A stretch of 64,000 bases of DNA, from assembly GCA_032622095.1 (NCBI GenBank), contig CP136062.1:62001-126000 (forward strand), given 5' to 3'. Within the stretch, counting starts at the first letter, position 1. Each line of letters begins with the position of its first letter. The notes under the pieces were generated by a model. The model was not told where the DNA came from and searched no databases. It was given only the letters and a program-made list of their open reading frames with translations. The DNA is from Siphonodentalium dalli. Its lineage: Eukaryota; Mollusca; Scaphopoda; Gadilida; Siphonodentaliidae. The position numbers and the translations under genes were made by a program. Shown here piece by piece: positions 1 through 64,000 of the stretch.

Positions 1-381
1 AAATTCGTATCCGGGGCAAGATACAGTCACATAGCAAATTTCAAGTCGATAGCTCCACCCGTTTCCGAGATCTCGTCTGCGCATGCGCGAAGCTGGCGTC
101 GCACAGGCTCGGCGACCAGATAAAATTCGTACTCGGGGCAAGATACATTCACATACCAAGTTTCAAGTCGATAGCTCCTCCCGTTTCCGAGATCTCGTCT
201 GCGCATGCGCTGCACGGGCGTCGCACGGGCTCGCCAATACGACAACGACCACCGCCTGGTCAAACTACACACACATACCAAGTTTCGTCCCGATCGGTCG
301 AGAATCGTAGATTTGTATTAAGGACAGACAGAGAGACAGTCAGACAAACAGACAGACAGAGTCTTCAAAATATATATGAGA
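1..381 (+). repeat. Sat-A block 1 (122 bp units, cut by window edge)
   Basis: Two full GC-rich Sat-A units and a terminal unit are visible. Each unit runs through the motif TCAAGTCGATAGCTCC, then CCGAGATCTCGTCTGCGCAT, then GTCGCACGGGCTCG. The terminal unit (from about 228) diverges to a stretch ending GATCGGTCGAGAATCG, followed by an ACAG/ACAA microsatellite (326-360) and the tail TCTTCAAAATATATATGAGA. Tandem core, tetranucleotide microsatellite and short AT-rich tail together resemble bivalve 'pearl'/Helentron-associated elements (inference). Open frames here are by-products of a stop-poor repeat and are not genes. Confidence 0.85.
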
Positions 382-1182
382 TAATCAGGGCAGCAATGAT
401 TCATATAACCCACAGGGAGCCTCAATACAGAGTGTCGTCTGCTCCGGTCTATGTGGGACTCTCTGTGTTACATATAATTAATCAGGCTATCTATACAGAT
501 ATATAACATAATCAGGGCAGCAACGATTCATATAACCCACAGGGAGCCTCACTACAGAGTGTCGTCTGCTCCGGTCTATTGGGGACTCTCTGTGTTACAT
601 ATAATTAGTCAGGCTATATATATACAGATATATATAACATCATCAGGGTCGCATCGATTCATATAACCCACATGGAGCCTCACGACAGAGTGTCGTCTGC
701 TCCAGACTATGTGGGACTCTCTGTGTTACATATAATTAGTCAGGCTATCTATACAGATATATATAGCATCATGAGGGCAGCAACGATTTATATAACCCAC
801 AGGGAGCCTCACTACAGAGTGTCGTCTGCTGCCGTCTATGTGGGTCTCTCTGTAATACATATAATTAGTCAGGCTATCTATACAGATATATATAACACCA
901 CGAGGACAGCAGCGATTCATATAACCCACAGTGAGCCTCACTACAGAGTGTCGTCTGCTCCGGTCTATGTGAGGCTCTCTGTGTTACATATAATTATTCA
1001 GGCTATATACACAGATGTGTAACATAATCAGGGCAGCAAGGATTCATATAACCCACAGGGAGCCTCACTACAGAGCGCCGTCTGATCCAGTGTATGTGGG
1101 ACACTCTGTGTTACATATAATCGATTCATATAACCCACAGGGAGCCTCAATACAGAGTGTCGTCTGCTCCGGTCTATGTGTG
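382..1182 (+). repeat. Sat-B block 1 (124-131 bp units)
   Basis: About six to seven copies of a unit that begins ATCAGGGCAGCAACGATTC, continues ATATAACCCACAGGGAGCC and ends in a TATATATACAGATATATA-type AT tract. Starts of ATCAGGG at 511 and 642 and ATGAGGG at 771 give periods of 131 and 129 bp. The core TAACCCACAGGGAGCC...GGGGCTCTCTGTG is an inverted repeat matching solo MITEs at 27939 and 29997. The join to Sat-A at about 1183 falls in mid-unit, which points to a recombination breakpoint. Confidence 0.85.
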
Positions 1183-1543
1183 AGATACATTCACATAGCA
1201 AATTTCAAGTCGATAGCTCCACCCGTTTCCGAGATCTCGTCTGCGCATGCGCGAAGCTGGCGTCGCACGGGCTCGGCGACCGATAAAATTCGTATCCGGG
1301 GCAAGATACATTCACATACCAAGTTTCAAGTCGATAGCTCCTCCCGTTTCCGAGATCTCGTCTGCGCATGCGCTGCACGGGCGTCGCACGGGCTCGCCAA
1401 TACGACAACGACCACCGCCTGGTCAAACTACACACACGTACCAAGTTTCGTCCCGATCGGTCGAGAATCGTAGATTTGTATTAAGGACAGACAGAGAGAC
1501 AGTCAGACAAACAGACAGACAGAGGTCTTCAAACTATATATGA
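1183..1543 (+). repeat. Sat-A block 2 (partial start, two units plus microsatellite tail)
   Basis: The block begins inside a Sat-A unit at AGATACATTCACATAG without the usual CTAG leader. It ends with the ACAG microsatellite and the tail GTCTTCAAACTATATATGAG. Confidence 0.8.
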
Positions 1544-3816
1544 GATAATCAGGGCAGCAATGATTCATATAACCCACAGGGAGCATCAATACAGAGTGTC
1601 GTCTGCTCCGGTCTATGTGGGACTCTATGTGTTACATATAATTAATCAGGCTATCTATACAGATATATAACATAATCAGGGCAGCAACGATTCATATAAC
1701 CCACAGGGAGCCTCACTACAGAGTGTCGTCTGCTCCGGTCTATGTGGGACTCTCTGTATTACATATAATTAGTCAGGCTATATATATACAGATATATATA
1801 ACATCATCAGGGCCGCATCGATTCATATAACCCACAGGGGGCCTCACGACAGAGTGTCGTCTGCTCCAGACTATGTGGGACTCTCTGTGTTACATATAAT
1901 TATTCATGATATCTATACAGATATATGCAACATCATGAGGGCAGCAACGATTCATATAACCCACAGGGAGGCTCATTACAGAGTGTCGACTGCTCCGGTC
2001 TATGTGGGGCTCTCCGAGTTACATATAATTATTCAGGCTATCTATACAGATGTATAACATAATCAGGGCAGCAATGATTCATATAACCCATAGGGGGGCT
2101 CACTACAGAGTGCCGTCTGGTCCAGACTATGTGGGACTCTCTGTGTTACATATAATTAGTCAGGCTATCTATACAGATATATATAGCATCATGAGGGCAG
2201 CAACGATTCATATAACCCACAGGGAGCCTCAATACAGAGTGTCGTCTGCTCCCGCCTATGTGGGGCTCTCTGTAATACATATAATTAGTCAGGCTATCTA
2301 TACAGATATATAACATCATCAGGACAGCAACGATTTATATAACCCACAGGGAGCCTCAATACAGAGTGTCGTCTGATCCAGACTATGTGGGACTCTCTGT
2401 GTTACATATAATTAGTCAGGCTATCTATACAGATATATATAACATCGTCAGGGCAGCAGCGATTCATATAACCCACAGGGAGCCTCAGTACAGAGTGTCG
2501 TCTGCTTCCGTCTATTTGGGTCTCTCTGTAATACATATAATTAGTCAGGCTATCTATACAGATATATATATAACATCATGAGGGCAGCAACGATTCATAC
2601 AACCCACAGGGAGCCTCACTACAGTGTGTCGTCTGCTACGGTCTATGTGGGACTCTATGTGTTACATATCATTAGTCAGGCTTTCTATACAGATATATAT
2701 AACATAATCAGGGCAGCAAGGGTTCATATAACCCACAGGGAGCCTCACTACGGAGTGTCGTCTGCTCCCGTCTATGTTGGACTCTCTGTGTTACATATAA
2801 TTAATCAGGCTATCTATACAGATATATAACATAATCAGGGCAGCAACGATTCATATAACCCACAGGGAGCCTCACTACAAAGTGTCGTCTGCTCCCGTCT
2901 ATGTGGGAATCTCTGTGTTACATATAATTAGTCAGGCTATATATATACATATATATATATAACATCATCAGGGCCGCATCGATTCATATAACCCACATGG
3001 AGCCTCACGACAGAGTGTCGTCTGCTCCAGACTATGTGGGACTCTCTGTGTTACATATAATTAGTCAGGCTATCTATACAGATATATATAGCATCATGAG
3101 GGCAGCAACGATTTATATAACCCACAGGGAGCCTCACTACAGAGTGTCGTCTGCTGCCGTCTATGTGGGTCTCTCTGTAATACATATAATTAGTCAGGCT
3201 ATCTATACAGATATATATAACACCACGAGGACAGCAGCGATTCATATAACCCACAGTGAGCCTCACTACAGAGTGTCGTCTGCTCCGGTCTATGTGAGGC
3301 TCTCTGTGTTACATATAATTATTCAGGCTATATACACAGATGTGTAACATAATCAGGGCAGCAAGGATTCATATAACCCACAGGGAGCCTCACTACAGAG
3401 CGCCGTCTGATCCAGTCTATGTGGGACACTCTGTGTTACATATAATCGATTCATATAACCCACAGGGAGCCTCAATACAGAGTGTCGTCTGCTCCGGTCT
3501 ATGTGGGACTCTCTGTGCTACATGATTAGTCAGGCTATATATACAGATATATATAACATGATCAGGGCAGCAACGATTCATATAACCCACAGGGAGCCTC
3601 AATACAGAGTGTCGTCTTCTCCGGTCTATGTGTGACTCTATGTGTTACATATAATTAGTCAGGCTATATATACAGCTATATATAACATAATCAGGGCAGC
3701 AACGATTCATATAACCCACAGGGAGCCTCACTACAGAGTGTCGTCTGCTCCGGTCCATGTGGGGCTCTCTGTGTTACATATAATTAGTCAGGCTATATAT
3801 ACAAATATATATAACA
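1544..3816 (+). repeat. Sat-B block 2 (longest Sat-B run)
   Basis: About 18 tandem Sat-B units. The stretch 2997-3507 is nearly identical to 672-1182 (offset 2325 bp), so part of this block arose by segmental duplication and not by unit-by-unit slippage. It ends at ATATATAACACTAG, where the CTAG leader of Sat-C begins. Confidence 0.85.
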
Positions 3817-5123
3817 CTAGAACGTGACCCGACTTCGTCCGGGCTTTGACCTTGAATTGACCCATCCAAAACACTCAGTGGACAAAAGTAGCCCTATGTA
3901 TAAAATTTCGTCGAAATCCCATCAAAATTGGCGATTTGACCTTGAATTGACCAGATTTCAAGGTCAAGGTCACGTCGCACGGGCAAATGAATATGCTTAT
4001 GAGACTCCCCATAGGAAAGTACCCCCACATACCAAGTTTCATCGAAATCCCGTGATATTCGGGCGTTTGACCTTGAAATGACCCAATGTTAAGGTCAATG
4101 TCACGTCGCACGGGCAAATTAATATGCCCATGCCACCTCCGGCCGAAAATACCCCCACATACCAAGTTTCATCGAAATCCCGTGATATTCGGGCGTTTGA
4201 CCTTGAAATGACCCGATTTCAAGGTCAATGTCACGTTGCACGGACAAATTAATAGGCCCATGCCAACCCCGGCCGAAAATACCCCCACACACCAAGTTTC
4301 ATCGAAATCGGCTAGGCCGTTTTCGAGTTCATCGCGAACACACACACACACACAGACAGATCTTCCAAAATATAAAATAGACTAGAAGGTGACCCGACTT
4401 CGTCCGGGCTTTGACCTTGACTTGTCCATTTTGAAGGTCAAGGTCAAGTGGGATCGCGATTTGACCAGTCCAAAACACTACCCGGACAAAAGTACCCGAC
4501 AAACGTGCCCGTCGAAATCCATCCGGTTTTACCCGATTTGACCTTGAATTGATGATTTTGAAGGTCAAGGTCAGGTCGGGGTAACGATTTGACCCGTCGA
4601 AAACACTCAGTGGACAAAAGTAACCCTATGTATAAAATTTCGTCGAAATCCCATCAAAATTGGCGATTTGACCTTGAATTGACCCGATTTCAAGGTCAAG
4701 GTCACGTCTCACGGGCAAATGAATATTCTTGTGAGACTCCCCATACGAAAGTACCCCCACATACCAAGTTTCATCGAAATCCCGTGATATTCGGGCGTTT
4801 GACCTTGAAATGACCCGATGCCAAGTTCAAGGTTACGTCGCACGGGCAAATTAATAGGTTTATGCCACTCTCCGGCCGAAGGTACCCCCACATACCAAGA
4901 TTCATCGAAATCCCGTGATATTCGGGCGTTTGACCTTGAAACGACCCAATTTCAAGGTCAAGGTCACATCGCACGGACAAATTAATAGGCCCATGCCACC
5001 CCCCGGCCGAAAATACCCCCACATACGAAGTTTCATCGAAATCGGGTCGGCCGTTTTCGAGTTCATCGCGAACACACACACACAGACACACACACACACA
5101 GATCTTCCAAAATATATATTAGA
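3817..5123 (+). repeat. Sat-C block 1 (about 130 bp units, two sub-blocks)
   Basis: The leader is CTAGAACGTGACCCGACTTC followed by GTCCGGGC, a hairpin-forming stretch. Tandem units then carry TTTCAAGGTCAAGGTCACGT, GTCGCACGGGCAAATTAAT and CCCACATACCAAGTTTCATC. GGGCGTTTGACC at 4061 and 4191 gives a 130 bp period. Both sub-blocks (3817-4381 and 4382-5123) close with GCCGTTTTCGAGTTCATCGC, a CA/CAGA microsatellite and a TCTTCCAAAATATA tail ending in TAGACTAG. The closing motif resembles 3' ends of some invertebrate retroelements and Helentron-associated elements (inference). Confidence 0.85.
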
Positions 5124-5755
5124 CTAGCCGATGAGCCCGACATTGTCCGGGCTATTCAAAAACCAAATTTCCAAGTCGATAGCTCCACCCGTTTCCGATA
5201 TCTGGTCTGCGCATGCGCGAAGCTGGCGTCGCACGGGCTCGGCGACCAGATAAATTTCGTATCCGGGGAAAGATACATTCACATAGCAAATTTCAAGTCG
5301 ATAGCTCCACCCGTTTCCGAGATCTCGTCTGCGCATGTGCGAAGCTGGCGTCGCACGGGCTCGGCGACCCGATAAAATTCGTATCCGGGGCAAGATACAG
5401 TCACATAGCAAATTTCAAGTCGATAGCTCCACCCGTTTCCGAGATATCGTCTGCGCATGCGCGAAGCTGGCGTCGCACAGGCTCGGCGACCAGATAAAAT
5501 TCGTACTCGGGGCAAGATACATTCACACACCAAGTTTCAAGTCGATAGCTCCTCCCGTTTCCGAGATCTCGTCTGCGCATGCGCTGCACGGGCGTTGCAC
5601 GGGCTCGCCAATACGACAACGACCACCGCCTGGTCAAACTACACACACATACCAAGTTTGGTCCCGACCGGTCGAGAATCGTAGATTTGTATTAAGGACA
5701 GACAGAGAGACAGTCAGACAAACAGACAGACAGAGGTCTTCAAAATATATATGAG
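5124..5755 (+). repeat. Sat-A block 3 (four units with CTAG leader)
   Basis: The leader CTAGCCGATGAGCCCGACAT plus TGTCCGGGCT can form a strong hairpin. Units follow with GCATGCGC-type palindromes near 5212, 5334 (mutated to GCATGTGCG), 5456 and 5578. The ACAG microsatellite and tail close the block. The leader is clearly homologous to the Sat-C leader. Confidence 0.85.
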
Positions 5756-6866
5756 ATAATCAGGGCAGCAATGATTCATATAACCCACAGGGAGCCTCAA
5801 TACAGAGTGTCGTCTGCTCCGGTCTATGTGGGACTCTCTGTGTTACATATAATTAATCAGGCTATCTATACAGATATATAACATAATCAGGGCAGCAACG
5901 ATTCATATAACCCACAGGGAGCCTCACTACAGAGTGTCGTCTGCTCCGGTCTATTGGGGACTCTCTGTGTTACATATAATTAGTCAGGCTATATATATAC
6001 AGATATATATAACATCATCAGGGCCGCATCGATTCATATAACCCACAGGGAGCCTCACGACAGAGTGTCGTCTGCTCCAGACTATGTGGGACTCTCTGTG
6101 TTACATATAATTAGTCAGGCTATCTATACAGATATATATAGCATCATGAGGGCAGCAACGATTCATATAACCCACAGGGAGCCTCACCACAGAGTGTCGT
6201 CTGCTGCCGTCTATGTGGGTCTCTCTGTAATACATATAATTAGTCAGGCTATCTATACAGATATATATAACACCACGAGGACAGCAGCGATTCATATAAC
6301 CCACAGTGAGCCTCACTACAGAGTGTCGTCTGCTCCGGTCTATGTGAGGCTCTCTGTGTTACATATAATTATTCAGGCTATATACACAGATGTGTAACAT
6401 AATCAGGGCAGCAAGGATTCATATAACCCACAGGGAGCCTCACTACAGAGCGCCGTCTGATCCAGTCTATGTGGGACACTCTGTGTTACATATAATCGAT
6501 TCATATAACCCACAGGGAGCCTCAATACAGAGTGTCGTCTGCTCCGGTCTATGTGGGACTCTCTGTGCTACATGATTAGTCAGGCTATATATACAGATAT
6601 ATATAACATGATCAGGGCAGCAACGATTCATATAACCCACAGGGAGCCTCAATACAGAGTGTCGTCTTCTCCGGTCTATGTGTGACTCTATGTGTTACAT
6701 ATAATTAGTCAGGCTATATATACAGCTATATATAACATAATCAGGGCAGCAACGATTCATATAATCCACAGGGAGCCTCACTACAGAGTGTCGTCTGCTC
6801 CGGTCCATGTGGGGCTCTCTGTGTTACATATAATTAGTCAGGCTATATATACAAATATATATAACA
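5756..6866 (+). repeat. Sat-B block 3
   Basis: About nine Sat-B units. Positions 6065-6866 are nearly identical to the end of Sat-B block 2, shifted by about 3050 bp. Confidence 0.8.
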
Positions 6867-8177
6867 CTAGAACGTGACCCGACTTCGTCCGGGCTTTGAC
6901 CTTGAATTGACTCATCCAAAACACTCAGTGGACAAAAGTAGCCCTATGTATAAAATTTCGTCGAAATCCCATCAAAATTGGCGATTTGACCTTGAATTGA
7001 CCAGATTTCAAGGTCAAGGTCACGTCGCACGGGCAAATGAATATGCTTATGAGACTCCCCATAGGAAAGTACCCCCACATACCAAGTTTCATCGAAATCC
7101 CGTGATATTCGGGCGTTTGACCTTGAAATGACCCAATGTTAAGGTCAATGTCACGTCGCACGGGCAAATTAATATGCCCATGCCACCTCCGGCCGAAAAT
7201 ACCCCCACATACCAAGTTTCATCGAAATCCCGTGATATTCGGGCGTTTGACCTTGAAATGACCCGATTTCAAGGTCAATGTCACGTTGCACGGACAAATT
7301 AATAGGCCCATGCCAACCCCGGCCGAAAATACCCCCACACACCAAGTTTCATCGAAATCGGCTAGGCCGTTTTCGAGTTCATCGCGAACACACACACACA
7401 CACATACAGACAGATCTTCCAAAATATAAAATAGACTAGAAGGTGACCCGACTTCGTCCGGGCTTTGACCTTGACTTGTCCATTTTGAAGGTCAAGGTCA
7501 AGTGGGATCGCGATTTGACCAGTCCAAAACACTACCCGGACAAAAGTACCCGACAAACGTGCCCGTCGAAATCCATCCGGTTTTACCCGATTTGACCTTG
7601 AATTGATGATTTTGAAGGTCAAGGTCAGGTCGGGGTAACGATTTGACCCGTCGAAAACACTCAGTGGACAAAAGTAACCCTATGTATAAAATTTCGTCGA
7701 AATCCCATCAAAATTGGCGATTTGACCTTGAATTGACCCGATTTCAAGGTCAAGGTCACGTCGCACGGGCAAATGAATATTCTTGTGAGACTCCCCATAC
7801 GAAAGTACCCCCACATACCAAGTTTCATCGAAATCCCGTGATATTCGGGCGTTTGACCTTGAAATGACCCGATGCCAAGTTCAAGGTTACGTCGCACGGG
7901 CAAATTAATAGGTTTATGCCACTCTCCGGCCGAAGGTACCCCCACATACCAAGTTTCATCGAAATCCCGTGATATTCGGGCGTTTGACCTTGAAACGACC
8001 CAATTTCAAGGTCAAGGTCACATCGCACGGACAAATTAATAGGCCCATGCCACCCCCCGGCCGAAAATACCCCCACATACGAAGTTTCATCGAAATCGGG
8101 TCGGCCGTTTTCGAGTTCATCGCGAACACACACACACAGACACACACACACACAGATCTTCCAAAATATATATTAGA
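6867..8177 (+). repeat. Sat-C block 2
   Basis: Near-identical copy of Sat-C block 1, shifted by 3050-3054 bp. The 4 bp difference comes from microsatellite length near 7390 (CACACATACAGACAGA against CACACAGACAGA). Confidence 0.85.
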
Positions 8178-8809
8178 CTAGCCGATGAGCCCGACATTGT
8201 CCGGGCTATTCAAAAACCAAATTTCCAAGTCGATAGCTCCACCCGTTTCCGATATCTGGTCTGCGCATGCGCGAAGCTGGCGTCGCACGGGCTCGGCGAC
8301 CAGATAAATTTCGTATTTGGGGAAAGATACATTCACATAGCAAATTTCAAGTCGATAGCTCCACCCGTTTCCGAGATCTCGTCTGCGCATGTGCGAAGCT
8401 GGCGTCGCACGGGCTCGGCGACCCGATAAAATTCGTATCCGGGGCAAGATACAGTCACATAGCAAATTTCAAGTCGATAGCTCCACCCGTTTCCGAGATA
8501 TCGTCTGCGCATGCGCGAAGCTGGCGTCGCACAGGCTCGGCGACCAGATAAAATTCGTACTCGGGGCAAGATACATTCACACACCAAGTTTCAAGTCGAT
8601 AGCTCCTCCCGTTTCCGAGATCTCGTCTGCGCATGCGCTGCACGGGCGTCGCACGGGCTCGCCAATACGACAACGACCACCGCCTGGTCAAACTACACAC
8701 ACATACCAAGTTTCGTCCCGACCGGTCGAGAATCGTAGATTTGTATTAAGGACAGACAGAGAGACAGTCAGACAAACAGACAGACAGAGGTCTTCAAAAT
8801 ATATATGAG
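8178..8809 (+). repeat. Sat-A block 4
   Basis: Four Sat-A units, a near-identical copy of block 3 shifted by 3054 bp, with only scattered substitutions (for example GTATTTGGGG for GTATCCGGGG at about 8313). Confidence 0.85.
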
Positions 8810-9796
8810 ATAATCAGGGCAGCAATGATTCATATAACCCACAGGGAGCCTCAATACAGAGTGTCGTCTGCTCCGGTCTATGTGGGACTCTCTGTGTTAC
8901 ATATAATTAATCAGGCTATCTATACAGATATATAACATAATCAGGGCAGCAACGATTCATATAACCCACAGGGAGCCTCACTACAGAGTGTCGTCTGCTC
9001 CGGTCTATTGGGGACTCTCTGTGTTACATATAATTAGTCAGGCTATATATATACAGATATATATAACATCATCAGGGCCGCATCGATTCATATAACCCAC
9101 AGGGAGCCTCACGACAGAGTGTCGTCTGCTCCAGACTATGTGGGACTCTCTGTGTTACATATAATTAGTCAGACTATCTATACAGATATATATAGCATCA
9201 TGAGGGCAGCAACGATTCATATAACCCACAGGGAGCCTCACTACAGAGTGTCGTCTGCTGCCGTCTATGTGGGTCTCTCTGTAATACATATAATTAGTCA
9301 GGCTATCTATACAGATATATATAACACCACGAGGACAGCAGCGATTCATATAACCCACAGTGAGCCTCACTACAGAGTGTCGTCTGTTCCGGTCTATGTG
9401 AGGCTCTCTGTGTTACATATAATTATTCAGGCTATATACACAGATGTGTAACAAAATCAGGGCAGCAAGGATTCATATAACCCACAGGGAGCCTCACTAC
9501 AGAGCGCCGTCTGATCCAGTCTATGTGGGACACTCTGTGTTACATATAATCGATTCATATAACCCACAGGGAGCCTCAATACAGAGTGTCGTCTGCTCCG
9601 GTCTATGTGGGACTCTCTGTGCTACATATGATTAGTCAGGCTATATATACAGATATATATAACATGATCAGGGCAGCAACGATTCATATAACCCACAGGG
9701 AGCCTCAATACAGAGTGTCGTCTGCTCCGGTCTATGTGTGACTCTATGTGTTACATATAATTAGTCAGGCTATATAATATACAGCTATATATAACA
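8810..9796 (+). repeat. Sat-B block 4
   Basis: About eight Sat-B units. The block ends ATATACAGCTATATATAACA and is followed by CTAGCCGATGAG, so here Sat-B is joined to a Sat-A leader and not to Sat-C. Confidence 0.8.
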
Positions 9797-10352
9797 CTAG
9801 CCGATGAGCCCGACGTTGTCCGGGGTATTCAAAAACCAAATTTCAAGTCGATAGCTCTACCCAGCCCGAAATTTCAAGTCGATAGCTCTACCCGTTTCCG
9901 AGATCTGGTCTGCGCATGCGCGAAGCTGGCATCGCACGGGCTCGGCGACCCGATAAAATTCGTATCCGGGGCAAGATACATTCACATAGCAAATTTCAAG
10001 TCGATAGCTCCACCCGTTTCCGAGATCTCGTCTGCGCATGCGCGAAGCTGGTGTCGCACGGGCTCGGCGACCCGATAAAATTCGTATCCGGGGCAAGATA
10101 CATTCACATAGCAAATTTCAAGTCGATAGCTCCACCCGTTTCCGAGATCTCGTCTGCGCATGCGCGAAGCGGGCGCCGCACGGGCTCGCCAATACGACAA
10201 CGTTCGCCGCCTGGTCAAACTACACACACGTACCAAGTTTCGTCCCGATCGGTCGAGAATCGTAGATTTGTATAAATGACAGACAGACAGACAAACAAAC
10301 AAACAAACAAACAAACATACATACAGACAGAGGTCTTCAAAATATATATGAG
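9797..10352 (+). repeat. Sat-A block 5 (three units, ACAA-rich tail)
   Basis: The leader contains a short internal duplication (TTTCAAGTCGATAGCTCTAC twice, near 9839 and 9872). The microsatellite is ACAG then AAAC then ATAC (10278-10325), distinct from blocks 1-4, so this is a separate subfamily. It recurs at 14642 and 18131. Confidence 0.8.
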
Positions 10353-10482
10353 ATAATCAGGGCAGCAACGATTCATATAACCCACAGGGAGCCTCACTAC
10401 AGAGTGTCGTCTGCTCCGGTCCATGTGGGGCTCTCTGTGTTACATATAATTAGTCAGGCTATATATACAAATATATATAACA
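10353..10482 (+). repeat. Single Sat-B unit between Sat-A and Sat-C
   Basis: One unit only. The same single-unit bridge recurs at 12319-12448, 15193-15322 and 18682-18812, so the A-B-C junction was amplified as a package. Confidence 0.8.
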
Positions 10483-11792
10483 CTAGAAGGTGACCCGACT
10501 TCGTCCGGGCTTTGACCTTGAATTGACCCATCCAAAACACTCAGTGGACAAAAGTAGCCCTATGTATAAAATTTCGTCGAAATCCCATCAAAATTGGCGA
10601 TTTGACCTTGAATTGACCAGATTTCAAGGTCAAGGTCACGTCGCACGGGCAAATGAATATGCTTATGAGACTCCCCATAGGAAAGTACCCCCACATACCA
10701 AGTTTCATCGAAATCCCGTGATATTCGGGCGTTTGACCTTGAAATGACCCAATGTTAAGGTCAATGTCACGTCGCACGGGCAAATTAATATGCCCATGCC
10801 ACCCCCGGCCGAAAATACCCCCACATACCAAGTTTCATCGAAATCCCGTGATATTCGGGCGTTTGACCTTGAAATGACCCGATTTCAAGGTCAATGTCAC
10901 GTTGCACGGACAAATTAATAGGCCCATGCCAACCCCGGCCGAAAATACCCCCACACACCAAGTTTCATCGAAATCGGCTAGGCCGTTTTCGAGTTCATCG
11001 CGAACACACACACACACACAGACAGACAGATCTTCCAAAATATAAAATAGACTAGAAGGTGACCCGACTTCGTCCGGGCTTTGACCTTGACTTGTCCATT
11101 TTGAAGGTCAAGGTCAAGTGGGGTCGCGATTTGACCAGTCCAAAACACTACCCGGACAAAAGTACCCGACAAACGTGCCCGTCGAAATCCATCCGGTTTT
11201 ACCCGATTTGACCTTGAATTGATGATTTTGAAGGTCAAGGTCAGGTCGGGGTAACGATTTGACCCGTCGAAAACACTCAGTGGACAAAAGTAACCCTATG
11301 TATAAAATTTCGTCGAAATCCCATCAAAATTGGCGATTTGACCTTGAATTGACCCGATTTCAAGATCAAGGTCACGTCGCACGGGCAAATGAATATTCTT
11401 GTGAGACTCCCCATACGAAAGTACCCCCACATACCAAGTTTCATCGAAATCCCGTGATATTCGGGCGTTTGACCTTAAAATGACCCGATGCCAAGTTCAA
11501 GGTTACGTCGCACGGGCAAATTAATAGGTTTATGCCACTCTCCGGCCGAAGGTACCCCCACATACCAAGTTTCATCGAAATCCCGTGATATTCGGGCGTT
11601 TGACCTTGAAATGACCCAATTTCAAGGTCAAGGTCACATCGCACGGACAAATTAATAGGCCCATGCCACCCCCGGCCGAAAATACCCCCACATACGAAGT
11701 TTCATCGAAATCGGGTCGGCCGTTTTCGAGTTCATCGCGAACACACACACACAGACACACACACACACAGATCTTCCAAAATATATATTAGA
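10483..11792 (+). repeat. Sat-C block 3
   Basis: Full-length Sat-C block with both sub-blocks; it begins CTAGAAGGTGACCCGACTTC. Confidence 0.85.
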
Positions 11793-12318
11793 CTAGCCGA
11801 TGAGCCCGACATTGTCCGGGCTATTCAAAAACCAAATTTCCAAGTCGATAGCTCCACCCGTTTCCGATATCTGGTCTGCGCATGCGCGAAGCTGGCGTCG
11901 CACGGGCTCGGCGACCAGATAAATTTCGTATCCGGGGCAAGATACATTCACATAGCAAATTTCAAGTCGATAGCTCCACCCGTTTCCGAGATCTCGTCTG
12001 CGCATGTGCGAAGCTGGCGTCGCACGGGCTCGGCGACCCGATAAAATTCATATCCGGGGCAAGATACATTCACATAGCAAATTTCAAGTCGATAGCTCCA
12101 CCCGTTTCCGAGATCTCGTCTGCGCATGCGCGAAGCGGGCGCCGCACGGGCTCGCCAATACGACAACGTTCGCCGCCTGGTCAAACTACACACACGTACC
12201 AAGTTTCGTCCCGATCGGTCGAGAATCGTAGATTTGTATAAATGACAGACAGACAGACAAACAAACAAACAAACAAACAAACATACATACAGACAGAGGT
12301 CTTCAAAATATATATGAG
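11793..12318 (+). repeat. Sat-A block 6 (hybrid of two subfamilies)
   Basis: Three units. The 5' part matches block 3 (leader with ATTGTCCGGGC, GCATGTGCG unit) while the 3' part has the ACAA-rich tail of block 5. This supports unequal exchange between blocks. Confidence 0.8.
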
Positions 12319-12448
12319 ATAATCAGGGCAGCAACGATTCATATAACCCACAGGGAGCCTCACTACAGAGTGTCGTCTGCTCCGGTCCATGTGGGGCTCT
12401 CTGTGTTACATATAATTAGTCAGGCTATATATACAAATATATATAACA
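12319..12448 (+). repeat. Single Sat-B unit
   Basis: Bridge unit between Sat-A block 6 and Sat-C block 4. Confidence 0.75.
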
Positions 12449-13022
12449 CTAGAAGGTGACCCGACTTCGTCCGGGCTTTGACCTTGAATTGACCCATCCA
12501 AAACACTCAGTGGACAAAAGTAGCCCTATGTATAAAATTTCGTCGAAATCCCATCAAAATTGGCGATTTGACCTTGAATTGACCAGATTTCAAGGTCAAG
12601 GTCACGTCGCACGGGCAAATGAATATGCTTATGAGACTCCCCATAGGAAAGTACCCCCACATACCAAGTTTCATCGAAATCCCGTGATATTCGGGCGTTT
12701 GACCTTGAAATGACCCAATGTTAAGGTCAATGTCACGTCGCACGGGCAAATTAATATGCCCATGCCACCCCCGGCCGAAAATACCCCCACAAACCAAGTT
12801 TCATCGAAATCCCGTGATATTCGGGCGTTTGACCTTGAAATGACCCAATTTCAAGGTCAAGGTCACATCGCACGGACAAATTAATAGGCCCATGCCACCC
12901 CCCGGCCGAAAATACCCCTACATACGAAGTTTCATCGAAATAGGGTCTGCCGTTTTCGAGTTCATCGCGAACACACACACACAAACACACACACACACAG
13001 ATCTTCCAAAATATATATTAGA
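12449..13022 (+). repeat. Sat-C block 4 (shortened)
   Basis: Only about 574 bp. The middle of the usual ~1.3 kb block, including the internal CTAG leader, is missing: the sequence passes from first-sub-block units straight into the last unit near 12790. This fits an internal deletion between homologous units. Confidence 0.8.
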
Positions 13023-13654
13023 CTAGCCGATGAGCCCGACATTGTCCGGGCTATTCAAAAACCAAATTTCCAAGTCGATAGCTCCACCCGTTTCCGATAT
13101 CTGGTCTGCGCATGCGCGAAGCTGGCGTCGCACGGGCTCGGCGACCAGATAAATTTCGTATCCGGGGCAAGATACATTCACATAGCAAATTTCAAGTCGA
13201 TAGCTCCACCCGTTTCCGAGATCTCGTCTGCGCATGTGCGAAGCTGGCGTCGCACGGGCTCGGCGACCCGATAAAATTCATATCCGGGGCAAGATACAGT
13301 CACATAGCAAATTTCAAGTCGATAGCTCCACCCGTTTCCGAGATATCGTCTGCGCATGCGCGAAGCTGGCGTCGCACAGGCTCGGCGACCAGATAAAATT
13401 CGTACTCGGGGCAAGATACATTCACATACCAAGTTTCAAGTCGATAGCTCCTCCCGTTTCCGAGATCTCGTCTGCGCATGCGCTGCACGGGCGTCGCACG
13501 GGCTCGCCAATACGACAACGACTACCGCCTGGTCAAACTACACACACATACCAAGTTTGGTCCCGACCGGTCGAGAATCGTAGATTTGTATTAAGGACAG
13601 ACAGAGAGACAGTCAGACAAACAGACAGACAGAGGTCTTCAAAATATATATGAG
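13023..13654 (+). repeat. Sat-A block 7
   Basis: Four units, near-identical to block 9 at 16512-17143 (offset 3489 bp). Confidence 0.8.
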
Positions 13655-14641
13655 ATAATCAGGGCAGCAATGATTCATATAACCCACAGGGAGCCTCAAT
13701 ACAGAGTGTCGTCTGCTCCGGTCTATGTGGGACTCTCTGTGTTACATATAATTAATCAGGCTATCTATACAGATATATAACATAATCAGGGCAGCAACGA
13801 TTCATATAACCCACAGGGAGCCTCACTACAGAGTGTCGTCTGCTCCGGTCTATTGGGGACTCTCTGTGTTACATATAATTAGTCAGGCTATATATATACA
13901 GATATATATAACATCATCAGGGCCGCATCGATTCATATAACCCACAGGGAGCCTCACGACAGAGTGTCGTCTGCTCCAGACTATGTGGGACTCTCTGTGT
14001 TACATATAATTAGTCAGACTATCTATACAGATATATATAGCATCATGAGGGCAGCAACGATTCATATAACCCACAGGGAGCCTCACTACAGAGTGTCGTC
14101 TGCTGCCGTCTATGTGGGTCTCTCTGTAATACATATAATTAGTCAGGCTATCTATACAGATATATATAACACCACGAGGACAGCAGCGATTCATATAACC
14201 CACAGTGAGCCTCACTACAGAGTGTCGTCCGTTCCGGTCTATGTGAGGCTCTCTGTGTTACATATAATTATTCAGGCTATATACACAGATGTGTAACATA
14301 ATCAGGGCAGCAAGGATTCATATAACCCACAGGGAGCCTCACTACAGAGCGCCGTCTGATCCAGTCTATGTGGGACACTCTGTGTTACATATAATCGATT
14401 CATATAACCCACAGGGAGCCTCAATACAGAGTGTCGTCTGCTCCGGTCTATGTGGGACTCTCTGTGCTACATATGATTAGTCAGGCTATATATACAGATA
14501 TATATAACATGATCAGGGCAGCAACGATTCATATAACCCACAGGGAGCCTCAATACAGAGTGTCGTCTGCTCCGGTCTATGTGTGACTCTATGTGTTACA
14601 TATAATTAGTCAGGCTATATAATATACAGCTATATATAACA
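13655..14641 (+). repeat. Sat-B block 5
   Basis: Eight units; near-identical to 8810-9796 (offset 4845 bp) and to 17144-18130 (offset 3489 bp). Confidence 0.8.
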
Positions 14642-15192
14642 CTAGCCGATGAGCCCGACGTTGTCCGGGGTATTCAAAAACCAAATTTCAAGTCGATAGC
14701 TCTACCCAGCCCGAAATTTCAAGTCGATATCTCTAACCGTTTCCGAGATCTGGTCTGCGCATGCGCGAAGCTGGCATCGCACGGGCTCGGCGACCCGATA
14801 AAATTCGTATCCGGGGCAAGATACATTCACATAGCAAATTTCAAGTCGATAGCTCCACCCGTTTCCGAGATCTCGTCTGCGCATGCGCGAAGCTGGTGTC
14901 GCACGGGCTCGGCGACCCGATAAAATTCGTATCCGGGGCAAGATACATTCACATAGCAAATTTCAAGTTGATAGCTCCACCCGTTTCCGAGATCTCGTCT
15001 GCGCATGCGCGAAGCGGGCGCCGCACGGGCTCGCCAATACGACAACGTTCGCCGCCTGGTCAAACTACACACACGTACCAAGTTTCGTCCCGATCGGTCG
15101 AGAATCGTAGATTTGTATAAATGACAGACAGACAGACAAACAAACAAACAAACAAACATACATACAGACAGAGGTCTTCAAAATATATATGA
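14642..15192 (+). repeat. Sat-A block 8 (three units, ACAA-rich tail)
   Basis: Copy of block 5 with a shorter AAAC tract (15137-15160). Confidence 0.8.
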
Positions 15193-15322
15193 GATAATCA
15201 GGGCAGCAACGATTCATATAACCCACAGGGAGCCTCACTACAGAGTGTCGTCTGCTCCGGTCCATGTGGGGCTCTCTGTGTTACATATAATTAGTCAGGC
15301 TATATATACAAATATATATAAC
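15193..15322 (+). repeat. Single Sat-B unit
   Basis: Bridge unit before Sat-C block 5. Confidence 0.75.
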
Positions 15323-16511
15323 ACTAGAAGGTGACCCGACTTCGTCCGGGCCTTGACCTTGAATTGACCCATCCAAAACACTCAGTGGACAAAAGTAGCC
15401 CTATGTATAAAATTTCGTCGAAATCCCATCAAAATTGGCGATTTGACCTTGAATTGACCAGATTTCAAGGTCAAGGTCACGTCGCACGGGCAAATGAATA
15501 TGCTTATGAGACTCCCCATAGGAAAGTACCCCCACATACCAAGTTTCATCGAAATCCCGTGATATTCGGGCGTTTGACCTTGAAATGACCCAATGTTAAG
15601 GTCAATGTCACGTCGCACGGGCAAATTAATATGCCCATGCCACCCCCGGCCGAAAATACCCCCACATACCAAGTTTCATCGAAATCCCGTGATATTCGGG
15701 CGTTTGACCTTGAAATGACCCGATTTCAAGGTCAATGTCACGTTGCACGGACAAATTAATAGGCCCATGCCAACCCCGGCCGAAAATACCCCCACACACC
15801 AAGTTTCATCGAAATCGGTTAGGCCGTTTTCGAGTTCATCGCGAACACACATACACACACAGACAGACAGATCTTCCAAAATATATAATAGACTAGAAGG
15901 TGACCCGACTTCGTCCGGGCTTTGACCTTGACTTGTCCATTTAGAAGGTCAAGTGGGGTCGCGATTTGACCAGTCCAAAACACTACCCGGACACTCAGTG
16001 GACAAAAGTAACCCTATGTATAAAATTTCGTCGAAATCCCATCAAAATTGGCGATTTGACCTTGAATTGACCCGATTTCAAGGTCAAGGTCACGTCGCAC
16101 GGGCAAATGAATATTCTTGTGTGACTCCCCATACGAAAGTACCCCCACATACCAAGTTTCATCGAAATCCCGTGATATTCGGGCGTTTGACCTTCAAATG
16201 ACCCGATGCCAAGTTCAAGGTTACGTCGCACGGGCAAATTAATAGGTTTATGCCACTCTCCGGCCGAAGGTACCCCCACATACCAAGTTTCATCGAAATC
16301 CCGTGATATTCGGGCGTTTGACCTTGAAATGACCCAATTTCAAGGTCAAGGTCACATCGCACGGACAAATTAATAGGCCCATGCCACCCCCCGGCCGAAA
16401 ATACCCCTACATACGAAGTTTCATCGAAATAGGGTCTGCCGTTTTCGAGTTCATCGCGAACACACACACACAGACACACACACACACAGATCTTCCAAAA
16501 TATATATTAGA
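15323..16511 (+). repeat. Sat-C block 5 (small internal deletion)
   Basis: Full block except that about 120 bp normally found after the second CTAG leader is deleted near 15950-15995, where CACTACCCGGACACTCAGTG joins two places that are normally separate. Confidence 0.8.
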
Positions 16512-17143
16512 CTAGCCGATGAGCCCGACATTGTCCGGGCTATTCAAAAACCAAATTTCCAAGTCGATAGCTCCACCCGTTTCCGATATCTGGTCTGCGC
16601 ATGCGCGAAGCTGGCGTCGCACGGGCTCGGCGACCAGATAAATTTCGTATCCGGGGCAAGATACATTCACATAGCAAATTTCAAGTCGATAGCTCCACCC
16701 GTTTCCGAGATCTCGTCTGCGCATGTGCGAAGCTGGCGTCGCACGGGCTCGGCGACCCGATAAAATTCATATCCGGGGCAAGATACAGTCACATAGCAAA
16801 TTTCAAGTCGATAGCTCCACCCGTTTCCGAGATATCGTCTGCGCATGCGCGAAGCTGGCGTCGCACAGGCTCGGCGACCAGATAAAATTCGTACTCGGGG
16901 CAAGATACATTCACATACCAAGTTTCAAGTCGATAGCTCCTCCCGTTTCCGAGATCTCGTCTGCGCATGCGCTGCACGGGCGTCGCACGGGCTCGCCAAT
17001 ACGACAACGACTACCGCCTGGTCAAACTACACACACATACCAAGTTTGGTCCCGACCGGTCGAGAATCGTAGATTTGTATTAAGGACAGACAGAGAGACA
17101 GTCAGACAAACAGACAGACAGAGGTCTTCAAAATATATATGAG
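16512..17143 (+). repeat. Sat-A block 9
   Basis: Four units; copy of block 7 at +3489 bp. Confidence 0.8.
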
Positions 17144-18130
17144 ATAATCAGGGCAGCAATGATTCATATAACCCACAGGGAGCCTCAATACAGAGTGTCG
17201 TCTGCTCCGGTCTATGTGGGACTCTCTGTGTTACATATAATTAATCAGGCTATCTATACAGATATATAACATAATCAGGGCAGCAACGATTCATATAACC
17301 CACAGGGAGCCTCACTACAGAGTGTCGTCTGCTCCGGTCTATTGGGGACTCTCTGTGTTACATATAATTAGTCAGGCTATATATATACAGATATATATAA
17401 CATCATCAGGGCCGCATCGATTCATATAACCCACAGGGAGCCTCACGACAGAGTGTCGTCTGCTCCAGACTATGTGGGACTCTCTGTGTTACATATAATT
17501 AGTCAGACTATCTATACAGATATATATAGCATCATGAGGGCAGCAACGATTCATATAACCCACAGGGAGCCTCACTACAGAGTGTCGTCTGCTGCCGTCT
17601 ATGTGGGTCTCTCTGTAATACATATAATTAGTCAGGCTATCTATACAGATATATATAACACCACGAGGACAGCAGCGATTCATATAACCCACAGTGAGCC
17701 TCACTACAGAGTGTCGTCCGTTCCGGTCTATGTGAGGCTCTCTGTGTTACATATAATTATTCAGGCTATATACACAGATGAGTAACATAATCAGGGCAGC
17801 AAGGATTCATATAACCCACAGGGAGCCTCACTACAGAGCGCCGTCTGATCCAGTCTATGTGGGACACTCTGTGTTACATATAATCGATTCATATAACCCA
17901 CAGGGAGCCTCAATACAGAGTGTCGTCTGCTCCGGTCTATGTGGGACTCTCTGTGCTACATATGATTAGTCAGGCTATATATACAGATATATATAACATG
18001 ATCAGGGCAGCAACGATTCATATAACCCACAGGGAGCCTCAATACAGAGTGTCGTCTGCTCCGGTCTATGTGTGACTCTATGTGTTACATATAATTAGTC
18101 AGGCTATATAATATACAGCTATATATAACA
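17144..18130 (+). repeat. Sat-B block 6
   Basis: Eight units; copy of block 5 at +3489 bp with very few substitutions (for example GATGAGTAAC for GATGTGTAAC near 17778). Confidence 0.8.
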
Positions 18131-18681
18131 CTAGCCGATGAGCCCGACGTTGTCCGGGGTATTCAAAAACCAAATTTCAAGTCGATAGCTCTACCCAGCC
18201 CGAAATTTCAAGTCGATATCTCTACCCGTTTCCGAGATCTGGTCTGCGCATGCGCGAAGCTGGCATCGCACGGGCTCGGCGACCCGATAAAATTCGTATC
18301 CGGGGCAAGATACATTCACATAGCAAATTTCAAGTCGATAGCTCCACCCGTTTCCGAGATCTCGTCTGCGCATGCGCGAAGCTGGTGTCGCACGGGCTCG
18401 GCGACCCGATAAAATTCGTATCCGGGGCAAGATACATTCACATAGCAAATTTCAAGTTGATAGCTCCACCCGTTTCCGAGATCTCGTCTGCGCATGCGCG
18501 AAGCGGGCGCCGCACGGGCTCGCCAATACGACAACGTTCGCCGCCTGGTCAAACTACACACACGTACCAAGTTTCGTCCCGATCGGTCGAGAATCGTAGA
18601 TTTGTATAAATGACAGACAGACAGACAAACAAACAAACAAACAAACATACATACAGACAGAGGTCTTCAAAATATATATGA
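18131..18681 (+). repeat. Sat-A block 10 (ACAA-rich tail)
   Basis: Three units; copy of block 8 at +3489 bp. Confidence 0.8.
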
Positions 18682-18812
18682 GATAATCAGGGCAGCAACG
18701 ATTCATATAACCCACAGGGAGCCTCACTACAGAGTGTCGTCTGCTCCGGTCCATGTGGGGCTCTCTGTGTTACATATAATTAGTCAGGCTATATATACAA
18801 ATATATATAACA
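18682..18812 (+). repeat. Single Sat-B unit
   Basis: Bridge unit before Sat-C block 6. Confidence 0.75.
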
Positions 18813-20127
18813 CTAGAAGGTGACCCGACTTCGTCCGGGCTTTGACCTTGAATTGACCCATCCAAAACACTCAGTGGACAAAAGTAGCCCTATGTATAAA
18901 ATTTCGTCGAAATCCCATCAAAATTGGCGATTTGACCTTGAATTGACCAGATTTCAAGGTCAAGGTCACGTCGCACGGGCAAATGAATATGCTTATGAGA
19001 CTCCCCATAGGAAAGTACCCCCACATACCAAGTTTCATCGAAATCCCGTGATATTCGGGCGTTTGACCTTGAAATGACCCAATGTTAAGGTCAATGTCAC
19101 GTCGCACGGGCAAATTAATATGCCCATGCCACCCCCGGCCGAAAATACCCCCACATACCAAGTTTCATCGAAATCCCGTGATATTCGGGCGTTTGACCTT
19201 GAAATGACCCGATTTCAAGGTCAATGTCACGTTGCACGGACAAATTAATAGGCCTATGCCAACCCCGGCCGAAAATACCCCCACACACCAAGTTTCATCG
19301 AAATCGGTTAGGCCGTTTTCGAGTTCATCGCGAACACACATACACACACAGACAGACAGATCTTCCAAAATATATAATAGACTAGAAGGTGACCCGACTT
19401 CGTCCGGGCTTTGACCTTGACTTGTCCATTTAGAAGGTCAAGGTCAAGTGGGGTCGCGATTTGACCAGTCCAAAACACTACCCGGACAAAAGTACCCGAC
19501 AAACGTGCCCGTCGAAATCAATCCGGTTTTACCCGATTTGACCTTGAATTGATGATTTTGAAGGTCAAGGTCAGGTCGGGGTAACGATTTGACCCGTCGA
19601 AAACACTCAGTGGACAAAAGTAACCCTATGTATAAAATTTCGTCGAAATCCCATTAAAATTGGCGATTTGACCTTGAATTGACCAGATTTCAAGGTCAAG
19701 GTCACGTCGCACGGGCAAATGAATATGCTTATGAGACTCCCCATAGGAAAGTACCCCCACATACCAAGTTTCATCGAAATCCCGTGATATTCGGGCGTTT
19801 GACCTTGAAATGACCCGATGTCAAGGTCAAGGTCACGTCGCACGGGCAAATTAATAGGTTTATGCCACTCTCCGGCCGAATGTACCCCCACATACCAAGT
19901 TTCATCGAAATCCCGTGATATTCGGGCGTTTGACCTTGAAATGACCCAATGTCAAGGTCAAGGTCACGTCGAACGGACAAATTAATAGGCCCATGCCACC
20001 CCCCCGGCCGAAAATACCCCCACATACGAAGTTTCATCGTAATCGGGTCGGCCGTTTTCGAGTTCATCGCGAACACACACACACAGACACACAAGCACAC
20101 AGATCTTCCAAAAATATATAATAGACT
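18813..20127 (+). repeat. Sat-C block 6
   Basis: Full-length block. Its second half is somewhat more diverged than the other copies (for example GATGTCAAGGTCAAGGTCAC near 19818, CACAAGCACACAG tail near 20090), so it is probably older than the duplicated blocks upstream. Confidence 0.8.
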
Positions 20128-20758
20128 AGCCGATGAGCCCGACGTTGTCCGGGCTATTCAATAACCAAATTTCCAAGTCGATAGCTCCACCCGTTTCCGA
20201 TATCTGGTCTGCGCATGCGCGAAGCTGGCGTCGCACGGGCTCGGCGACCAGATAAATTTCGTATCCGGGGCAAGATACATTCACATAGCAAATTTCAAGT
20301 CGATAGCTCCACCCGTTTCCGAGATCTCGTCTGCGCATGTACGAAGCTGGCGTCGCACGGGTTCGGCGACCCGATAAAATTCATATACGGGGCAAGATAC
20401 ATTCACATAGCAAATTTCAAGTCGATAGCTCCACCCGTTTCCGAGATCTCGTCTGCGCATGCGCGAAGCTGGCGTCGCACGGGATCGGCGACCAGATAAA
20501 ATTCGTACTCGGCGCAAGATACATTCACATACCAAGTTTCAAGTCGATAGCTCCACCCGTTTCCGAGATCTCGTCTGCGCATGCGCTGCACGGGCGTCGC
20601 ACGGGCTCGCCAATACGACAACGACCACCGCCTGGTCAAACTACACACACGTACCAAGTTTCGTCCCGATCGGTCGAGAATCGTAGATTTGTATTAAGGA
20701 CAGACAGACAGACAGTCAGACAAACAGACAGACAGAGGTCTTCAAAATATATATGAGA
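20128..20758 (+). repeat. Sat-A block 11
   Basis: Four units with private substitutions (GCATGTACGAAGC near 20335, CGGGATCGGCG near 20480), consistent with an older copy at the edge of the field. Confidence 0.8.
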
Positions 20759-21015
20759 TAATCAGGGCAGCAATGATTCATATAACCCACAGGGAGCCTC
20801 AATACAGAGTGTCGTCTGCTCCGGTCTATGTGGGACTCTCTGTGTTACATATAATTAGTCAGGCTATATATACAGATATATATAACATCATCAGGGCAGC
20901 ATCGATTTATATAACCCACAGGGAGCCTCACTACAGAGTGTCGTCTGCTCCGGTCTATGTGGGACTCTCTGTGTTACATATAATTAGTCAGGCTATATAT
21001 ACAGATATATATAAC
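20759..21015 (+). repeat. Sat-B block 7 (two units)
   Basis: Two units ending ATATATAACACTAG. Confidence 0.8.
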
Positions 21016-21545
21016 ACTAGCAGGTTAGCTCGCCACCGGCGGCTTGTCCGAAACATGACATTGTTTTATATTTTTTTTGAATTTTTAGCTCCACGCGTTT
21101 CAATAAGTAAAATTTGTACCCGGTAGCTCCACCCGTTTCCGAGATCTGGTCTGCGAATCTGGCTTCGCACGGGCTCGGCGACCCGATAAAATTTGTACCC
21201 GGCGCAAGATACATTCACATAGCAAATTTCAAGTCGATAGCTCCACCCGTTTCCGAGATCTCGTCTGCGGGCGTCGCACGGGCTCGCCAATACGACAACG
21301 ACCACCGCCTGGTCAAACTACACACACGTACCAAGTTTCGTCCCGATCGGTCGAGAATCGTAGATTTGTATTAAGGACAGACAGACAAACAGACAGACAG
21401 AGGTCTTCAAAATATATATGAGACTAGCATCGCACGGGCTCGCCAATACGACAACGACCACCGCCTGGTCAAACTACACACACGTACCAAGTTTCGTCCC
21501 GATCGGTCGAGAATCGTAGATTTGTATGAAGTACAACACACACAC
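21016..21545 (+). repeat. Diverged Sat-A element plus solo terminal unit
   Basis: The leader CTAGCAGGTTAGCTCGCCAC differs from all other leaders here and is followed by a T-rich stretch. Shortened Sat-A units lacking GCATGCGC follow, then an ACAG tail at 21377-21400. A second copy of only the terminal unit (from AGCATCGCACGGGCTCGCC at about 21426) ends in a CA tract at 21535-21550. Confidence 0.7.
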
Positions 21546-21750
21546 ACAAACATAAATATATAAGAGAGATATGTAAATTAGATAGATTGTATCAAAATAT
21601 ATAGGAGAGATATGTAAATGATCTACACGCCATTACTGGTGTTTGTCAAAGTTTAGTGGGGTATATCAATACTCATTCACGATCATATCATTGAGGTCCG
21701 GAGGGTGTGGGCTATCTCTCGAATACAAGGAGTTCTCAAAATATATAGAA
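21546..21750. other. AT-rich spacer, no gene seen
   Basis: A short direct repeat (GAGAGATATGTAAATTAGAT near 21563 and GAGAGATATGTAAATGATCT near 21604) separates Sat-A from the last Sat-B block. No coding signal is visible. Confidence 0.5.
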
Positions 21751-22036
21751 GAGATAATCAGGGCAGCAACGATTCATATAACCCACAGGGAGCCTCACTA
21801 CAGAGTGTCGTCTGCTCCGGTCTATGTGGGACTCTCTGTGTTACATATAATTAGTCAGGCTATATATACAGATATATATAACATAATCAGGGCAGCAACG
21901 ATTCATATAACCCACAGGGAGCCTCAATACAGAGTGTCGTCTGCTCCGGTCTATGTGGGACTCTCTGTGTTACATATAATTAGTCAGGCTATATATACAG
22001 ATATATATAACATCATCAGGGCAGCAACGATTCATC
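21751..22036 (+). repeat. Sat-B block 8 (last, two units plus a fragment)
   Basis: Two complete units and the first ~25 bp of a third, which stops at AGCAACGATTCATCG. This is the right-hand edge of the 22 kb satellite field. Confidence 0.8.
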
Positions 22037-22109
22037 GTGATTTCAATGTGCACATTGCATTTTTTCCATGAATTGGACCGTAAAAGTCTAAACTTTAAAT
22101 GTGGCCTGT

Positions 22110-22395
22110 GTTTTGTTTATTAAATCGACATGCCGTTTTGTCCGGGTTATTTTTAATCTTACGACATATTTTCGGGGTTGTTTTTAATCTTTATGGCGTA
22201 TTTTCCGGGCTCTCTTGAATTTTTATGGCATATCTGCTGGGTTGTTTTTAATCTTACGACGTATTTTCGGGGTTCGTTTTTAATCTTTATGGCGTATTTT
22301 CCGGGTTGTTTTTAATTGTTATGGCATATTTTCCGGGCTGACTTGAATTTTTATGCCATATCAGCTGGGTTGTTTTTAATCTTTGTACCAAATTT
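22110..22395 (+). repeat. Degenerate ~32 bp T-rich repeats leading into the NIDO acceptor
   Basis: About eight to nine decayed copies built on TTTTTAATCTTTATGGCGTA and TTTTCCGGGTTG. The last copy runs directly into the polypyrimidine tract of the acceptor at 22405, so the acceptor region itself seems to have been multiplied upstream. Copies are diverged, so this is older than the satellites on either side. Confidence 0.65.
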
Positions 22396-22405
22396 TGTTT
22401 TGCAG

Positions 22406-22619
22406 AGTGTATCATTCCAGTTAGTGCTGGCTTCAGACGGAACTCATTCGTATGCCGGATTCCTTTACAGAGAATCTACCTTGACAAGGATACCCGGGAG
22501 ACATTACATCATAGGGTACTACCAAACACCACAAGATGCCAATAAAAACTTCTTCAATCACCCTCGTTCTAATTCTGTGTGGGCGCTTAAAATGCATGAG
22601 TCCTACGATAGAACAATTG
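22406..22619 (+). CDS. Exon of MUC4-like protein: NIDO domain segment
   Basis: An internal exon of 71 codons plus one base. The acceptor TTTTGTTTTGCAG ends at 22405, and the donor G|GTGAGT begins at 22620 (exit phase 1). The peptide has FQLVL at residues 4-8, SDGTHSYAGFLY at 10-21, IPGRHYIIGYY at about 29-39 and SNSVWALKM near 57-65. This fits the NIDO (nidogen-like extracellular) domain: hydrophobic strand, aspartate-glycine turn, aromatic strand, and a Ser-Asn...Trp motif near its end. NIDO immediately precedes AMOP and VWD in MUC4-type membrane mucins. Upstream exons (signal peptide, mucin region) are not in view; the preceding sequence is repeat. The spacing between the conserved blocks is shorter than in typical NIDO, so the assignment rests partly on the AMOP and VWD exons downstream. 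Confidence 0.72.
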
Positions 22620-22752
22620 GTGAGTATGATAGAATAACTAGTAATTATGTGTGGGCGCTCAAAATGTATGACTCCTATGATAGAACAATCAGCGAGTATG
22701 ATAGAATAACTAGTAATTATGTGTGGGCGCCCAAAATATGATAGAAGTGAGT
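22577..22752 (+). repeat. 72 bp in-frame duplication of the NIDO donor edge
   Basis: GTGTGGGCGC recurs at 22577, 22649 and 22721, a 72 bp period (24 codons). The first copy contains the true donor G|GTGAGT at 22620. In the second copy the GT has become GC (CAGCGAGTATG); the third keeps a GTGAGT at 22747. The duplicated units read open in the exon frame (VWALKMHESYDRT-type) until a stop at 22739-22741. Confidence 0.8.
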
Positions 22753-23348
22753 ATATGACAAATACATTTGTCTCAAAATATGAAAATATGATGCTGGATA
22801 TATGGGAGACTTTCATATATAAGAGAATGCATTGGCTTACAAGGTCAAGGTAAATATTGTTATGGCATTTATTGCATTCTCTTATATATGGGAGGCTTCC
22901 TATGAGAGACTCGCATATACAAGAGAATGCATTAGCACATGGTTTTCACAAAATTTCAGGAAGCTCCTGTCATCAAAGGGATAACGCTGTTTAAACAAGA
23001 AATTCAATTAATTGAGGAAAAACACCCACTGTCCTGAGTGGTACTATTGATAAGCTATGGGGGGGGGGGGTCTACCACTTCGCATGCAAAATAACACGAA
23101 TGACACCAACAGCTTGGATGTGTGAGAATAATCCACCATATATGGTAGATATTCAACCAGACTGTGCTTAAGTTTCTCAATTGGTGACTGATGTACATAT
23201 ACAGTACACACAAATAGTAATAACAATTAACGTTGTGATTTTGAAATTAACCATGCTAGAATATTGACGGTAAGGTGGTGTTAACTACTACGAGCATAAT
23301 AATAGTACTATTCTTTTATAATATATGTGGGCATGATGTATGGAAATA
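22753..23348. other. Intron: small foldback, G-run, no gene seen
   Basis: TATATAAGAGAATGCATT (about 22817) and its inverted copy ATTGCATTCTCTTATATATG (about 22870) form a short hairpin. A third direct copy lies near 22915. A G10 run occurs at 23060. No coding signal was recognised. Confidence 0.5.
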
Positions 23349-23836
23349 TTAAAGGTACTCAATCCGATAAAACTCATCTCAATTACTATTTCAATGGCTT
23401 CGGGGGTCAAAAATATTTGATTCGAGTCGAGGAAGTCACCCATCAAAGCTCAGATTTGTTAGATATGATCAGATATCGATTTTAGAAATCTATTATTGTT
23501 CATTATCGGGAATTCTTTCTGGCCCAGAAGACATTCAAAATTGCGTACCCTGATTATAGAGTTATTCATCCTTGTCTGTTTGAATAGAGTTTTGGCGTAA
23601 AATCTCGAGCAGGTTACCAAATTGACGGCAGTTATTAGTACTCATCTCGAGCAATTAACAAATTTCAAAAATCAATATCTAATAACTCTGAGCTTTGTTT
23701 GATGGTTTCCTCGACTCGAATCAAATATTTTTTACCCCCAAAGCCAAAGAAATAGTAATATAGGACACTCTGATCGGATTGTTGTTGTTGGAATCTGTTG
23801 AGATGTGGACCCTCTTTTTGGATTGAGTACCTTTAA
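23349..23836. mobile_element. Foldback MITE flanked by TTAA
   Basis: The ends TTAAAGGTACTCAATCC and GGATTGAGTACCTTTAA are perfect inverted repeats and include TTAA at both extremities. Longer subterminal inverted segments are visible (ATTTGATTCGAGTCGAGGAA near 23418 against its complement near 23713). There is no coding capacity. TTAA flanks suggest a piggyBac-type target site, but TIR class cannot be settled by eye. Confidence 0.65.
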
Positions 23837-23884
23837 AGGACAAACCAATAGTTACAATACAATTATAACTGGTTTTTTTTAATT

Positions 23885-24330
23885 AAGAGCAAGAAGAGCT
23901 AATTGTGCTTAAGCACAATAAGGGATATTCCTTATTGCGCTTATAAGCTCAATAAGGGAATCTCTATTGTGCTTAAGCGCAATAAGGGAATATTTAATTG
24001 CGCTTAAGCGCAATGAAGAATATTCAAATTTCGCTGATAAAGCCTAATAATGAATCTCTTATTAAAGAATAATATATTATATATAGTACATAAACTCCTT
24101 ATAATACAGATGGTGTAGTCCATCTCCATTCTCCATGGCACAATGGGTGGAACAAATATAGGATTATTCTACTATTTGCAGAAGGGTGATCTAATGAGAG
24201 ATATATTAATTGTGTTAAAGTGGAATGGGAAGTAATTGCGGTTAAGCATAATAAGGAATGTCTTATTGCATTCTCATTGGGCTTAAGCGCAATTAGAGAT
24301 TCCTTAAGTTATTGCGGTTAATCGAAATTG
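23885..24330. repeat. Cluster of short palindromes (TTGCGCTTAAGCGCAA type)
   Basis: At least four near-perfect palindromes of the form ATTGCGCTTAAGCGCAAT occur between about 23905 and 24015, separated by AAGGGAATATT-like spacers at roughly 30-45 bp. Further decayed copies lie near 24235-24325. Each could extrude a small hairpin. I do not recognise the family. Confidence 0.65.
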
Positions 24331-24680
24331 TCTATTAAATGTCAATTTTGATTCCCATAGAGATCATCAATGATGTCTATGCGCAAGGGCGACGTGCCAA
24401 TCTTCTCTATTGGGATTCCAATTGTTGGCTCATTAAATATGCACATATGCTTAAGATACAGTCGCGCATGAAGCGCGCTCCCGTAAGTCGGGTTTTGGAT
24501 CCCAGTTAATGAAAATATTATTGAAATAATCGGTTTTCCCCAATAAACAACCATATATTCAATAAACATGTTTTGGAGCAGAATTAGGCAGTCCATATTG
24601 GACGCCATCATGGAATTTATTTTTTTTGGTTTAATTTTCACACATATTTATTAGTTATGTGGATGGAGTTCTCATTAAAC
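24331..24680. other. Intron stretch, nothing recognised
   Basis: Contains a short GC-rich inverted motif (GCGCATGAAGCGCGC near 24465) and otherwise no gene, tandem repeat or clear TIR. Confidence 0.4.
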
Positions 24681-25195
24681 CTCACATCCTTATATTGGTT
24701 ACAGTATTGCCCAAAGTAATTGACCACTTAACCACATCAGAATTATTGGTAATTTTTCAAGATTTAAAATCCTGAAAAATTACCAATAATTATGCTGTGG
24801 TTAAGTGGTCAATTACTTTGGACATTACTGTACGAGGATTGAGTTATCATTACACCTCAAATCCTTATATTGGTCACAGTAATGCCCAAAGTAATTGACC
24901 ACTTAACCACAGCAGAATTATGGGTATTTTTTCAGCATTTAAAATCCTGACAAATTACCCATTATTATGCTGTGGTTAAGTGGTCAATTAATTTGTACAT
25001 TACTGTATGAGGATTGAGTTATCATTACACCTCAAATCCTTATATTGGTTACAGTAATGCCCAAAGTAATTGACCACTTAACCACAGCAGAATTATGGGT
25101 ATTTTTTCATCATTTAAAATCCTGACAAATTACCAATAATTATGCTGTGGTTAAGTGGTCAATTACTTTTGACATTACTGTATGAGGATGGAGTT
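24681..25195. mobile_element. Three tandem copies of a palindromic Tc1/mariner-like MITE
   Basis: Near-perfect palindromes lie at 24702-24830, 24877-25005 and 25052-25180. They begin CAGTAATGCCCAAAGTAATT (CAGTATTGCC in the first) and end in the complement ...CATTACTG. TA flanks both sides of the first and third copies. CAGT ends and TA target sites are typical of Tc1/mariner elements. The 175 bp period includes 46 bp of flank (ATGAGGATTGAGTTATCATT and onward), so the MITE was triplicated together with neighbouring DNA after insertion. Confidence 0.8.
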
Positions 25196-25399
25196 AAACC
25201 TCACATGAGTGTGTTGGGGATTTGGACCTTGACTTGGGATCTTTTGTTTTTAACGCGACAAATGCGCATACACCTTATACACAAATTTCTTATGTAACCA
25301 GAGTTTTTCTTGGATAAGATGAGTTTGAAGCCTGCTTACATTTCAAAATGTCGTCAGTTTTATATTGTCTGCAGCGGAACTCAACGCGTTGAAGCAAAA

Positions 25400-26100
25400 G
25401 TTACAAAAGATAAAATGTGTATGTAACGAGACTATAATACAACTGAAAAAATAAATTCAGGGAGGGGTGGGCGATACAGGGAACTAAGGGTTGAACCGAT
25501 ATAAATTTGTAGAGCAATAACGACCAATGTTGACACTTTATGCATCTGAACTCAGAGATCAACTCTACTGTTGCAACAAGGTTGGTTATATGGACTCGGA
25601 GAAAAAGTGGTTTGTATCGATGAACTGACATAAATTAGTGGAGCGATGTTGCATCGCGACTGTACTAAAGCAGCAATGATATCAAATTGGGGGGGGGGGG
25701 GGGGTATGAAATTATCTATCTCTATAGATGGCACCAGGATTATATAGAAAGGAATAGCAATTGATATACGTATACGGTATACTATAGTAATACCATAGAC
25801 AAATAAGTGCAAGTATCACATGATAAAATATTACGTAACGTGACTATACCGATGAAAGAAATAAATAAATTGGACCGGGTTTAGAGGTTGGGTTGGTTAT
25901 GGAATTGGATATGGAATTCATACCGATGGAACGATACAAATTAGTGGAGCGATAAAGACCAATGTTGACATTTAGTCAGGCTACGCGGGAGAAAATAGGG
26001 GTTGATACGATGGACCGAAATAAATTTGTCGGGTGATAATGTCCAATGTTGACCTATAAAGTAACGCGACTGTACTGTCGGATAATTATCAGGTGTAACC
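25400..26100. repeat. Diverged tandem repeats, about four copies
   Basis: A motif like GATACAAATTAGTGGAGCGA followed by AAGACCAATGTTGACATTT recurs near 25497, 25621, 25930 and 26027, preceded by ACGTAACG(T/A)GACTATA-like sequence. Copies are unequal in length and strongly diverged. A G14 run interrupts the set at 25689-25702. No gene was recognised. Confidence 0.55.
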
Positions 26101-26155
26101 GGTCAAATATGGACTCTAGTGAACAATATAGAACAGCTCAGAAAACATTCGCAGG

Positions 26156-26705
26156 GTGCTAAAATTTATTTAACACCGCATTTGCCATTAAAATTGATTT
26201 ATATCGATAAAACTGTCATTTTTCAAAATTTTAAGCTGAGACTTGGAGTGTGTGGGTGGGATACCTACATATTCCTAAAATGACAGAGTACAGCACGTAA
26301 TTATGTTTTAGATGGAAGAAATGAATTTTTTTCAATGATAAAATTTAACATGGAATTTACCATTAACATCGATTTATGTCGATAAAACTGTCTTTTTTCA
26401 AACCTTTAGGCTGAGACTTGGTGCATGTGCGTGTGTTACATATATGTTCCTAAAATGACAGAGTCCATCGCGTAATTATGTTTTAGATGGAAGAAATTGA
26501 ATTTTTTTTCGATGATAAATTTTAACATGGAATTGTCCCATTCAATTTCAAATCTATTTATGTCGATAAAACTGCTATTTTTCAAAAATTTAAGCCGAGA
26601 CTCGGTGTTTCTGCGTGGAATACCTATATATTCCGAAAACGGCAGGGTTAAGCACGTAATTATCTTTTAGATGGAAGAAATTGATTTGTTTCGATGATAA
26701 AAATC
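26156..26705. repeat. Three tandem copies of a ~179 bp unit
   Basis: Copies start near 26160, 26339 and 26517. Shared landmarks in order are ATTTATGTCGATAAAACTG, AAGC(T/C)GAGACT(T/C)GG, TTCCTAAAATGACAG and ATGTTTTAGATGGAAGAAAT. They are moderately diverged, so the duplication is old. Confidence 0.75.
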
Positions 26706-27060
26706 CAGCGTAAAATAATCGCCAATGGAGTCTTCGCTTCGCATGGTTGGCAATTATCACGATACACAGGGAACACTTTGACGTTCGTACTCATTTTTCA
26801 CCAATTTTTGTACCTGGCTTTCCAATCCTAAGTTTCAAGGGGAAATGTCTAATTTTACTCTATTTGTCGTTATATACATATTATACATATTTATCACATA
26901 ATTTGGCCATAAAAGCAGTTTCATAATTATCGGTAATAGACACGTTTAATATCAGCGCGTGCGATGACGTCACGGCGTTCTTCAGATAACTTGCGATCGC
27001 TGTAGTGTATGATTGTTGTTGTCGATGAATATTTCGCGTTGCTTCGGGTTTATTTGATCA
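26706..27060. other. Intron stretch with a CRE-like palindrome
   Basis: No gene was recognised. TGACGTCA occurs at 26965-26972 inside GCGATGACGTCACGGCG. It matches the cAMP response element palindrome but may simply be part of an unrecognised transposon. Confidence 0.4.
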
Positions 27061-27229
27061 TGTGATAAAAGGTATCTCACACTCGTCCTATTTTATACGT
27101 AATTTATCAACCTCGTCCTCTAAATTATATTTGAGCCTCGGTAAACCTCGGCTCAAATCGAATTTAGTGAACTCGGTTGATAAATTCCGTATAAAATAGG
27201 AACTCATGTGAGATCCTCTATTTATCACA
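27061..27229. mobile_element. Foldback MITE of 169 bp
   Basis: Almost the whole element is an inverted repeat. TGTGATAAA...TCTCACA and TCCTATTTTATACG at the left are matched by CGTATAAAATAGGA, TGTGAGA and TTTATCACA at the right, with GAGCCTCGGTAAACCTCGGC near the loop. No coding capacity. Confidence 0.7.
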
Positions 27230-27706
27230 CCATTTATTATTCATTTTCATAAAAATAAAAAAAAAGAAGCCGAAGATGACATGTTTAAACTGTTTGAAGC
27301 ACGAATTTGGCGATAACTTATCAGAGTACGTTATACTTGTGATAGTTACGTTACGCTCACGTGTTCCAATATCCTATTGCGATAATCGCTTAACCCTTCA
27401 GTTTTCAACGGCATTTCAATTGGTTGAAATTAAAATTTCTCAAGTTCCAGCTCAACACGAATCTAGTGACCTAATTGGTAGAAATACTTTAGCAGTAATT
27501 CTTAGTTTTATAAGTCATAACTCTAATTTTATTGACGATACGAGCTCAACATCATAATATGTCACTGTTTATGGCGGTGTTATCCAAACGTGTGCTTTGA
27601 TAATGGTTATAATTTTATTTTGCGATCAAACGTCAGTGCAGCCCAGCAGAAACGCATAGGTACTAGTTCAATTCAGCAGAAACGCATAAGTCCTACGATT
27701 ATAGTA

Positions 27707-27744
27707 CACCCACTGAACGCGCTTCGCGCGTTGGTCAGTGGGTG
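27707..27744. repeat. Strong GC-rich hairpin
   Basis: CACCCACTGA-ACGCGC is followed at once by GCGCGT and TCAGTGGGTG, a 38 bp almost perfect palindrome with a CTTC loop region. It could be the end hairpin of a degraded transposon or a cruciform. No neighbouring gene supports a terminator role. Confidence 0.6.
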
Positions 27745-27938
27745 AAAAAACAGATGATAAACGTTTTTCTGACACGATAAACAAGTAAATGAGATGTAGA
27801 AATTCACAATGCACTAAAAAATTTATGAAAAATCATTTATAACTGAAATTTACAAGAAAAATAAGAATGAAATGTATCCCGATTTTGAACATTTTAATTT
27901 ATGTTTGTCAAATTCACATAATCCCTCTGACTTGTAAG

Positions 27939-28020
27939 TAACCCACAGAGAGCCCCACATAGAGTGGAGCAGACGGCACTCTATGGTGCATCCTTCCATC
28001 TGTGTGGGGCTCCCTGTGGG
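27939..28020. mobile_element. Solo MITE2 (the Sat-B progenitor type)
   Basis: TAACCCACAGAGAGCCCCAC at the left is inverted at the right as GTGTGGGGCTCCCTGTGGG. The interior CGTCTGCTCC (reverse strand) matches the Sat-B core. This is an isolated copy, not tandem. Confidence 0.7.
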
Positions 28021-28074
28021 ATGTGTGCATGTGTATCCAGGCCTGATTTGTAAGTACAATGTGTATGTACCATA

Positions 28075-28125
28075 CAGTATTGTCCTAAATAATCGACTCC
28101 TTAACCATATTTCTGCTGAGTGGTT
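28075..28125. mobile_element. Truncated Tc1/mariner-like MITE end
   Basis: CAGTATTGTCCTAAATAATC plus GACTCCTTAACCAT, preceded by TA, matches the termini of the elements at 30286 and 63769. The other end is missing. Confidence 0.6.
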
Positions 28126-28172
28126 GATCTGTGTTCACCTGGGTTTGTGGTGAATGGTATCCGTTAAATAAC

Positions 28173-28925
28173 CTCACCATGAAGTAACCAGTCTATACTA
28201 TAGATCACACCATGAAGTAACCAGTCTATAATATAGGTCATACCATGAAGTAACCAGTCTATCCTATAGGTCACACCATGAAGTAACCAGTCTATACTAT
28301 CGATCACACCATGAAGTAACCAGTCTATACTATAGATCACACCATGAAGTAACCAGTCTATAATATAGGTCATACCATGAAGTAACCAGTCTATACTATA
28401 GATCACACCATGAAGTAACCAGTCTATACTATAGATCACAACATGAAGTAACCAGTCTATACTATAGATCACACCATGAAGTAACCAGTCTATAATACAG
28501 GTCATACCATGAAGTAACCAGTCTATACTATAGATCACACCATGAAGTAACTAGTCTATACTATAGATCACACCATGAAGTAACCAGTCTATAATATAGG
28601 TCACACCATGAAGTAACCAGTGTATACTATAGATCACACCATGAAGTAACCAGTCTATAATATAGGTCACACCATGAAGTAACCAGTCTATAATATAGGT
28701 CACACCATGAAGTAACCAGTCTATACTATAGATCACACCATGAAGTAACTAGTCTATACTATAGATCACACCATGAAGTAACCAGTCTATAATATAGATC
28801 ACACCATGAAGTAACCAGTCTATACTATAGATCACACCATGAAGTAACCAGTCTATACTATAGATCACACCATGAAGTAACCAATCTATACTATCAGTCA
28901 CAACATGAAGTAACCATTCTATTTA
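28173..28925. repeat. 33 bp minisatellite, about 22-23 copies
   Basis: The unit contains ACCATGAAGTAACCAGTCTA and TACTATAGATCAC and totals 33 bp (11 codons). It is therefore open on the minus strand with an IYSIDWLLHGV-type peptide, which is an artefact of period 33 and not a gene. It stops only about 26 bp before the AMOP-1 acceptor at 28951. Confidence 0.9.
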
Positions 28926-28951
28926 TATACATTTCTCCCTCGGTATTTCAG

Positions 28952-29190
28952 ATAAAACGGGCGTCATCATCTTGAAACTCACCCCACAGTCGCATCATGT
29001 TAATTATGGCGCACTGTGTAGGACATGGTACAGGGAAGAAAATGCAAAGCCAGAAAGAAGATTGTATAGCTATTATAGTCGACGGATGATATGTCCATGT
29101 TGGGAGCGGTGGATTATACTCGATTATCGTCTCATCTATACCGGATCCGGATGTTACATATTTCATTCTCCTTTCTACCCATATACAAAG
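28952..29190 (+). CDS. Exon of MUC4-like protein: AMOP domain, first part
   Basis: The acceptor TCGGTATTTCAG ends at 28951 and the donor CAAAG|GTAAATATT begins at 29191. The exon enters with two bases that complete the split codon left by the NIDO exon (G+AT, Asp) and leaves in phase 0. Landmarks are ILKLTPQSHHVNYG, then LCRTWYREENAKP, MICPCWERW and SGCYIF. A Cys-x-x-Trp-Tyr opening followed by a CPC motif and further cysteines is characteristic of AMOP, an extracellular, probably disulphide-rich adhesion-associated domain of MUC4-type proteins. LTP(x)nNYG...C matches the NIDO-to-AMOP linker of this family. The 33 bp minisatellite lies just upstream, and the 3' edge is duplicated downstream. 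Confidence 0.82.
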
Positions 29191-29600
29191 GTAAATATTA
29201 TATATATTGAGGGAATCACTCCCCCACCCCTATATATGATATGTTGGGAGCGGTGGATTATACTCGAGTATCATCTCATTTATACAGGATCCGGATGTTA
29301 CATATTCCATTCTCCTTTCTACCCATATACAAAGGTAAATATTATATATATTGAGAGAATCACTCCCCTCCATATATGATATGTTGGGAGCGGTGGAGTG
29401 CACTCGATTATCGTCTCATTTATACAGGATCTGGATGTTACATATTCCATTCTCCTTTCTGCCCATATACAAAGGTAAATATTATATATACTGAGAGAAT
29501 CACTCCCCCTACATATGATATGTTAATTGGGAGCGGTGTAGTGAACTCGATTATCATCTCATTTATGCATGATTTGGAGGTTACATATTGTTACATAGGT
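29088..29600 (+). repeat. ~140 bp tandem duplication of the AMOP-1 donor edge
   Basis: ATGATATG...GGGAGCGGTGGA recurs at about 29088 (true exon), 29237, 29377 and 29515. Copies 2 and 3 retain ATATACAAAGGTAAATATT, i.e. the donor, with exon-like ends at 29334 and 29474. Copy 4 is decayed and lacks it. The end of copy 2 is exactly 144 bp (48 codons) downstream of the true exon end and the frame is open through it. A stop follows at about 29377-29379 before the third donor can be reached. Confidence 0.85.
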
Positions 29601-29855
29601 TACATCCTGATGGTACATATAGAATACATGCATTGTGTTTCTGAATAATGAATTTAAACCAAGATAGGGATTGCCGATTTACCCAACAAGCTTTCAAGTT
29701 AGCGAGTCATAACTTTTTTCATTATAATTACCATGTTGTTTGCGCCGTTCATCGATGATAGAGCACATGAGTGTATTTTGCACTAATCCATGGCTCAAAT
29801 TCATTCATTTGTGTAACAGAATGAAAAAGAGAGGTTTGGAAGTCGGACCGAAAGT
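29601..29855. other. Intron stretch, nothing recognised
   Basis: No repeat, gene or TIR seen by eye. Confidence 0.4.
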
Positions 29856-29858
29856 TGG

Positions 29859-29945
29859 CAGCGCCCGGAATTCTAAGCCGGTCACCCATCCAAGGATTTA
29901 CAAAGTTCGACGTTGAAGAGAAGTAATCTTTACAACGCGTAACCC
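29859..29945 (-). pseudogene. 5S rRNA-like relic (or 5S-derived SINE head)
   Basis: Read on the minus strand, the segment carries AACGTCGAAC, then CCTTGGATGGGTGACCGGCT, then GAATTCCGGGCGCTG. These match in order and spacing the 3' half of metazoan 5S rRNA (…AGTACTTGGATGGGTGACCG…, …GGGAATACCGGGTGCTG…). Several substitutions in the internal region and loss of the 5' end indicate it is not a working gene. It may be a processed 5S pseudogene or the promoter head of a 5S-derived SINE; I see no clear SINE tail. Confidence 0.65.
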
Positions 29946-29996
29946 TTTAATCAATAGACAATAGTCTATTGCTGAATGATATTGGGTATAGAGGTT

Positions 29997-30081
29997 TAAC
30001 CCACAGGGAGCCTCACACATATGGAAGCATGCACTATGGAGTGTCGTCTGCTCCAGTCTATGTGGGGCTCTCTATGGGTTA
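29997..30081. mobile_element. Solo MITE2 (Sat-B-like, longer interior)
   Basis: TAACCCACAGGGAGCCTCAC at the left and GTGGGGCTCTCTATGGGTTA at the right are inverted. The right part GAGTGTCGTCTGCTCC is shared with Sat-B. An interior segment (ATATGGAAGCATGCACTATG) is present here but absent from every Sat-B unit, so Sat-B descends from an internally deleted form. Confidence 0.75.
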
Positions 30082-30285
30082 GACTGAATGATATATAGTA
30101 TATAGGTTTGTCATCCAGAGTGCTGTAAAAAGTGCCCAATGACATTTGAATTTAATTCCACACCCCTTGATGTGAGGTGCATGTTTTCAACATCCTAGCC
30201 ATTGCAGACATACTGCTGTACACCACATGTGGAATACAAACCGGAACTACTTCAAGTTGACTTTATTGCCAAGAGCGACGACGTA

Positions 30286-30437
30286 CAGTAATGCCCTAAG
30301 TAATCGACACCATAACCATAGCAGAATTATGGGTAACTTTTCAGGATTTAGTCAGAAATATGGCTTCGCTGAGAGCTTTCCGATAAATGGCAACAAGCCT
30401 GCGGTGGTTAAGGGGTCGATTACTTAGGGCAAAACTG
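30286..30437. mobile_element. Tc1/mariner-like MITE, complete, 152 bp
   Basis: Starts CAGTAATGCCCTAAGTAATC and ends GATTACTTAGGGCAAAACTG, with TA on both sides. The interior contains ATTATGGGTAACTTTTCAGG and GAGAGCTTTCCGATAAATGG, also found at 37375 and 63769. Confidence 0.8.
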
Positions 30438-30720
30438 TACATTACATCAACGGTCCACATCTGATGATCCCCCGATAATTACCTACAATAAAGGTAGTTA
30501 TCGTATCAATGGTAGTCACAGTCTTGAATTAAACTTTAATATCCGACATAATGATGTGGAGTAAATACAGAACACATCTCTGCACAACTTGCATTATAAT
30601 CTAGAATCGTAAATCAACCTTGTTGCGAAGGGTGCATTGTGAAATATATTCTTGCACCAGCTGCAACTCATACGATAACAAGATTATCGATTAAGATGTT
30701 CTGTGTTCTGTCGATTTCTG
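30438..30720. other. Intron stretch, nothing recognised
   Basis: No gene, tandem repeat or TIR pair seen. Confidence 0.4.
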
Positions 30721-30914
30721 TTCTAGAGTTATCTTTTTTTGTTTTTGCATATGAATTTTGCTATGAGAATGAGATCGTGATGAGAATTATCTTTCTTTGT
30801 TTGTAGGCATATTGCTATCGGATTGAGATTCTGATTAGAAGTGCTCCTGGAGCTGGTGGTCTTATTACATGCTATGAGAATGAGATCGTGATTAGAGTTA
30901 TCTTTCTTTGTTTG
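30721..30914 (+). pseudogene. Displaced copy of the AMOP-2 exon 5' edge with acceptor
   Basis: TTATCTTTCTTTGTTTGTAG ends at 30806 and is followed by an exon-like stretch (GCATATTGCTATCGG onward to TCTTATTACA at 30869). This matches the start of the AMOP-2 exon at 35222, but the second cysteine of the Cys-Cys pair is kept while the first is Tyr. Homology then returns to pre-acceptor sequence (GAGAATGAGATCGTGATTAG), so copies were once in tandem. A more decayed copy precedes it at about 30721-30780. The frame stays open to 31058. Confidence 0.75.
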
Positions 30915-31632
30915 TTTTGTTTTATTGCGGTATCAAAGGATACCGAATTAAAATGGCTAATTACCCGAGTAATAACAAATCTGTGGTCGAAATTTACCAC
31001 GCTCGCTGCATATTTTCCCGGAAGTGGAGAGTGGGCGTGTCAGTCGGAAGTACATTAGCGAATCATGTATTGTATATAAACTGAACGATTGGATGAAATA
31101 AAAAGTGATTAAATAAATTAGAAAAGAACTTTATTACTTTGATCACATTAATTCGTGATAAAACAACAACGAATGATTATAGTGAATTAACAAAAATAAT
31201 TCAGAAATAGTGACAAATTGTAACTGACCTACAAATGGCAGCTTTTGATTGGTCTAAGAAAATTCCCGCGAAATATGAATCTCTGTCATTGTTCTTTTGG
31301 ACACAATACATGATTCGCCGATAGGTGCAGTCGCACTAAGTTTTACCCACCCTATAAAATTGTCCCACCCAATTAGAAGAATAATTATTAAAAACCAAAA
31401 ATATATTCAACAATGCAGGTTTATACAGTAGTACATGTATTCATTTAACGCATGATATGTATCTGTCCTATTTATTTTGTTCGCTTACATGTGTTTGTCC
31501 ATGTATTTGTCAAATGCGAGAATTGTGTTGTATGCATGATTGTGTTATTTTAGTTATCAATATTTACATAAAATATATTTCGGCCAACAAAGGAGTGTTA
31601 GTTTTAAATTTGTGCCACTCGGGTAATTGTAG
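30915..31632. mobile_element. Probable inserted element(s) splitting an AMOP-2 edge copy
   Basis: The pre-acceptor sequence stops at CTTTCTTTGTTTG (30914) and its continuation TAGGCATGTTG resumes at 31630. Near the edges, AATTACCCGAGT (about 30960) and ACTCGGGTAATT (about 31617) are inverted. Inside is a second inverted pair, GCGAATCATGTATTGT (about 31059) and ACAATACATGATTCGC (about 31303), so a second element may be nested. No coding sequence recognised. Confidence 0.6.
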
Positions 31633-31707
31633 GCATGTTGTTATCGGATTGAGATTCTGATTAGAAGTGCTCCTGGAGCTGGTGGTCTTATTACACAAGA
31701 AAACTAA
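31633..31707 (+). pseudogene. Second displaced copy of the AMOP-2 exon 5' edge
   Basis: After TAG at 31630-31632 the sequence encodes a Cys-Cys-Tyr start, then EILIRSAPGAGGLIT as in the true exon. It then diverges and reaches a TAA stop at 31705-31707. This is a truncated pseudo-exon without a donor. Confidence 0.75.
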
Positions 31708-32105
31708 GATGCATGCATCAGGTCGGCCGTGAACTATCTACCATAGAATTGTTGTAGCTATCGATTATACATTTTGAAACACCTGTCTGTATGTATGTAT
31801 GTGTGTATGTATGACTGCATGTGTGTATGTGTTATAGACTCTAACACTGCTCGAATTTGGTATTTAACGTGTCAACTTGACCTCGCTCATAGGCATGTTT
31901 CTGGACCTTGACCGATCCGACTAAAAATTTGTGTGTAGGACTACTTCGATCCCGGGAGCAATATCGACGGGTCCAATTTCACGTGGGACCATGTTCTCGA
32001 ACGTGCTGATATAGGCATGTTTCTGGACCAATTGAATAATAGTTTGGCCAGACGCTGTATATACTGGGTACTGTCCAGATGGAGGCGATCACAAAAAAAT
32101 CCCTA
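31708..32105. other. Intron with GTAT microsatellite and a short direct repeat
   Basis: A CTGTCTGTATGTATGTATGT tract near 31788 looks like the reverse-strand microsatellite tail of another Sat-C-type element. CATAGGCATGTTTCTGGACC-like sequence occurs near 31890 and 32010. No gene. Confidence 0.5.
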
Positions 32106-32650
32106 ACTAGCCCGAACGAAGTCGAGTACATCAGCTAGTCTAATATATATTTTGGACATTTGTCTGTCTGTTTGTCTGTTAGCTATGGCCGGGAAAACTG
32201 CCTGACAGATTTGACGAAATTTGATACCTAGGGGAAATTATTTCCAGGGAGTATTTTGGACGGGTCAAATCTTGATCCCGACCTGACTTTGACATTCAAA
32301 AAGATCAATTCAAGGTTAAATCTGATAAAACGTAAGTATTTCAACGAAATTTGATACCTACTGTTACTTTTGTCCCAGGAGTGTTTCGGGTGGGTCAAAT
32401 CATGACCCTGACCTGATCTTGACATTCAAAAGTGTCAATTCAAGGTCAAATCGGGTAAAGCCGGGCGGATTTCGACGGGTACTTTTGTCGTGACTTTTGT
32501 CCGGGGGGTGTTTTGGACGGGTCAAATCGTGACCCCGACATGACCTTCACCTTTAAAATAGTCAATTCAAGGTTAAATCGCGCAATTCTCCGAAAATCAG
32601 AGGGGAACATCCCGGACGAAGTCGGGTCCACCAGCTACTATTATATATTT
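32106..32650 (-). mobile_element. Solitary Sat-C-type element, reverse orientation
   Basis: On the minus strand it begins with a leader GGACCCGACTTCGTCCGGG at the right end and has three diverged core units (TTTGACCTTGAATTGAC, GACAAAAGTACCCGTCG, ATCAAATTTCGT). It ends with a CAGACAAACAGACAGACAAA microsatellite and the tail CCAAAATATATATTAGACTAG-like sequence, followed by another leader remnant. It shows that the leader-core-microsatellite-tail unit is an independently mobile element and not just a local satellite. Confidence 0.75.
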
Positions 32651-33990
32651 CTAGATTTAGTTACTAACTAAATACCTGTATATTCTACAAAGAAATGTTT
32701 GACAAATATATCTGTATCAATATTGCCATGCGGGTCATTAAAATAGATACGACGAAACAAATTTTGAAGGGTGCATGTATCAGGTAAATTTTTATATTTC
32801 AAATGATGACAGGAATGCGGAAAGTTAATACTGGCTATCCGCATGAAGAGATATACATGTATATAAAAACAAAAATAGAAGATGACTGCTGGCGACAATG
32901 TTTTCAAAAAAAATTCAAAACATTCGATAGCTCCCATCTAATTGTCAGCCGAAGATCAATATGAAGTTTGGTGACTATCAGATGAGGGATATGTCTGTAC
33001 AGTTGCTAAACAATTCAGTCATGCAAAAGAGGATCAAAGAGTAAGATACCAAATTGCTGCCTGTGGTAATGTTTTTTAACGAAATTCGGGAAAATTAGAT
33101 TACTCTCACGCTGGTTATCCAGAAGATCATTGTGGAATCTGGTGACGATCGGACAAGGGGTGTCGTCTGTAGGATCAACCAAATTATTTAGCCATAAAAA
33201 TAGTAAAATTGAAGATCACCGCTGGCAGTGATGTCTTCACAAGGACAGTTTGAGAACAAAATATGGCTCACATCTAGCGGTGACCCAAAATATCCACATG
33301 AGAAAAAGTTCTCCAATAAAAGCTGGCTGCAGGGTGCGCCAATTGATTCAAATTCGAAATTTAGCATGGTGTACTGCTTGTGGCCATGTTTTCCCCGCAA
33401 ATTTGATAGACTGATGGACAAAACCACTGAATCCGTTGAATCAATATACATGTATACATGGATTAATTTATATGCATTGTTATACACAGTACTGGTATAT
33501 AAAGGTACTGAAAATAACTATATTACTAGTATACATAAAATAAACCATATATCATGGCTATGGGTTCATGACAGCTGAGAACTTGGTGTGAATTAAAGAG
33601 TGGTGGTTTCTCAAGCATATCTAACCCTCCACGTTAGTAAAAATGCCATTAAATGTCATAAGTATAATCTAGCTTGAGGACAGACCTTAATTCAACCAGG
33701 TCCTCGCGCGATGTATGGTCGATCACATGATGATCTAGGGGGGATTAGAATTGTTGTATAAAAACAGCACTGCGTGTAAATATAAAATAAAATAGTGCTA
33801 CATCTTATTACAGATTATTGCCATATATAATCAGTGATTATACAGACAGTCTGACAAAATAAAGTTTCAGTGACACTCTATTCGAAGAGGGGAATAATTT
33901 CATCTGTTACAGTCAATGGAGCAATTATGAATCTGGAAAGGTGAAATTTCTAAGTAATACTAGATATCGACATAACGCGATAACATATAA
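32651..33990. other. Intron with degenerate dispersed repeats
   Basis: Decayed copies of a motif containing GCTGGCGAC(A/C)AT and ATATGAAGTTTGGTGA(C/T)(T/G)AT occur around 32880-33010, 33030-33170 and 33220. The motif style is common in mollusc dispersed repeats (knowledge-based). Short open frames here have no recognisable domain. Confidence 0.45.
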
Positions 33991-34145
33991 CATAAATGCA
34001 ATATGGCCGCTGGCGACCATTTTTTCCTATGAAATTAAAAAAATATTTGATATCTCTCATCTGATAGATCAATATCAAGATAAATATGAAGTTTGGTGAT
34101 GATCGGATGAGTGAAGTGGACTGTGGTATGTGCTAAACGGTTTGG
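33991..34145. repeat. Further copy of the CTGGCGAC dispersed repeat
   Basis: ATATGGCCGCTGGCGACCAT followed by ATCTCTCATCTGATAGATCA and ATATGAAGTTTGGTGATGAT matches the segments at 32880 onward. Confidence 0.5.
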
Positions 34146-34150
34146 TAATG

Positions 34151-34470
34151 CTTAAAAAGATTCTTACCTTAATATTTTTATGTTCACTTTATAAACTTCA
34201 CTGAGTCATCCTTGTCATGTATTGAGTTTGATATCTTTTGTTAACAGTTTATAAATTATGTATGTCTCATGTTTGTTATTTTAATTTATGTGTTTATTAT
34301 CATTAAATAAAGTTGCATTCCTTAAAAAGATGCTTACCTCAATGTTTTTATGTTTACTTTATAAACTCCACTGAGTCATCTTTGTCATGTATTGAATTTG
34401 ATATCTTTTGTTAACAGTTTATAAATTATGTATGTCTCGTGTTCGTTATTATATTATATACACTTTATAG
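34151..34470. repeat. Two tandem copies of a 170 bp unit
   Basis: CTTAAAAAGAT(T/G)CTTACCT starts at 34151 and 34321. Both copies share CTGAGTCATC, TTTGATATCTTTTGTTAACA and TTATGTATGTCTC. The second copy is truncated at about 34445. Confidence 0.8.
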
Positions 34471-35160
34471 TGTGTTTTCAGAACGAAAAAAAAATGAATA
34501 AAATCAACAAATTTGTAAATTTAAAAACAATTCAAACGTTGTTGTATTCCATGTCCCAGCCCGGACATATACACCAATTTTCAATAATATTCATTGAGAA
34601 ACAACGGACAAAACGCTATATAACACCCGTATACATATTTTATTCCGAGCCGGACTCATCCTCGGGTACATGTTATAGTAGGTACCGAATTGACACACGT
34701 CGACTGGGGCGAGTTGGCCCTGGGGCGATTATGCCGATTCCGGCACCTTCTATAATTTACCGTATGTATCCGTTTACGCGTAGTTTACTTTAGAAAGTTC
34801 CGCAATTAATACCGTAAATAGAGCGACCATATTTGACAGAGAATGCCTCTGTTATTGATTATCAAGTTGCTATACATTAAAAACGACACATTCACATGCT
34901 CGTTCAAGCGCAGTAGTCTATTTTCCCCATGTTAAAGGACATCCACAAATACTAAATAACGCTAACCTACTGCCGAATGTTTTACACGACAACTGTTAAC
35001 ATATTTGGGCTGAATTCATCTGACGCGGTATTATTCCTCAAAATAAACAACAAAACCATCGTTACTTGGAAATGTAGTTTGGGCTAACATTTACATAAAT
35101 CCTCCACATCATTTATTCGACACACACGTCAGATGAAAAGCAGACATGAAGTAAACGGCC
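34471..35160. other. Intron stretch, nothing recognised
   Basis: An open frame of about 100 codons around 34490-34793 has no recognisable domain, no splice support and ordinary intron base composition. I do not call it a gene. Confidence 0.4.
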
Positions 35161-35221
35161 AAATTGGCCGAAATGATATGAGAATGAGATCGTGATTAGA
35201 GTTATCTTTCTGTGTTTGTAG

Positions 35222-35429
35222 GCATGTTGCTATCAGAATGAGATTCTAATTAGAAGTGCTCCTGGAGCTGGTGGTCTTATTACACGAAATCCAATGTTTG
35301 ACCGAAATGGATGGATGCAAAACGATGTCATTCCTAAAGAAAACTGCTGCGAGAAATCCAACAACTGCCGCCTGTACTACCAGGTGCGACCAATCGGGTG
35401 GTGTTATCGCCGACCAACTTTCAGAATCA
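35222..35429 (+). CDS. Exon of MUC4-like protein: AMOP domain, second part
   Basis: The acceptor TTTCTGTGTTTGTAG ends at 35221, and the donor AATCA|GTAAGT begins at 35430. It enters in phase 0, matching the phase-0 exit of the AMOP-1 exon, and leaves in phase 1. The peptide begins ACCYQNE, then RSAPGAGGLITRN, DRNGWMQNDVIP, ENCCEKSNNCRLYYQVRPIG and WCYRRP. Cys-Cys pairs, an Asn-x-Cys-x-x-Tyr-Tyr and an Arg-Pro...Cys-Tyr-Arg-Pro ending are the hallmark C-terminal half of AMOP just before VWD. The first ~60 bp plus acceptor have pseudo-copies at 30807 and 31633, and the 3' edge with its donor is tandemly repeated downstream. Confidence 0.88.
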
Positions 35430-35832
35430 GTAAGTCAGTATTGTGTCGTGTAATCTGCAACCAACTTTCAGAATCAGTAAGTCAGTATTGTGTCGTGTAA
35501 TCTCCAACCAACTTTCAGAATCAGTAAGTCAGTATTGTGTCGTGTAATCTCCAACCAACTTTCAGAATCAGTAAGTCTCCAACCAACTTTCAGAATCAGT
35601 AAGTCAGTATTGTGTCGTGTAATCTCCAACCAACTTTCAGAATCAGTAAGTCAGTATTGTGTCGTGTAATCTCCAACCAACTTTCAGAATCAGTAAGTCA
35701 GTATTGTGTCGTGTAATCTCCAACCAACTTTCAGAATCAGTAAGTCAGTATTGTGTCGTGTAATCTCCAACCAACTTTCAGAATCAGTAAGTCAGTATTG
35801 TGTCGTGTAATCTCCAACCAACTTTCAGAATA
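35405..35832 (+). repeat. 47 bp tandem repeat of the AMOP-2 donor edge, about nine copies
   Basis: The unit combines CCAACTTTCAGAATCA (last exon bases) with GTAAGTCAGTATTGTGTCG (donor and first intron bases) and TGTAATCTC. Starts of CCAACTTT at 35413, 35461 and 35508 give 48 and then 47 bp. One copy near 35580 is shortened. The last copy (about 35820) keeps the exon part but has lost the donor. Each unit therefore shows CTTTCAG (acceptor-like) five bases before GTAAGT (strong donor). Confidence 0.92.
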
Positions 35833-35835
35833 TCA

Positions 35836-37374
35836 AAATCAGAGTCCGTTCAAGATCAAAATTTGGGCTTAGATCCACCCATTTTCACCAATGTTATGGT
35901 CGTTGTCGACATATAATTACCAATTATTTTGTTTTGCAGGTGATAAATTCAGTTTAAGTTAGTTATCTGATTGCTGAAAATCCAGTCATGGTCAAATTTG
36001 GGTTTGGTCAGCCCATTTTTAGTCAAGCTTGAGTTTTTGCCATGGGCTGGCGTCCGTCGTTCGTGCATGCATTGGTCTATCAAAAATTTCCTTTGGCTAA
36101 CCCAACTGGCCCCATCCCTCATCCGATACCAAACTTCACATGGATATTCAGGGTAACCTCTAGATGGTAACCACCAATTTTTAGCTTGACGCTGAAGGTG
36201 TTTTTGTTATCACTCGGAATATGCAATTTTTCGAAAGATTCTGACAGAGCTTTCAAAGCTAATTTACGGCGTTTCCAGGAGAATTTCGAACCAGTTTTTT
36301 TCCGTTTCCTGACAGTTCGATGCGCTTTACCATTTTATGATGTGTGTGCGATAAAGTATTCCATAACTTGGCCATGAAAAGCATAAGAAATAAGAAATGT
36401 TAGTATTTTCGTCCAGCTTTTGCCATATTTCTCCGACAGTGCTCTGAGGTCGAGCGAGATTATATATGACAAACTGCAGATTGTAACGGAATGCTAGACA
36501 GAATGACAAATAGCGGAACATAATTTGCAATAAAGTGGGACGGCCAATATCAGAAAGAAGTTAGCACGTAGAGGGCTTATTTTGGCATCAATAGAAGCAC
36601 CATATTTGCCCTAATTAAATATATTAACCCCCGCCAATCATAGGACACTCATATTTTTCATTATTCGGCCAACAATTTATCTACACTAAATAATGTTGAA
36701 ACCAAGGCTGCGTGACAGCTGCATAATTGCTTTTTAACAGTGAAAAATGTATGCCCATAAGAAAACTTTGAATGAAAATAAAGCTTAGGAGGATGTCAAA
36801 GTGGGTTTTTTTTCGGATTTTGGAAAAAAAATGTCGAAAAACTGTTGATGTAAAAGTGCGAAAACAAAACGACGAAAATTATGCGAAACCGACTGGCCAT
36901 AAACGATCGGTAATGTTGGAACCACAACATAGGCCTATGATTTACAACGGAAAAATCGAGATGAGGCCCAAGCGCCAGCGGTCCAGCAAAGCATCATGGA
37001 TCCGACATGGAACAAGCCCACACCACATGGAATGCTAAGCCAGACATAGAGTCATGTATCCTCCTATGTTCATATTTTAATATTGTGATGTTTATCATCA
37101 CACATGTTTATATATTTATTCAATAAAGAATCAAGAAAAATATATATACTTCACTCTTATATCAGTCAATAGGATCCACAAATGGAACTAGGTTTGACTT
37201 GGGAAATTCCCTTGCTAAAAATAGCAAAATATAACAGGAAGTCTGAGCACGTGCTCTCCGTGGGATTTCCTATTACGAATTTTCCAAATTAACTTACCAT
37301 TAACTTAATAAAACTGATAATTATGTTTTTGTATTAACTTAGTTGTTTAAGACTTAAATTTAATAGCTGATATA
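35836..37374. other. Intron, weak dispersed-repeat traces, no gene
   Basis: 36000-36190 holds mollusc-style dispersed-repeat wording (GGCTGGCGTCCGTCGTTCGT, CATCCGATACCAAACTTCAC). Open frames of 60-90 codons at 36186-36377 and 36772-37038 have no recognisable domain. Confidence 0.4.
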
Positions 37375-37499
37375 CAGCAATGCCTTAAATAATTGAGAGC
37401 TTTCCGATGAATGGCAACAAGCCATATTGCCGACTAAATCCTGAAAAGTTACCCATAATTCTGCTGCGGTTAAGGAGTCGATTATTTAGGGCATTACTC
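37375..37499. mobile_element. Tc1/mariner-like MITE, rearranged interior
   Basis: Starts CAGCAATGCCTTAAATAATT after TA and ends GATTATTTAGGGCATTACTC before TA. Relative to 30286 the left arm is shortened, so GAGAGCTTTCCGATGAATGG comes almost directly after the TIR. Confidence 0.7.
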
Positions 37500-38243
37500 T
37501 ATATTGTATACCAGTACTCTAAAATGCGACTAATGATCGGTCAATCTGAGATAATGGCGAAACACAAAAATTATCAGATGCGATGCCGATCATATCGACA
37601 CCACAGACATTATTGAAGGAGACAAAGCTGTCATATTGACGAAAACAAATACGTCTGAAAAATACGGTGACAATGACGAAAAATTTATGAAAACTTGCAA
37701 TGTTATGGAATGTGATAAAATTATGACGAAAACACTGCTCATTTATTTTTTCCATATACGAAAATCATTTTGACATGACCCCTAATAAAATAGCATCTAT
37801 TACACAACATACTTGTATTCATCACAGTGAAGCGACTGTTTGGTACATCTATATACCAATTAACCCTTACACGGGAAGGTAGTACGAAAAATGGAAAAAC
37901 TACCTTCGACATCAATGGATAGAATTTACATTTGTTGATGAATTCATACGCTAGCAAAGAACACGTTATGTATAACACGACGGAGTGAGCTACTTCGCTT
38001 TCATTTCCATATACGATATGACTGTACGTTGAACCTGTATAAATGCTGCACTGAACACGACGCTGATTTATTATAAGCTTAAAGTAGACTCGGTATTTAC
38101 AAAAATAATTTCTATTTCCGCTGATTTATTCCATATAATCGGGATTATTTTGTATAAAGATGTAGGACTAGACACAAGGAATGTATTTGTGTGCTAAAAT
38201 ATTTCCACTTCTGATCAACATAACGAGGTAACAGATTGGTGTA
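37500..38243. other. Intron stretch before the 82 bp array, nothing recognised
   Basis: AT-rich. CCATATACGA occurs near 37753 and again near 38008. No gene or clear repeat boundary is visible until the first satellite copy. Confidence 0.4.
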
Positions 38244-41200
38244 GATAGATACTCATTTAATGATCTCATTTATTAATATTACAGTTGTATTGTGGGGTGA
38301 TCCACATATCGAGACGACAGATGGACGTATATACTCATTTAACGATCTCATGTATTAATATTACAGTTGTATTGTGGGGTGATCCACATATCGAGACGAC
38401 AGATGGACGTAGATACTCATTTAACGGTCTCATGTATTAATATTACAGTTGTGTTGTGGGGCGATCCACATATCGAGACGACAGATGGACGTAGATACTC
38501 ATTTAATGATCTCATGTATTAATATTACAGTTGTATTGTGGGGTGATCCACATATCGAGACGACAGATGGACGTAGATACTCATTTAATGATCTCATGTA
38601 TTATTATTACAGTTGTATTGTGGGGTGATCCACATATCGAGACGACAGATGGACGTAGATACTCATTTAATGATCTCATGTATTAATATTACAGTTGTAT
38701 TGTGGGGTGATACACATATCGAGTCGACAGATGGACGTAGATACTCATTTAGTGATCTCATGTATTAAAATTACAGTTGTATTATGGGATGATCCACATA
38801 TCGAGACGACATATGGACGTAGATACTCATTTAATGATCTCATGTATTAATATTACAGTTGTATTATGGGGTGATCCACATATCGAGACGACAGATGGAC
38901 GTAGATACTCATTTAATGATCTCATGTATTAATATTACAGTTGTATTGTGGGGTGATCCACATATCGAGTCGACAGATGGCTTAGATACTCATTTAACGG
39001 TCTCATGTATTATTACAGTTGTATTGTGGGGTGATCCACATATCGAGACGACAGATGGACGTAGATACTCATTTAATGATCTCATGTATTAATATTACAG
39101 TTGTATTGTGGTGTGATCCACATATCGAGACGACAGATGGACGTAGATACTCATTTAATGATCTCATGTATTAATATTACAGTTGTATTGTGGGGTGATC
39201 GACATGTCGAGACGACAGATGGACGTAGATACTCATTTAATGATCTCATGTATTAATATTACAGTTGTATTGTGGGGTGATCCACATATCGAGTCGACAG
39301 ATGGACGTAGATACTCATTTAATGATCTCATGTATTATTATTACAGTTGTATTGTGGGGTGATACACATATCGAGACGACAGATGGACGTAGATACTTAT
39401 TTACAGTCCCATGTACTAATATTACAGTTGTATTGTGGGGTGATCCACATATCGAGACGACAGATGGACGTAGATATTCATTTAACGGTCTCATGTATTA
39501 TTATTACAGTTGTATTGTGGGGTGATCCACATATCGAGACGACAGATGGACGTAGATACTCATTTAATGATCTCATGTATTAATATTACAGTTGTATTGT
39601 GGGGTGATCCACATATCGAGACGACAGATGGACGTAGCTACTCATTTAATGATCTCATGTATTATTACAGTTGTATTGTGGGGTGATCCACATATCGAGA
39701 CGACAGATGGACGTATATACTCATTTAATTATCTCATGTATTAATATTACAGTTGTATTGTGGGGTGATCCACACATCGAGACGACAGATGGACGTAGAT
39801 ACTCATTTAACGATCTCATGTATTAATATTACAGTTGTATTGTGGGGTGATCCACATATCGAGTCGACAGATGGACTTAGATACTCATTTAATGATCTCA
39901 TGTATTATTACAGTTGTATTGTGGGGTGATCCACATATCGAGACGACAGATGGACGTAAATATTCATTTAATGATCTCATGTATTAATATTACAGTTGTA
40001 TTGCGGGGTGATCCACATATCGAGACGACAGATGGACGTAGATATTCATTTAATGATCTCATGTATTAATATTACAGTTGTATTGTGGGGTGATCCACTT
40101 ATCGAGACGACAGATGGACGTAGATACTCATTTAACGGTCTCATGTATTAATATTACAGTTGAATTGTGGGTTGATCCACATATCGAGACGACAGATGGA
40201 CGTAGATACTCATTTAATGATCTCATGTATTAATATTACAGTTGTGTTGTGGGGTGATCCACATATCGAGTCGACAGATGGACGTAGATACTCATTTAAC
40301 GGTCTCATGTATTATTACAGTTGTATTGTGGGGTGATCCACATATCGAGACGACAGATGGACGTAGATACTCATTTAATGATCTCATGTATTAATATTAC
40401 AGTTGTATTGTGGGGTGATCCACATATCGAGACGACAGATGGACGTAGATACTCATTTAATGATCTCATGTATTAATATTACAGTTGTATTGTGGGGTGA
40501 TCCACATATCGAGACGACAGATGGACGTAGATACTCATTTAATGATCTCATGTATTAATATTACAGTTGTATTGTGGGGTGATCCACATATCGAGACGAC
40601 AGATGGACGTAGATACTCATTTAATGATCTCATGTATTAATATTACAGTTGTATTGTGGGGTGATCCACATATCGAGTCGACAGATGGACGTAGATACTC
40701 ATTTAATGATCTCATGTATTATTATTACAGTTGTATTGTGGGTGATCCACATATCGAGACGACAGATGGACGTAGATACTTATTTACAGTCCCATGTACT
40801 AATATTACAGTTGTATTGTGGGGTGATCCACATATCGAGACGACAGATGGACGTAGATATTCATTTAACGGTCTCATGTATTATTATTACAGTTGTATTG
40901 TGGGGTGATCCACATATCGAGACGACAGATGGACGTAGATACTCATTTAATGATCTCATGTATTAATATTACAGTTGTATTGTGGGGTGATCCACATATC
41001 GAGACGACAGATGGACGTAGCTACTCATTTAATGATCTCATGTATTATTACAGTTGTATTGTGGGGTGATCCACATATCGAGACGACAGATGGACGTATA
41101 TACTCATTTAATTATCTCATGTATTAATATTACAGTTGTATTGTGGGGTGATCCACACATCGAGACGACAGATGGACGTAGATACTCATTTAATGATCTC

Positions 41201-43984
41201 ATGTATTATTATTACAGTTGTATTGTGGTGTGATCCACATATCGAGACGACAGATGGACGTAGATACTCATTTAACGATCTCATGTATTATTATTACAGT
41301 TGTATTGTGGGGTGGTCCACATATCGAGACGACAGATGGACGTAGATACTCATTTAATGATCTCATGTATTATTATTACAGTTGTATTGTGGGGTGATCC
41401 ACATATCGAGACGACATATGGACGTAGATACTCATTTAATGGTCTCATGTATTAATATAACAGTTGTATTGTGGGGTGATCCACATATCGAGACGACAGA
41501 TGGACGTAGATTCTCATTTAATGATCTCATGTATTAATATTACAGTTGTATTGTGGGGTGATCCACATATCGAGTCGACAGATGGACGTAGATACTCATG
41601 TAATGATCTCATGTATTATTATTACAGTTGTTTTGTGGGGTGATCCACATATCGAAACGACAGATGGACGTAGATACTTATTTACAGTCCCATGTATTAT
41701 TACAGTTGTATTGTGGGGTGATCCACATATCGAGTCGACAGATGGACGTAGATACTCATGTAATGATCTCATGTATTATTATTACAGTTGTATTGTGGGG
41801 TGATCCACATATCGAGACGACAGATGGACGTAGCTACTCATTTAATGATCTCATGTATTATTACAGTTGTATTGTGGGTTGATCCACATATCGAGACGAC
41901 AGATGGACGTAGATATTCATTTAACGGTCTCATGTATTATTTTTACAGTTGTATTGTGGGGTGATCCACATATCGAGACGACAGATGGACGTAGATACTT
42001 ATTTACTGTCTCGTGTATTATTATTACAGTTGTATTGTGGGGTGATCCACATATCGAGACGACAGATGGACGTAGATACTCATTTAATGATCTCATGTAT
42101 TATTATTACAGTTGTATTGTGGGGTGATCCACATATCGAGACGACAGATGGACGTAGATACTCATTTAATGATCTCATGTATTATTATTACAGTTGTATT
42201 GTGGTGTGATCCACATATCGAGACGACAGATGGACGTAGATACTCATTTAACGATCTCATGTATTATTATTACAGTTGTATTGTGGGGTGGTCCACATAT
42301 CGAGACGACAGATGGACGTAGATACTCATTTAATGATCTCATGTATTATTATTACAGTTGTATTGTGGGGTGATCCACATATCGAGACGACATATGGACG
42401 TAGATACTCATTTAATGGTCTCATGTATTAATATAACAGTTGTATTGTGGGGTGATCCACATATCGAGACGACAGATGGACGTAGATTCTCATTTAATGA
42501 TCTCATGTATTAATATTACAGTTGTATTGTGGGGTGATCCACATATCGAGTCGACAGATGGACGTAGATACTCATGTAATGATCTCATGTATTATTATTA
42601 CAGTTGTTTTGTGGGGTGATCCACATATCGAAACGACAGATGGACGTAGATACTTATTTACAGTCCCATGTATTATTACAGTTGTATTGTGGGGTGATCC
42701 ACATATCGAGTCGACAGATGGACGTAGATACTCATGTAATGATCTCATGTATTATTATTACAGTTGTATTGTGGGGTGATCCACATATCGAGACGACAGA
42801 TGGACGTAGCTACTCATTTAATGATCTCATGTATTATTACAGTTGTATTGTGGGGTGATCCACATATCGAGACGACAGATGGACGTAGATACTCATTTAA
42901 TGATCTCATGTATTAATATTACAGTTGTATTGTGGGGTGATCCACATATCGAGACGACAGATGGACGTAGATACTCATTTAATGATCTCATGTATTAATA
43001 TTACAGTTGTATTGTGGGGTGATCCACATATCGAGTCGACAGATGGACGTAGATACTCATTTAATGATCTCATGTATTATTATTACAGTTGTATTGTGGG
43101 GTGATCCACATATCGAGACGACAGATGGACGTAGATACTCATTTAATGATCCCATGTACTAATATTACAGTTGTATTGTGGGGTGATCCACACATCGAGA
43201 CGACAGATGGACGTAGATATTCATTTAACGGTCTCATGTATTATTTTTACAGTTGTATTGTGGGGTGATCCAAATATCGAGACGACAGATGGACGTAGAT
43301 ACTCATTTAATGATCTCATGTATTAATATTACAGTTGTATTGTGGGGTGATCCACATATCGAGACGACAGATGGACGTAGCTACTCATTTAATGATCTCA
43401 TGTATTATTACAGTTGTATTGTGGGGTGATCCACATATCGATACGACAGATGGACGTATATACTCATTTAATTATCTCATGTATTAATATTACAGTTGTA
43501 TTGTGGGGTGATCCACACATCGAGACGACAGATGGGCGTAGATACTCATTTAACGATCTCATGTATTAATATTACAGTTGTATTGTGGGGTGATCCACAT
43601 ATCGAGTCGACAAATCGACTTAGATACTCATTTAATGATCTCATGTATTATTACAGTTGAATTGTGGGGTGATCCACATATCGAGACGACAGATGGACGT
43701 AAATATTCATTTAATGATCTCATGTATTAATATTACAGTTGTATTGCGGGGTGATCCACATATCGAGACGACAGATGGACTTAGAAACTCATTTAATGAT
43801 CTCATGTTTTATTATTACAGTTGTATTGTGGGGCGATCCACATATCGAGACGACAGATGGACGTAGATACTCATTTAATGATCTCATGTATTATTATTAC
43901 AGTTGTATTGTGGGGTGATCCACATATCGAGACGACAGATGGACGTAGATACTCATTTAATGATCTCATGTATTATTATTACAG

Positions 43985-44545
43985 TTGTATTGTGGGGTGA
44001 TCCACATATCGAGACGACAGATGGACGTAGATACTTATTTACTGTCTCATGTACTAATATTACAGTTGTATTGTGGGGTGATCCACATATCGAGACGACA
44101 GATGGACGTAGATACTTATTTACTGTCTCATGTACTAATATTACAGTTGTATTGTGGGGTGATCCACATATCGAGACGACAGATGGACTTAGATACTCAT
44201 TTAACGGTCTCATGTATTAATATTACAGTTGTATTGTGGGGTGATCCACATATCGAGACGACAGATGGACGTAGAACTTATTTACTGTCTCGTGTTCTAA
44301 TATTACAGTTGTATTGTGGGGTTATTCACATATCGAGACGACAGATGGACTTAGATACTCATTTAACGGTCTCATGTATTAATATTACAGTTGTATTGTG
44401 GGGTGATCCACATATCGAGACGACAGATGGACGTAGATACATATTTACTGTCTCGTGTACTTATATTACAGTTGTATTGTGGGGTGATCCACATATCGAG
44501 ACGACAGATGGACGTAGATACCCATTGAATGATCTCATGTATTAA
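43985..44545 (+). repeat. Sub-array with 81 bp frame-preserving variants
   Basis: Here several units end TTTACTGTCTCATGTACTAA plus TATTACAG and are 81 bp, so GDPHIETTDGRRYLFTVSCT repeats without a frame change and gives an open stretch of 186 codons. The segment recurs almost unchanged at 47081-47641 and 52867-53427. It lacks an ATG start and contains a mix of 80, 81 and 82 bp units. I regard it as non-coding satellite with incidental openness. Confidence 0.7.
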
Positions 44546-45289
44546 TATTACAGTTGTGTTGTGGGGTGATCCACATATCGAGTCGACAGATGGACGTAGA
44601 TACTCATTTAACGGTCTCATGTATTATTACAGTTGTATTGTGGGGTGATCCACATATCGAGACGACAGATGGACGTAGATACTCATTTAATGATCTCATG
44701 TATTAATATTACAGTTGTATTGTGGGGTGATCCACATATCGAGACAACAGATGGACGTAGATACTCATTTAATGATCTCATGTATTATTATTACAGTTGT
44801 ATTGTGGGGTGATCCACATATCGAGTCGACATATGGACGTAGATACTCATTTAATGATCTCATGTATTATTATTATAGTTGTATTGTGGGGTGATCCACA
44901 TATCTAGACGACAGATGGACGTAGATACTTATTTACTGTCTCATGTACTAATATTACAGTTGTATTGTGGGGTGATCCACATATCGAGTCGACATATGGA
45001 CGTAGATACTCATTTAATGATCTCATGTATTATTATTATAGTTGTATTGTGGGGTGATCCACATATCTAGACGACAGATGGACGTAGATACTTATTTACT
45101 GTCTCATGTACTAATATTACAGTTGTATTGTGGGGTGATCCACATATCGAGACGACAGATGGACTTAGATACTCATTTAACGGTCTCATGTATTAATATT
45201 ACAGTTGTATTGTGGGGTGATCCACATATCGAGACGACAGATGGACGTAGATACTTATTTAATGATCTCATGTATTATTATTACAGTTG

Positions 45290-48200
45290 TATTGTGGGTT
45301 GATCCACATATCGAGACGACAGATGGACGTAGATACTCATTTAATGATCTCATGTATTATTATTACAGTTGTATTGTGGTGTGATCCACATATCGAGACG
45401 ACAGATGGACGTAGATACTCATTTAACGATCTCATGTATTATTATTACAGTTGTATTGTGGGGTGGTCCACATATCGAGACGACAGATGGACGTAGATAC
45501 TCATTTAATGATCTCATGTATTATTATTACAGTTGTATTGTGGGGTGATCCACATATCGAGACGACATATGGACGTAGATACTCATTTAATGGTCTCATG
45601 TATTAATATAACAGTTGTATTGTGGGGTGATCCACATATCGAGACGACAGATGGACGTAGATTCTCATTTAATGATCTCATGTATTAATATTACAGTTGT
45701 ATTGTGGGGTGATCCACATATCGAGTCGACAGATGGACGTAGATACTCATGTAATGATCTCATGTATTATTATTACAGTTGTTTTGTGGGGTGATCCACA
45801 TATCGAAACGACAGATGGACGTAGATACTTATTTACAGTCCCATGTACTAATATTACAGTTGTATTGTGGGGTGATCCACATATCGAGACGACAGATGGA
45901 CGTAGCTACTCATTTAATGATCTCATGTATTATTACAGTTGTATTGTGGGGTGATCCACATATCGAGACGACAGATGGACGTAGATACTCATTTAATGAT
46001 CTCATGTATTAATATTACAGTTGTATTGTGGGGTGATCCACATATCGAGACGACAGATGGACGTAGATACTCATTTAATGATCTCATGTATTAATATTAC
46101 AGTTGTATTGTGGGGTGATCCACATATCGAGTCGACAGATGGACGTAGATACTCATTTAATGATCTCATGTATTATTATTACAGTTGTATTGTGGGGTGA
46201 TCCACATATCGAGACGACAGATGGACGTAGATACTCATTTAATGATCCCATGTACTAATATTACAGTTGTATTGTGGGGTGATCCACACATCGAGACGAC
46301 AGATGGACGTAGATATTCATTTAACGGTCTCATGTATTATTTTTACAGTTGTATTGTGGGGTGATCCAAATATCGAGACGACAGATGGACGTAGATACTC
46401 ATTTAATGATCTCATGTATTAATATTACAGTTGTATTGTGGGGTGATCCACATATCGAGACGACAGATGGACGTAGCTACTCATTTAATGATCTCATGTA
46501 TTATTACAGTTGTATTGTGGGGTGATCCACATATCGATACGACAGATGGACGTATATACTCATTTAATTATCTCATGTATTAATATTACAGTTGTATTGT
46601 GGGGTGATCCACACATCGAGACGACAGATGGGCGTAGATACTCATTTAACGATCTCATGTATTAATATTACAGTTGTATTGTGGGGTGATCCACATATCG
46701 AGTCGACAAATCGACTTAGATACTCATTTAATGATCTCATGTATTATTACAGTTGAATTGTGGGGTGATCCACATATCGAGACGACAGATGGACGTAAAT
46801 ATTCATTTAATGATCTCATGTATTAATATTACAGTTGTATTGCGGGGTGATCCACATATCGAGACGACAGATGGACTTAGAAACTCATTTAATGATCTCA
46901 TGTTTTATTATTACAGTTGTATTGTGGGGCGATCCACATATCGAGACGACAGATGGACGTAGATACTCATTTAATGATCTCATGTATTATTATTACAGTT
47001 GTATTGTGGGGTGATCCACATATCGAGACGACAGATGGACGTAGATACTCATTTAATGATCTCATGTATTATTATTACAGTTGTATTGTGGGGTGATCCA
47101 CATATCGAGACGACAGATGGACGTAGATACTTATTTACTGTCTCATGTACTAATATTACAGTTGTATTGTGGGGTGATCCACATATCGAGACGACAGATG
47201 GACGTAGATACTTATTTACTGTCTCATGTACTAATATTACAGTTGTATTGTGGGGTGATCCACATATCGAGACGACAGATGGACTTAGATACTCATTTAA
47301 CGGTCTCATGTATTAATATTACAGTTGTATTGTGGGGTGATCCACATATCGAGACGACAGATGGACGTAGAACTTATTTACTGTCTCGTGTTCTAATATT
47401 ACAGTTGTATTGTGGGGTTATTCACATATCGAGACGACAGATGGACTTAGATACTCATTTAACGGTCTCATGTATTAATATTACAGTTGTATTGTGGGGT
47501 GATCCACATATCGAGACGACAGATGGACGTAGATACATATTTACTGTCTCGTGTACTTATATTACAGTTGTATTGTGGGGTGATCCACATATCGAGACGA
47601 CAGATGGACGTAGATACTCATTTAATGATCTCATGTATTAATATTACAGTTGTGTTGTGGGGTGATCCACATATCGAGTCGACAGATGGACGTAGATACT
47701 CATTTAACGGTCTCATGTATTATTACAGTTGTATTGTGGGGTGATCCACATATCGAGACGACAGATGGACGTAGATACTCATTTAATGATCTCATGTATT
47801 AATATTACAGTTGTATTGTGGGGTGATCCACATATCGAGACGACAGATGGACGTAGATACTCATTTAATTATCTCATGTATTATTATTACAGTTGTATTG
47901 TGGGGTGATCCACATATCGAGTCGACATATGGACTTAGATACTCATTTAATAATCTCATGTATTATTATTACAGTTGTATTGTGGGGCGATCCACATATC
48001 GAGACGACAGATGGACGTAGATACTCATTTAATGATCTCATGTATTATTATTATAGTTGTATTGTGGGGTGATCCACATATCTAGACGACAGATGGACGT
48101 AGATACTTATTTACTGTCTCATGTACTAATATTACAGTTGTATTGTGGGGTGATCCACATATCGAGACGACAGATGGACTTAGATACTCATTTAACGGTC

Positions 48201-49600
48201 TCATGTATTAATATTACAGTTGTATTGTGGGGTGATCCACATATCGAGACGACAGATGGACGTAGATACTTATTTAATGATCTCATGTATTATTATTACA
48301 GTTGTATTGTGGGTTGATCCACATATCGAGACGACAGATGGACGTAGAACTTATTTACTGTCTCGTGTTCTAATATTACAGTTGTATTGTGGGGTGATTC
48401 ACATATCGAGACGACAGATGGACTTAGATACTCATTTAACGGTCTCATGTATTAATATTACAGTTGTATTGTGGGGTGATCCACATATCGAGACGACAGA
48501 TGGACGTAGATACTTATTTACTGTCTCGTGTACTTATATTACAGTTGTATTGTGGGGTGATCCACATATCGAGACGACAGATGGACGTAGATACTCATTT
48601 AATGATCTCATGTATTATTATTACAGTTGTATTGTGGGGTGATCCACATATCGAGACGACAGATGGACGTAGATACTCATTTAATGATCTCATGTATTAT
48701 TATTACAGTTGTATTGTGGGGTGATCCACATATCGAGACGACAGATGGACGTAGATACTCATTTAATGATCTCATGTATTATTATTACAGTTGTATTGTG
48801 GGGTGATCCACATATCGAGACGACAGATGGACGTAGATACTCATTTAACGATCTCATGTATTATTATTACAGTTGTATTGTGGGGTGATCCACATATCGA
48901 GACGACAGATGGACGTAGCTACTCATTTAATGATCTCATGTATTATTACAGTTGTATTGTGGGGTGATCCACATATCGATACGACAGATGGACGTATATA
49001 CTCATTTAATTATCTCATGTATTAATATTACAGTTGTATTGTGGGGTGATCCACACATCGAGACGACAGATGGGCGTAGATACATATTTAACGATCTCAT
49101 GTATTAATATTACAGTTGTATTGTGGGGTGATCCACATATCGAGTCGACAAATGGACTTAGATACTCATTTAATGATCTCATGTATTATTACAGTTGAAT
49201 TGTGGGGTGATCCACATATCGAGACGACAGATGGACGTAAATATTCATTTAATGATCTCATGTATTAATATTACAGTTGTATTGCGGGGTGATCCACATA
49301 TCGAGACGACAGATGGACGTAGATATTCATTTAATGATCTCATGTATTAATATTACAGTTGTATTGTGGGGTGATCCACTTATCGAGACGACAGATGGAC
49401 GTAGATACTCATTTAATGATCTCATGTATTAATATTACAGTTGTGTTGTGGGGTGATCCACATATCGAGTCGACAGATGGACGTAGATACTCATTTAACG
49501 GTCTCATGTATTATTACAGTTGTTTTGTGGGGTGATGCACATATCGAGACGACAGATGGACGTAGATACTCATTTAATGATCTCATGTATTAATATTACA
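45290..49600 (+). repeat. Higher-order duplication within the array (left copy)
   Basis: Landmark variants at 45287, 45697, 46753, 46999, 47811 and 48057 all recur exactly 5786 bp to the right. Diagnostic variants include GACAAATCGACTTAG and GTATTGCGGGGTGATCC. Confidence 0.75.
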
Positions 49601-51075
49601 GTTGTATTGTGGGGTGATCCACATATCGAGACGACAGATGGACGTAGATATTCATTTAATGATCTCATGTATTAATATTACAGTTGTATTGTGGGGTGAT
49701 CCACATATCGAGTCGACATATGGACTTAGATACTCATTTAATAATCTCATGTATTATTATTACAGTTGTATTGTGGGGCGATCCACATATCGAGACGACA
49801 GATGGACGTAGATACTCATTTAATGATCTCATGTATTATTATTATAGTTGTATTGTGGGGTGATCCACATATCTAGACGACAGATGGACGTAGATACTTA
49901 TTTACTGTCTCATGTACTAATATTACAGTTGTATTGTGGGGTGATCCACATATCGAGACGACAGATGGACTTAGATACTCATTTAACGGTCTCATGTATT
50001 AATATTACAGTTGTATTGTGGGGTGATCCACATATCGAGACGACAGATGGACGTAGATACTTATTTAATGATCTCATGTATTATTATTACAGTTGTATTG
50101 TGGGTTGATCCACATATCGAGACGACAGATGGACGTAGATACTCATTTAATGATCTCATGTATTATTATTACAGTTGTATTGTGGTGTGATCCACATATC
50201 GAGACGACAGATGGACGTAGATACTCATTTAACGATCTCATGTATTATTATTACAGTTGTATTGTGGGGTGGTCCACATATCGAGACGACAGATGGACGT
50301 AGATACTCATTTAATGATCTCATGTATTATTATTACAGTTGTATTGTGGGGTGATCCACATATCGAGACGACATATGGACGTAGATACTCATTTAATGGT
50401 CTCATGTATTAATATAACAGTTGTATTGTGGGGTGATCCACATATCGAGACGACAGATGGACGTAGATTCTCATTTAATGATCTCATGTATTAATATTAC
50501 AGTTGTATTGTGGGGTGATCCACATATCGAGTCGACAGATGGACGTAGATACTCATGTAATGATCTCATGTATTATTATTACAGTTGTTTTGTGGGGTGA
50601 TCCACATATCGAAACGACAGATGGACGTAGATACTTATTTACAGTCCCATGTACTAATATTACAGTTGTATTGTGGGGTGATCCACATATCGAGACGACA
50701 GATGGACGTAGCTACTCATTTAATGATCTCATGTATTATTACAGTTGTATTGTGGGGTGATCCACATATCGAGACGACAGATGGACGTAGATACTCATTA
50801 AATGATCTCATGTATTAATATTACAGTTGTATTGTGGGGTGATCCACATATCGAGACGACAGATGGACGTAGATACTCATTTAATGATCTCATGTATTAA
50901 TATTACAGTTGTATTGTGGGGTGATCCACATATCGAGTCGACAGATGGACGTAGATACTCATTTAATGATCTCATGTATTATTATTACAGTTGTATTGTG
51001 GAGTGATTCACATATCGAGACGACAGATGGACGTAGATACTCATTTAATGATCTCATGTATTATTATTACAGTTG

Positions 51076-54000
51076 TATTGTGGGTTGATCCACATATCGA
51101 GACGACAGATGGACGTAGATACTCATTTAATGATCTCATGTATTATTATTACAGTTGTATTGTGGTGTGATCCACATATCGAGACGACAGATGGACGTAG
51201 ATACTCATTTAACGATCTCATGTATTATTATTACAGTTGTATTGTGGGGTGGTCCACATATCGAGACGACAGATGGACGTAGATACTCATTTAATGATCT
51301 CATGTATTATTATTACAGTTGTATTGTGGGGTGATCCACATATCGAGACGACATATGGACGTAGATACTCATTTAATGGTCTCATGTATTAATATAACAG
51401 TTGTATTGTGGGGTGATCCACATATCGAGACGACAGATGGACGTAGATTCTCATTTAATGATCTCATGTATTAATATTACAGTTGTATTGTGGGGTGATC
51501 CACATATCGAGTCGACAGATGGACGTAGATACTCATGTAATGATCTCATGTATTATTATTACAGTTGTTTTGTGGGGTGATCCACATATCGAAACGACAG
51601 ATGGACGTAGATACTTATTTACAGTCCCATGTACTAATATTACAGTTGTATTGTGGGGTGATCCACATATCGAGACGACAGATGGACGTAGCTACTCATT
51701 TAATGATCTCATGTATTATTACAGTTGTATTGTGGGGTGATCCACATATCGAGACGACAGATGGACGTAGATACTCATTAAATGATCTCATGTATTAATA
51801 TTACAGTTGTATTGTGGGGTGATCCACATATCGAGACGACAGATGGACGTAGATACTCATTTAATGATCTCATGTATTAATATTACAGTTGTATTGTGGG
51901 GTGATCCACATATCGAGTCGACAGATGGACGTAGATACTCATTTAATGATCTCATGTATTATTATTACAGTTGTATTGTGGGGTGATCCACATATCGAGA
52001 CGACAGATGGACGTAGATACTCATTTAATGATCCCATGTACTAATATTACAGTTGTATTGTGGGGTGATCCACACATCGAGACGACAGATGGACGTAGAT
52101 ATTCATTTAACGGTCTCATGTATTATTTTTACAGTTGTATTGTGGGGTGATCCAAATATCGAGACGACAGATGGACGTAGATACTCATTTAATGATCTCA
52201 TGTATTAATATTACAGTTGTATTGTGGGGTGATCCACATATCGAGACGACAGATGGACGTAGCTACTCATTTAATGATCTCATGTATTATTACAGTTGTA
52301 TTGTGGGGTGATCCACATATCGATACGACAGATGGACGTATATACTCATTTAATTATCTCATGTATTAATATTACAGTTGTATTGTGGGGTGATCCACAC
52401 ATCGAGACGACAGATGGGCGTAGATACTCATTTAACGATCTCATGTATTAATATTACAGTTGTATTGTGGGGTGATCCACATATCGAGTCGACAAATCGA
52501 CTTAGATACTCATTTAATGATCTCATGTATTATTACAGTTGAATTGTGGGGTGATCCACATATCGAGACGACAGATGGACGTAAATATTCATTTAATGAT
52601 CTCATGTATTAATATTACAGTTGTATTGCGGGGTGATCCACATATCGAGACGACAGATGGACTTAGAAACTCATTTAATGATCTCATGTTTTATTATTAC
52701 AGTTGTATTGTGGGGCGATCCACATATCGAGACGACAGATGGACGTAGATACTCATTTAATGATCTCATGTATTATTATTACAGTTGTATTGTGGGGTGA
52801 TCCACATATCGAGACGACAGATGGACGTAGATACTCATTTAATGATCTCATGTATTATTATTACAGTTGTATTGTGGGGTGATCCACATATCGAGACGAC
52901 AGATGGACGTAGATACTTATTTACTGTCTCATGTACTAATATTACAGTTGTATTGTGGGGTGATCCACATATCGAGACGACAGATGGACGTAGATACTTA
53001 TTTACTGTCTCATGTACTAATATTACAGTTGTATTGTGGGGTGATCCACATATCGAGACGACAGATGGACTTAGATACTCATTTAACGGTCTCATGTATT
53101 AATATTACAGTTGTATTGTGGGGTGATCCACATATCGAGACGACAGATGGACGTAGAACTTATTTACTGTCTCGTGTTCTAATATTACAGTTGTATTGTG
53201 GGGTTATTCACATATCGAGACGACAGATGGACTTAGATACTCATTTAACGGTCTCATGTATTAATATTACAGTTGTATTGTGGGGTGATCCACATATCGA
53301 GACTACAGATGGACGTAGATACATATTTACTGTCTCGTGTACTTATATTACAGTTGTATTGTGGGGTGATCCACATATCGAGACGACAGATGGACGTAGA
53401 TACTCATTTAATGATCTCATGTATTAATATTACAGTTGTGTTGTGGGGTGATCCACATATCGAGTCGACAGATGGACGTAGATACTCATTTAACGGTCTC
53501 ATGTATTATTACAGTTGTATTGTGGGGTGATCCACATATCGAGACGACAGATGGACGTAGATACTCATTTAATGATCTCATGTATTAATATTACAGTTGT
53601 ATTGTGGGGTGATCCACATATCGAGACGACAGATGGACGTAGATACTCATTTAATGATCTCATGTATTATTATTACAGTTGTATTGTGGGGTGATCCACA
53701 TATCGAGTCGACATATGGACTTAGATACTCATTTAATAATCTCATGTATTATTATTACAGTTGTATTGTGGGGCGATCCACATATCGAGACGACAGATGG
53801 ACGTAGATACTCATTTAATGATCTCATGTATTATTATTATAGTTGTATTGTGGGGTGATCCACATATCTAGACGACAGATGGACGTAGATACTTATTTAC
53901 TGTCTCATGTACTAATATTACAGTTGTATTGTGGGGTGATCCACATATCGAGACGACAGATGGACTTAGATACTCATTTAACGGTCTCATGTATTAATAT

Positions 54001-55386
54001 TACAGTTGTATTGTGGGGTGATCCACATATCGAGACGACAGATGGACGTAGATACTTATTTAATGATATCATGTATTATTATTACAGTTGTATTGTGGGT
54101 TGATCCACATATCGAGACGACAGATGGACGTAGAACTTATTTACTGTCTCGTGTTCTAATATTACAGTTGTATTGTGGGGTGATTCACATATCGAGACGA
54201 CAGATGGACTTAGATACTCATTTAACGGTCTCATGTATTAATATTACAGTTGTATTGTGGGGTGATCCACATATCGAGACGACAGATGGACGTAGATACT
54301 TATTTACTGTCTCGTGTACTTATATTACAGTTGTATTGTGGGGTGATCCACATATCGAGACGACAGATGGACGTAGATACTCATTTAATGATCTCATGTA
54401 TTATTATTACAGTTGTATTGTGGGGTGATCCACATATCGAGACGACAGATGGACGTAGATACTTATTTAATGATCTCATGTATTATTATTACAGTTGTAT
54501 TGTGGGGTGATCCACGTATCGAGACGACAGATGGACGTAGATACTCATTTAATGATCTCATGTATTATTATTACAGTTGTATTGTGGGGTGATCCACATA
54601 TCGAGACGACAGATGGACGTAGATACTCATTTAACGATCTCATGTATTATTATTACAGTTGTATTGTGGGGTGATCCACATATCGAGACGACAGATGGAC
54701 GTAGCTACTCATTTAATGATCTCATGTATTATTACAGTTGTATTGTGGGGTGATCCACATATCGATACGACAGATGGACGTATATACTCATTTAATTATC
54801 TCATGTATTAATATTACAGTTGTATTGTGGGGTGATCCACACATCGAGACGACAGATGGGCGTAGATACATATTTAACGATCTCATGTATTAATATTACA
54901 GTTGTATTGTGGGGTGATCCACATATCGAGTCGACAAATGGACTTAGATACTCATTTAATGATCTCATGTATTATTACAGTTGAATTGTGGGGTGATCCA
55001 CAAATCGAGACGACAGATGGACGTAAATATTCATTTAATGATCTCATGTATTAATATTACAGTTGTATTGCGGGGTGATCCACATATCGAGACGACAGAT
55101 GGACGTAGATATTCATTTAATGATCTCATGTATTAATATTACAGTTGTATTGTGGGGTGATCCACTTATCGAGACGACAGATGGACGTAGATACTCATTT
55201 AATGATCTCATGTATTAATATTACAGTTGTGTTGTGGGGTGATCCACATATCGAGTCGACAGATGGACGTAGATACTCATTTAACGGTCTCATGTATTAT
55301 TACAGTTGTATTGTGGGGTGATGCACATATCGAGACGACAGATGGACGTAGATACTCATTTAATGATCTCATGTATTAATATTACA
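51076..55386 (+). repeat. Higher-order duplication within the array (right copy)
   Basis: Counterpart of 45290-49600, about 4.3 kb long, with only scattered substitutions (for example GAGACTACAG for GAGACGACAG near 53300). The near-identity implies a recent event, or an assembly artefact. Confidence 0.75.
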
Positions 55387-58300
55387 GTTGTATTGTGGGG
55401 TGATCCACATATCGAGACGACAGATGGACGTAGATACTCATTTAATGATCTCATGTATTATTATTACAGTTGTATTGTGGGGTGATCCACATATCGAGTC
55501 GACATATGGACTTAGATACTCATTTAATGATCTCATGTTTTATTATTACAGTTGTATTGTGGGGTGATCCACATATCGAGTCGACATATGGACTTAGATA
55601 CTCATTTAATGATCTCATGTTTTATTATTACAGTTGTATTGTGGGGCGATCCACATATCGAGACGACAGATGGACGTAGATACTCATTTTATGATCTCAT
55701 GTATTATTATTACAGTTGTATTGTGGGGTGATCCACATATCGAGACGACAGATGGACGTAGATACTTATTTACTGTCTCATGTACTAATATTACAGTTGT
55801 ATTGTGGGGTGATCCACATATCGAGACGACAGATGGACTTAGATACTCATTTAACGGTCTCATGTATTAATATTACAGTTGTATTGTGGGGTGATCCACA
55901 TATCGAGACGACAGATGGACGTAGATACTTATTTAATGATCTCATGTATTATTATTACAGTTGTATTGTGGGGTGATCCACATATCGAGACGACAGATGG
56001 ACGTAGAACTTATTTACTGTCTCGTGTTCTAATATTACAGTTGTATTGTGGGGTGATTCACATATCGAGACGACAGATGGACTTAGATACTCATTTTATC
56101 GGTCTCATGTATTAATATTACAGTTGTATTGTGGGGTGATCCACATATCGAGACGACAGATGGACGTAGATACTTATTAACTGTCTCGTGTACTTATATT
56201 ACAGTTGTATTGTGGGGTGATCCACATATCGAGACGACAGATGGACGTAGATACTCATTTAATGATCTCATGTATTAATATTACAGTTGTGTTGTGGGGT
56301 GATCCACATATCGAGTCGACAGATGGACGTAGATACTCATTTAATGATCTCATGTATTATTATTACAGTTGTATTGTGGGGTGATCCACATATCGAGTCG
56401 ACATATGGACTTAGATACTCATTTAATGATCTCATGTATTATTATTACAGTTGTATTGTGGGGTGATCCACATATCGAGTCGACATATGGACTTAGATAC
56501 TCATTTAATGATCTCATGTTTTATTATTACAGTTGTATTGTGGAGCGATCCACATATCGAGACGACAGATGGACGTAGATACTCATTTAATGATCTCATG
56601 TATTATTATTACAGTTGTATTGTGGGGTGATCCACATATCGAGACGACAGATGGACGTAGATACTTATTTAATGGTCTCATGTATTATTATTACAGTTGT
56701 ATTGTGGGGTGATCCACATATCGAGACGACAGATGGACGTAGATACTTATTTACTGTCTCATGTACTAATATTACAGTTGTATTGTGGGGTGATCCACAT
56801 ATCGAGACGACAGATGGACTTAGATACTCATTTAACGGTCTCATGTATTAATATTACAGTTGTATTGTGGGGTGATCCACATATCGAGACGACAGATGGA
56901 CGTAGATACTTATTTAATGATCTCATGTATTATTATTACAGTTGTATTGTGGGGTGATCCACATATCGAGACGACAGATGGACGTAGAACTTATTTACTG
57001 TCTCGTGTTCTAATATTACAGTTGTATTGTGGGGTGATTCACATATCGAGACGACAGATGGACTTAGATACTCATTTAACGGTCTCATGTATTAATATTA
57101 CAGTTGTATTGTGGGGTGATCCACATATCGAGACGACAGATGGACGTAGATCCTTATTTACTGTCTCGTGTACTTATATTACAGTTGTATTGTGGGGTGA
57201 TCCACATATCGAGACGACAGATGGACGTAGATACTCATTTAATGATCTCATGTATTATTATTACAGTTGTATTGTGGGGTGATCCACATATCGAGACGAC
57301 AGATGGACGTAGATACTCATTTAATGATCTCATGTATTATTATTACAGTTGTATTGTGGGGTGATCCACATATCGAGACGACAGATGGACGTAGATACTC
57401 ATTTAATGATCTCATGTATTATTATTACAGTTGTATTGTGGGGTGATCCACATATCGAGACGACAGATGGACGTAGATACTCATTTAACGATCTCATGTA
57501 TTATTATTACAGTTGTATTGTGGGGTGATCCACATATCGAGACGACAGATGGACGTAGATACTCATTTAATGATCTCATGTATTATTATTACAGTTGTAT
57601 TGTGGGGTGATCCACATATCGAGACGACATATAGACGTAGATACTCATTTAATGATCTCATGTATTAATATAACAGTTGTATCGTGGGGTGATCCACATA
57701 TCGAGACGACAGATGGACGTAGATACTAATTTAATGATCTCATGTATTATTACAGTTGTATTGTGGGGTGATCCACATATCGAGACGTCAGATGGACGTA
57801 GATACTCATTTAATGGTCTCATGTATTAATATTACAGTTGTATTGTGGGGTGATCCACATATCGAGACGACAGATGGACGTAGATATTCATTTAATGGTC
57901 TCATGTATTATTATTACAGTTGTATTGTGGGTTGATCCACATATCGAGACGACAGATGGACGTAGCTACTCATTTAATGATCTCATGTATTATTACAGTT
58001 GTATTGTGGGGTGATCCACATATCGAGACGACAGATGGACGTAGATACTCATTTAATGATCTCATGTATTAATATTACAGTTGTATTGTGGGGTGATCCA
58101 CATATCGAGACGACAGATGGACGTATATACTCATTTAATGATCTCATGTATTAATATAACAGTTGTATTGTGGGGTGATCCACATATCGAGACGACATAT
58201 GGACGTAGATACTCATTTAATGATCTCATGCATTATTATTACAGTTGTATTGTGGGGTGATCCACATATCGAGACGACAGATGGACGTAGCTACTCATTT

Positions 58301-61300
58301 AACGGCCTTATGTATTAATATTACAGTTGTATTGTGGGGTGATCCACATATCGAGTCGACAGATGGACGTAGCTACTCATTTAACGGTCTTATGTATTAA
58401 TATTACAGTTGTATTGTGGGGTGATCCACATATCGAGACGACAGATTGACGTAGATACTCATTTAACGGTCTCATGTATTAATATTACAGTTGTATTGTG
58501 GGGTGATCCACATATCGAGACGACAGATGGACGTAGATACTCATTTAACGGTCTTATGTATTAATATTACAGTTGTATTGTGGTGTGATCCACATATCGA
58601 GACGACATATGGACGTAGCTACTCATTTAATGATCTCATGTATTAATATTACAGTTGTATTGTGGGGTGATCCACATATCGAGACGACAGATGGACGTAG
58701 ATACTCATTTAACGGCCTCATGTATTATTACTGTTGTATTGTGGGGTGATCCACATATCGAGACGACAGATGGACGTAGATACTCATTTAATGATCTCAT
58801 GTATTATTATTACAGTTGTATTGTGGGGTGATCCACATATCGAGACGACAGATGGACGTAGATACTCATTTAATGGTCTCATGTGTTAATATTACAGTTG
58901 TATTGTGGGGTGATCCACATATCGAGACGACAGATGGACGTAGATACTCATTTAATGATCTCATGTATTATTATTACAGTTGTATTGTGGGGTGATCCAC
59001 ATATGGAGACGACAGATGGACGTAGATACTCATTTAACGATCTCATGTATTATTATTACAGTTGTATTGTGGGGTGATCCACATATCGAGACGACAGATG
59101 GACGTAGATACTCATTTAATGATCTCATGTATTATTATTACAGTTGTATTGTGGGGTGATCCACATATGGAGACGACAGATGGACGTAGATACTCATTTA
59201 ACGGTCTCGTGTATTAATATTACAGTTGTATTGTGGGTTGATCCACATATCGAGACGACAGATGGACGTAGATACTCATTTAATGATCTCATGTATTATT
59301 ACAGTTGTATTGTGGGGTGATCCACATATCGAGACGACAGATGGACGTAGATACTCATTTAATGATCTCATGTATTAATATTACAGTTGTATTGTGGGGT
59401 GATCCAAATATCGAGACGACAGATGGACGTAGATACTCATTTAATGATCTCATGTATTATTATTACAGTTGTATTGTGGGGTGATCCACATATGGAGACG
59501 ACAGATGGACGTAGATACTCATTTAACGATCTCATGTATTATTATTACAGTTGTATTGTGGGGTGATCCACATATCGAGACGACAGATGGACGTAGATAC
59601 TCATTTAATGGTCTCATGTGTTAATATTACAGTTGTATTGTGGGGTGATCCACATATCGAGATGACAGATGGACGTAGATATTCATTTAACGGGGTCTCA
59701 TGTATTATTATTACAGTTGTATTGTGGGTTGATCCACATATCAAGACGACAGATGGACGTAGCTACTCATTTAATGATCTCATGTATTATTACAGTTGTA
59801 TTGTGGGGTGATCCACATATCGAGACGACAGATGGACGTAGATACTCATTTAATGATCTCATGTATTAATATTACAGTTGTATTGTGGGGTGATCCACAT
59901 ATCGAGACGACAGATGGACGTAGATACTCATTTAACGGTCTCATGTATTAATATTACAGTTGTATTGTGGGGTGATCCACATATCGAGACGACAGATGGA
60001 CGTAGATACTCATTTAACGATCTCATGTATTATTATTACAGTTGTATTGTGGGGTGATCCACATATCGAGACGACAGATGGACGTAGATACTCATTTAAT
60101 GGTCTCATGTATTAATATTACAGTTGTATTGTGGGGTGATCCACATATCGAGACGACAGATGGACGTAGATATTCATTTAACGGGGTCTCATGTATTATT
60201 ATTACAGTTGTATTGTGGGTTGATCCACATATCAAGATGACAGATGGGCGTAGCTACTCATTTAATGATCTCATGTATTATTACAGTTGTATTGTGGGGT
60301 GCTCCACATATCGAGACGACAGATGGACGTAGATACTCATTTAATGATCTCATGTATTAATATTACAGTTGTATTGTGGGGTGATCCACATATCGAGACG
60401 ACAGATGGACGTAGATACTCATTTAACGGTCTCATGTATTAATATTACAGTTGTATTGTGGGGTGATCCACATATCGAGACGACAGATGGACGTATATAC
60501 TCATTTAATGATCTCATGTATTAATATAACAGTTGTATTGTGGGGTGATCCACATATCGAGACGACATATGGACGTAGATATTCATTTAATGATCTCATG
60601 CATTATTATTACAGTTGTATTGTGGGGTGATCCACATATCGAGTCGACAGATGGACGTAGCTACTCATTTAACGGCCTTATGTATTAATATTACAGTTGT
60701 ATTGTGGGGTGATCCACATATCGAGACGACAGATGGACGTAGATACTCATTTAACGGTCTCATGTATTAATATTACAGTTGTATTGTGGGGTGATCCACA
60801 TATCGAGACGACAGATGGACGTAGATACTCATTTAACGGTCTTATGTATTAATATTACAGTTGTATTGTGGTGTGATCCACATATCGAGACGACAGATGG
60901 ACGTAGCTACTCATTTAATGCTCTCATGTATTAATATTACAGTTGTATTGTGGGGTGATCCACATATCGAGACGACAGATGGACGTAGATACTCATTTAA
61001 CGGTCTCATGTATTATTACAGTTGTATTGTGGGGTGATCCACATATCGAGACGACAGATGGACGTAGATACTCATTTAATGATCTCATGTATTATTTATT
61101 ACAGTTGTATTGTGGGGTGATCCACATATCGAGACGACAGATGGACGTAAATATTCATTTAATGATCTCATGTATTAATATTACAGTTGTATTGTGGGGT
61201 GATCCACATATCGAGACGACAGATGGACGTAGATATTCATTTAATGAGCTCATGTATTAATATTACAGTTGTATTGTGGGGTGATCCACTTATCGAGACG

Positions 61301-61514
61301 ACAGATGGACGTAGATACTCATTTAACGGTCTCATGTATTAATATTACAGTTGTATTGTGGGATGATCCACATATCGAGACGACAGATGGACGTAGATAT
61401 TCATTTAATGATCTCATGTATTAATATTACAGTTGTATTGTGAGGTGATCCACATATCGAGACGACAGATGGACGTAGATACTCATTTAATGATCTCATG
61501 TATTAATATTACAG

Positions 61515-61757
61515 TTGTATTGTGGGGTGATCCACATATCGAGACGACAGATGGACGTAGATACTCATTTAATGGTTTCGGCGAGTATCATCTCCTTAAA
61601 GTAGACAACAGCACGACTCAGATTGATATCCAAGCGAGAACAGGGTTTGCGCTGTCGAAGAACAACACTAAGGTTAATGCCACAGTGTTTACGGCGTGTG
61701 CCGGAAGCGATAATAACGGAGCCAGTTTCCACGTGGAACTCTCATCAAATAGAACAT
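61515..61757 (+). CDS. Exon of MUC4-like protein: start of VWD domain
   Basis: The acceptor ATATTACAG ends at 61514 and the donor ACAT|GTGAGT begins at 61758. The first two bases complete the codon split by the AMOP-2 exon (A+TT, Ile); exit phase is 1. The peptide opens VLWGDPHIETTDGRRYSFNG and continues FGEYHLLKVDN, then IQARTGFAL, NATVFTACAG and FHVELSSN. Gly-Asp-Pro-His-(Ile)-x-Thr-x-Asp-Gly...Tyr-x-Phe-Asn-Gly-x-Gly-(Glu/Asp)-Tyr is the classic start of a von Willebrand factor type D domain in the MUC4/SUSD2-like group. Only this copy of GDPHIETTDGRRYSFN continues into NGFGEY; all upstream satellite copies diverge right after FN. The first ~62 bases match the satellite consensus. Confidence 0.93.
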
Positions 61758-61859
61758 GTGAGTTAATTAGTTAGTTTATGATGCCGATATTTTGTCATTT
61801 GGTAACTACTAACTTTTTTTATTTTTTTGGGTGGTAAAATTGAATTTATTTGGTAAAAT

Positions 61860-62090
61860 ATGTTTCAGTGTAAATTTTATTCTTTTGTATGTATTTTTGG
61901 GGAGGGAGTGGGAGGGGGTCATCGAGGGGTAAATGATTTTAGGTATAAATTAATTATTTTATATGTATTTGGAGGGGATTTTGAGGGGTGTACCATTTGT
62001 AGGTATAAACTATATAAATTCATTTAAATGCATTTTTGTGGGGGTTGAATGTTTTTGGTAAAATCAGTTCTTTTGAGTACATATTGAGCG
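61860..62090. repeat. Degenerate ~85 bp G-rich repeats in the VWD intron
   Basis: TTTGTATGTATTTTTGGGGA, TTATATGTATTTGGAGGGGA and AAATGCATTTTTGTGGGGGT mark about three diverged copies, each preceded by AGGTATAAA-type sequence. Confidence 0.55.
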
Positions 62091-62099
62091 ATCATTCAA

Positions 62100-62471
62100 G
62101 CATTTAACATGTCATTTTATTTGTTCATCAGCGATGATTATCTATGTGATTGGGCATGGTATTTAAATGTCATTTTATTTTTTCATCAGCGATGGTTATT
62201 CATGACATTTAATGTGTAGTTTAATTTTTCCACAGGGATTGTTATCTATGTGATCGGTTATGGCATTTAATATCTCATTTTATTTTGTCATCAGCGATCG
62301 TTATTCATGACTTTTGATGCGTCAATTGTTTTCCTGCAGCCATAATTGTTGCTTTGTGGCTACATATAACATCTCATTTTATGTTTTTTCTTCAACAATG
62401 CTCAATTTATGTTTTTTCTTTGGCAATGTTTATTCATGACATTTACCATCTCGTTTTATGTTTTTCCTCAG
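62100..62471 (+). repeat. About eight decayed copies of the VWD-2 exon acceptor edge
   Basis: Pieces of the form CATTTTATTT...TTCATCAGCGATGATTATC recur with AG positions near 62131, 62189, 62235, 62294 and 62339, two copies without AG near 62391 and 62430, and the true acceptor at 62471. Spacing alternates about 58/46/59/45 bp, suggesting a ~104 bp double unit. Copies contain the acceptor and the first ~20 bases of the exon (CGATGATAATCTTTGTGA), then revert to pre-acceptor sequence. Confidence 0.82.
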
Positions 62472-62600
62472 CGATGATAATCTTTGTGAATGACCAGGAC
62501 AAAACAACAAATTTCTACAATAGTCAGGATTTTAATTACACTGAAACAAACATCATGGCGAAGCGCGTTAACGATTCCATCATCATGGTGCTTAATTCAG
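62472..62600 (+). CDS. Exon of MUC4-like protein: VWD domain continuation
   Basis: The acceptor TTTTTCCTCAG ends at 62471 and the donor TTCAG|GTAAAG begins at 62601. The first two bases complete the split codon (T+CG, Ser) and the exon leaves in phase 1. The peptide is MIIFVNDQDKTTNFYNSQDF followed by NYTETNIMAKRVNDSIIMVLN. It corresponds to the part of VWD after the GDPH block (strand, Asn-Asp turn, then a Val-x-(Asp/Asn)-(Ser/Gly) strand) as in MUC4-type VWD. Domain content is weaker on its own; intron phase, orientation and distance (714 bp intron) tie it to the previous exon. Confidence 0.78.
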
Positions 62601-62619
62601 GTAAAGTTACTATACTGCG

Positions 62620-63045
62620 TAATTGTGCTGGTACTGGAATCAGTCCATCTGTGTGTCCTTCTGTCCATGGATGCAACTTTGTCCGAGCTTATATTGTTTA
62701 ATTGTTCAGTGTATTTTTTTTAAACTTGGCACAGATATTTAATACCATGGGAATTGGTATACTTGGGAACATGACGTCCGTCTGACTTTTTTTAGTGGAG
62801 TTATTCCCCTTTTTCAATCTTTTATTCAAATTGAAGAATCTATATCTTCTTGTATTCTATAAGATAGGATACTACTTCAACTGACCATTTATTTTAGGAA
62901 GAATAACATTTAAAAAATTAAATTCGTCCCCCCGCTCCCTGACAAGTTGCATGTAAATATAGCAATATATTTATATTGGACTAATATGCACTCCATATTT
63001 GGAAACAATTCTTTTGTTATCTTGGGATAGACGTGTCCTCCTAGA
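62620..63045 (+). other. Intron with a mollusc-style dispersed repeat, no further exon found
   Basis: TGTGTGTCCTTCTGTCCATG, then TTTAATTGTTCAGTGTATTT, AACTTGGCACAGATATTTAA and TTTTTAGTGGAGTTATTCCC resemble a dispersed repeat common in bivalves (from memory of the style, not a database match). Confidence 0.45.
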
Positions 63046-63048
63046 AAA

Positions 63049-63713
63049 GATTGTAGTCCGTAAATATGTAGTCCATTGTAGTTCGTAAATATGTAGTCCG
63101 TCAATATGTAGTCCGTTGTAGTCCGTAAATATGTAGTCCATTGTAGTCCGTAAATATGTAGTCCATTGTAGTTCGTAAATATGTAGTCCGTTGTAGTTCG
63201 TAAATACGTAGTCTGTAAATATGTAGTCCGTTGTAGTTCGTAAATACGTAGTCCATTGTAGTCCGTAAATATATAGTCCATTGTAGTCCGTAAATATGTA
63301 GTCCGTTGTAGTCTGTAAATATGTAGTCCGTAAATATGTAGTCCGTAAATATGTAGTCTGTAAATATGTAGTCTGTAAATATGTAGTCTATAAATATGTA
63401 ATCTCTAAATATGTAGTCTGTAAATATGTAGTCTGTAAATATGTAGTCTGTAAATATGTAGTATATATGTAGTCTGTAAATATGTAGTCTGTAAATATGT
63501 AGTCTGTAAATATGTAGTCTGCAAATATGTAGTCCATTGTAGTCCGTAAATATGTAGTCCGTTGTAGTCCGTAAATATGTAGTCCATTGTAGTCCATAAA
63601 TATGTAGTCTGTAAATATTTAGTCCGTCAATATGTAGTCTGTAAATATGTAGTCTGTATATATGTAGTCTGTAAATATGTAGTCCATTGTAGTCCGTAAA
63701 TATGTAGTCCGTC
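63049..63713. repeat. 15 bp minisatellite with 18 bp inserts
   Basis: The unit is GTAGTCCGTAAATAT or GTAGTCTGTAAATAT (15 bp), sometimes extended by CCATTGTAGT or CCGTTGTAGT. Periods divisible by three leave the minus strand open for up to 219 codons of low-complexity TDYIF-type sequence; this is not a gene. Confidence 0.92.
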
Positions 63714-63768
63714 GGCTTTTCAAAGAGACTGGATAGGATAACTTTATTTACAATATACACTACACATA

Positions 63769-63887
63769 CAGTAATGTCCTAAATAATCAACTCCTTAACC
63801 ACAGCGGAATTATGGGTAACTTTTCAGGATTTCAGGATTTGGTCGGAAATATGGCTTGTTGCCATTCATCGGAAAGCTCTCAGTGAG
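63769..63887. mobile_element. Tc1/mariner-like MITE, right end missing
   Basis: TA then CAGTAATGTCCTAAATAATC, followed by ATTATGGGTAACTTTTCAGG (with a short duplication of TTTCAGGA) and CATCGGAAAGCTCTC. The right TIR is replaced by other repeat sequence. Confidence 0.7.
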
Positions 63888-63911
63888 ATATCCAAGCCTG
63901 GACATAGTGTG

Positions 63912-64000
63912 TATAACCCATGGAGAGACCCACATAGGCTGGAGCAGAGGACACTCCGTAGTGCATGCTTCCATCTTGTTGCCATTGATTGGAAAGCTCT
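63912..64000. mobile_element. MITE2 copy, truncated by the window end
   Basis: TAACCCATGGAGAGACCCAC, then GGCTGGAGCAGAGGACACTC and TAGTGCATGCTTCCATCTTG. This is the long-interior form in the opposite orientation to 29997. It runs into a fragment of the mariner-like MITE (GGAAAGCTCT). Confidence 0.65.

Follow-up and report, generated by a model that had tools for sequence, protein, structure and literature searches.

The gene and the question

Does tandem duplication choose splice junctions? The question is raised by a mucin-like gene in the window, the whole stretch of 64,000 nucleotides of Siphonodentalium dalli DNA analysed here (C2:62001–126000 of a 235-Mb contig, i.e. near the contig end). 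The initial annotation had reported that six edges of five exons have local duplicates straddling the junction, and had argued that junctions were chosen repeatedly. The gene lies on the + strand, and its seven exons, including those beyond the window, join in phase and are free of stops when spliced. The exons in the window are as follows.

22406–22619, + strand: NIDO exon, placed by splice signals and phase (Pfam NIDO 21.8–24 bits, just below the cut-off of 25)
28952–29190, + strand: AMOP-1 exon, placed by splice signals and phase (no match to Pfam AMOP)
35222–35429, + strand: AMOP-2 exon, placed by phase and an alignment to protein P0001 that is gapless at the 3′ junction
61515–61757, + strand: VWD-1 exon (Pfam VWD 26.6–27.8 bits, cut-off 22.9; alignment to P0001)
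62472–62600, + strand: VWD-2 exon, placed by splice signals, phase and the alignment to P0001

The protein search returned one relative, the gastropod protein P0001, which carries VWD and a MUC4-like C8 domain. Five of the seven exons align with it, from AMOP-2 through C8 (35% identity over 359 aa), and the NIDO and AMOP-1 exons lie outside the alignment. The tentative assignment to the NIDO-AMOP-VWD (MUC4-like) class has VWD over the Pfam cut-off, NIDO slightly under it and AMOP without a Pfam match. A genome search with PF03782 gave C5 and C9 among the matches listed, where the mucin-like gene is absent.

Duplicated exon edges

Junction-straddling copies were seen at all six edges named by the initial annotation, in the five exons of the window. 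The units lie head to tail, each with exon and intron sequence, and the exon-attached copies give an open reading frame when the seven exons are spliced. The copy counts given below include the real, exon-attached copy.

22570–22737, + strand: NIDO donor repeat, 72 bp × 2.3, straddling the junction
29097–29589, + strand: AMOP-1 donor repeat, about 140 bp × 3.5, straddling the junction, three donors in total
30724–30915, + strand: remains of the AMOP-2 acceptor array, unit about 110 bp, with copies at 30759–30869 and 30869–30915
30959–31628, no strand assigned: probable insertion with inverted ends of 12 bp, which would have split the array of AMOP-2 acceptor copies
31627–31696, + strand: another copy spanning the AMOP-2 acceptor and the beginning of the exon, 94% identity over 70 bp
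35174–35284, + strand: AMOP-2 acceptor unit joined to the exon, the real copy
35401–35831, + strand: AMOP-2 donor repeat, 47 bp, nine exact donors (the real one and eight extra)
38212–38262, + strand: decayed unit bordering the 82-bp array on its 5′ side (76% identity, E 4e-7)
38263–61574, + strand: 82-bp array at the VWD-1 acceptor, 286 units, the real exon start among them
62094–62400, + strand: VWD-2 acceptor copies, decayed, about five recognisable

The displaced AMOP-2 acceptor copies, previously placed at 30.8 and 31.6 kb, were found at 30759–30915 and 31627–31696. Between the second and the third copies lie 12-bp inverted repeats (30959–30970 and 31617–31628). Judged from the sequence, the copies look like one tandem array of about 110-bp units that was separated by later DNA, probably including an insertion. 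At the VWD-2 acceptor the copies are indeed decayed, while about five, and not the eight or so proposed, can be recognised. In age the copies differ widely, some being decayed and others near-identical, as had been described. In the second copy of the NIDO donor repeat, GC stands where GT is expected (by eye).

At the remaining four of the ten window edges, copies are absent within 1.5 kb (scores 16–20). The NIDO acceptor has one distant match, at 35.9 kb (score 38), which is mostly a pyrimidine run. Unrelated arrays stop 21 bp upstream of the NIDO exon and 29 bp upstream of the AMOP-1 exon. The exons beyond the window add an acceptor array of 106 bp × 8.4 and a decayed copy of the C8 donor, so that straddling copies occur at 8 of the 14 edges of the whole gene.

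Each 82-bp unit joins 22 bp of intron end, which hold the acceptor, to 60 bp from the start of the exon; the first 60 bp of the VWD-1 exon are part of the last unit. Among the 286 units 125 are distinct, and AG is kept in 285. Each of the 279 decoy acceptors tested runs into a stop ahead of the next donor; of the 286 units, six lack the motif used, and the remaining start tested, the 280th, is the real one. Similarly, use of the extra AMOP-2 donors leads to a stop in 8 of 8 cases. The second AMOP-1 donor, at +144 nt, is in frame and might yield an isoform.

The gene compared with chance expectation

Arrays straddle or touch the exons of this gene more often than under random placement. Counted as events, 4 of the 12 TRF arrays in the gene straddle a junction against 0.5–1.0 expected (P 0.0005–0.01), where it should be noted that the gene was chosen after the pattern had been seen. 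Counted by coverage, 5 of 10 edges are hit against 26–36% (P 0.09–0.28). The control we consider fairer is restricted to intron segments standing at the end of a repeat (end copies), since no exon edge can be an inner copy, while an all-copies control counts every copy of an array. By the end-copy control, 6 of 14 edges have copies and the intron segments give 7.3–10.1%, or 1.0–1.4 expected.

Other genes of the genome

The comparison sample comprised 79 exon clusters in genes for myosin, kinesin and phosphatase, all from this genome and of a gene class different from that of the mucin-like gene. The exon-end segment test, which is independent of exact edge placement, was used with a score threshold of 40. 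Copies were found at 8 of 79 donors, compared with 4.4–5.7% of end-copy intron segments (P 0.02–0.08). Without L106, a case identified by eye, the count is 7 of 79 (P 0.06–0.16). Donors are not above the total repeat coverage of the introns (8.2–9.4%). None of the 79 acceptors has a copy (P 0.01–0.03 against the end-copy control); acceptor-side scores of 37 (L057) and 36 (L102) fall below the threshold and were uncounted. With both edges pooled, 8 of 158 against about 5% is no excess (P 0.54). Exon edges in the sample are not struck above the intron end-copy rate overall, and acceptors are struck far less. A donor bias is possible, and the acceptors look purged of copies.

Six TRF arrays straddle donors in the sample (L011, L066, L072, L090, L102 and L106), several of them near-identical. 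The expectation is 0.98 at 79 donors (P 5e-4) and 1.97 at 158 edges (P 0.015), in a count where the donors of the hits, and of the hits alone, were placed by hand after the hits had been seen. L078 and L097 are counted among the eight donor cases and not among the six arrays; L078 is a weak case whose unit takes in about 11 bp of the exon (by eye), and the best copy of L097 is about 560 bp distant. Local repeats on the acceptor side make up 0.8% at the edge, 1.6% at 31–100 bp, 6.3% at 101–300 bp and 9.9% at 301–600 bp; on the donor side the same bins hold 8.6, 10.8, 12.5 and 7.9%.

Initial edge tests employed a simple splice-site scorer that dropped edges below 0 and misplaced or dropped the donors L072, L090 and L106. 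With donors under-placed in this way, copies were found at 3 of 105 edges, with 5.9 and 9.2% in the controls, at 1 of 37 (control 4.1%) and at 4–5 of 135 (control 8.2–8.3%). Under the same limit, two arrays lay at 96 edges (expected 0.90 by events, 4.2 by coverage) and 2–3 at 135 edges (expected 1.4–1.5 and 6.9–7.1).

The straddling pattern, which is also present in this gene outside the window, was found at nine further places of the genome, namely eight exon clusters and the C5 paralogue. Pattern scans of viral contigs found none. The gene differs from the sample in degree. A nearby copy is found for 35% of its intron segments versus about 13–14% in the sample, and its donors exceed the sample donors (3 of 7, P 0.04; with the decayed C8 donor 4 of 7, P 0.006). 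It is an outlier even against its repeat-dense surroundings, above all at acceptors. The excess in this gene withstands the end-copy control. That junctions are repeatedly chosen is a possibility: the pooled sample gives no sign of it, acceptors show a deficit, and donors have an approximately twofold excess of uncertain weight (P 0.02–0.16), or a sixfold one with whole arrays counted.

Origin of the edge copies

Edge copies occur in other genes too, mostly at donors and hardly at acceptors, and ordinary growth of repeats therefore accounts for much of the pattern. The reading we prefer, with a probability of about 0.5, is frequent local tandem duplication of the ordinary kind (slippage or unequal exchange), filtered by splicing, in a gene that tolerates acceptor copies. 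The arrays would be minisatellites that arose by local tandem duplication, an event common in this genome. If a duplication spans an exon edge, the exon-attached copy would stay the splice site and the extra copies would land in the intron. At donor edges such copies may be nearly neutral. Upstream of an acceptor they would add AGs that compete with the real one or interfere with the branch-point region, and would be lost. The mucin-like gene may combine a repeat-dense place near the contig end with an unusual tolerance of copied acceptors, so that donor and acceptor copies would both accumulate and one acceptor array could grow to 286 units.

Alternatively, duplication itself may be biased to junctions, donors above all, with R-loops, template switching on pre-mRNA or transcription-linked repair as examples of a mechanism; acceptor copies would then arise too, and be selected away in conserved genes. 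We regard this as less likely. The six donor arrays of the sample, its donor frequency and the event and end-copy counts in the gene speak for it. Nevertheless, the pooled edges show no excess, the donors do not surpass total intron coverage, the numbers are small and the hits were hand-placed. The exon and intron shares of the units also differ (60 + 22 bp at VWD-1, about 29 + 18 bp by eye at the AMOP-2 donor), so no fixed breakpoint is visible. The fuller claim that splice junctions are preferred duplication sites in this animal, with donor copies persisting in all genes and acceptor copies purged from conserved genes and surviving in the mucin-like gene, is doubtful. If it were true, the spliceosome would have to settle reliably on the final acceptor in a row of up to 286 that are near-identical.

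Survivorship, whereby a conserved exon eases recognition of its copies while mobile elements, kept from the vicinity of exons, dilute or disrupt the arrays in mid-intron, is quite unlikely as the explanation. It agrees with the apparent splitting of the AMOP-2 acceptor array by an insertion, and decayed arrays were detected by inspecting edges first. However, TRF found four arrays blind to exons, near-identical arrays occur at sample donors, and the repeat density on the donor side does not rise toward the exon.

Selection of the copies as decoy or regulatory splice sites, for instance throttling expression via premature stops, is very improbable. The almost complete retention of AG and the stops reached from the VWD-1 decoys and the extra AMOP-2 donors speak for it. 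By arithmetic on the column counts, however, the two AG columns of the 82-bp array hold one rare variant, about the column average, on which ground decoy selection was rejected as the main cause and the earlier suggestion of selected decoy acceptors is not upheld. The NIDO copy and some of the VWD-2 and AMOP-2 acceptor copies have also lost their decoy sites (by eye). Rare variants in the 12 columns around the acceptor number about two, where about six would be average, so that a weak constraint on this region may still act. Inflation of the arrays by an assembly artefact is extremely unlikely; long arrays are difficult to assemble, but the 82-bp array contains many distinct units and short straddling repeats occur at other places of the genome. 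Scarcely credible, and rejected, is the Rogers model, under which introns are gained when exon sequence bearing AGGT is duplicated in tandem, so that the duplicated segment supplies both the GT and the AG. Duplicated exon sequence with a splice signal does adjoin the intron, but each unit has a single kind of splice site in use, donor or acceptor (by eye), and most of each intron, the VWD-1 array excepted, is other sequence.

The array provides natural material for a minigene-type question, namely how an acceptor is chosen among many near-identical ones in line. The contrast of donor and acceptor copies within one genome would gauge selection on each intron end, and should the donor excess hold genome-wide, gene structure would be linked to the birth of minisatellites. 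For annotation it is a warning that a repeat-rich genome can contain many perfect yet unused splice sites.

Relation to known systems

Human CBS is a precedent for a junction-spanning minisatellite. Its 31-bp VNTR, c.1444_1467+7(16_21), is described with 16–21 copies of a unit that, judged by its coordinates, covers the exon end and the first 7 intron bases (PMC2630376); as in the arrays of the mucin-like gene, the tandem unit crosses an exon-intron junction. The CBS case, as given there, concerns one edge of one gene, whereas 8 of 14 edges are involved here, with units of 47–140 bp and up to 286 copies. In CBS 844_845ins68, according to the same source, the distal copy is strongly favoured in splicing (PMC2630376). 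That variant is a single extra copy, polymorphic in people, while the mucin-like gene has its acceptor unit 286 times. Tandem duplication is also reported to carry splice signals along in ATP2A1 and potato RdRp (PMC4974935). In those accounts a new intron arises, whereas in the mucin-like gene existing introns lengthen and one of the two sites is copied.

Straddling copies at the exon edges

The genome that holds the window comprises 2.23 Gb in nine contigs. Seven exons of the + strand gene, five of them within the window and the other two within the 10 kb that follow, join to 492 codons in phase and with no stop. The sole protein relative found, from the gastropod Batillaria attramentaria, aligns with the gene product over residues 149-489 (35% identity over 359 columns), a span outside which the NIDO and AMOP-1 exons lie, and is gap-free at the junctions AMOP-2/VWD-1, VWD-1/VWD-2, VWD-2/VWD-3 and VWD-3/C8. 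Because of the in-phase, stop-free join and the gap-free junctions, the copy attached to the exon is likely the splice site in use at each repeated edge. The name NIDO-AMOP-VWD draws in part on the initial annotation, since Pfam places VWD above the cut-off and NIDO slightly below it, and finds no AMOP match in the gene.

Exon edges with their splice signals were initially described as tandemly duplicated into the flanking introns at six places, and all six are borne out. Units spanning the exon-intron junction occur at 6/10 edges in the window, namely the donors of NIDO, AMOP-1 and AMOP-2 and the acceptors of AMOP-2, VWD-1 and VWD-2. The copies displaced from the AMOP-2 acceptor resemble a tandem array split by later DNA, and 12-bp inverted repeats sit in the gap that separates two of them. 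The features beyond the window, with exon coordinates in locus L035 of the same genome, are:

L035:941-1138, VWD-3 exon
L035:7940-8185, C8 exon
C8 acceptor, 106-bp x 8.4 array across the junction
C8 donor, decayed copy (score 41 against a maximum of 28 in 300 shuffles)

Copies are thus present at 8/14 edges, 4/7 acceptors and 4/7 donors, and at two further acceptors arrays stop 21 and 29 bp upstream. The second AMOP-1 donor (29334; the first is at 29190), if used, would add 144 nt, 48 in-frame codons that are stop-free through the end of the next exon, and the repeat could therefore give a longer isoform.

The VWD-1 acceptor array holds 286 copies of a unit of about 82 bp, in 125 distinct versions, and every copy joins the last 22 bp of the intron to the first 60 bp of the exon. 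The final unit is the real exon start, identical to the consensus, and a decayed unit lies directly upstream of the array. Exact identity between units (38263-61574) is commonest at a spacing of 71 units (21% of pairs), followed by 109, 12 and 38, a periodicity pointing to block amplification. Selection for decoy sites, one cause offered initially, finds no sign in the AG columns of this array; variation in the 12 columns around the acceptor is somewhat below average.

Blocks of 122-, 129-, 130- and 131-bp tandem arrays recur many times in 1-22035, a higher-order satellite-like or mobile-element array, and at 63050-63712 an array is built of 15/25-bp units of the TGTAGTCCGTAAATA type. The whole window (C2:62001-126000) falls in the first 126 kb of its contig, probably close to a chromosome end, a location that may be the cause of the repeat density.

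Chance expectation within the gene

Three nulls for the gene's edges disagree in outcome, and all their P values are flattering because the gene was picked for looking odd. When arrays are placed at random, 4/12 straddle a junction against 0.5 to 1.0 expected (P 0.0005 to 0.01), and 6/12 touch an exon or sit within 40 bp of one (P 0.0007). By coverage, local repeats occupying 26-36% of positions, 5/10 edges are unremarkable (P 0.09 to 0.28) and 8/14 give P 0.013 to 0.088. The third null, which we think the fairest because an exon edge can only be the end copy of an array, sets the edges against intron segments in that same end position. Such segments make up 7.3-10.1% of the gene's 316, depending on side and threshold, so that 1.0-1.4 of 14 edges are expected; the same test finds copies at 3/7 donors and 3/7 acceptors, leaving out the AMOP-2 acceptor (copies too distant) and the C8 donor (score 36, threshold 40).

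Donors and acceptors in a genome sample

Exons of the myosin head (30 loci), kinesin (50) and tyrosine phosphatase (20) were sampled, and the 100 loci, all used, formed 79 clusters once paralogous exons were grouped. Exon ends were derived from domain matches, and several exons share one gene. From each exon end, 75 bp were matched against the 620 bp of neighbouring intron, with 40 as the score threshold. Copies were found at 8/79 donors, seven by script and L106 by eye:

L011/L013, myosin
L066, L090, L097, L102 and L106, kinesins
L072 and L078, phosphatases

No acceptor among the 79 reached the threshold, two scoring 36-37 (donor versus acceptor, P 0.006). Any copy was found in 8.2-9.4% of 1314 intron segments per side, and a one-sided copy in 4.4-5.7% of 1120-1354. 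The initial argument that slippage would not choose junctions repeatedly gains no support over both edges of this three-family sample, where 8/158 is no excess over the end-copy control (P 0.54). Donors alone stand at about twice the control (P 0.02-0.08 with L106, 0.06-0.16 without), and acceptors fall below it (P 0.01-0.03). Counted as whole arrays, six straddle a donor (L011, L066, L072, L090, L102, L106) against 0.98 expected for 79 donors (P 5e-4) or 1.97 for 158 edges (P 0.015), with hand placement applied to hits alone. By distance, repeats drop to 0.8% at acceptors; the donor side remains at 7.9-12.5%.

Upstream of the kinesin exon in L102, a 37-bp x 11.7 intron array (1-432) resembles by eye the exon interior (LGNVIS region), hinting that interiors may be copied as well as edges.

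Paralogous genes, proposed as the first place to look, gave a divided answer. In the AMOP-bearing paralogue on contig C5, the second AMOP exon has its acceptor straddled by a 45-bp x 22 array, a ninth place besides the eight donor clusters. The other edges inspected in this paralogue (the L001 donor, L002 and, by eye, the VWD exon in L036) showed no copies, nor did the C9 paralogue (L003, L004); the L003 acceptor may have been set at a wrong position by the scorer, but no TRF array lies near that exon.

Discussion

Tandem copies that straddle a junction are no rarity in this genome, and over both edges they require no aiming mechanism. A two- to sixfold donor bias is suggested, from few cases, some hand-placed once seen. 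That the conserved genes lack acceptor copies fits selection, since an extra AG or an altered branch-point region upstream of the acceptor would likely harm splicing.

The gene in the window breaks the pattern of bare acceptors, with 4/7 straddled against 0/79 in a sample of other gene classes (P 1.6e-5; like for like 3/7, about 3e-4 by hand). Its donors also exceed the sample (3/7 or 4/7 versus 8/79, P 0.04 or 0.006), an excess for which denser repeats account only in part. The departure may come from weak constraint or low expression, from strict exon definition, or from a local cause.

Human CBS has both kinds of repeat (PMC2630376): a donor-side 31-bp VNTR across an exon end (c.1444_1467+7, 16-21 copies), and 844_845ins68, in which 68 bp covering an intron-exon junction are duplicated and splicing takes the distal copy.
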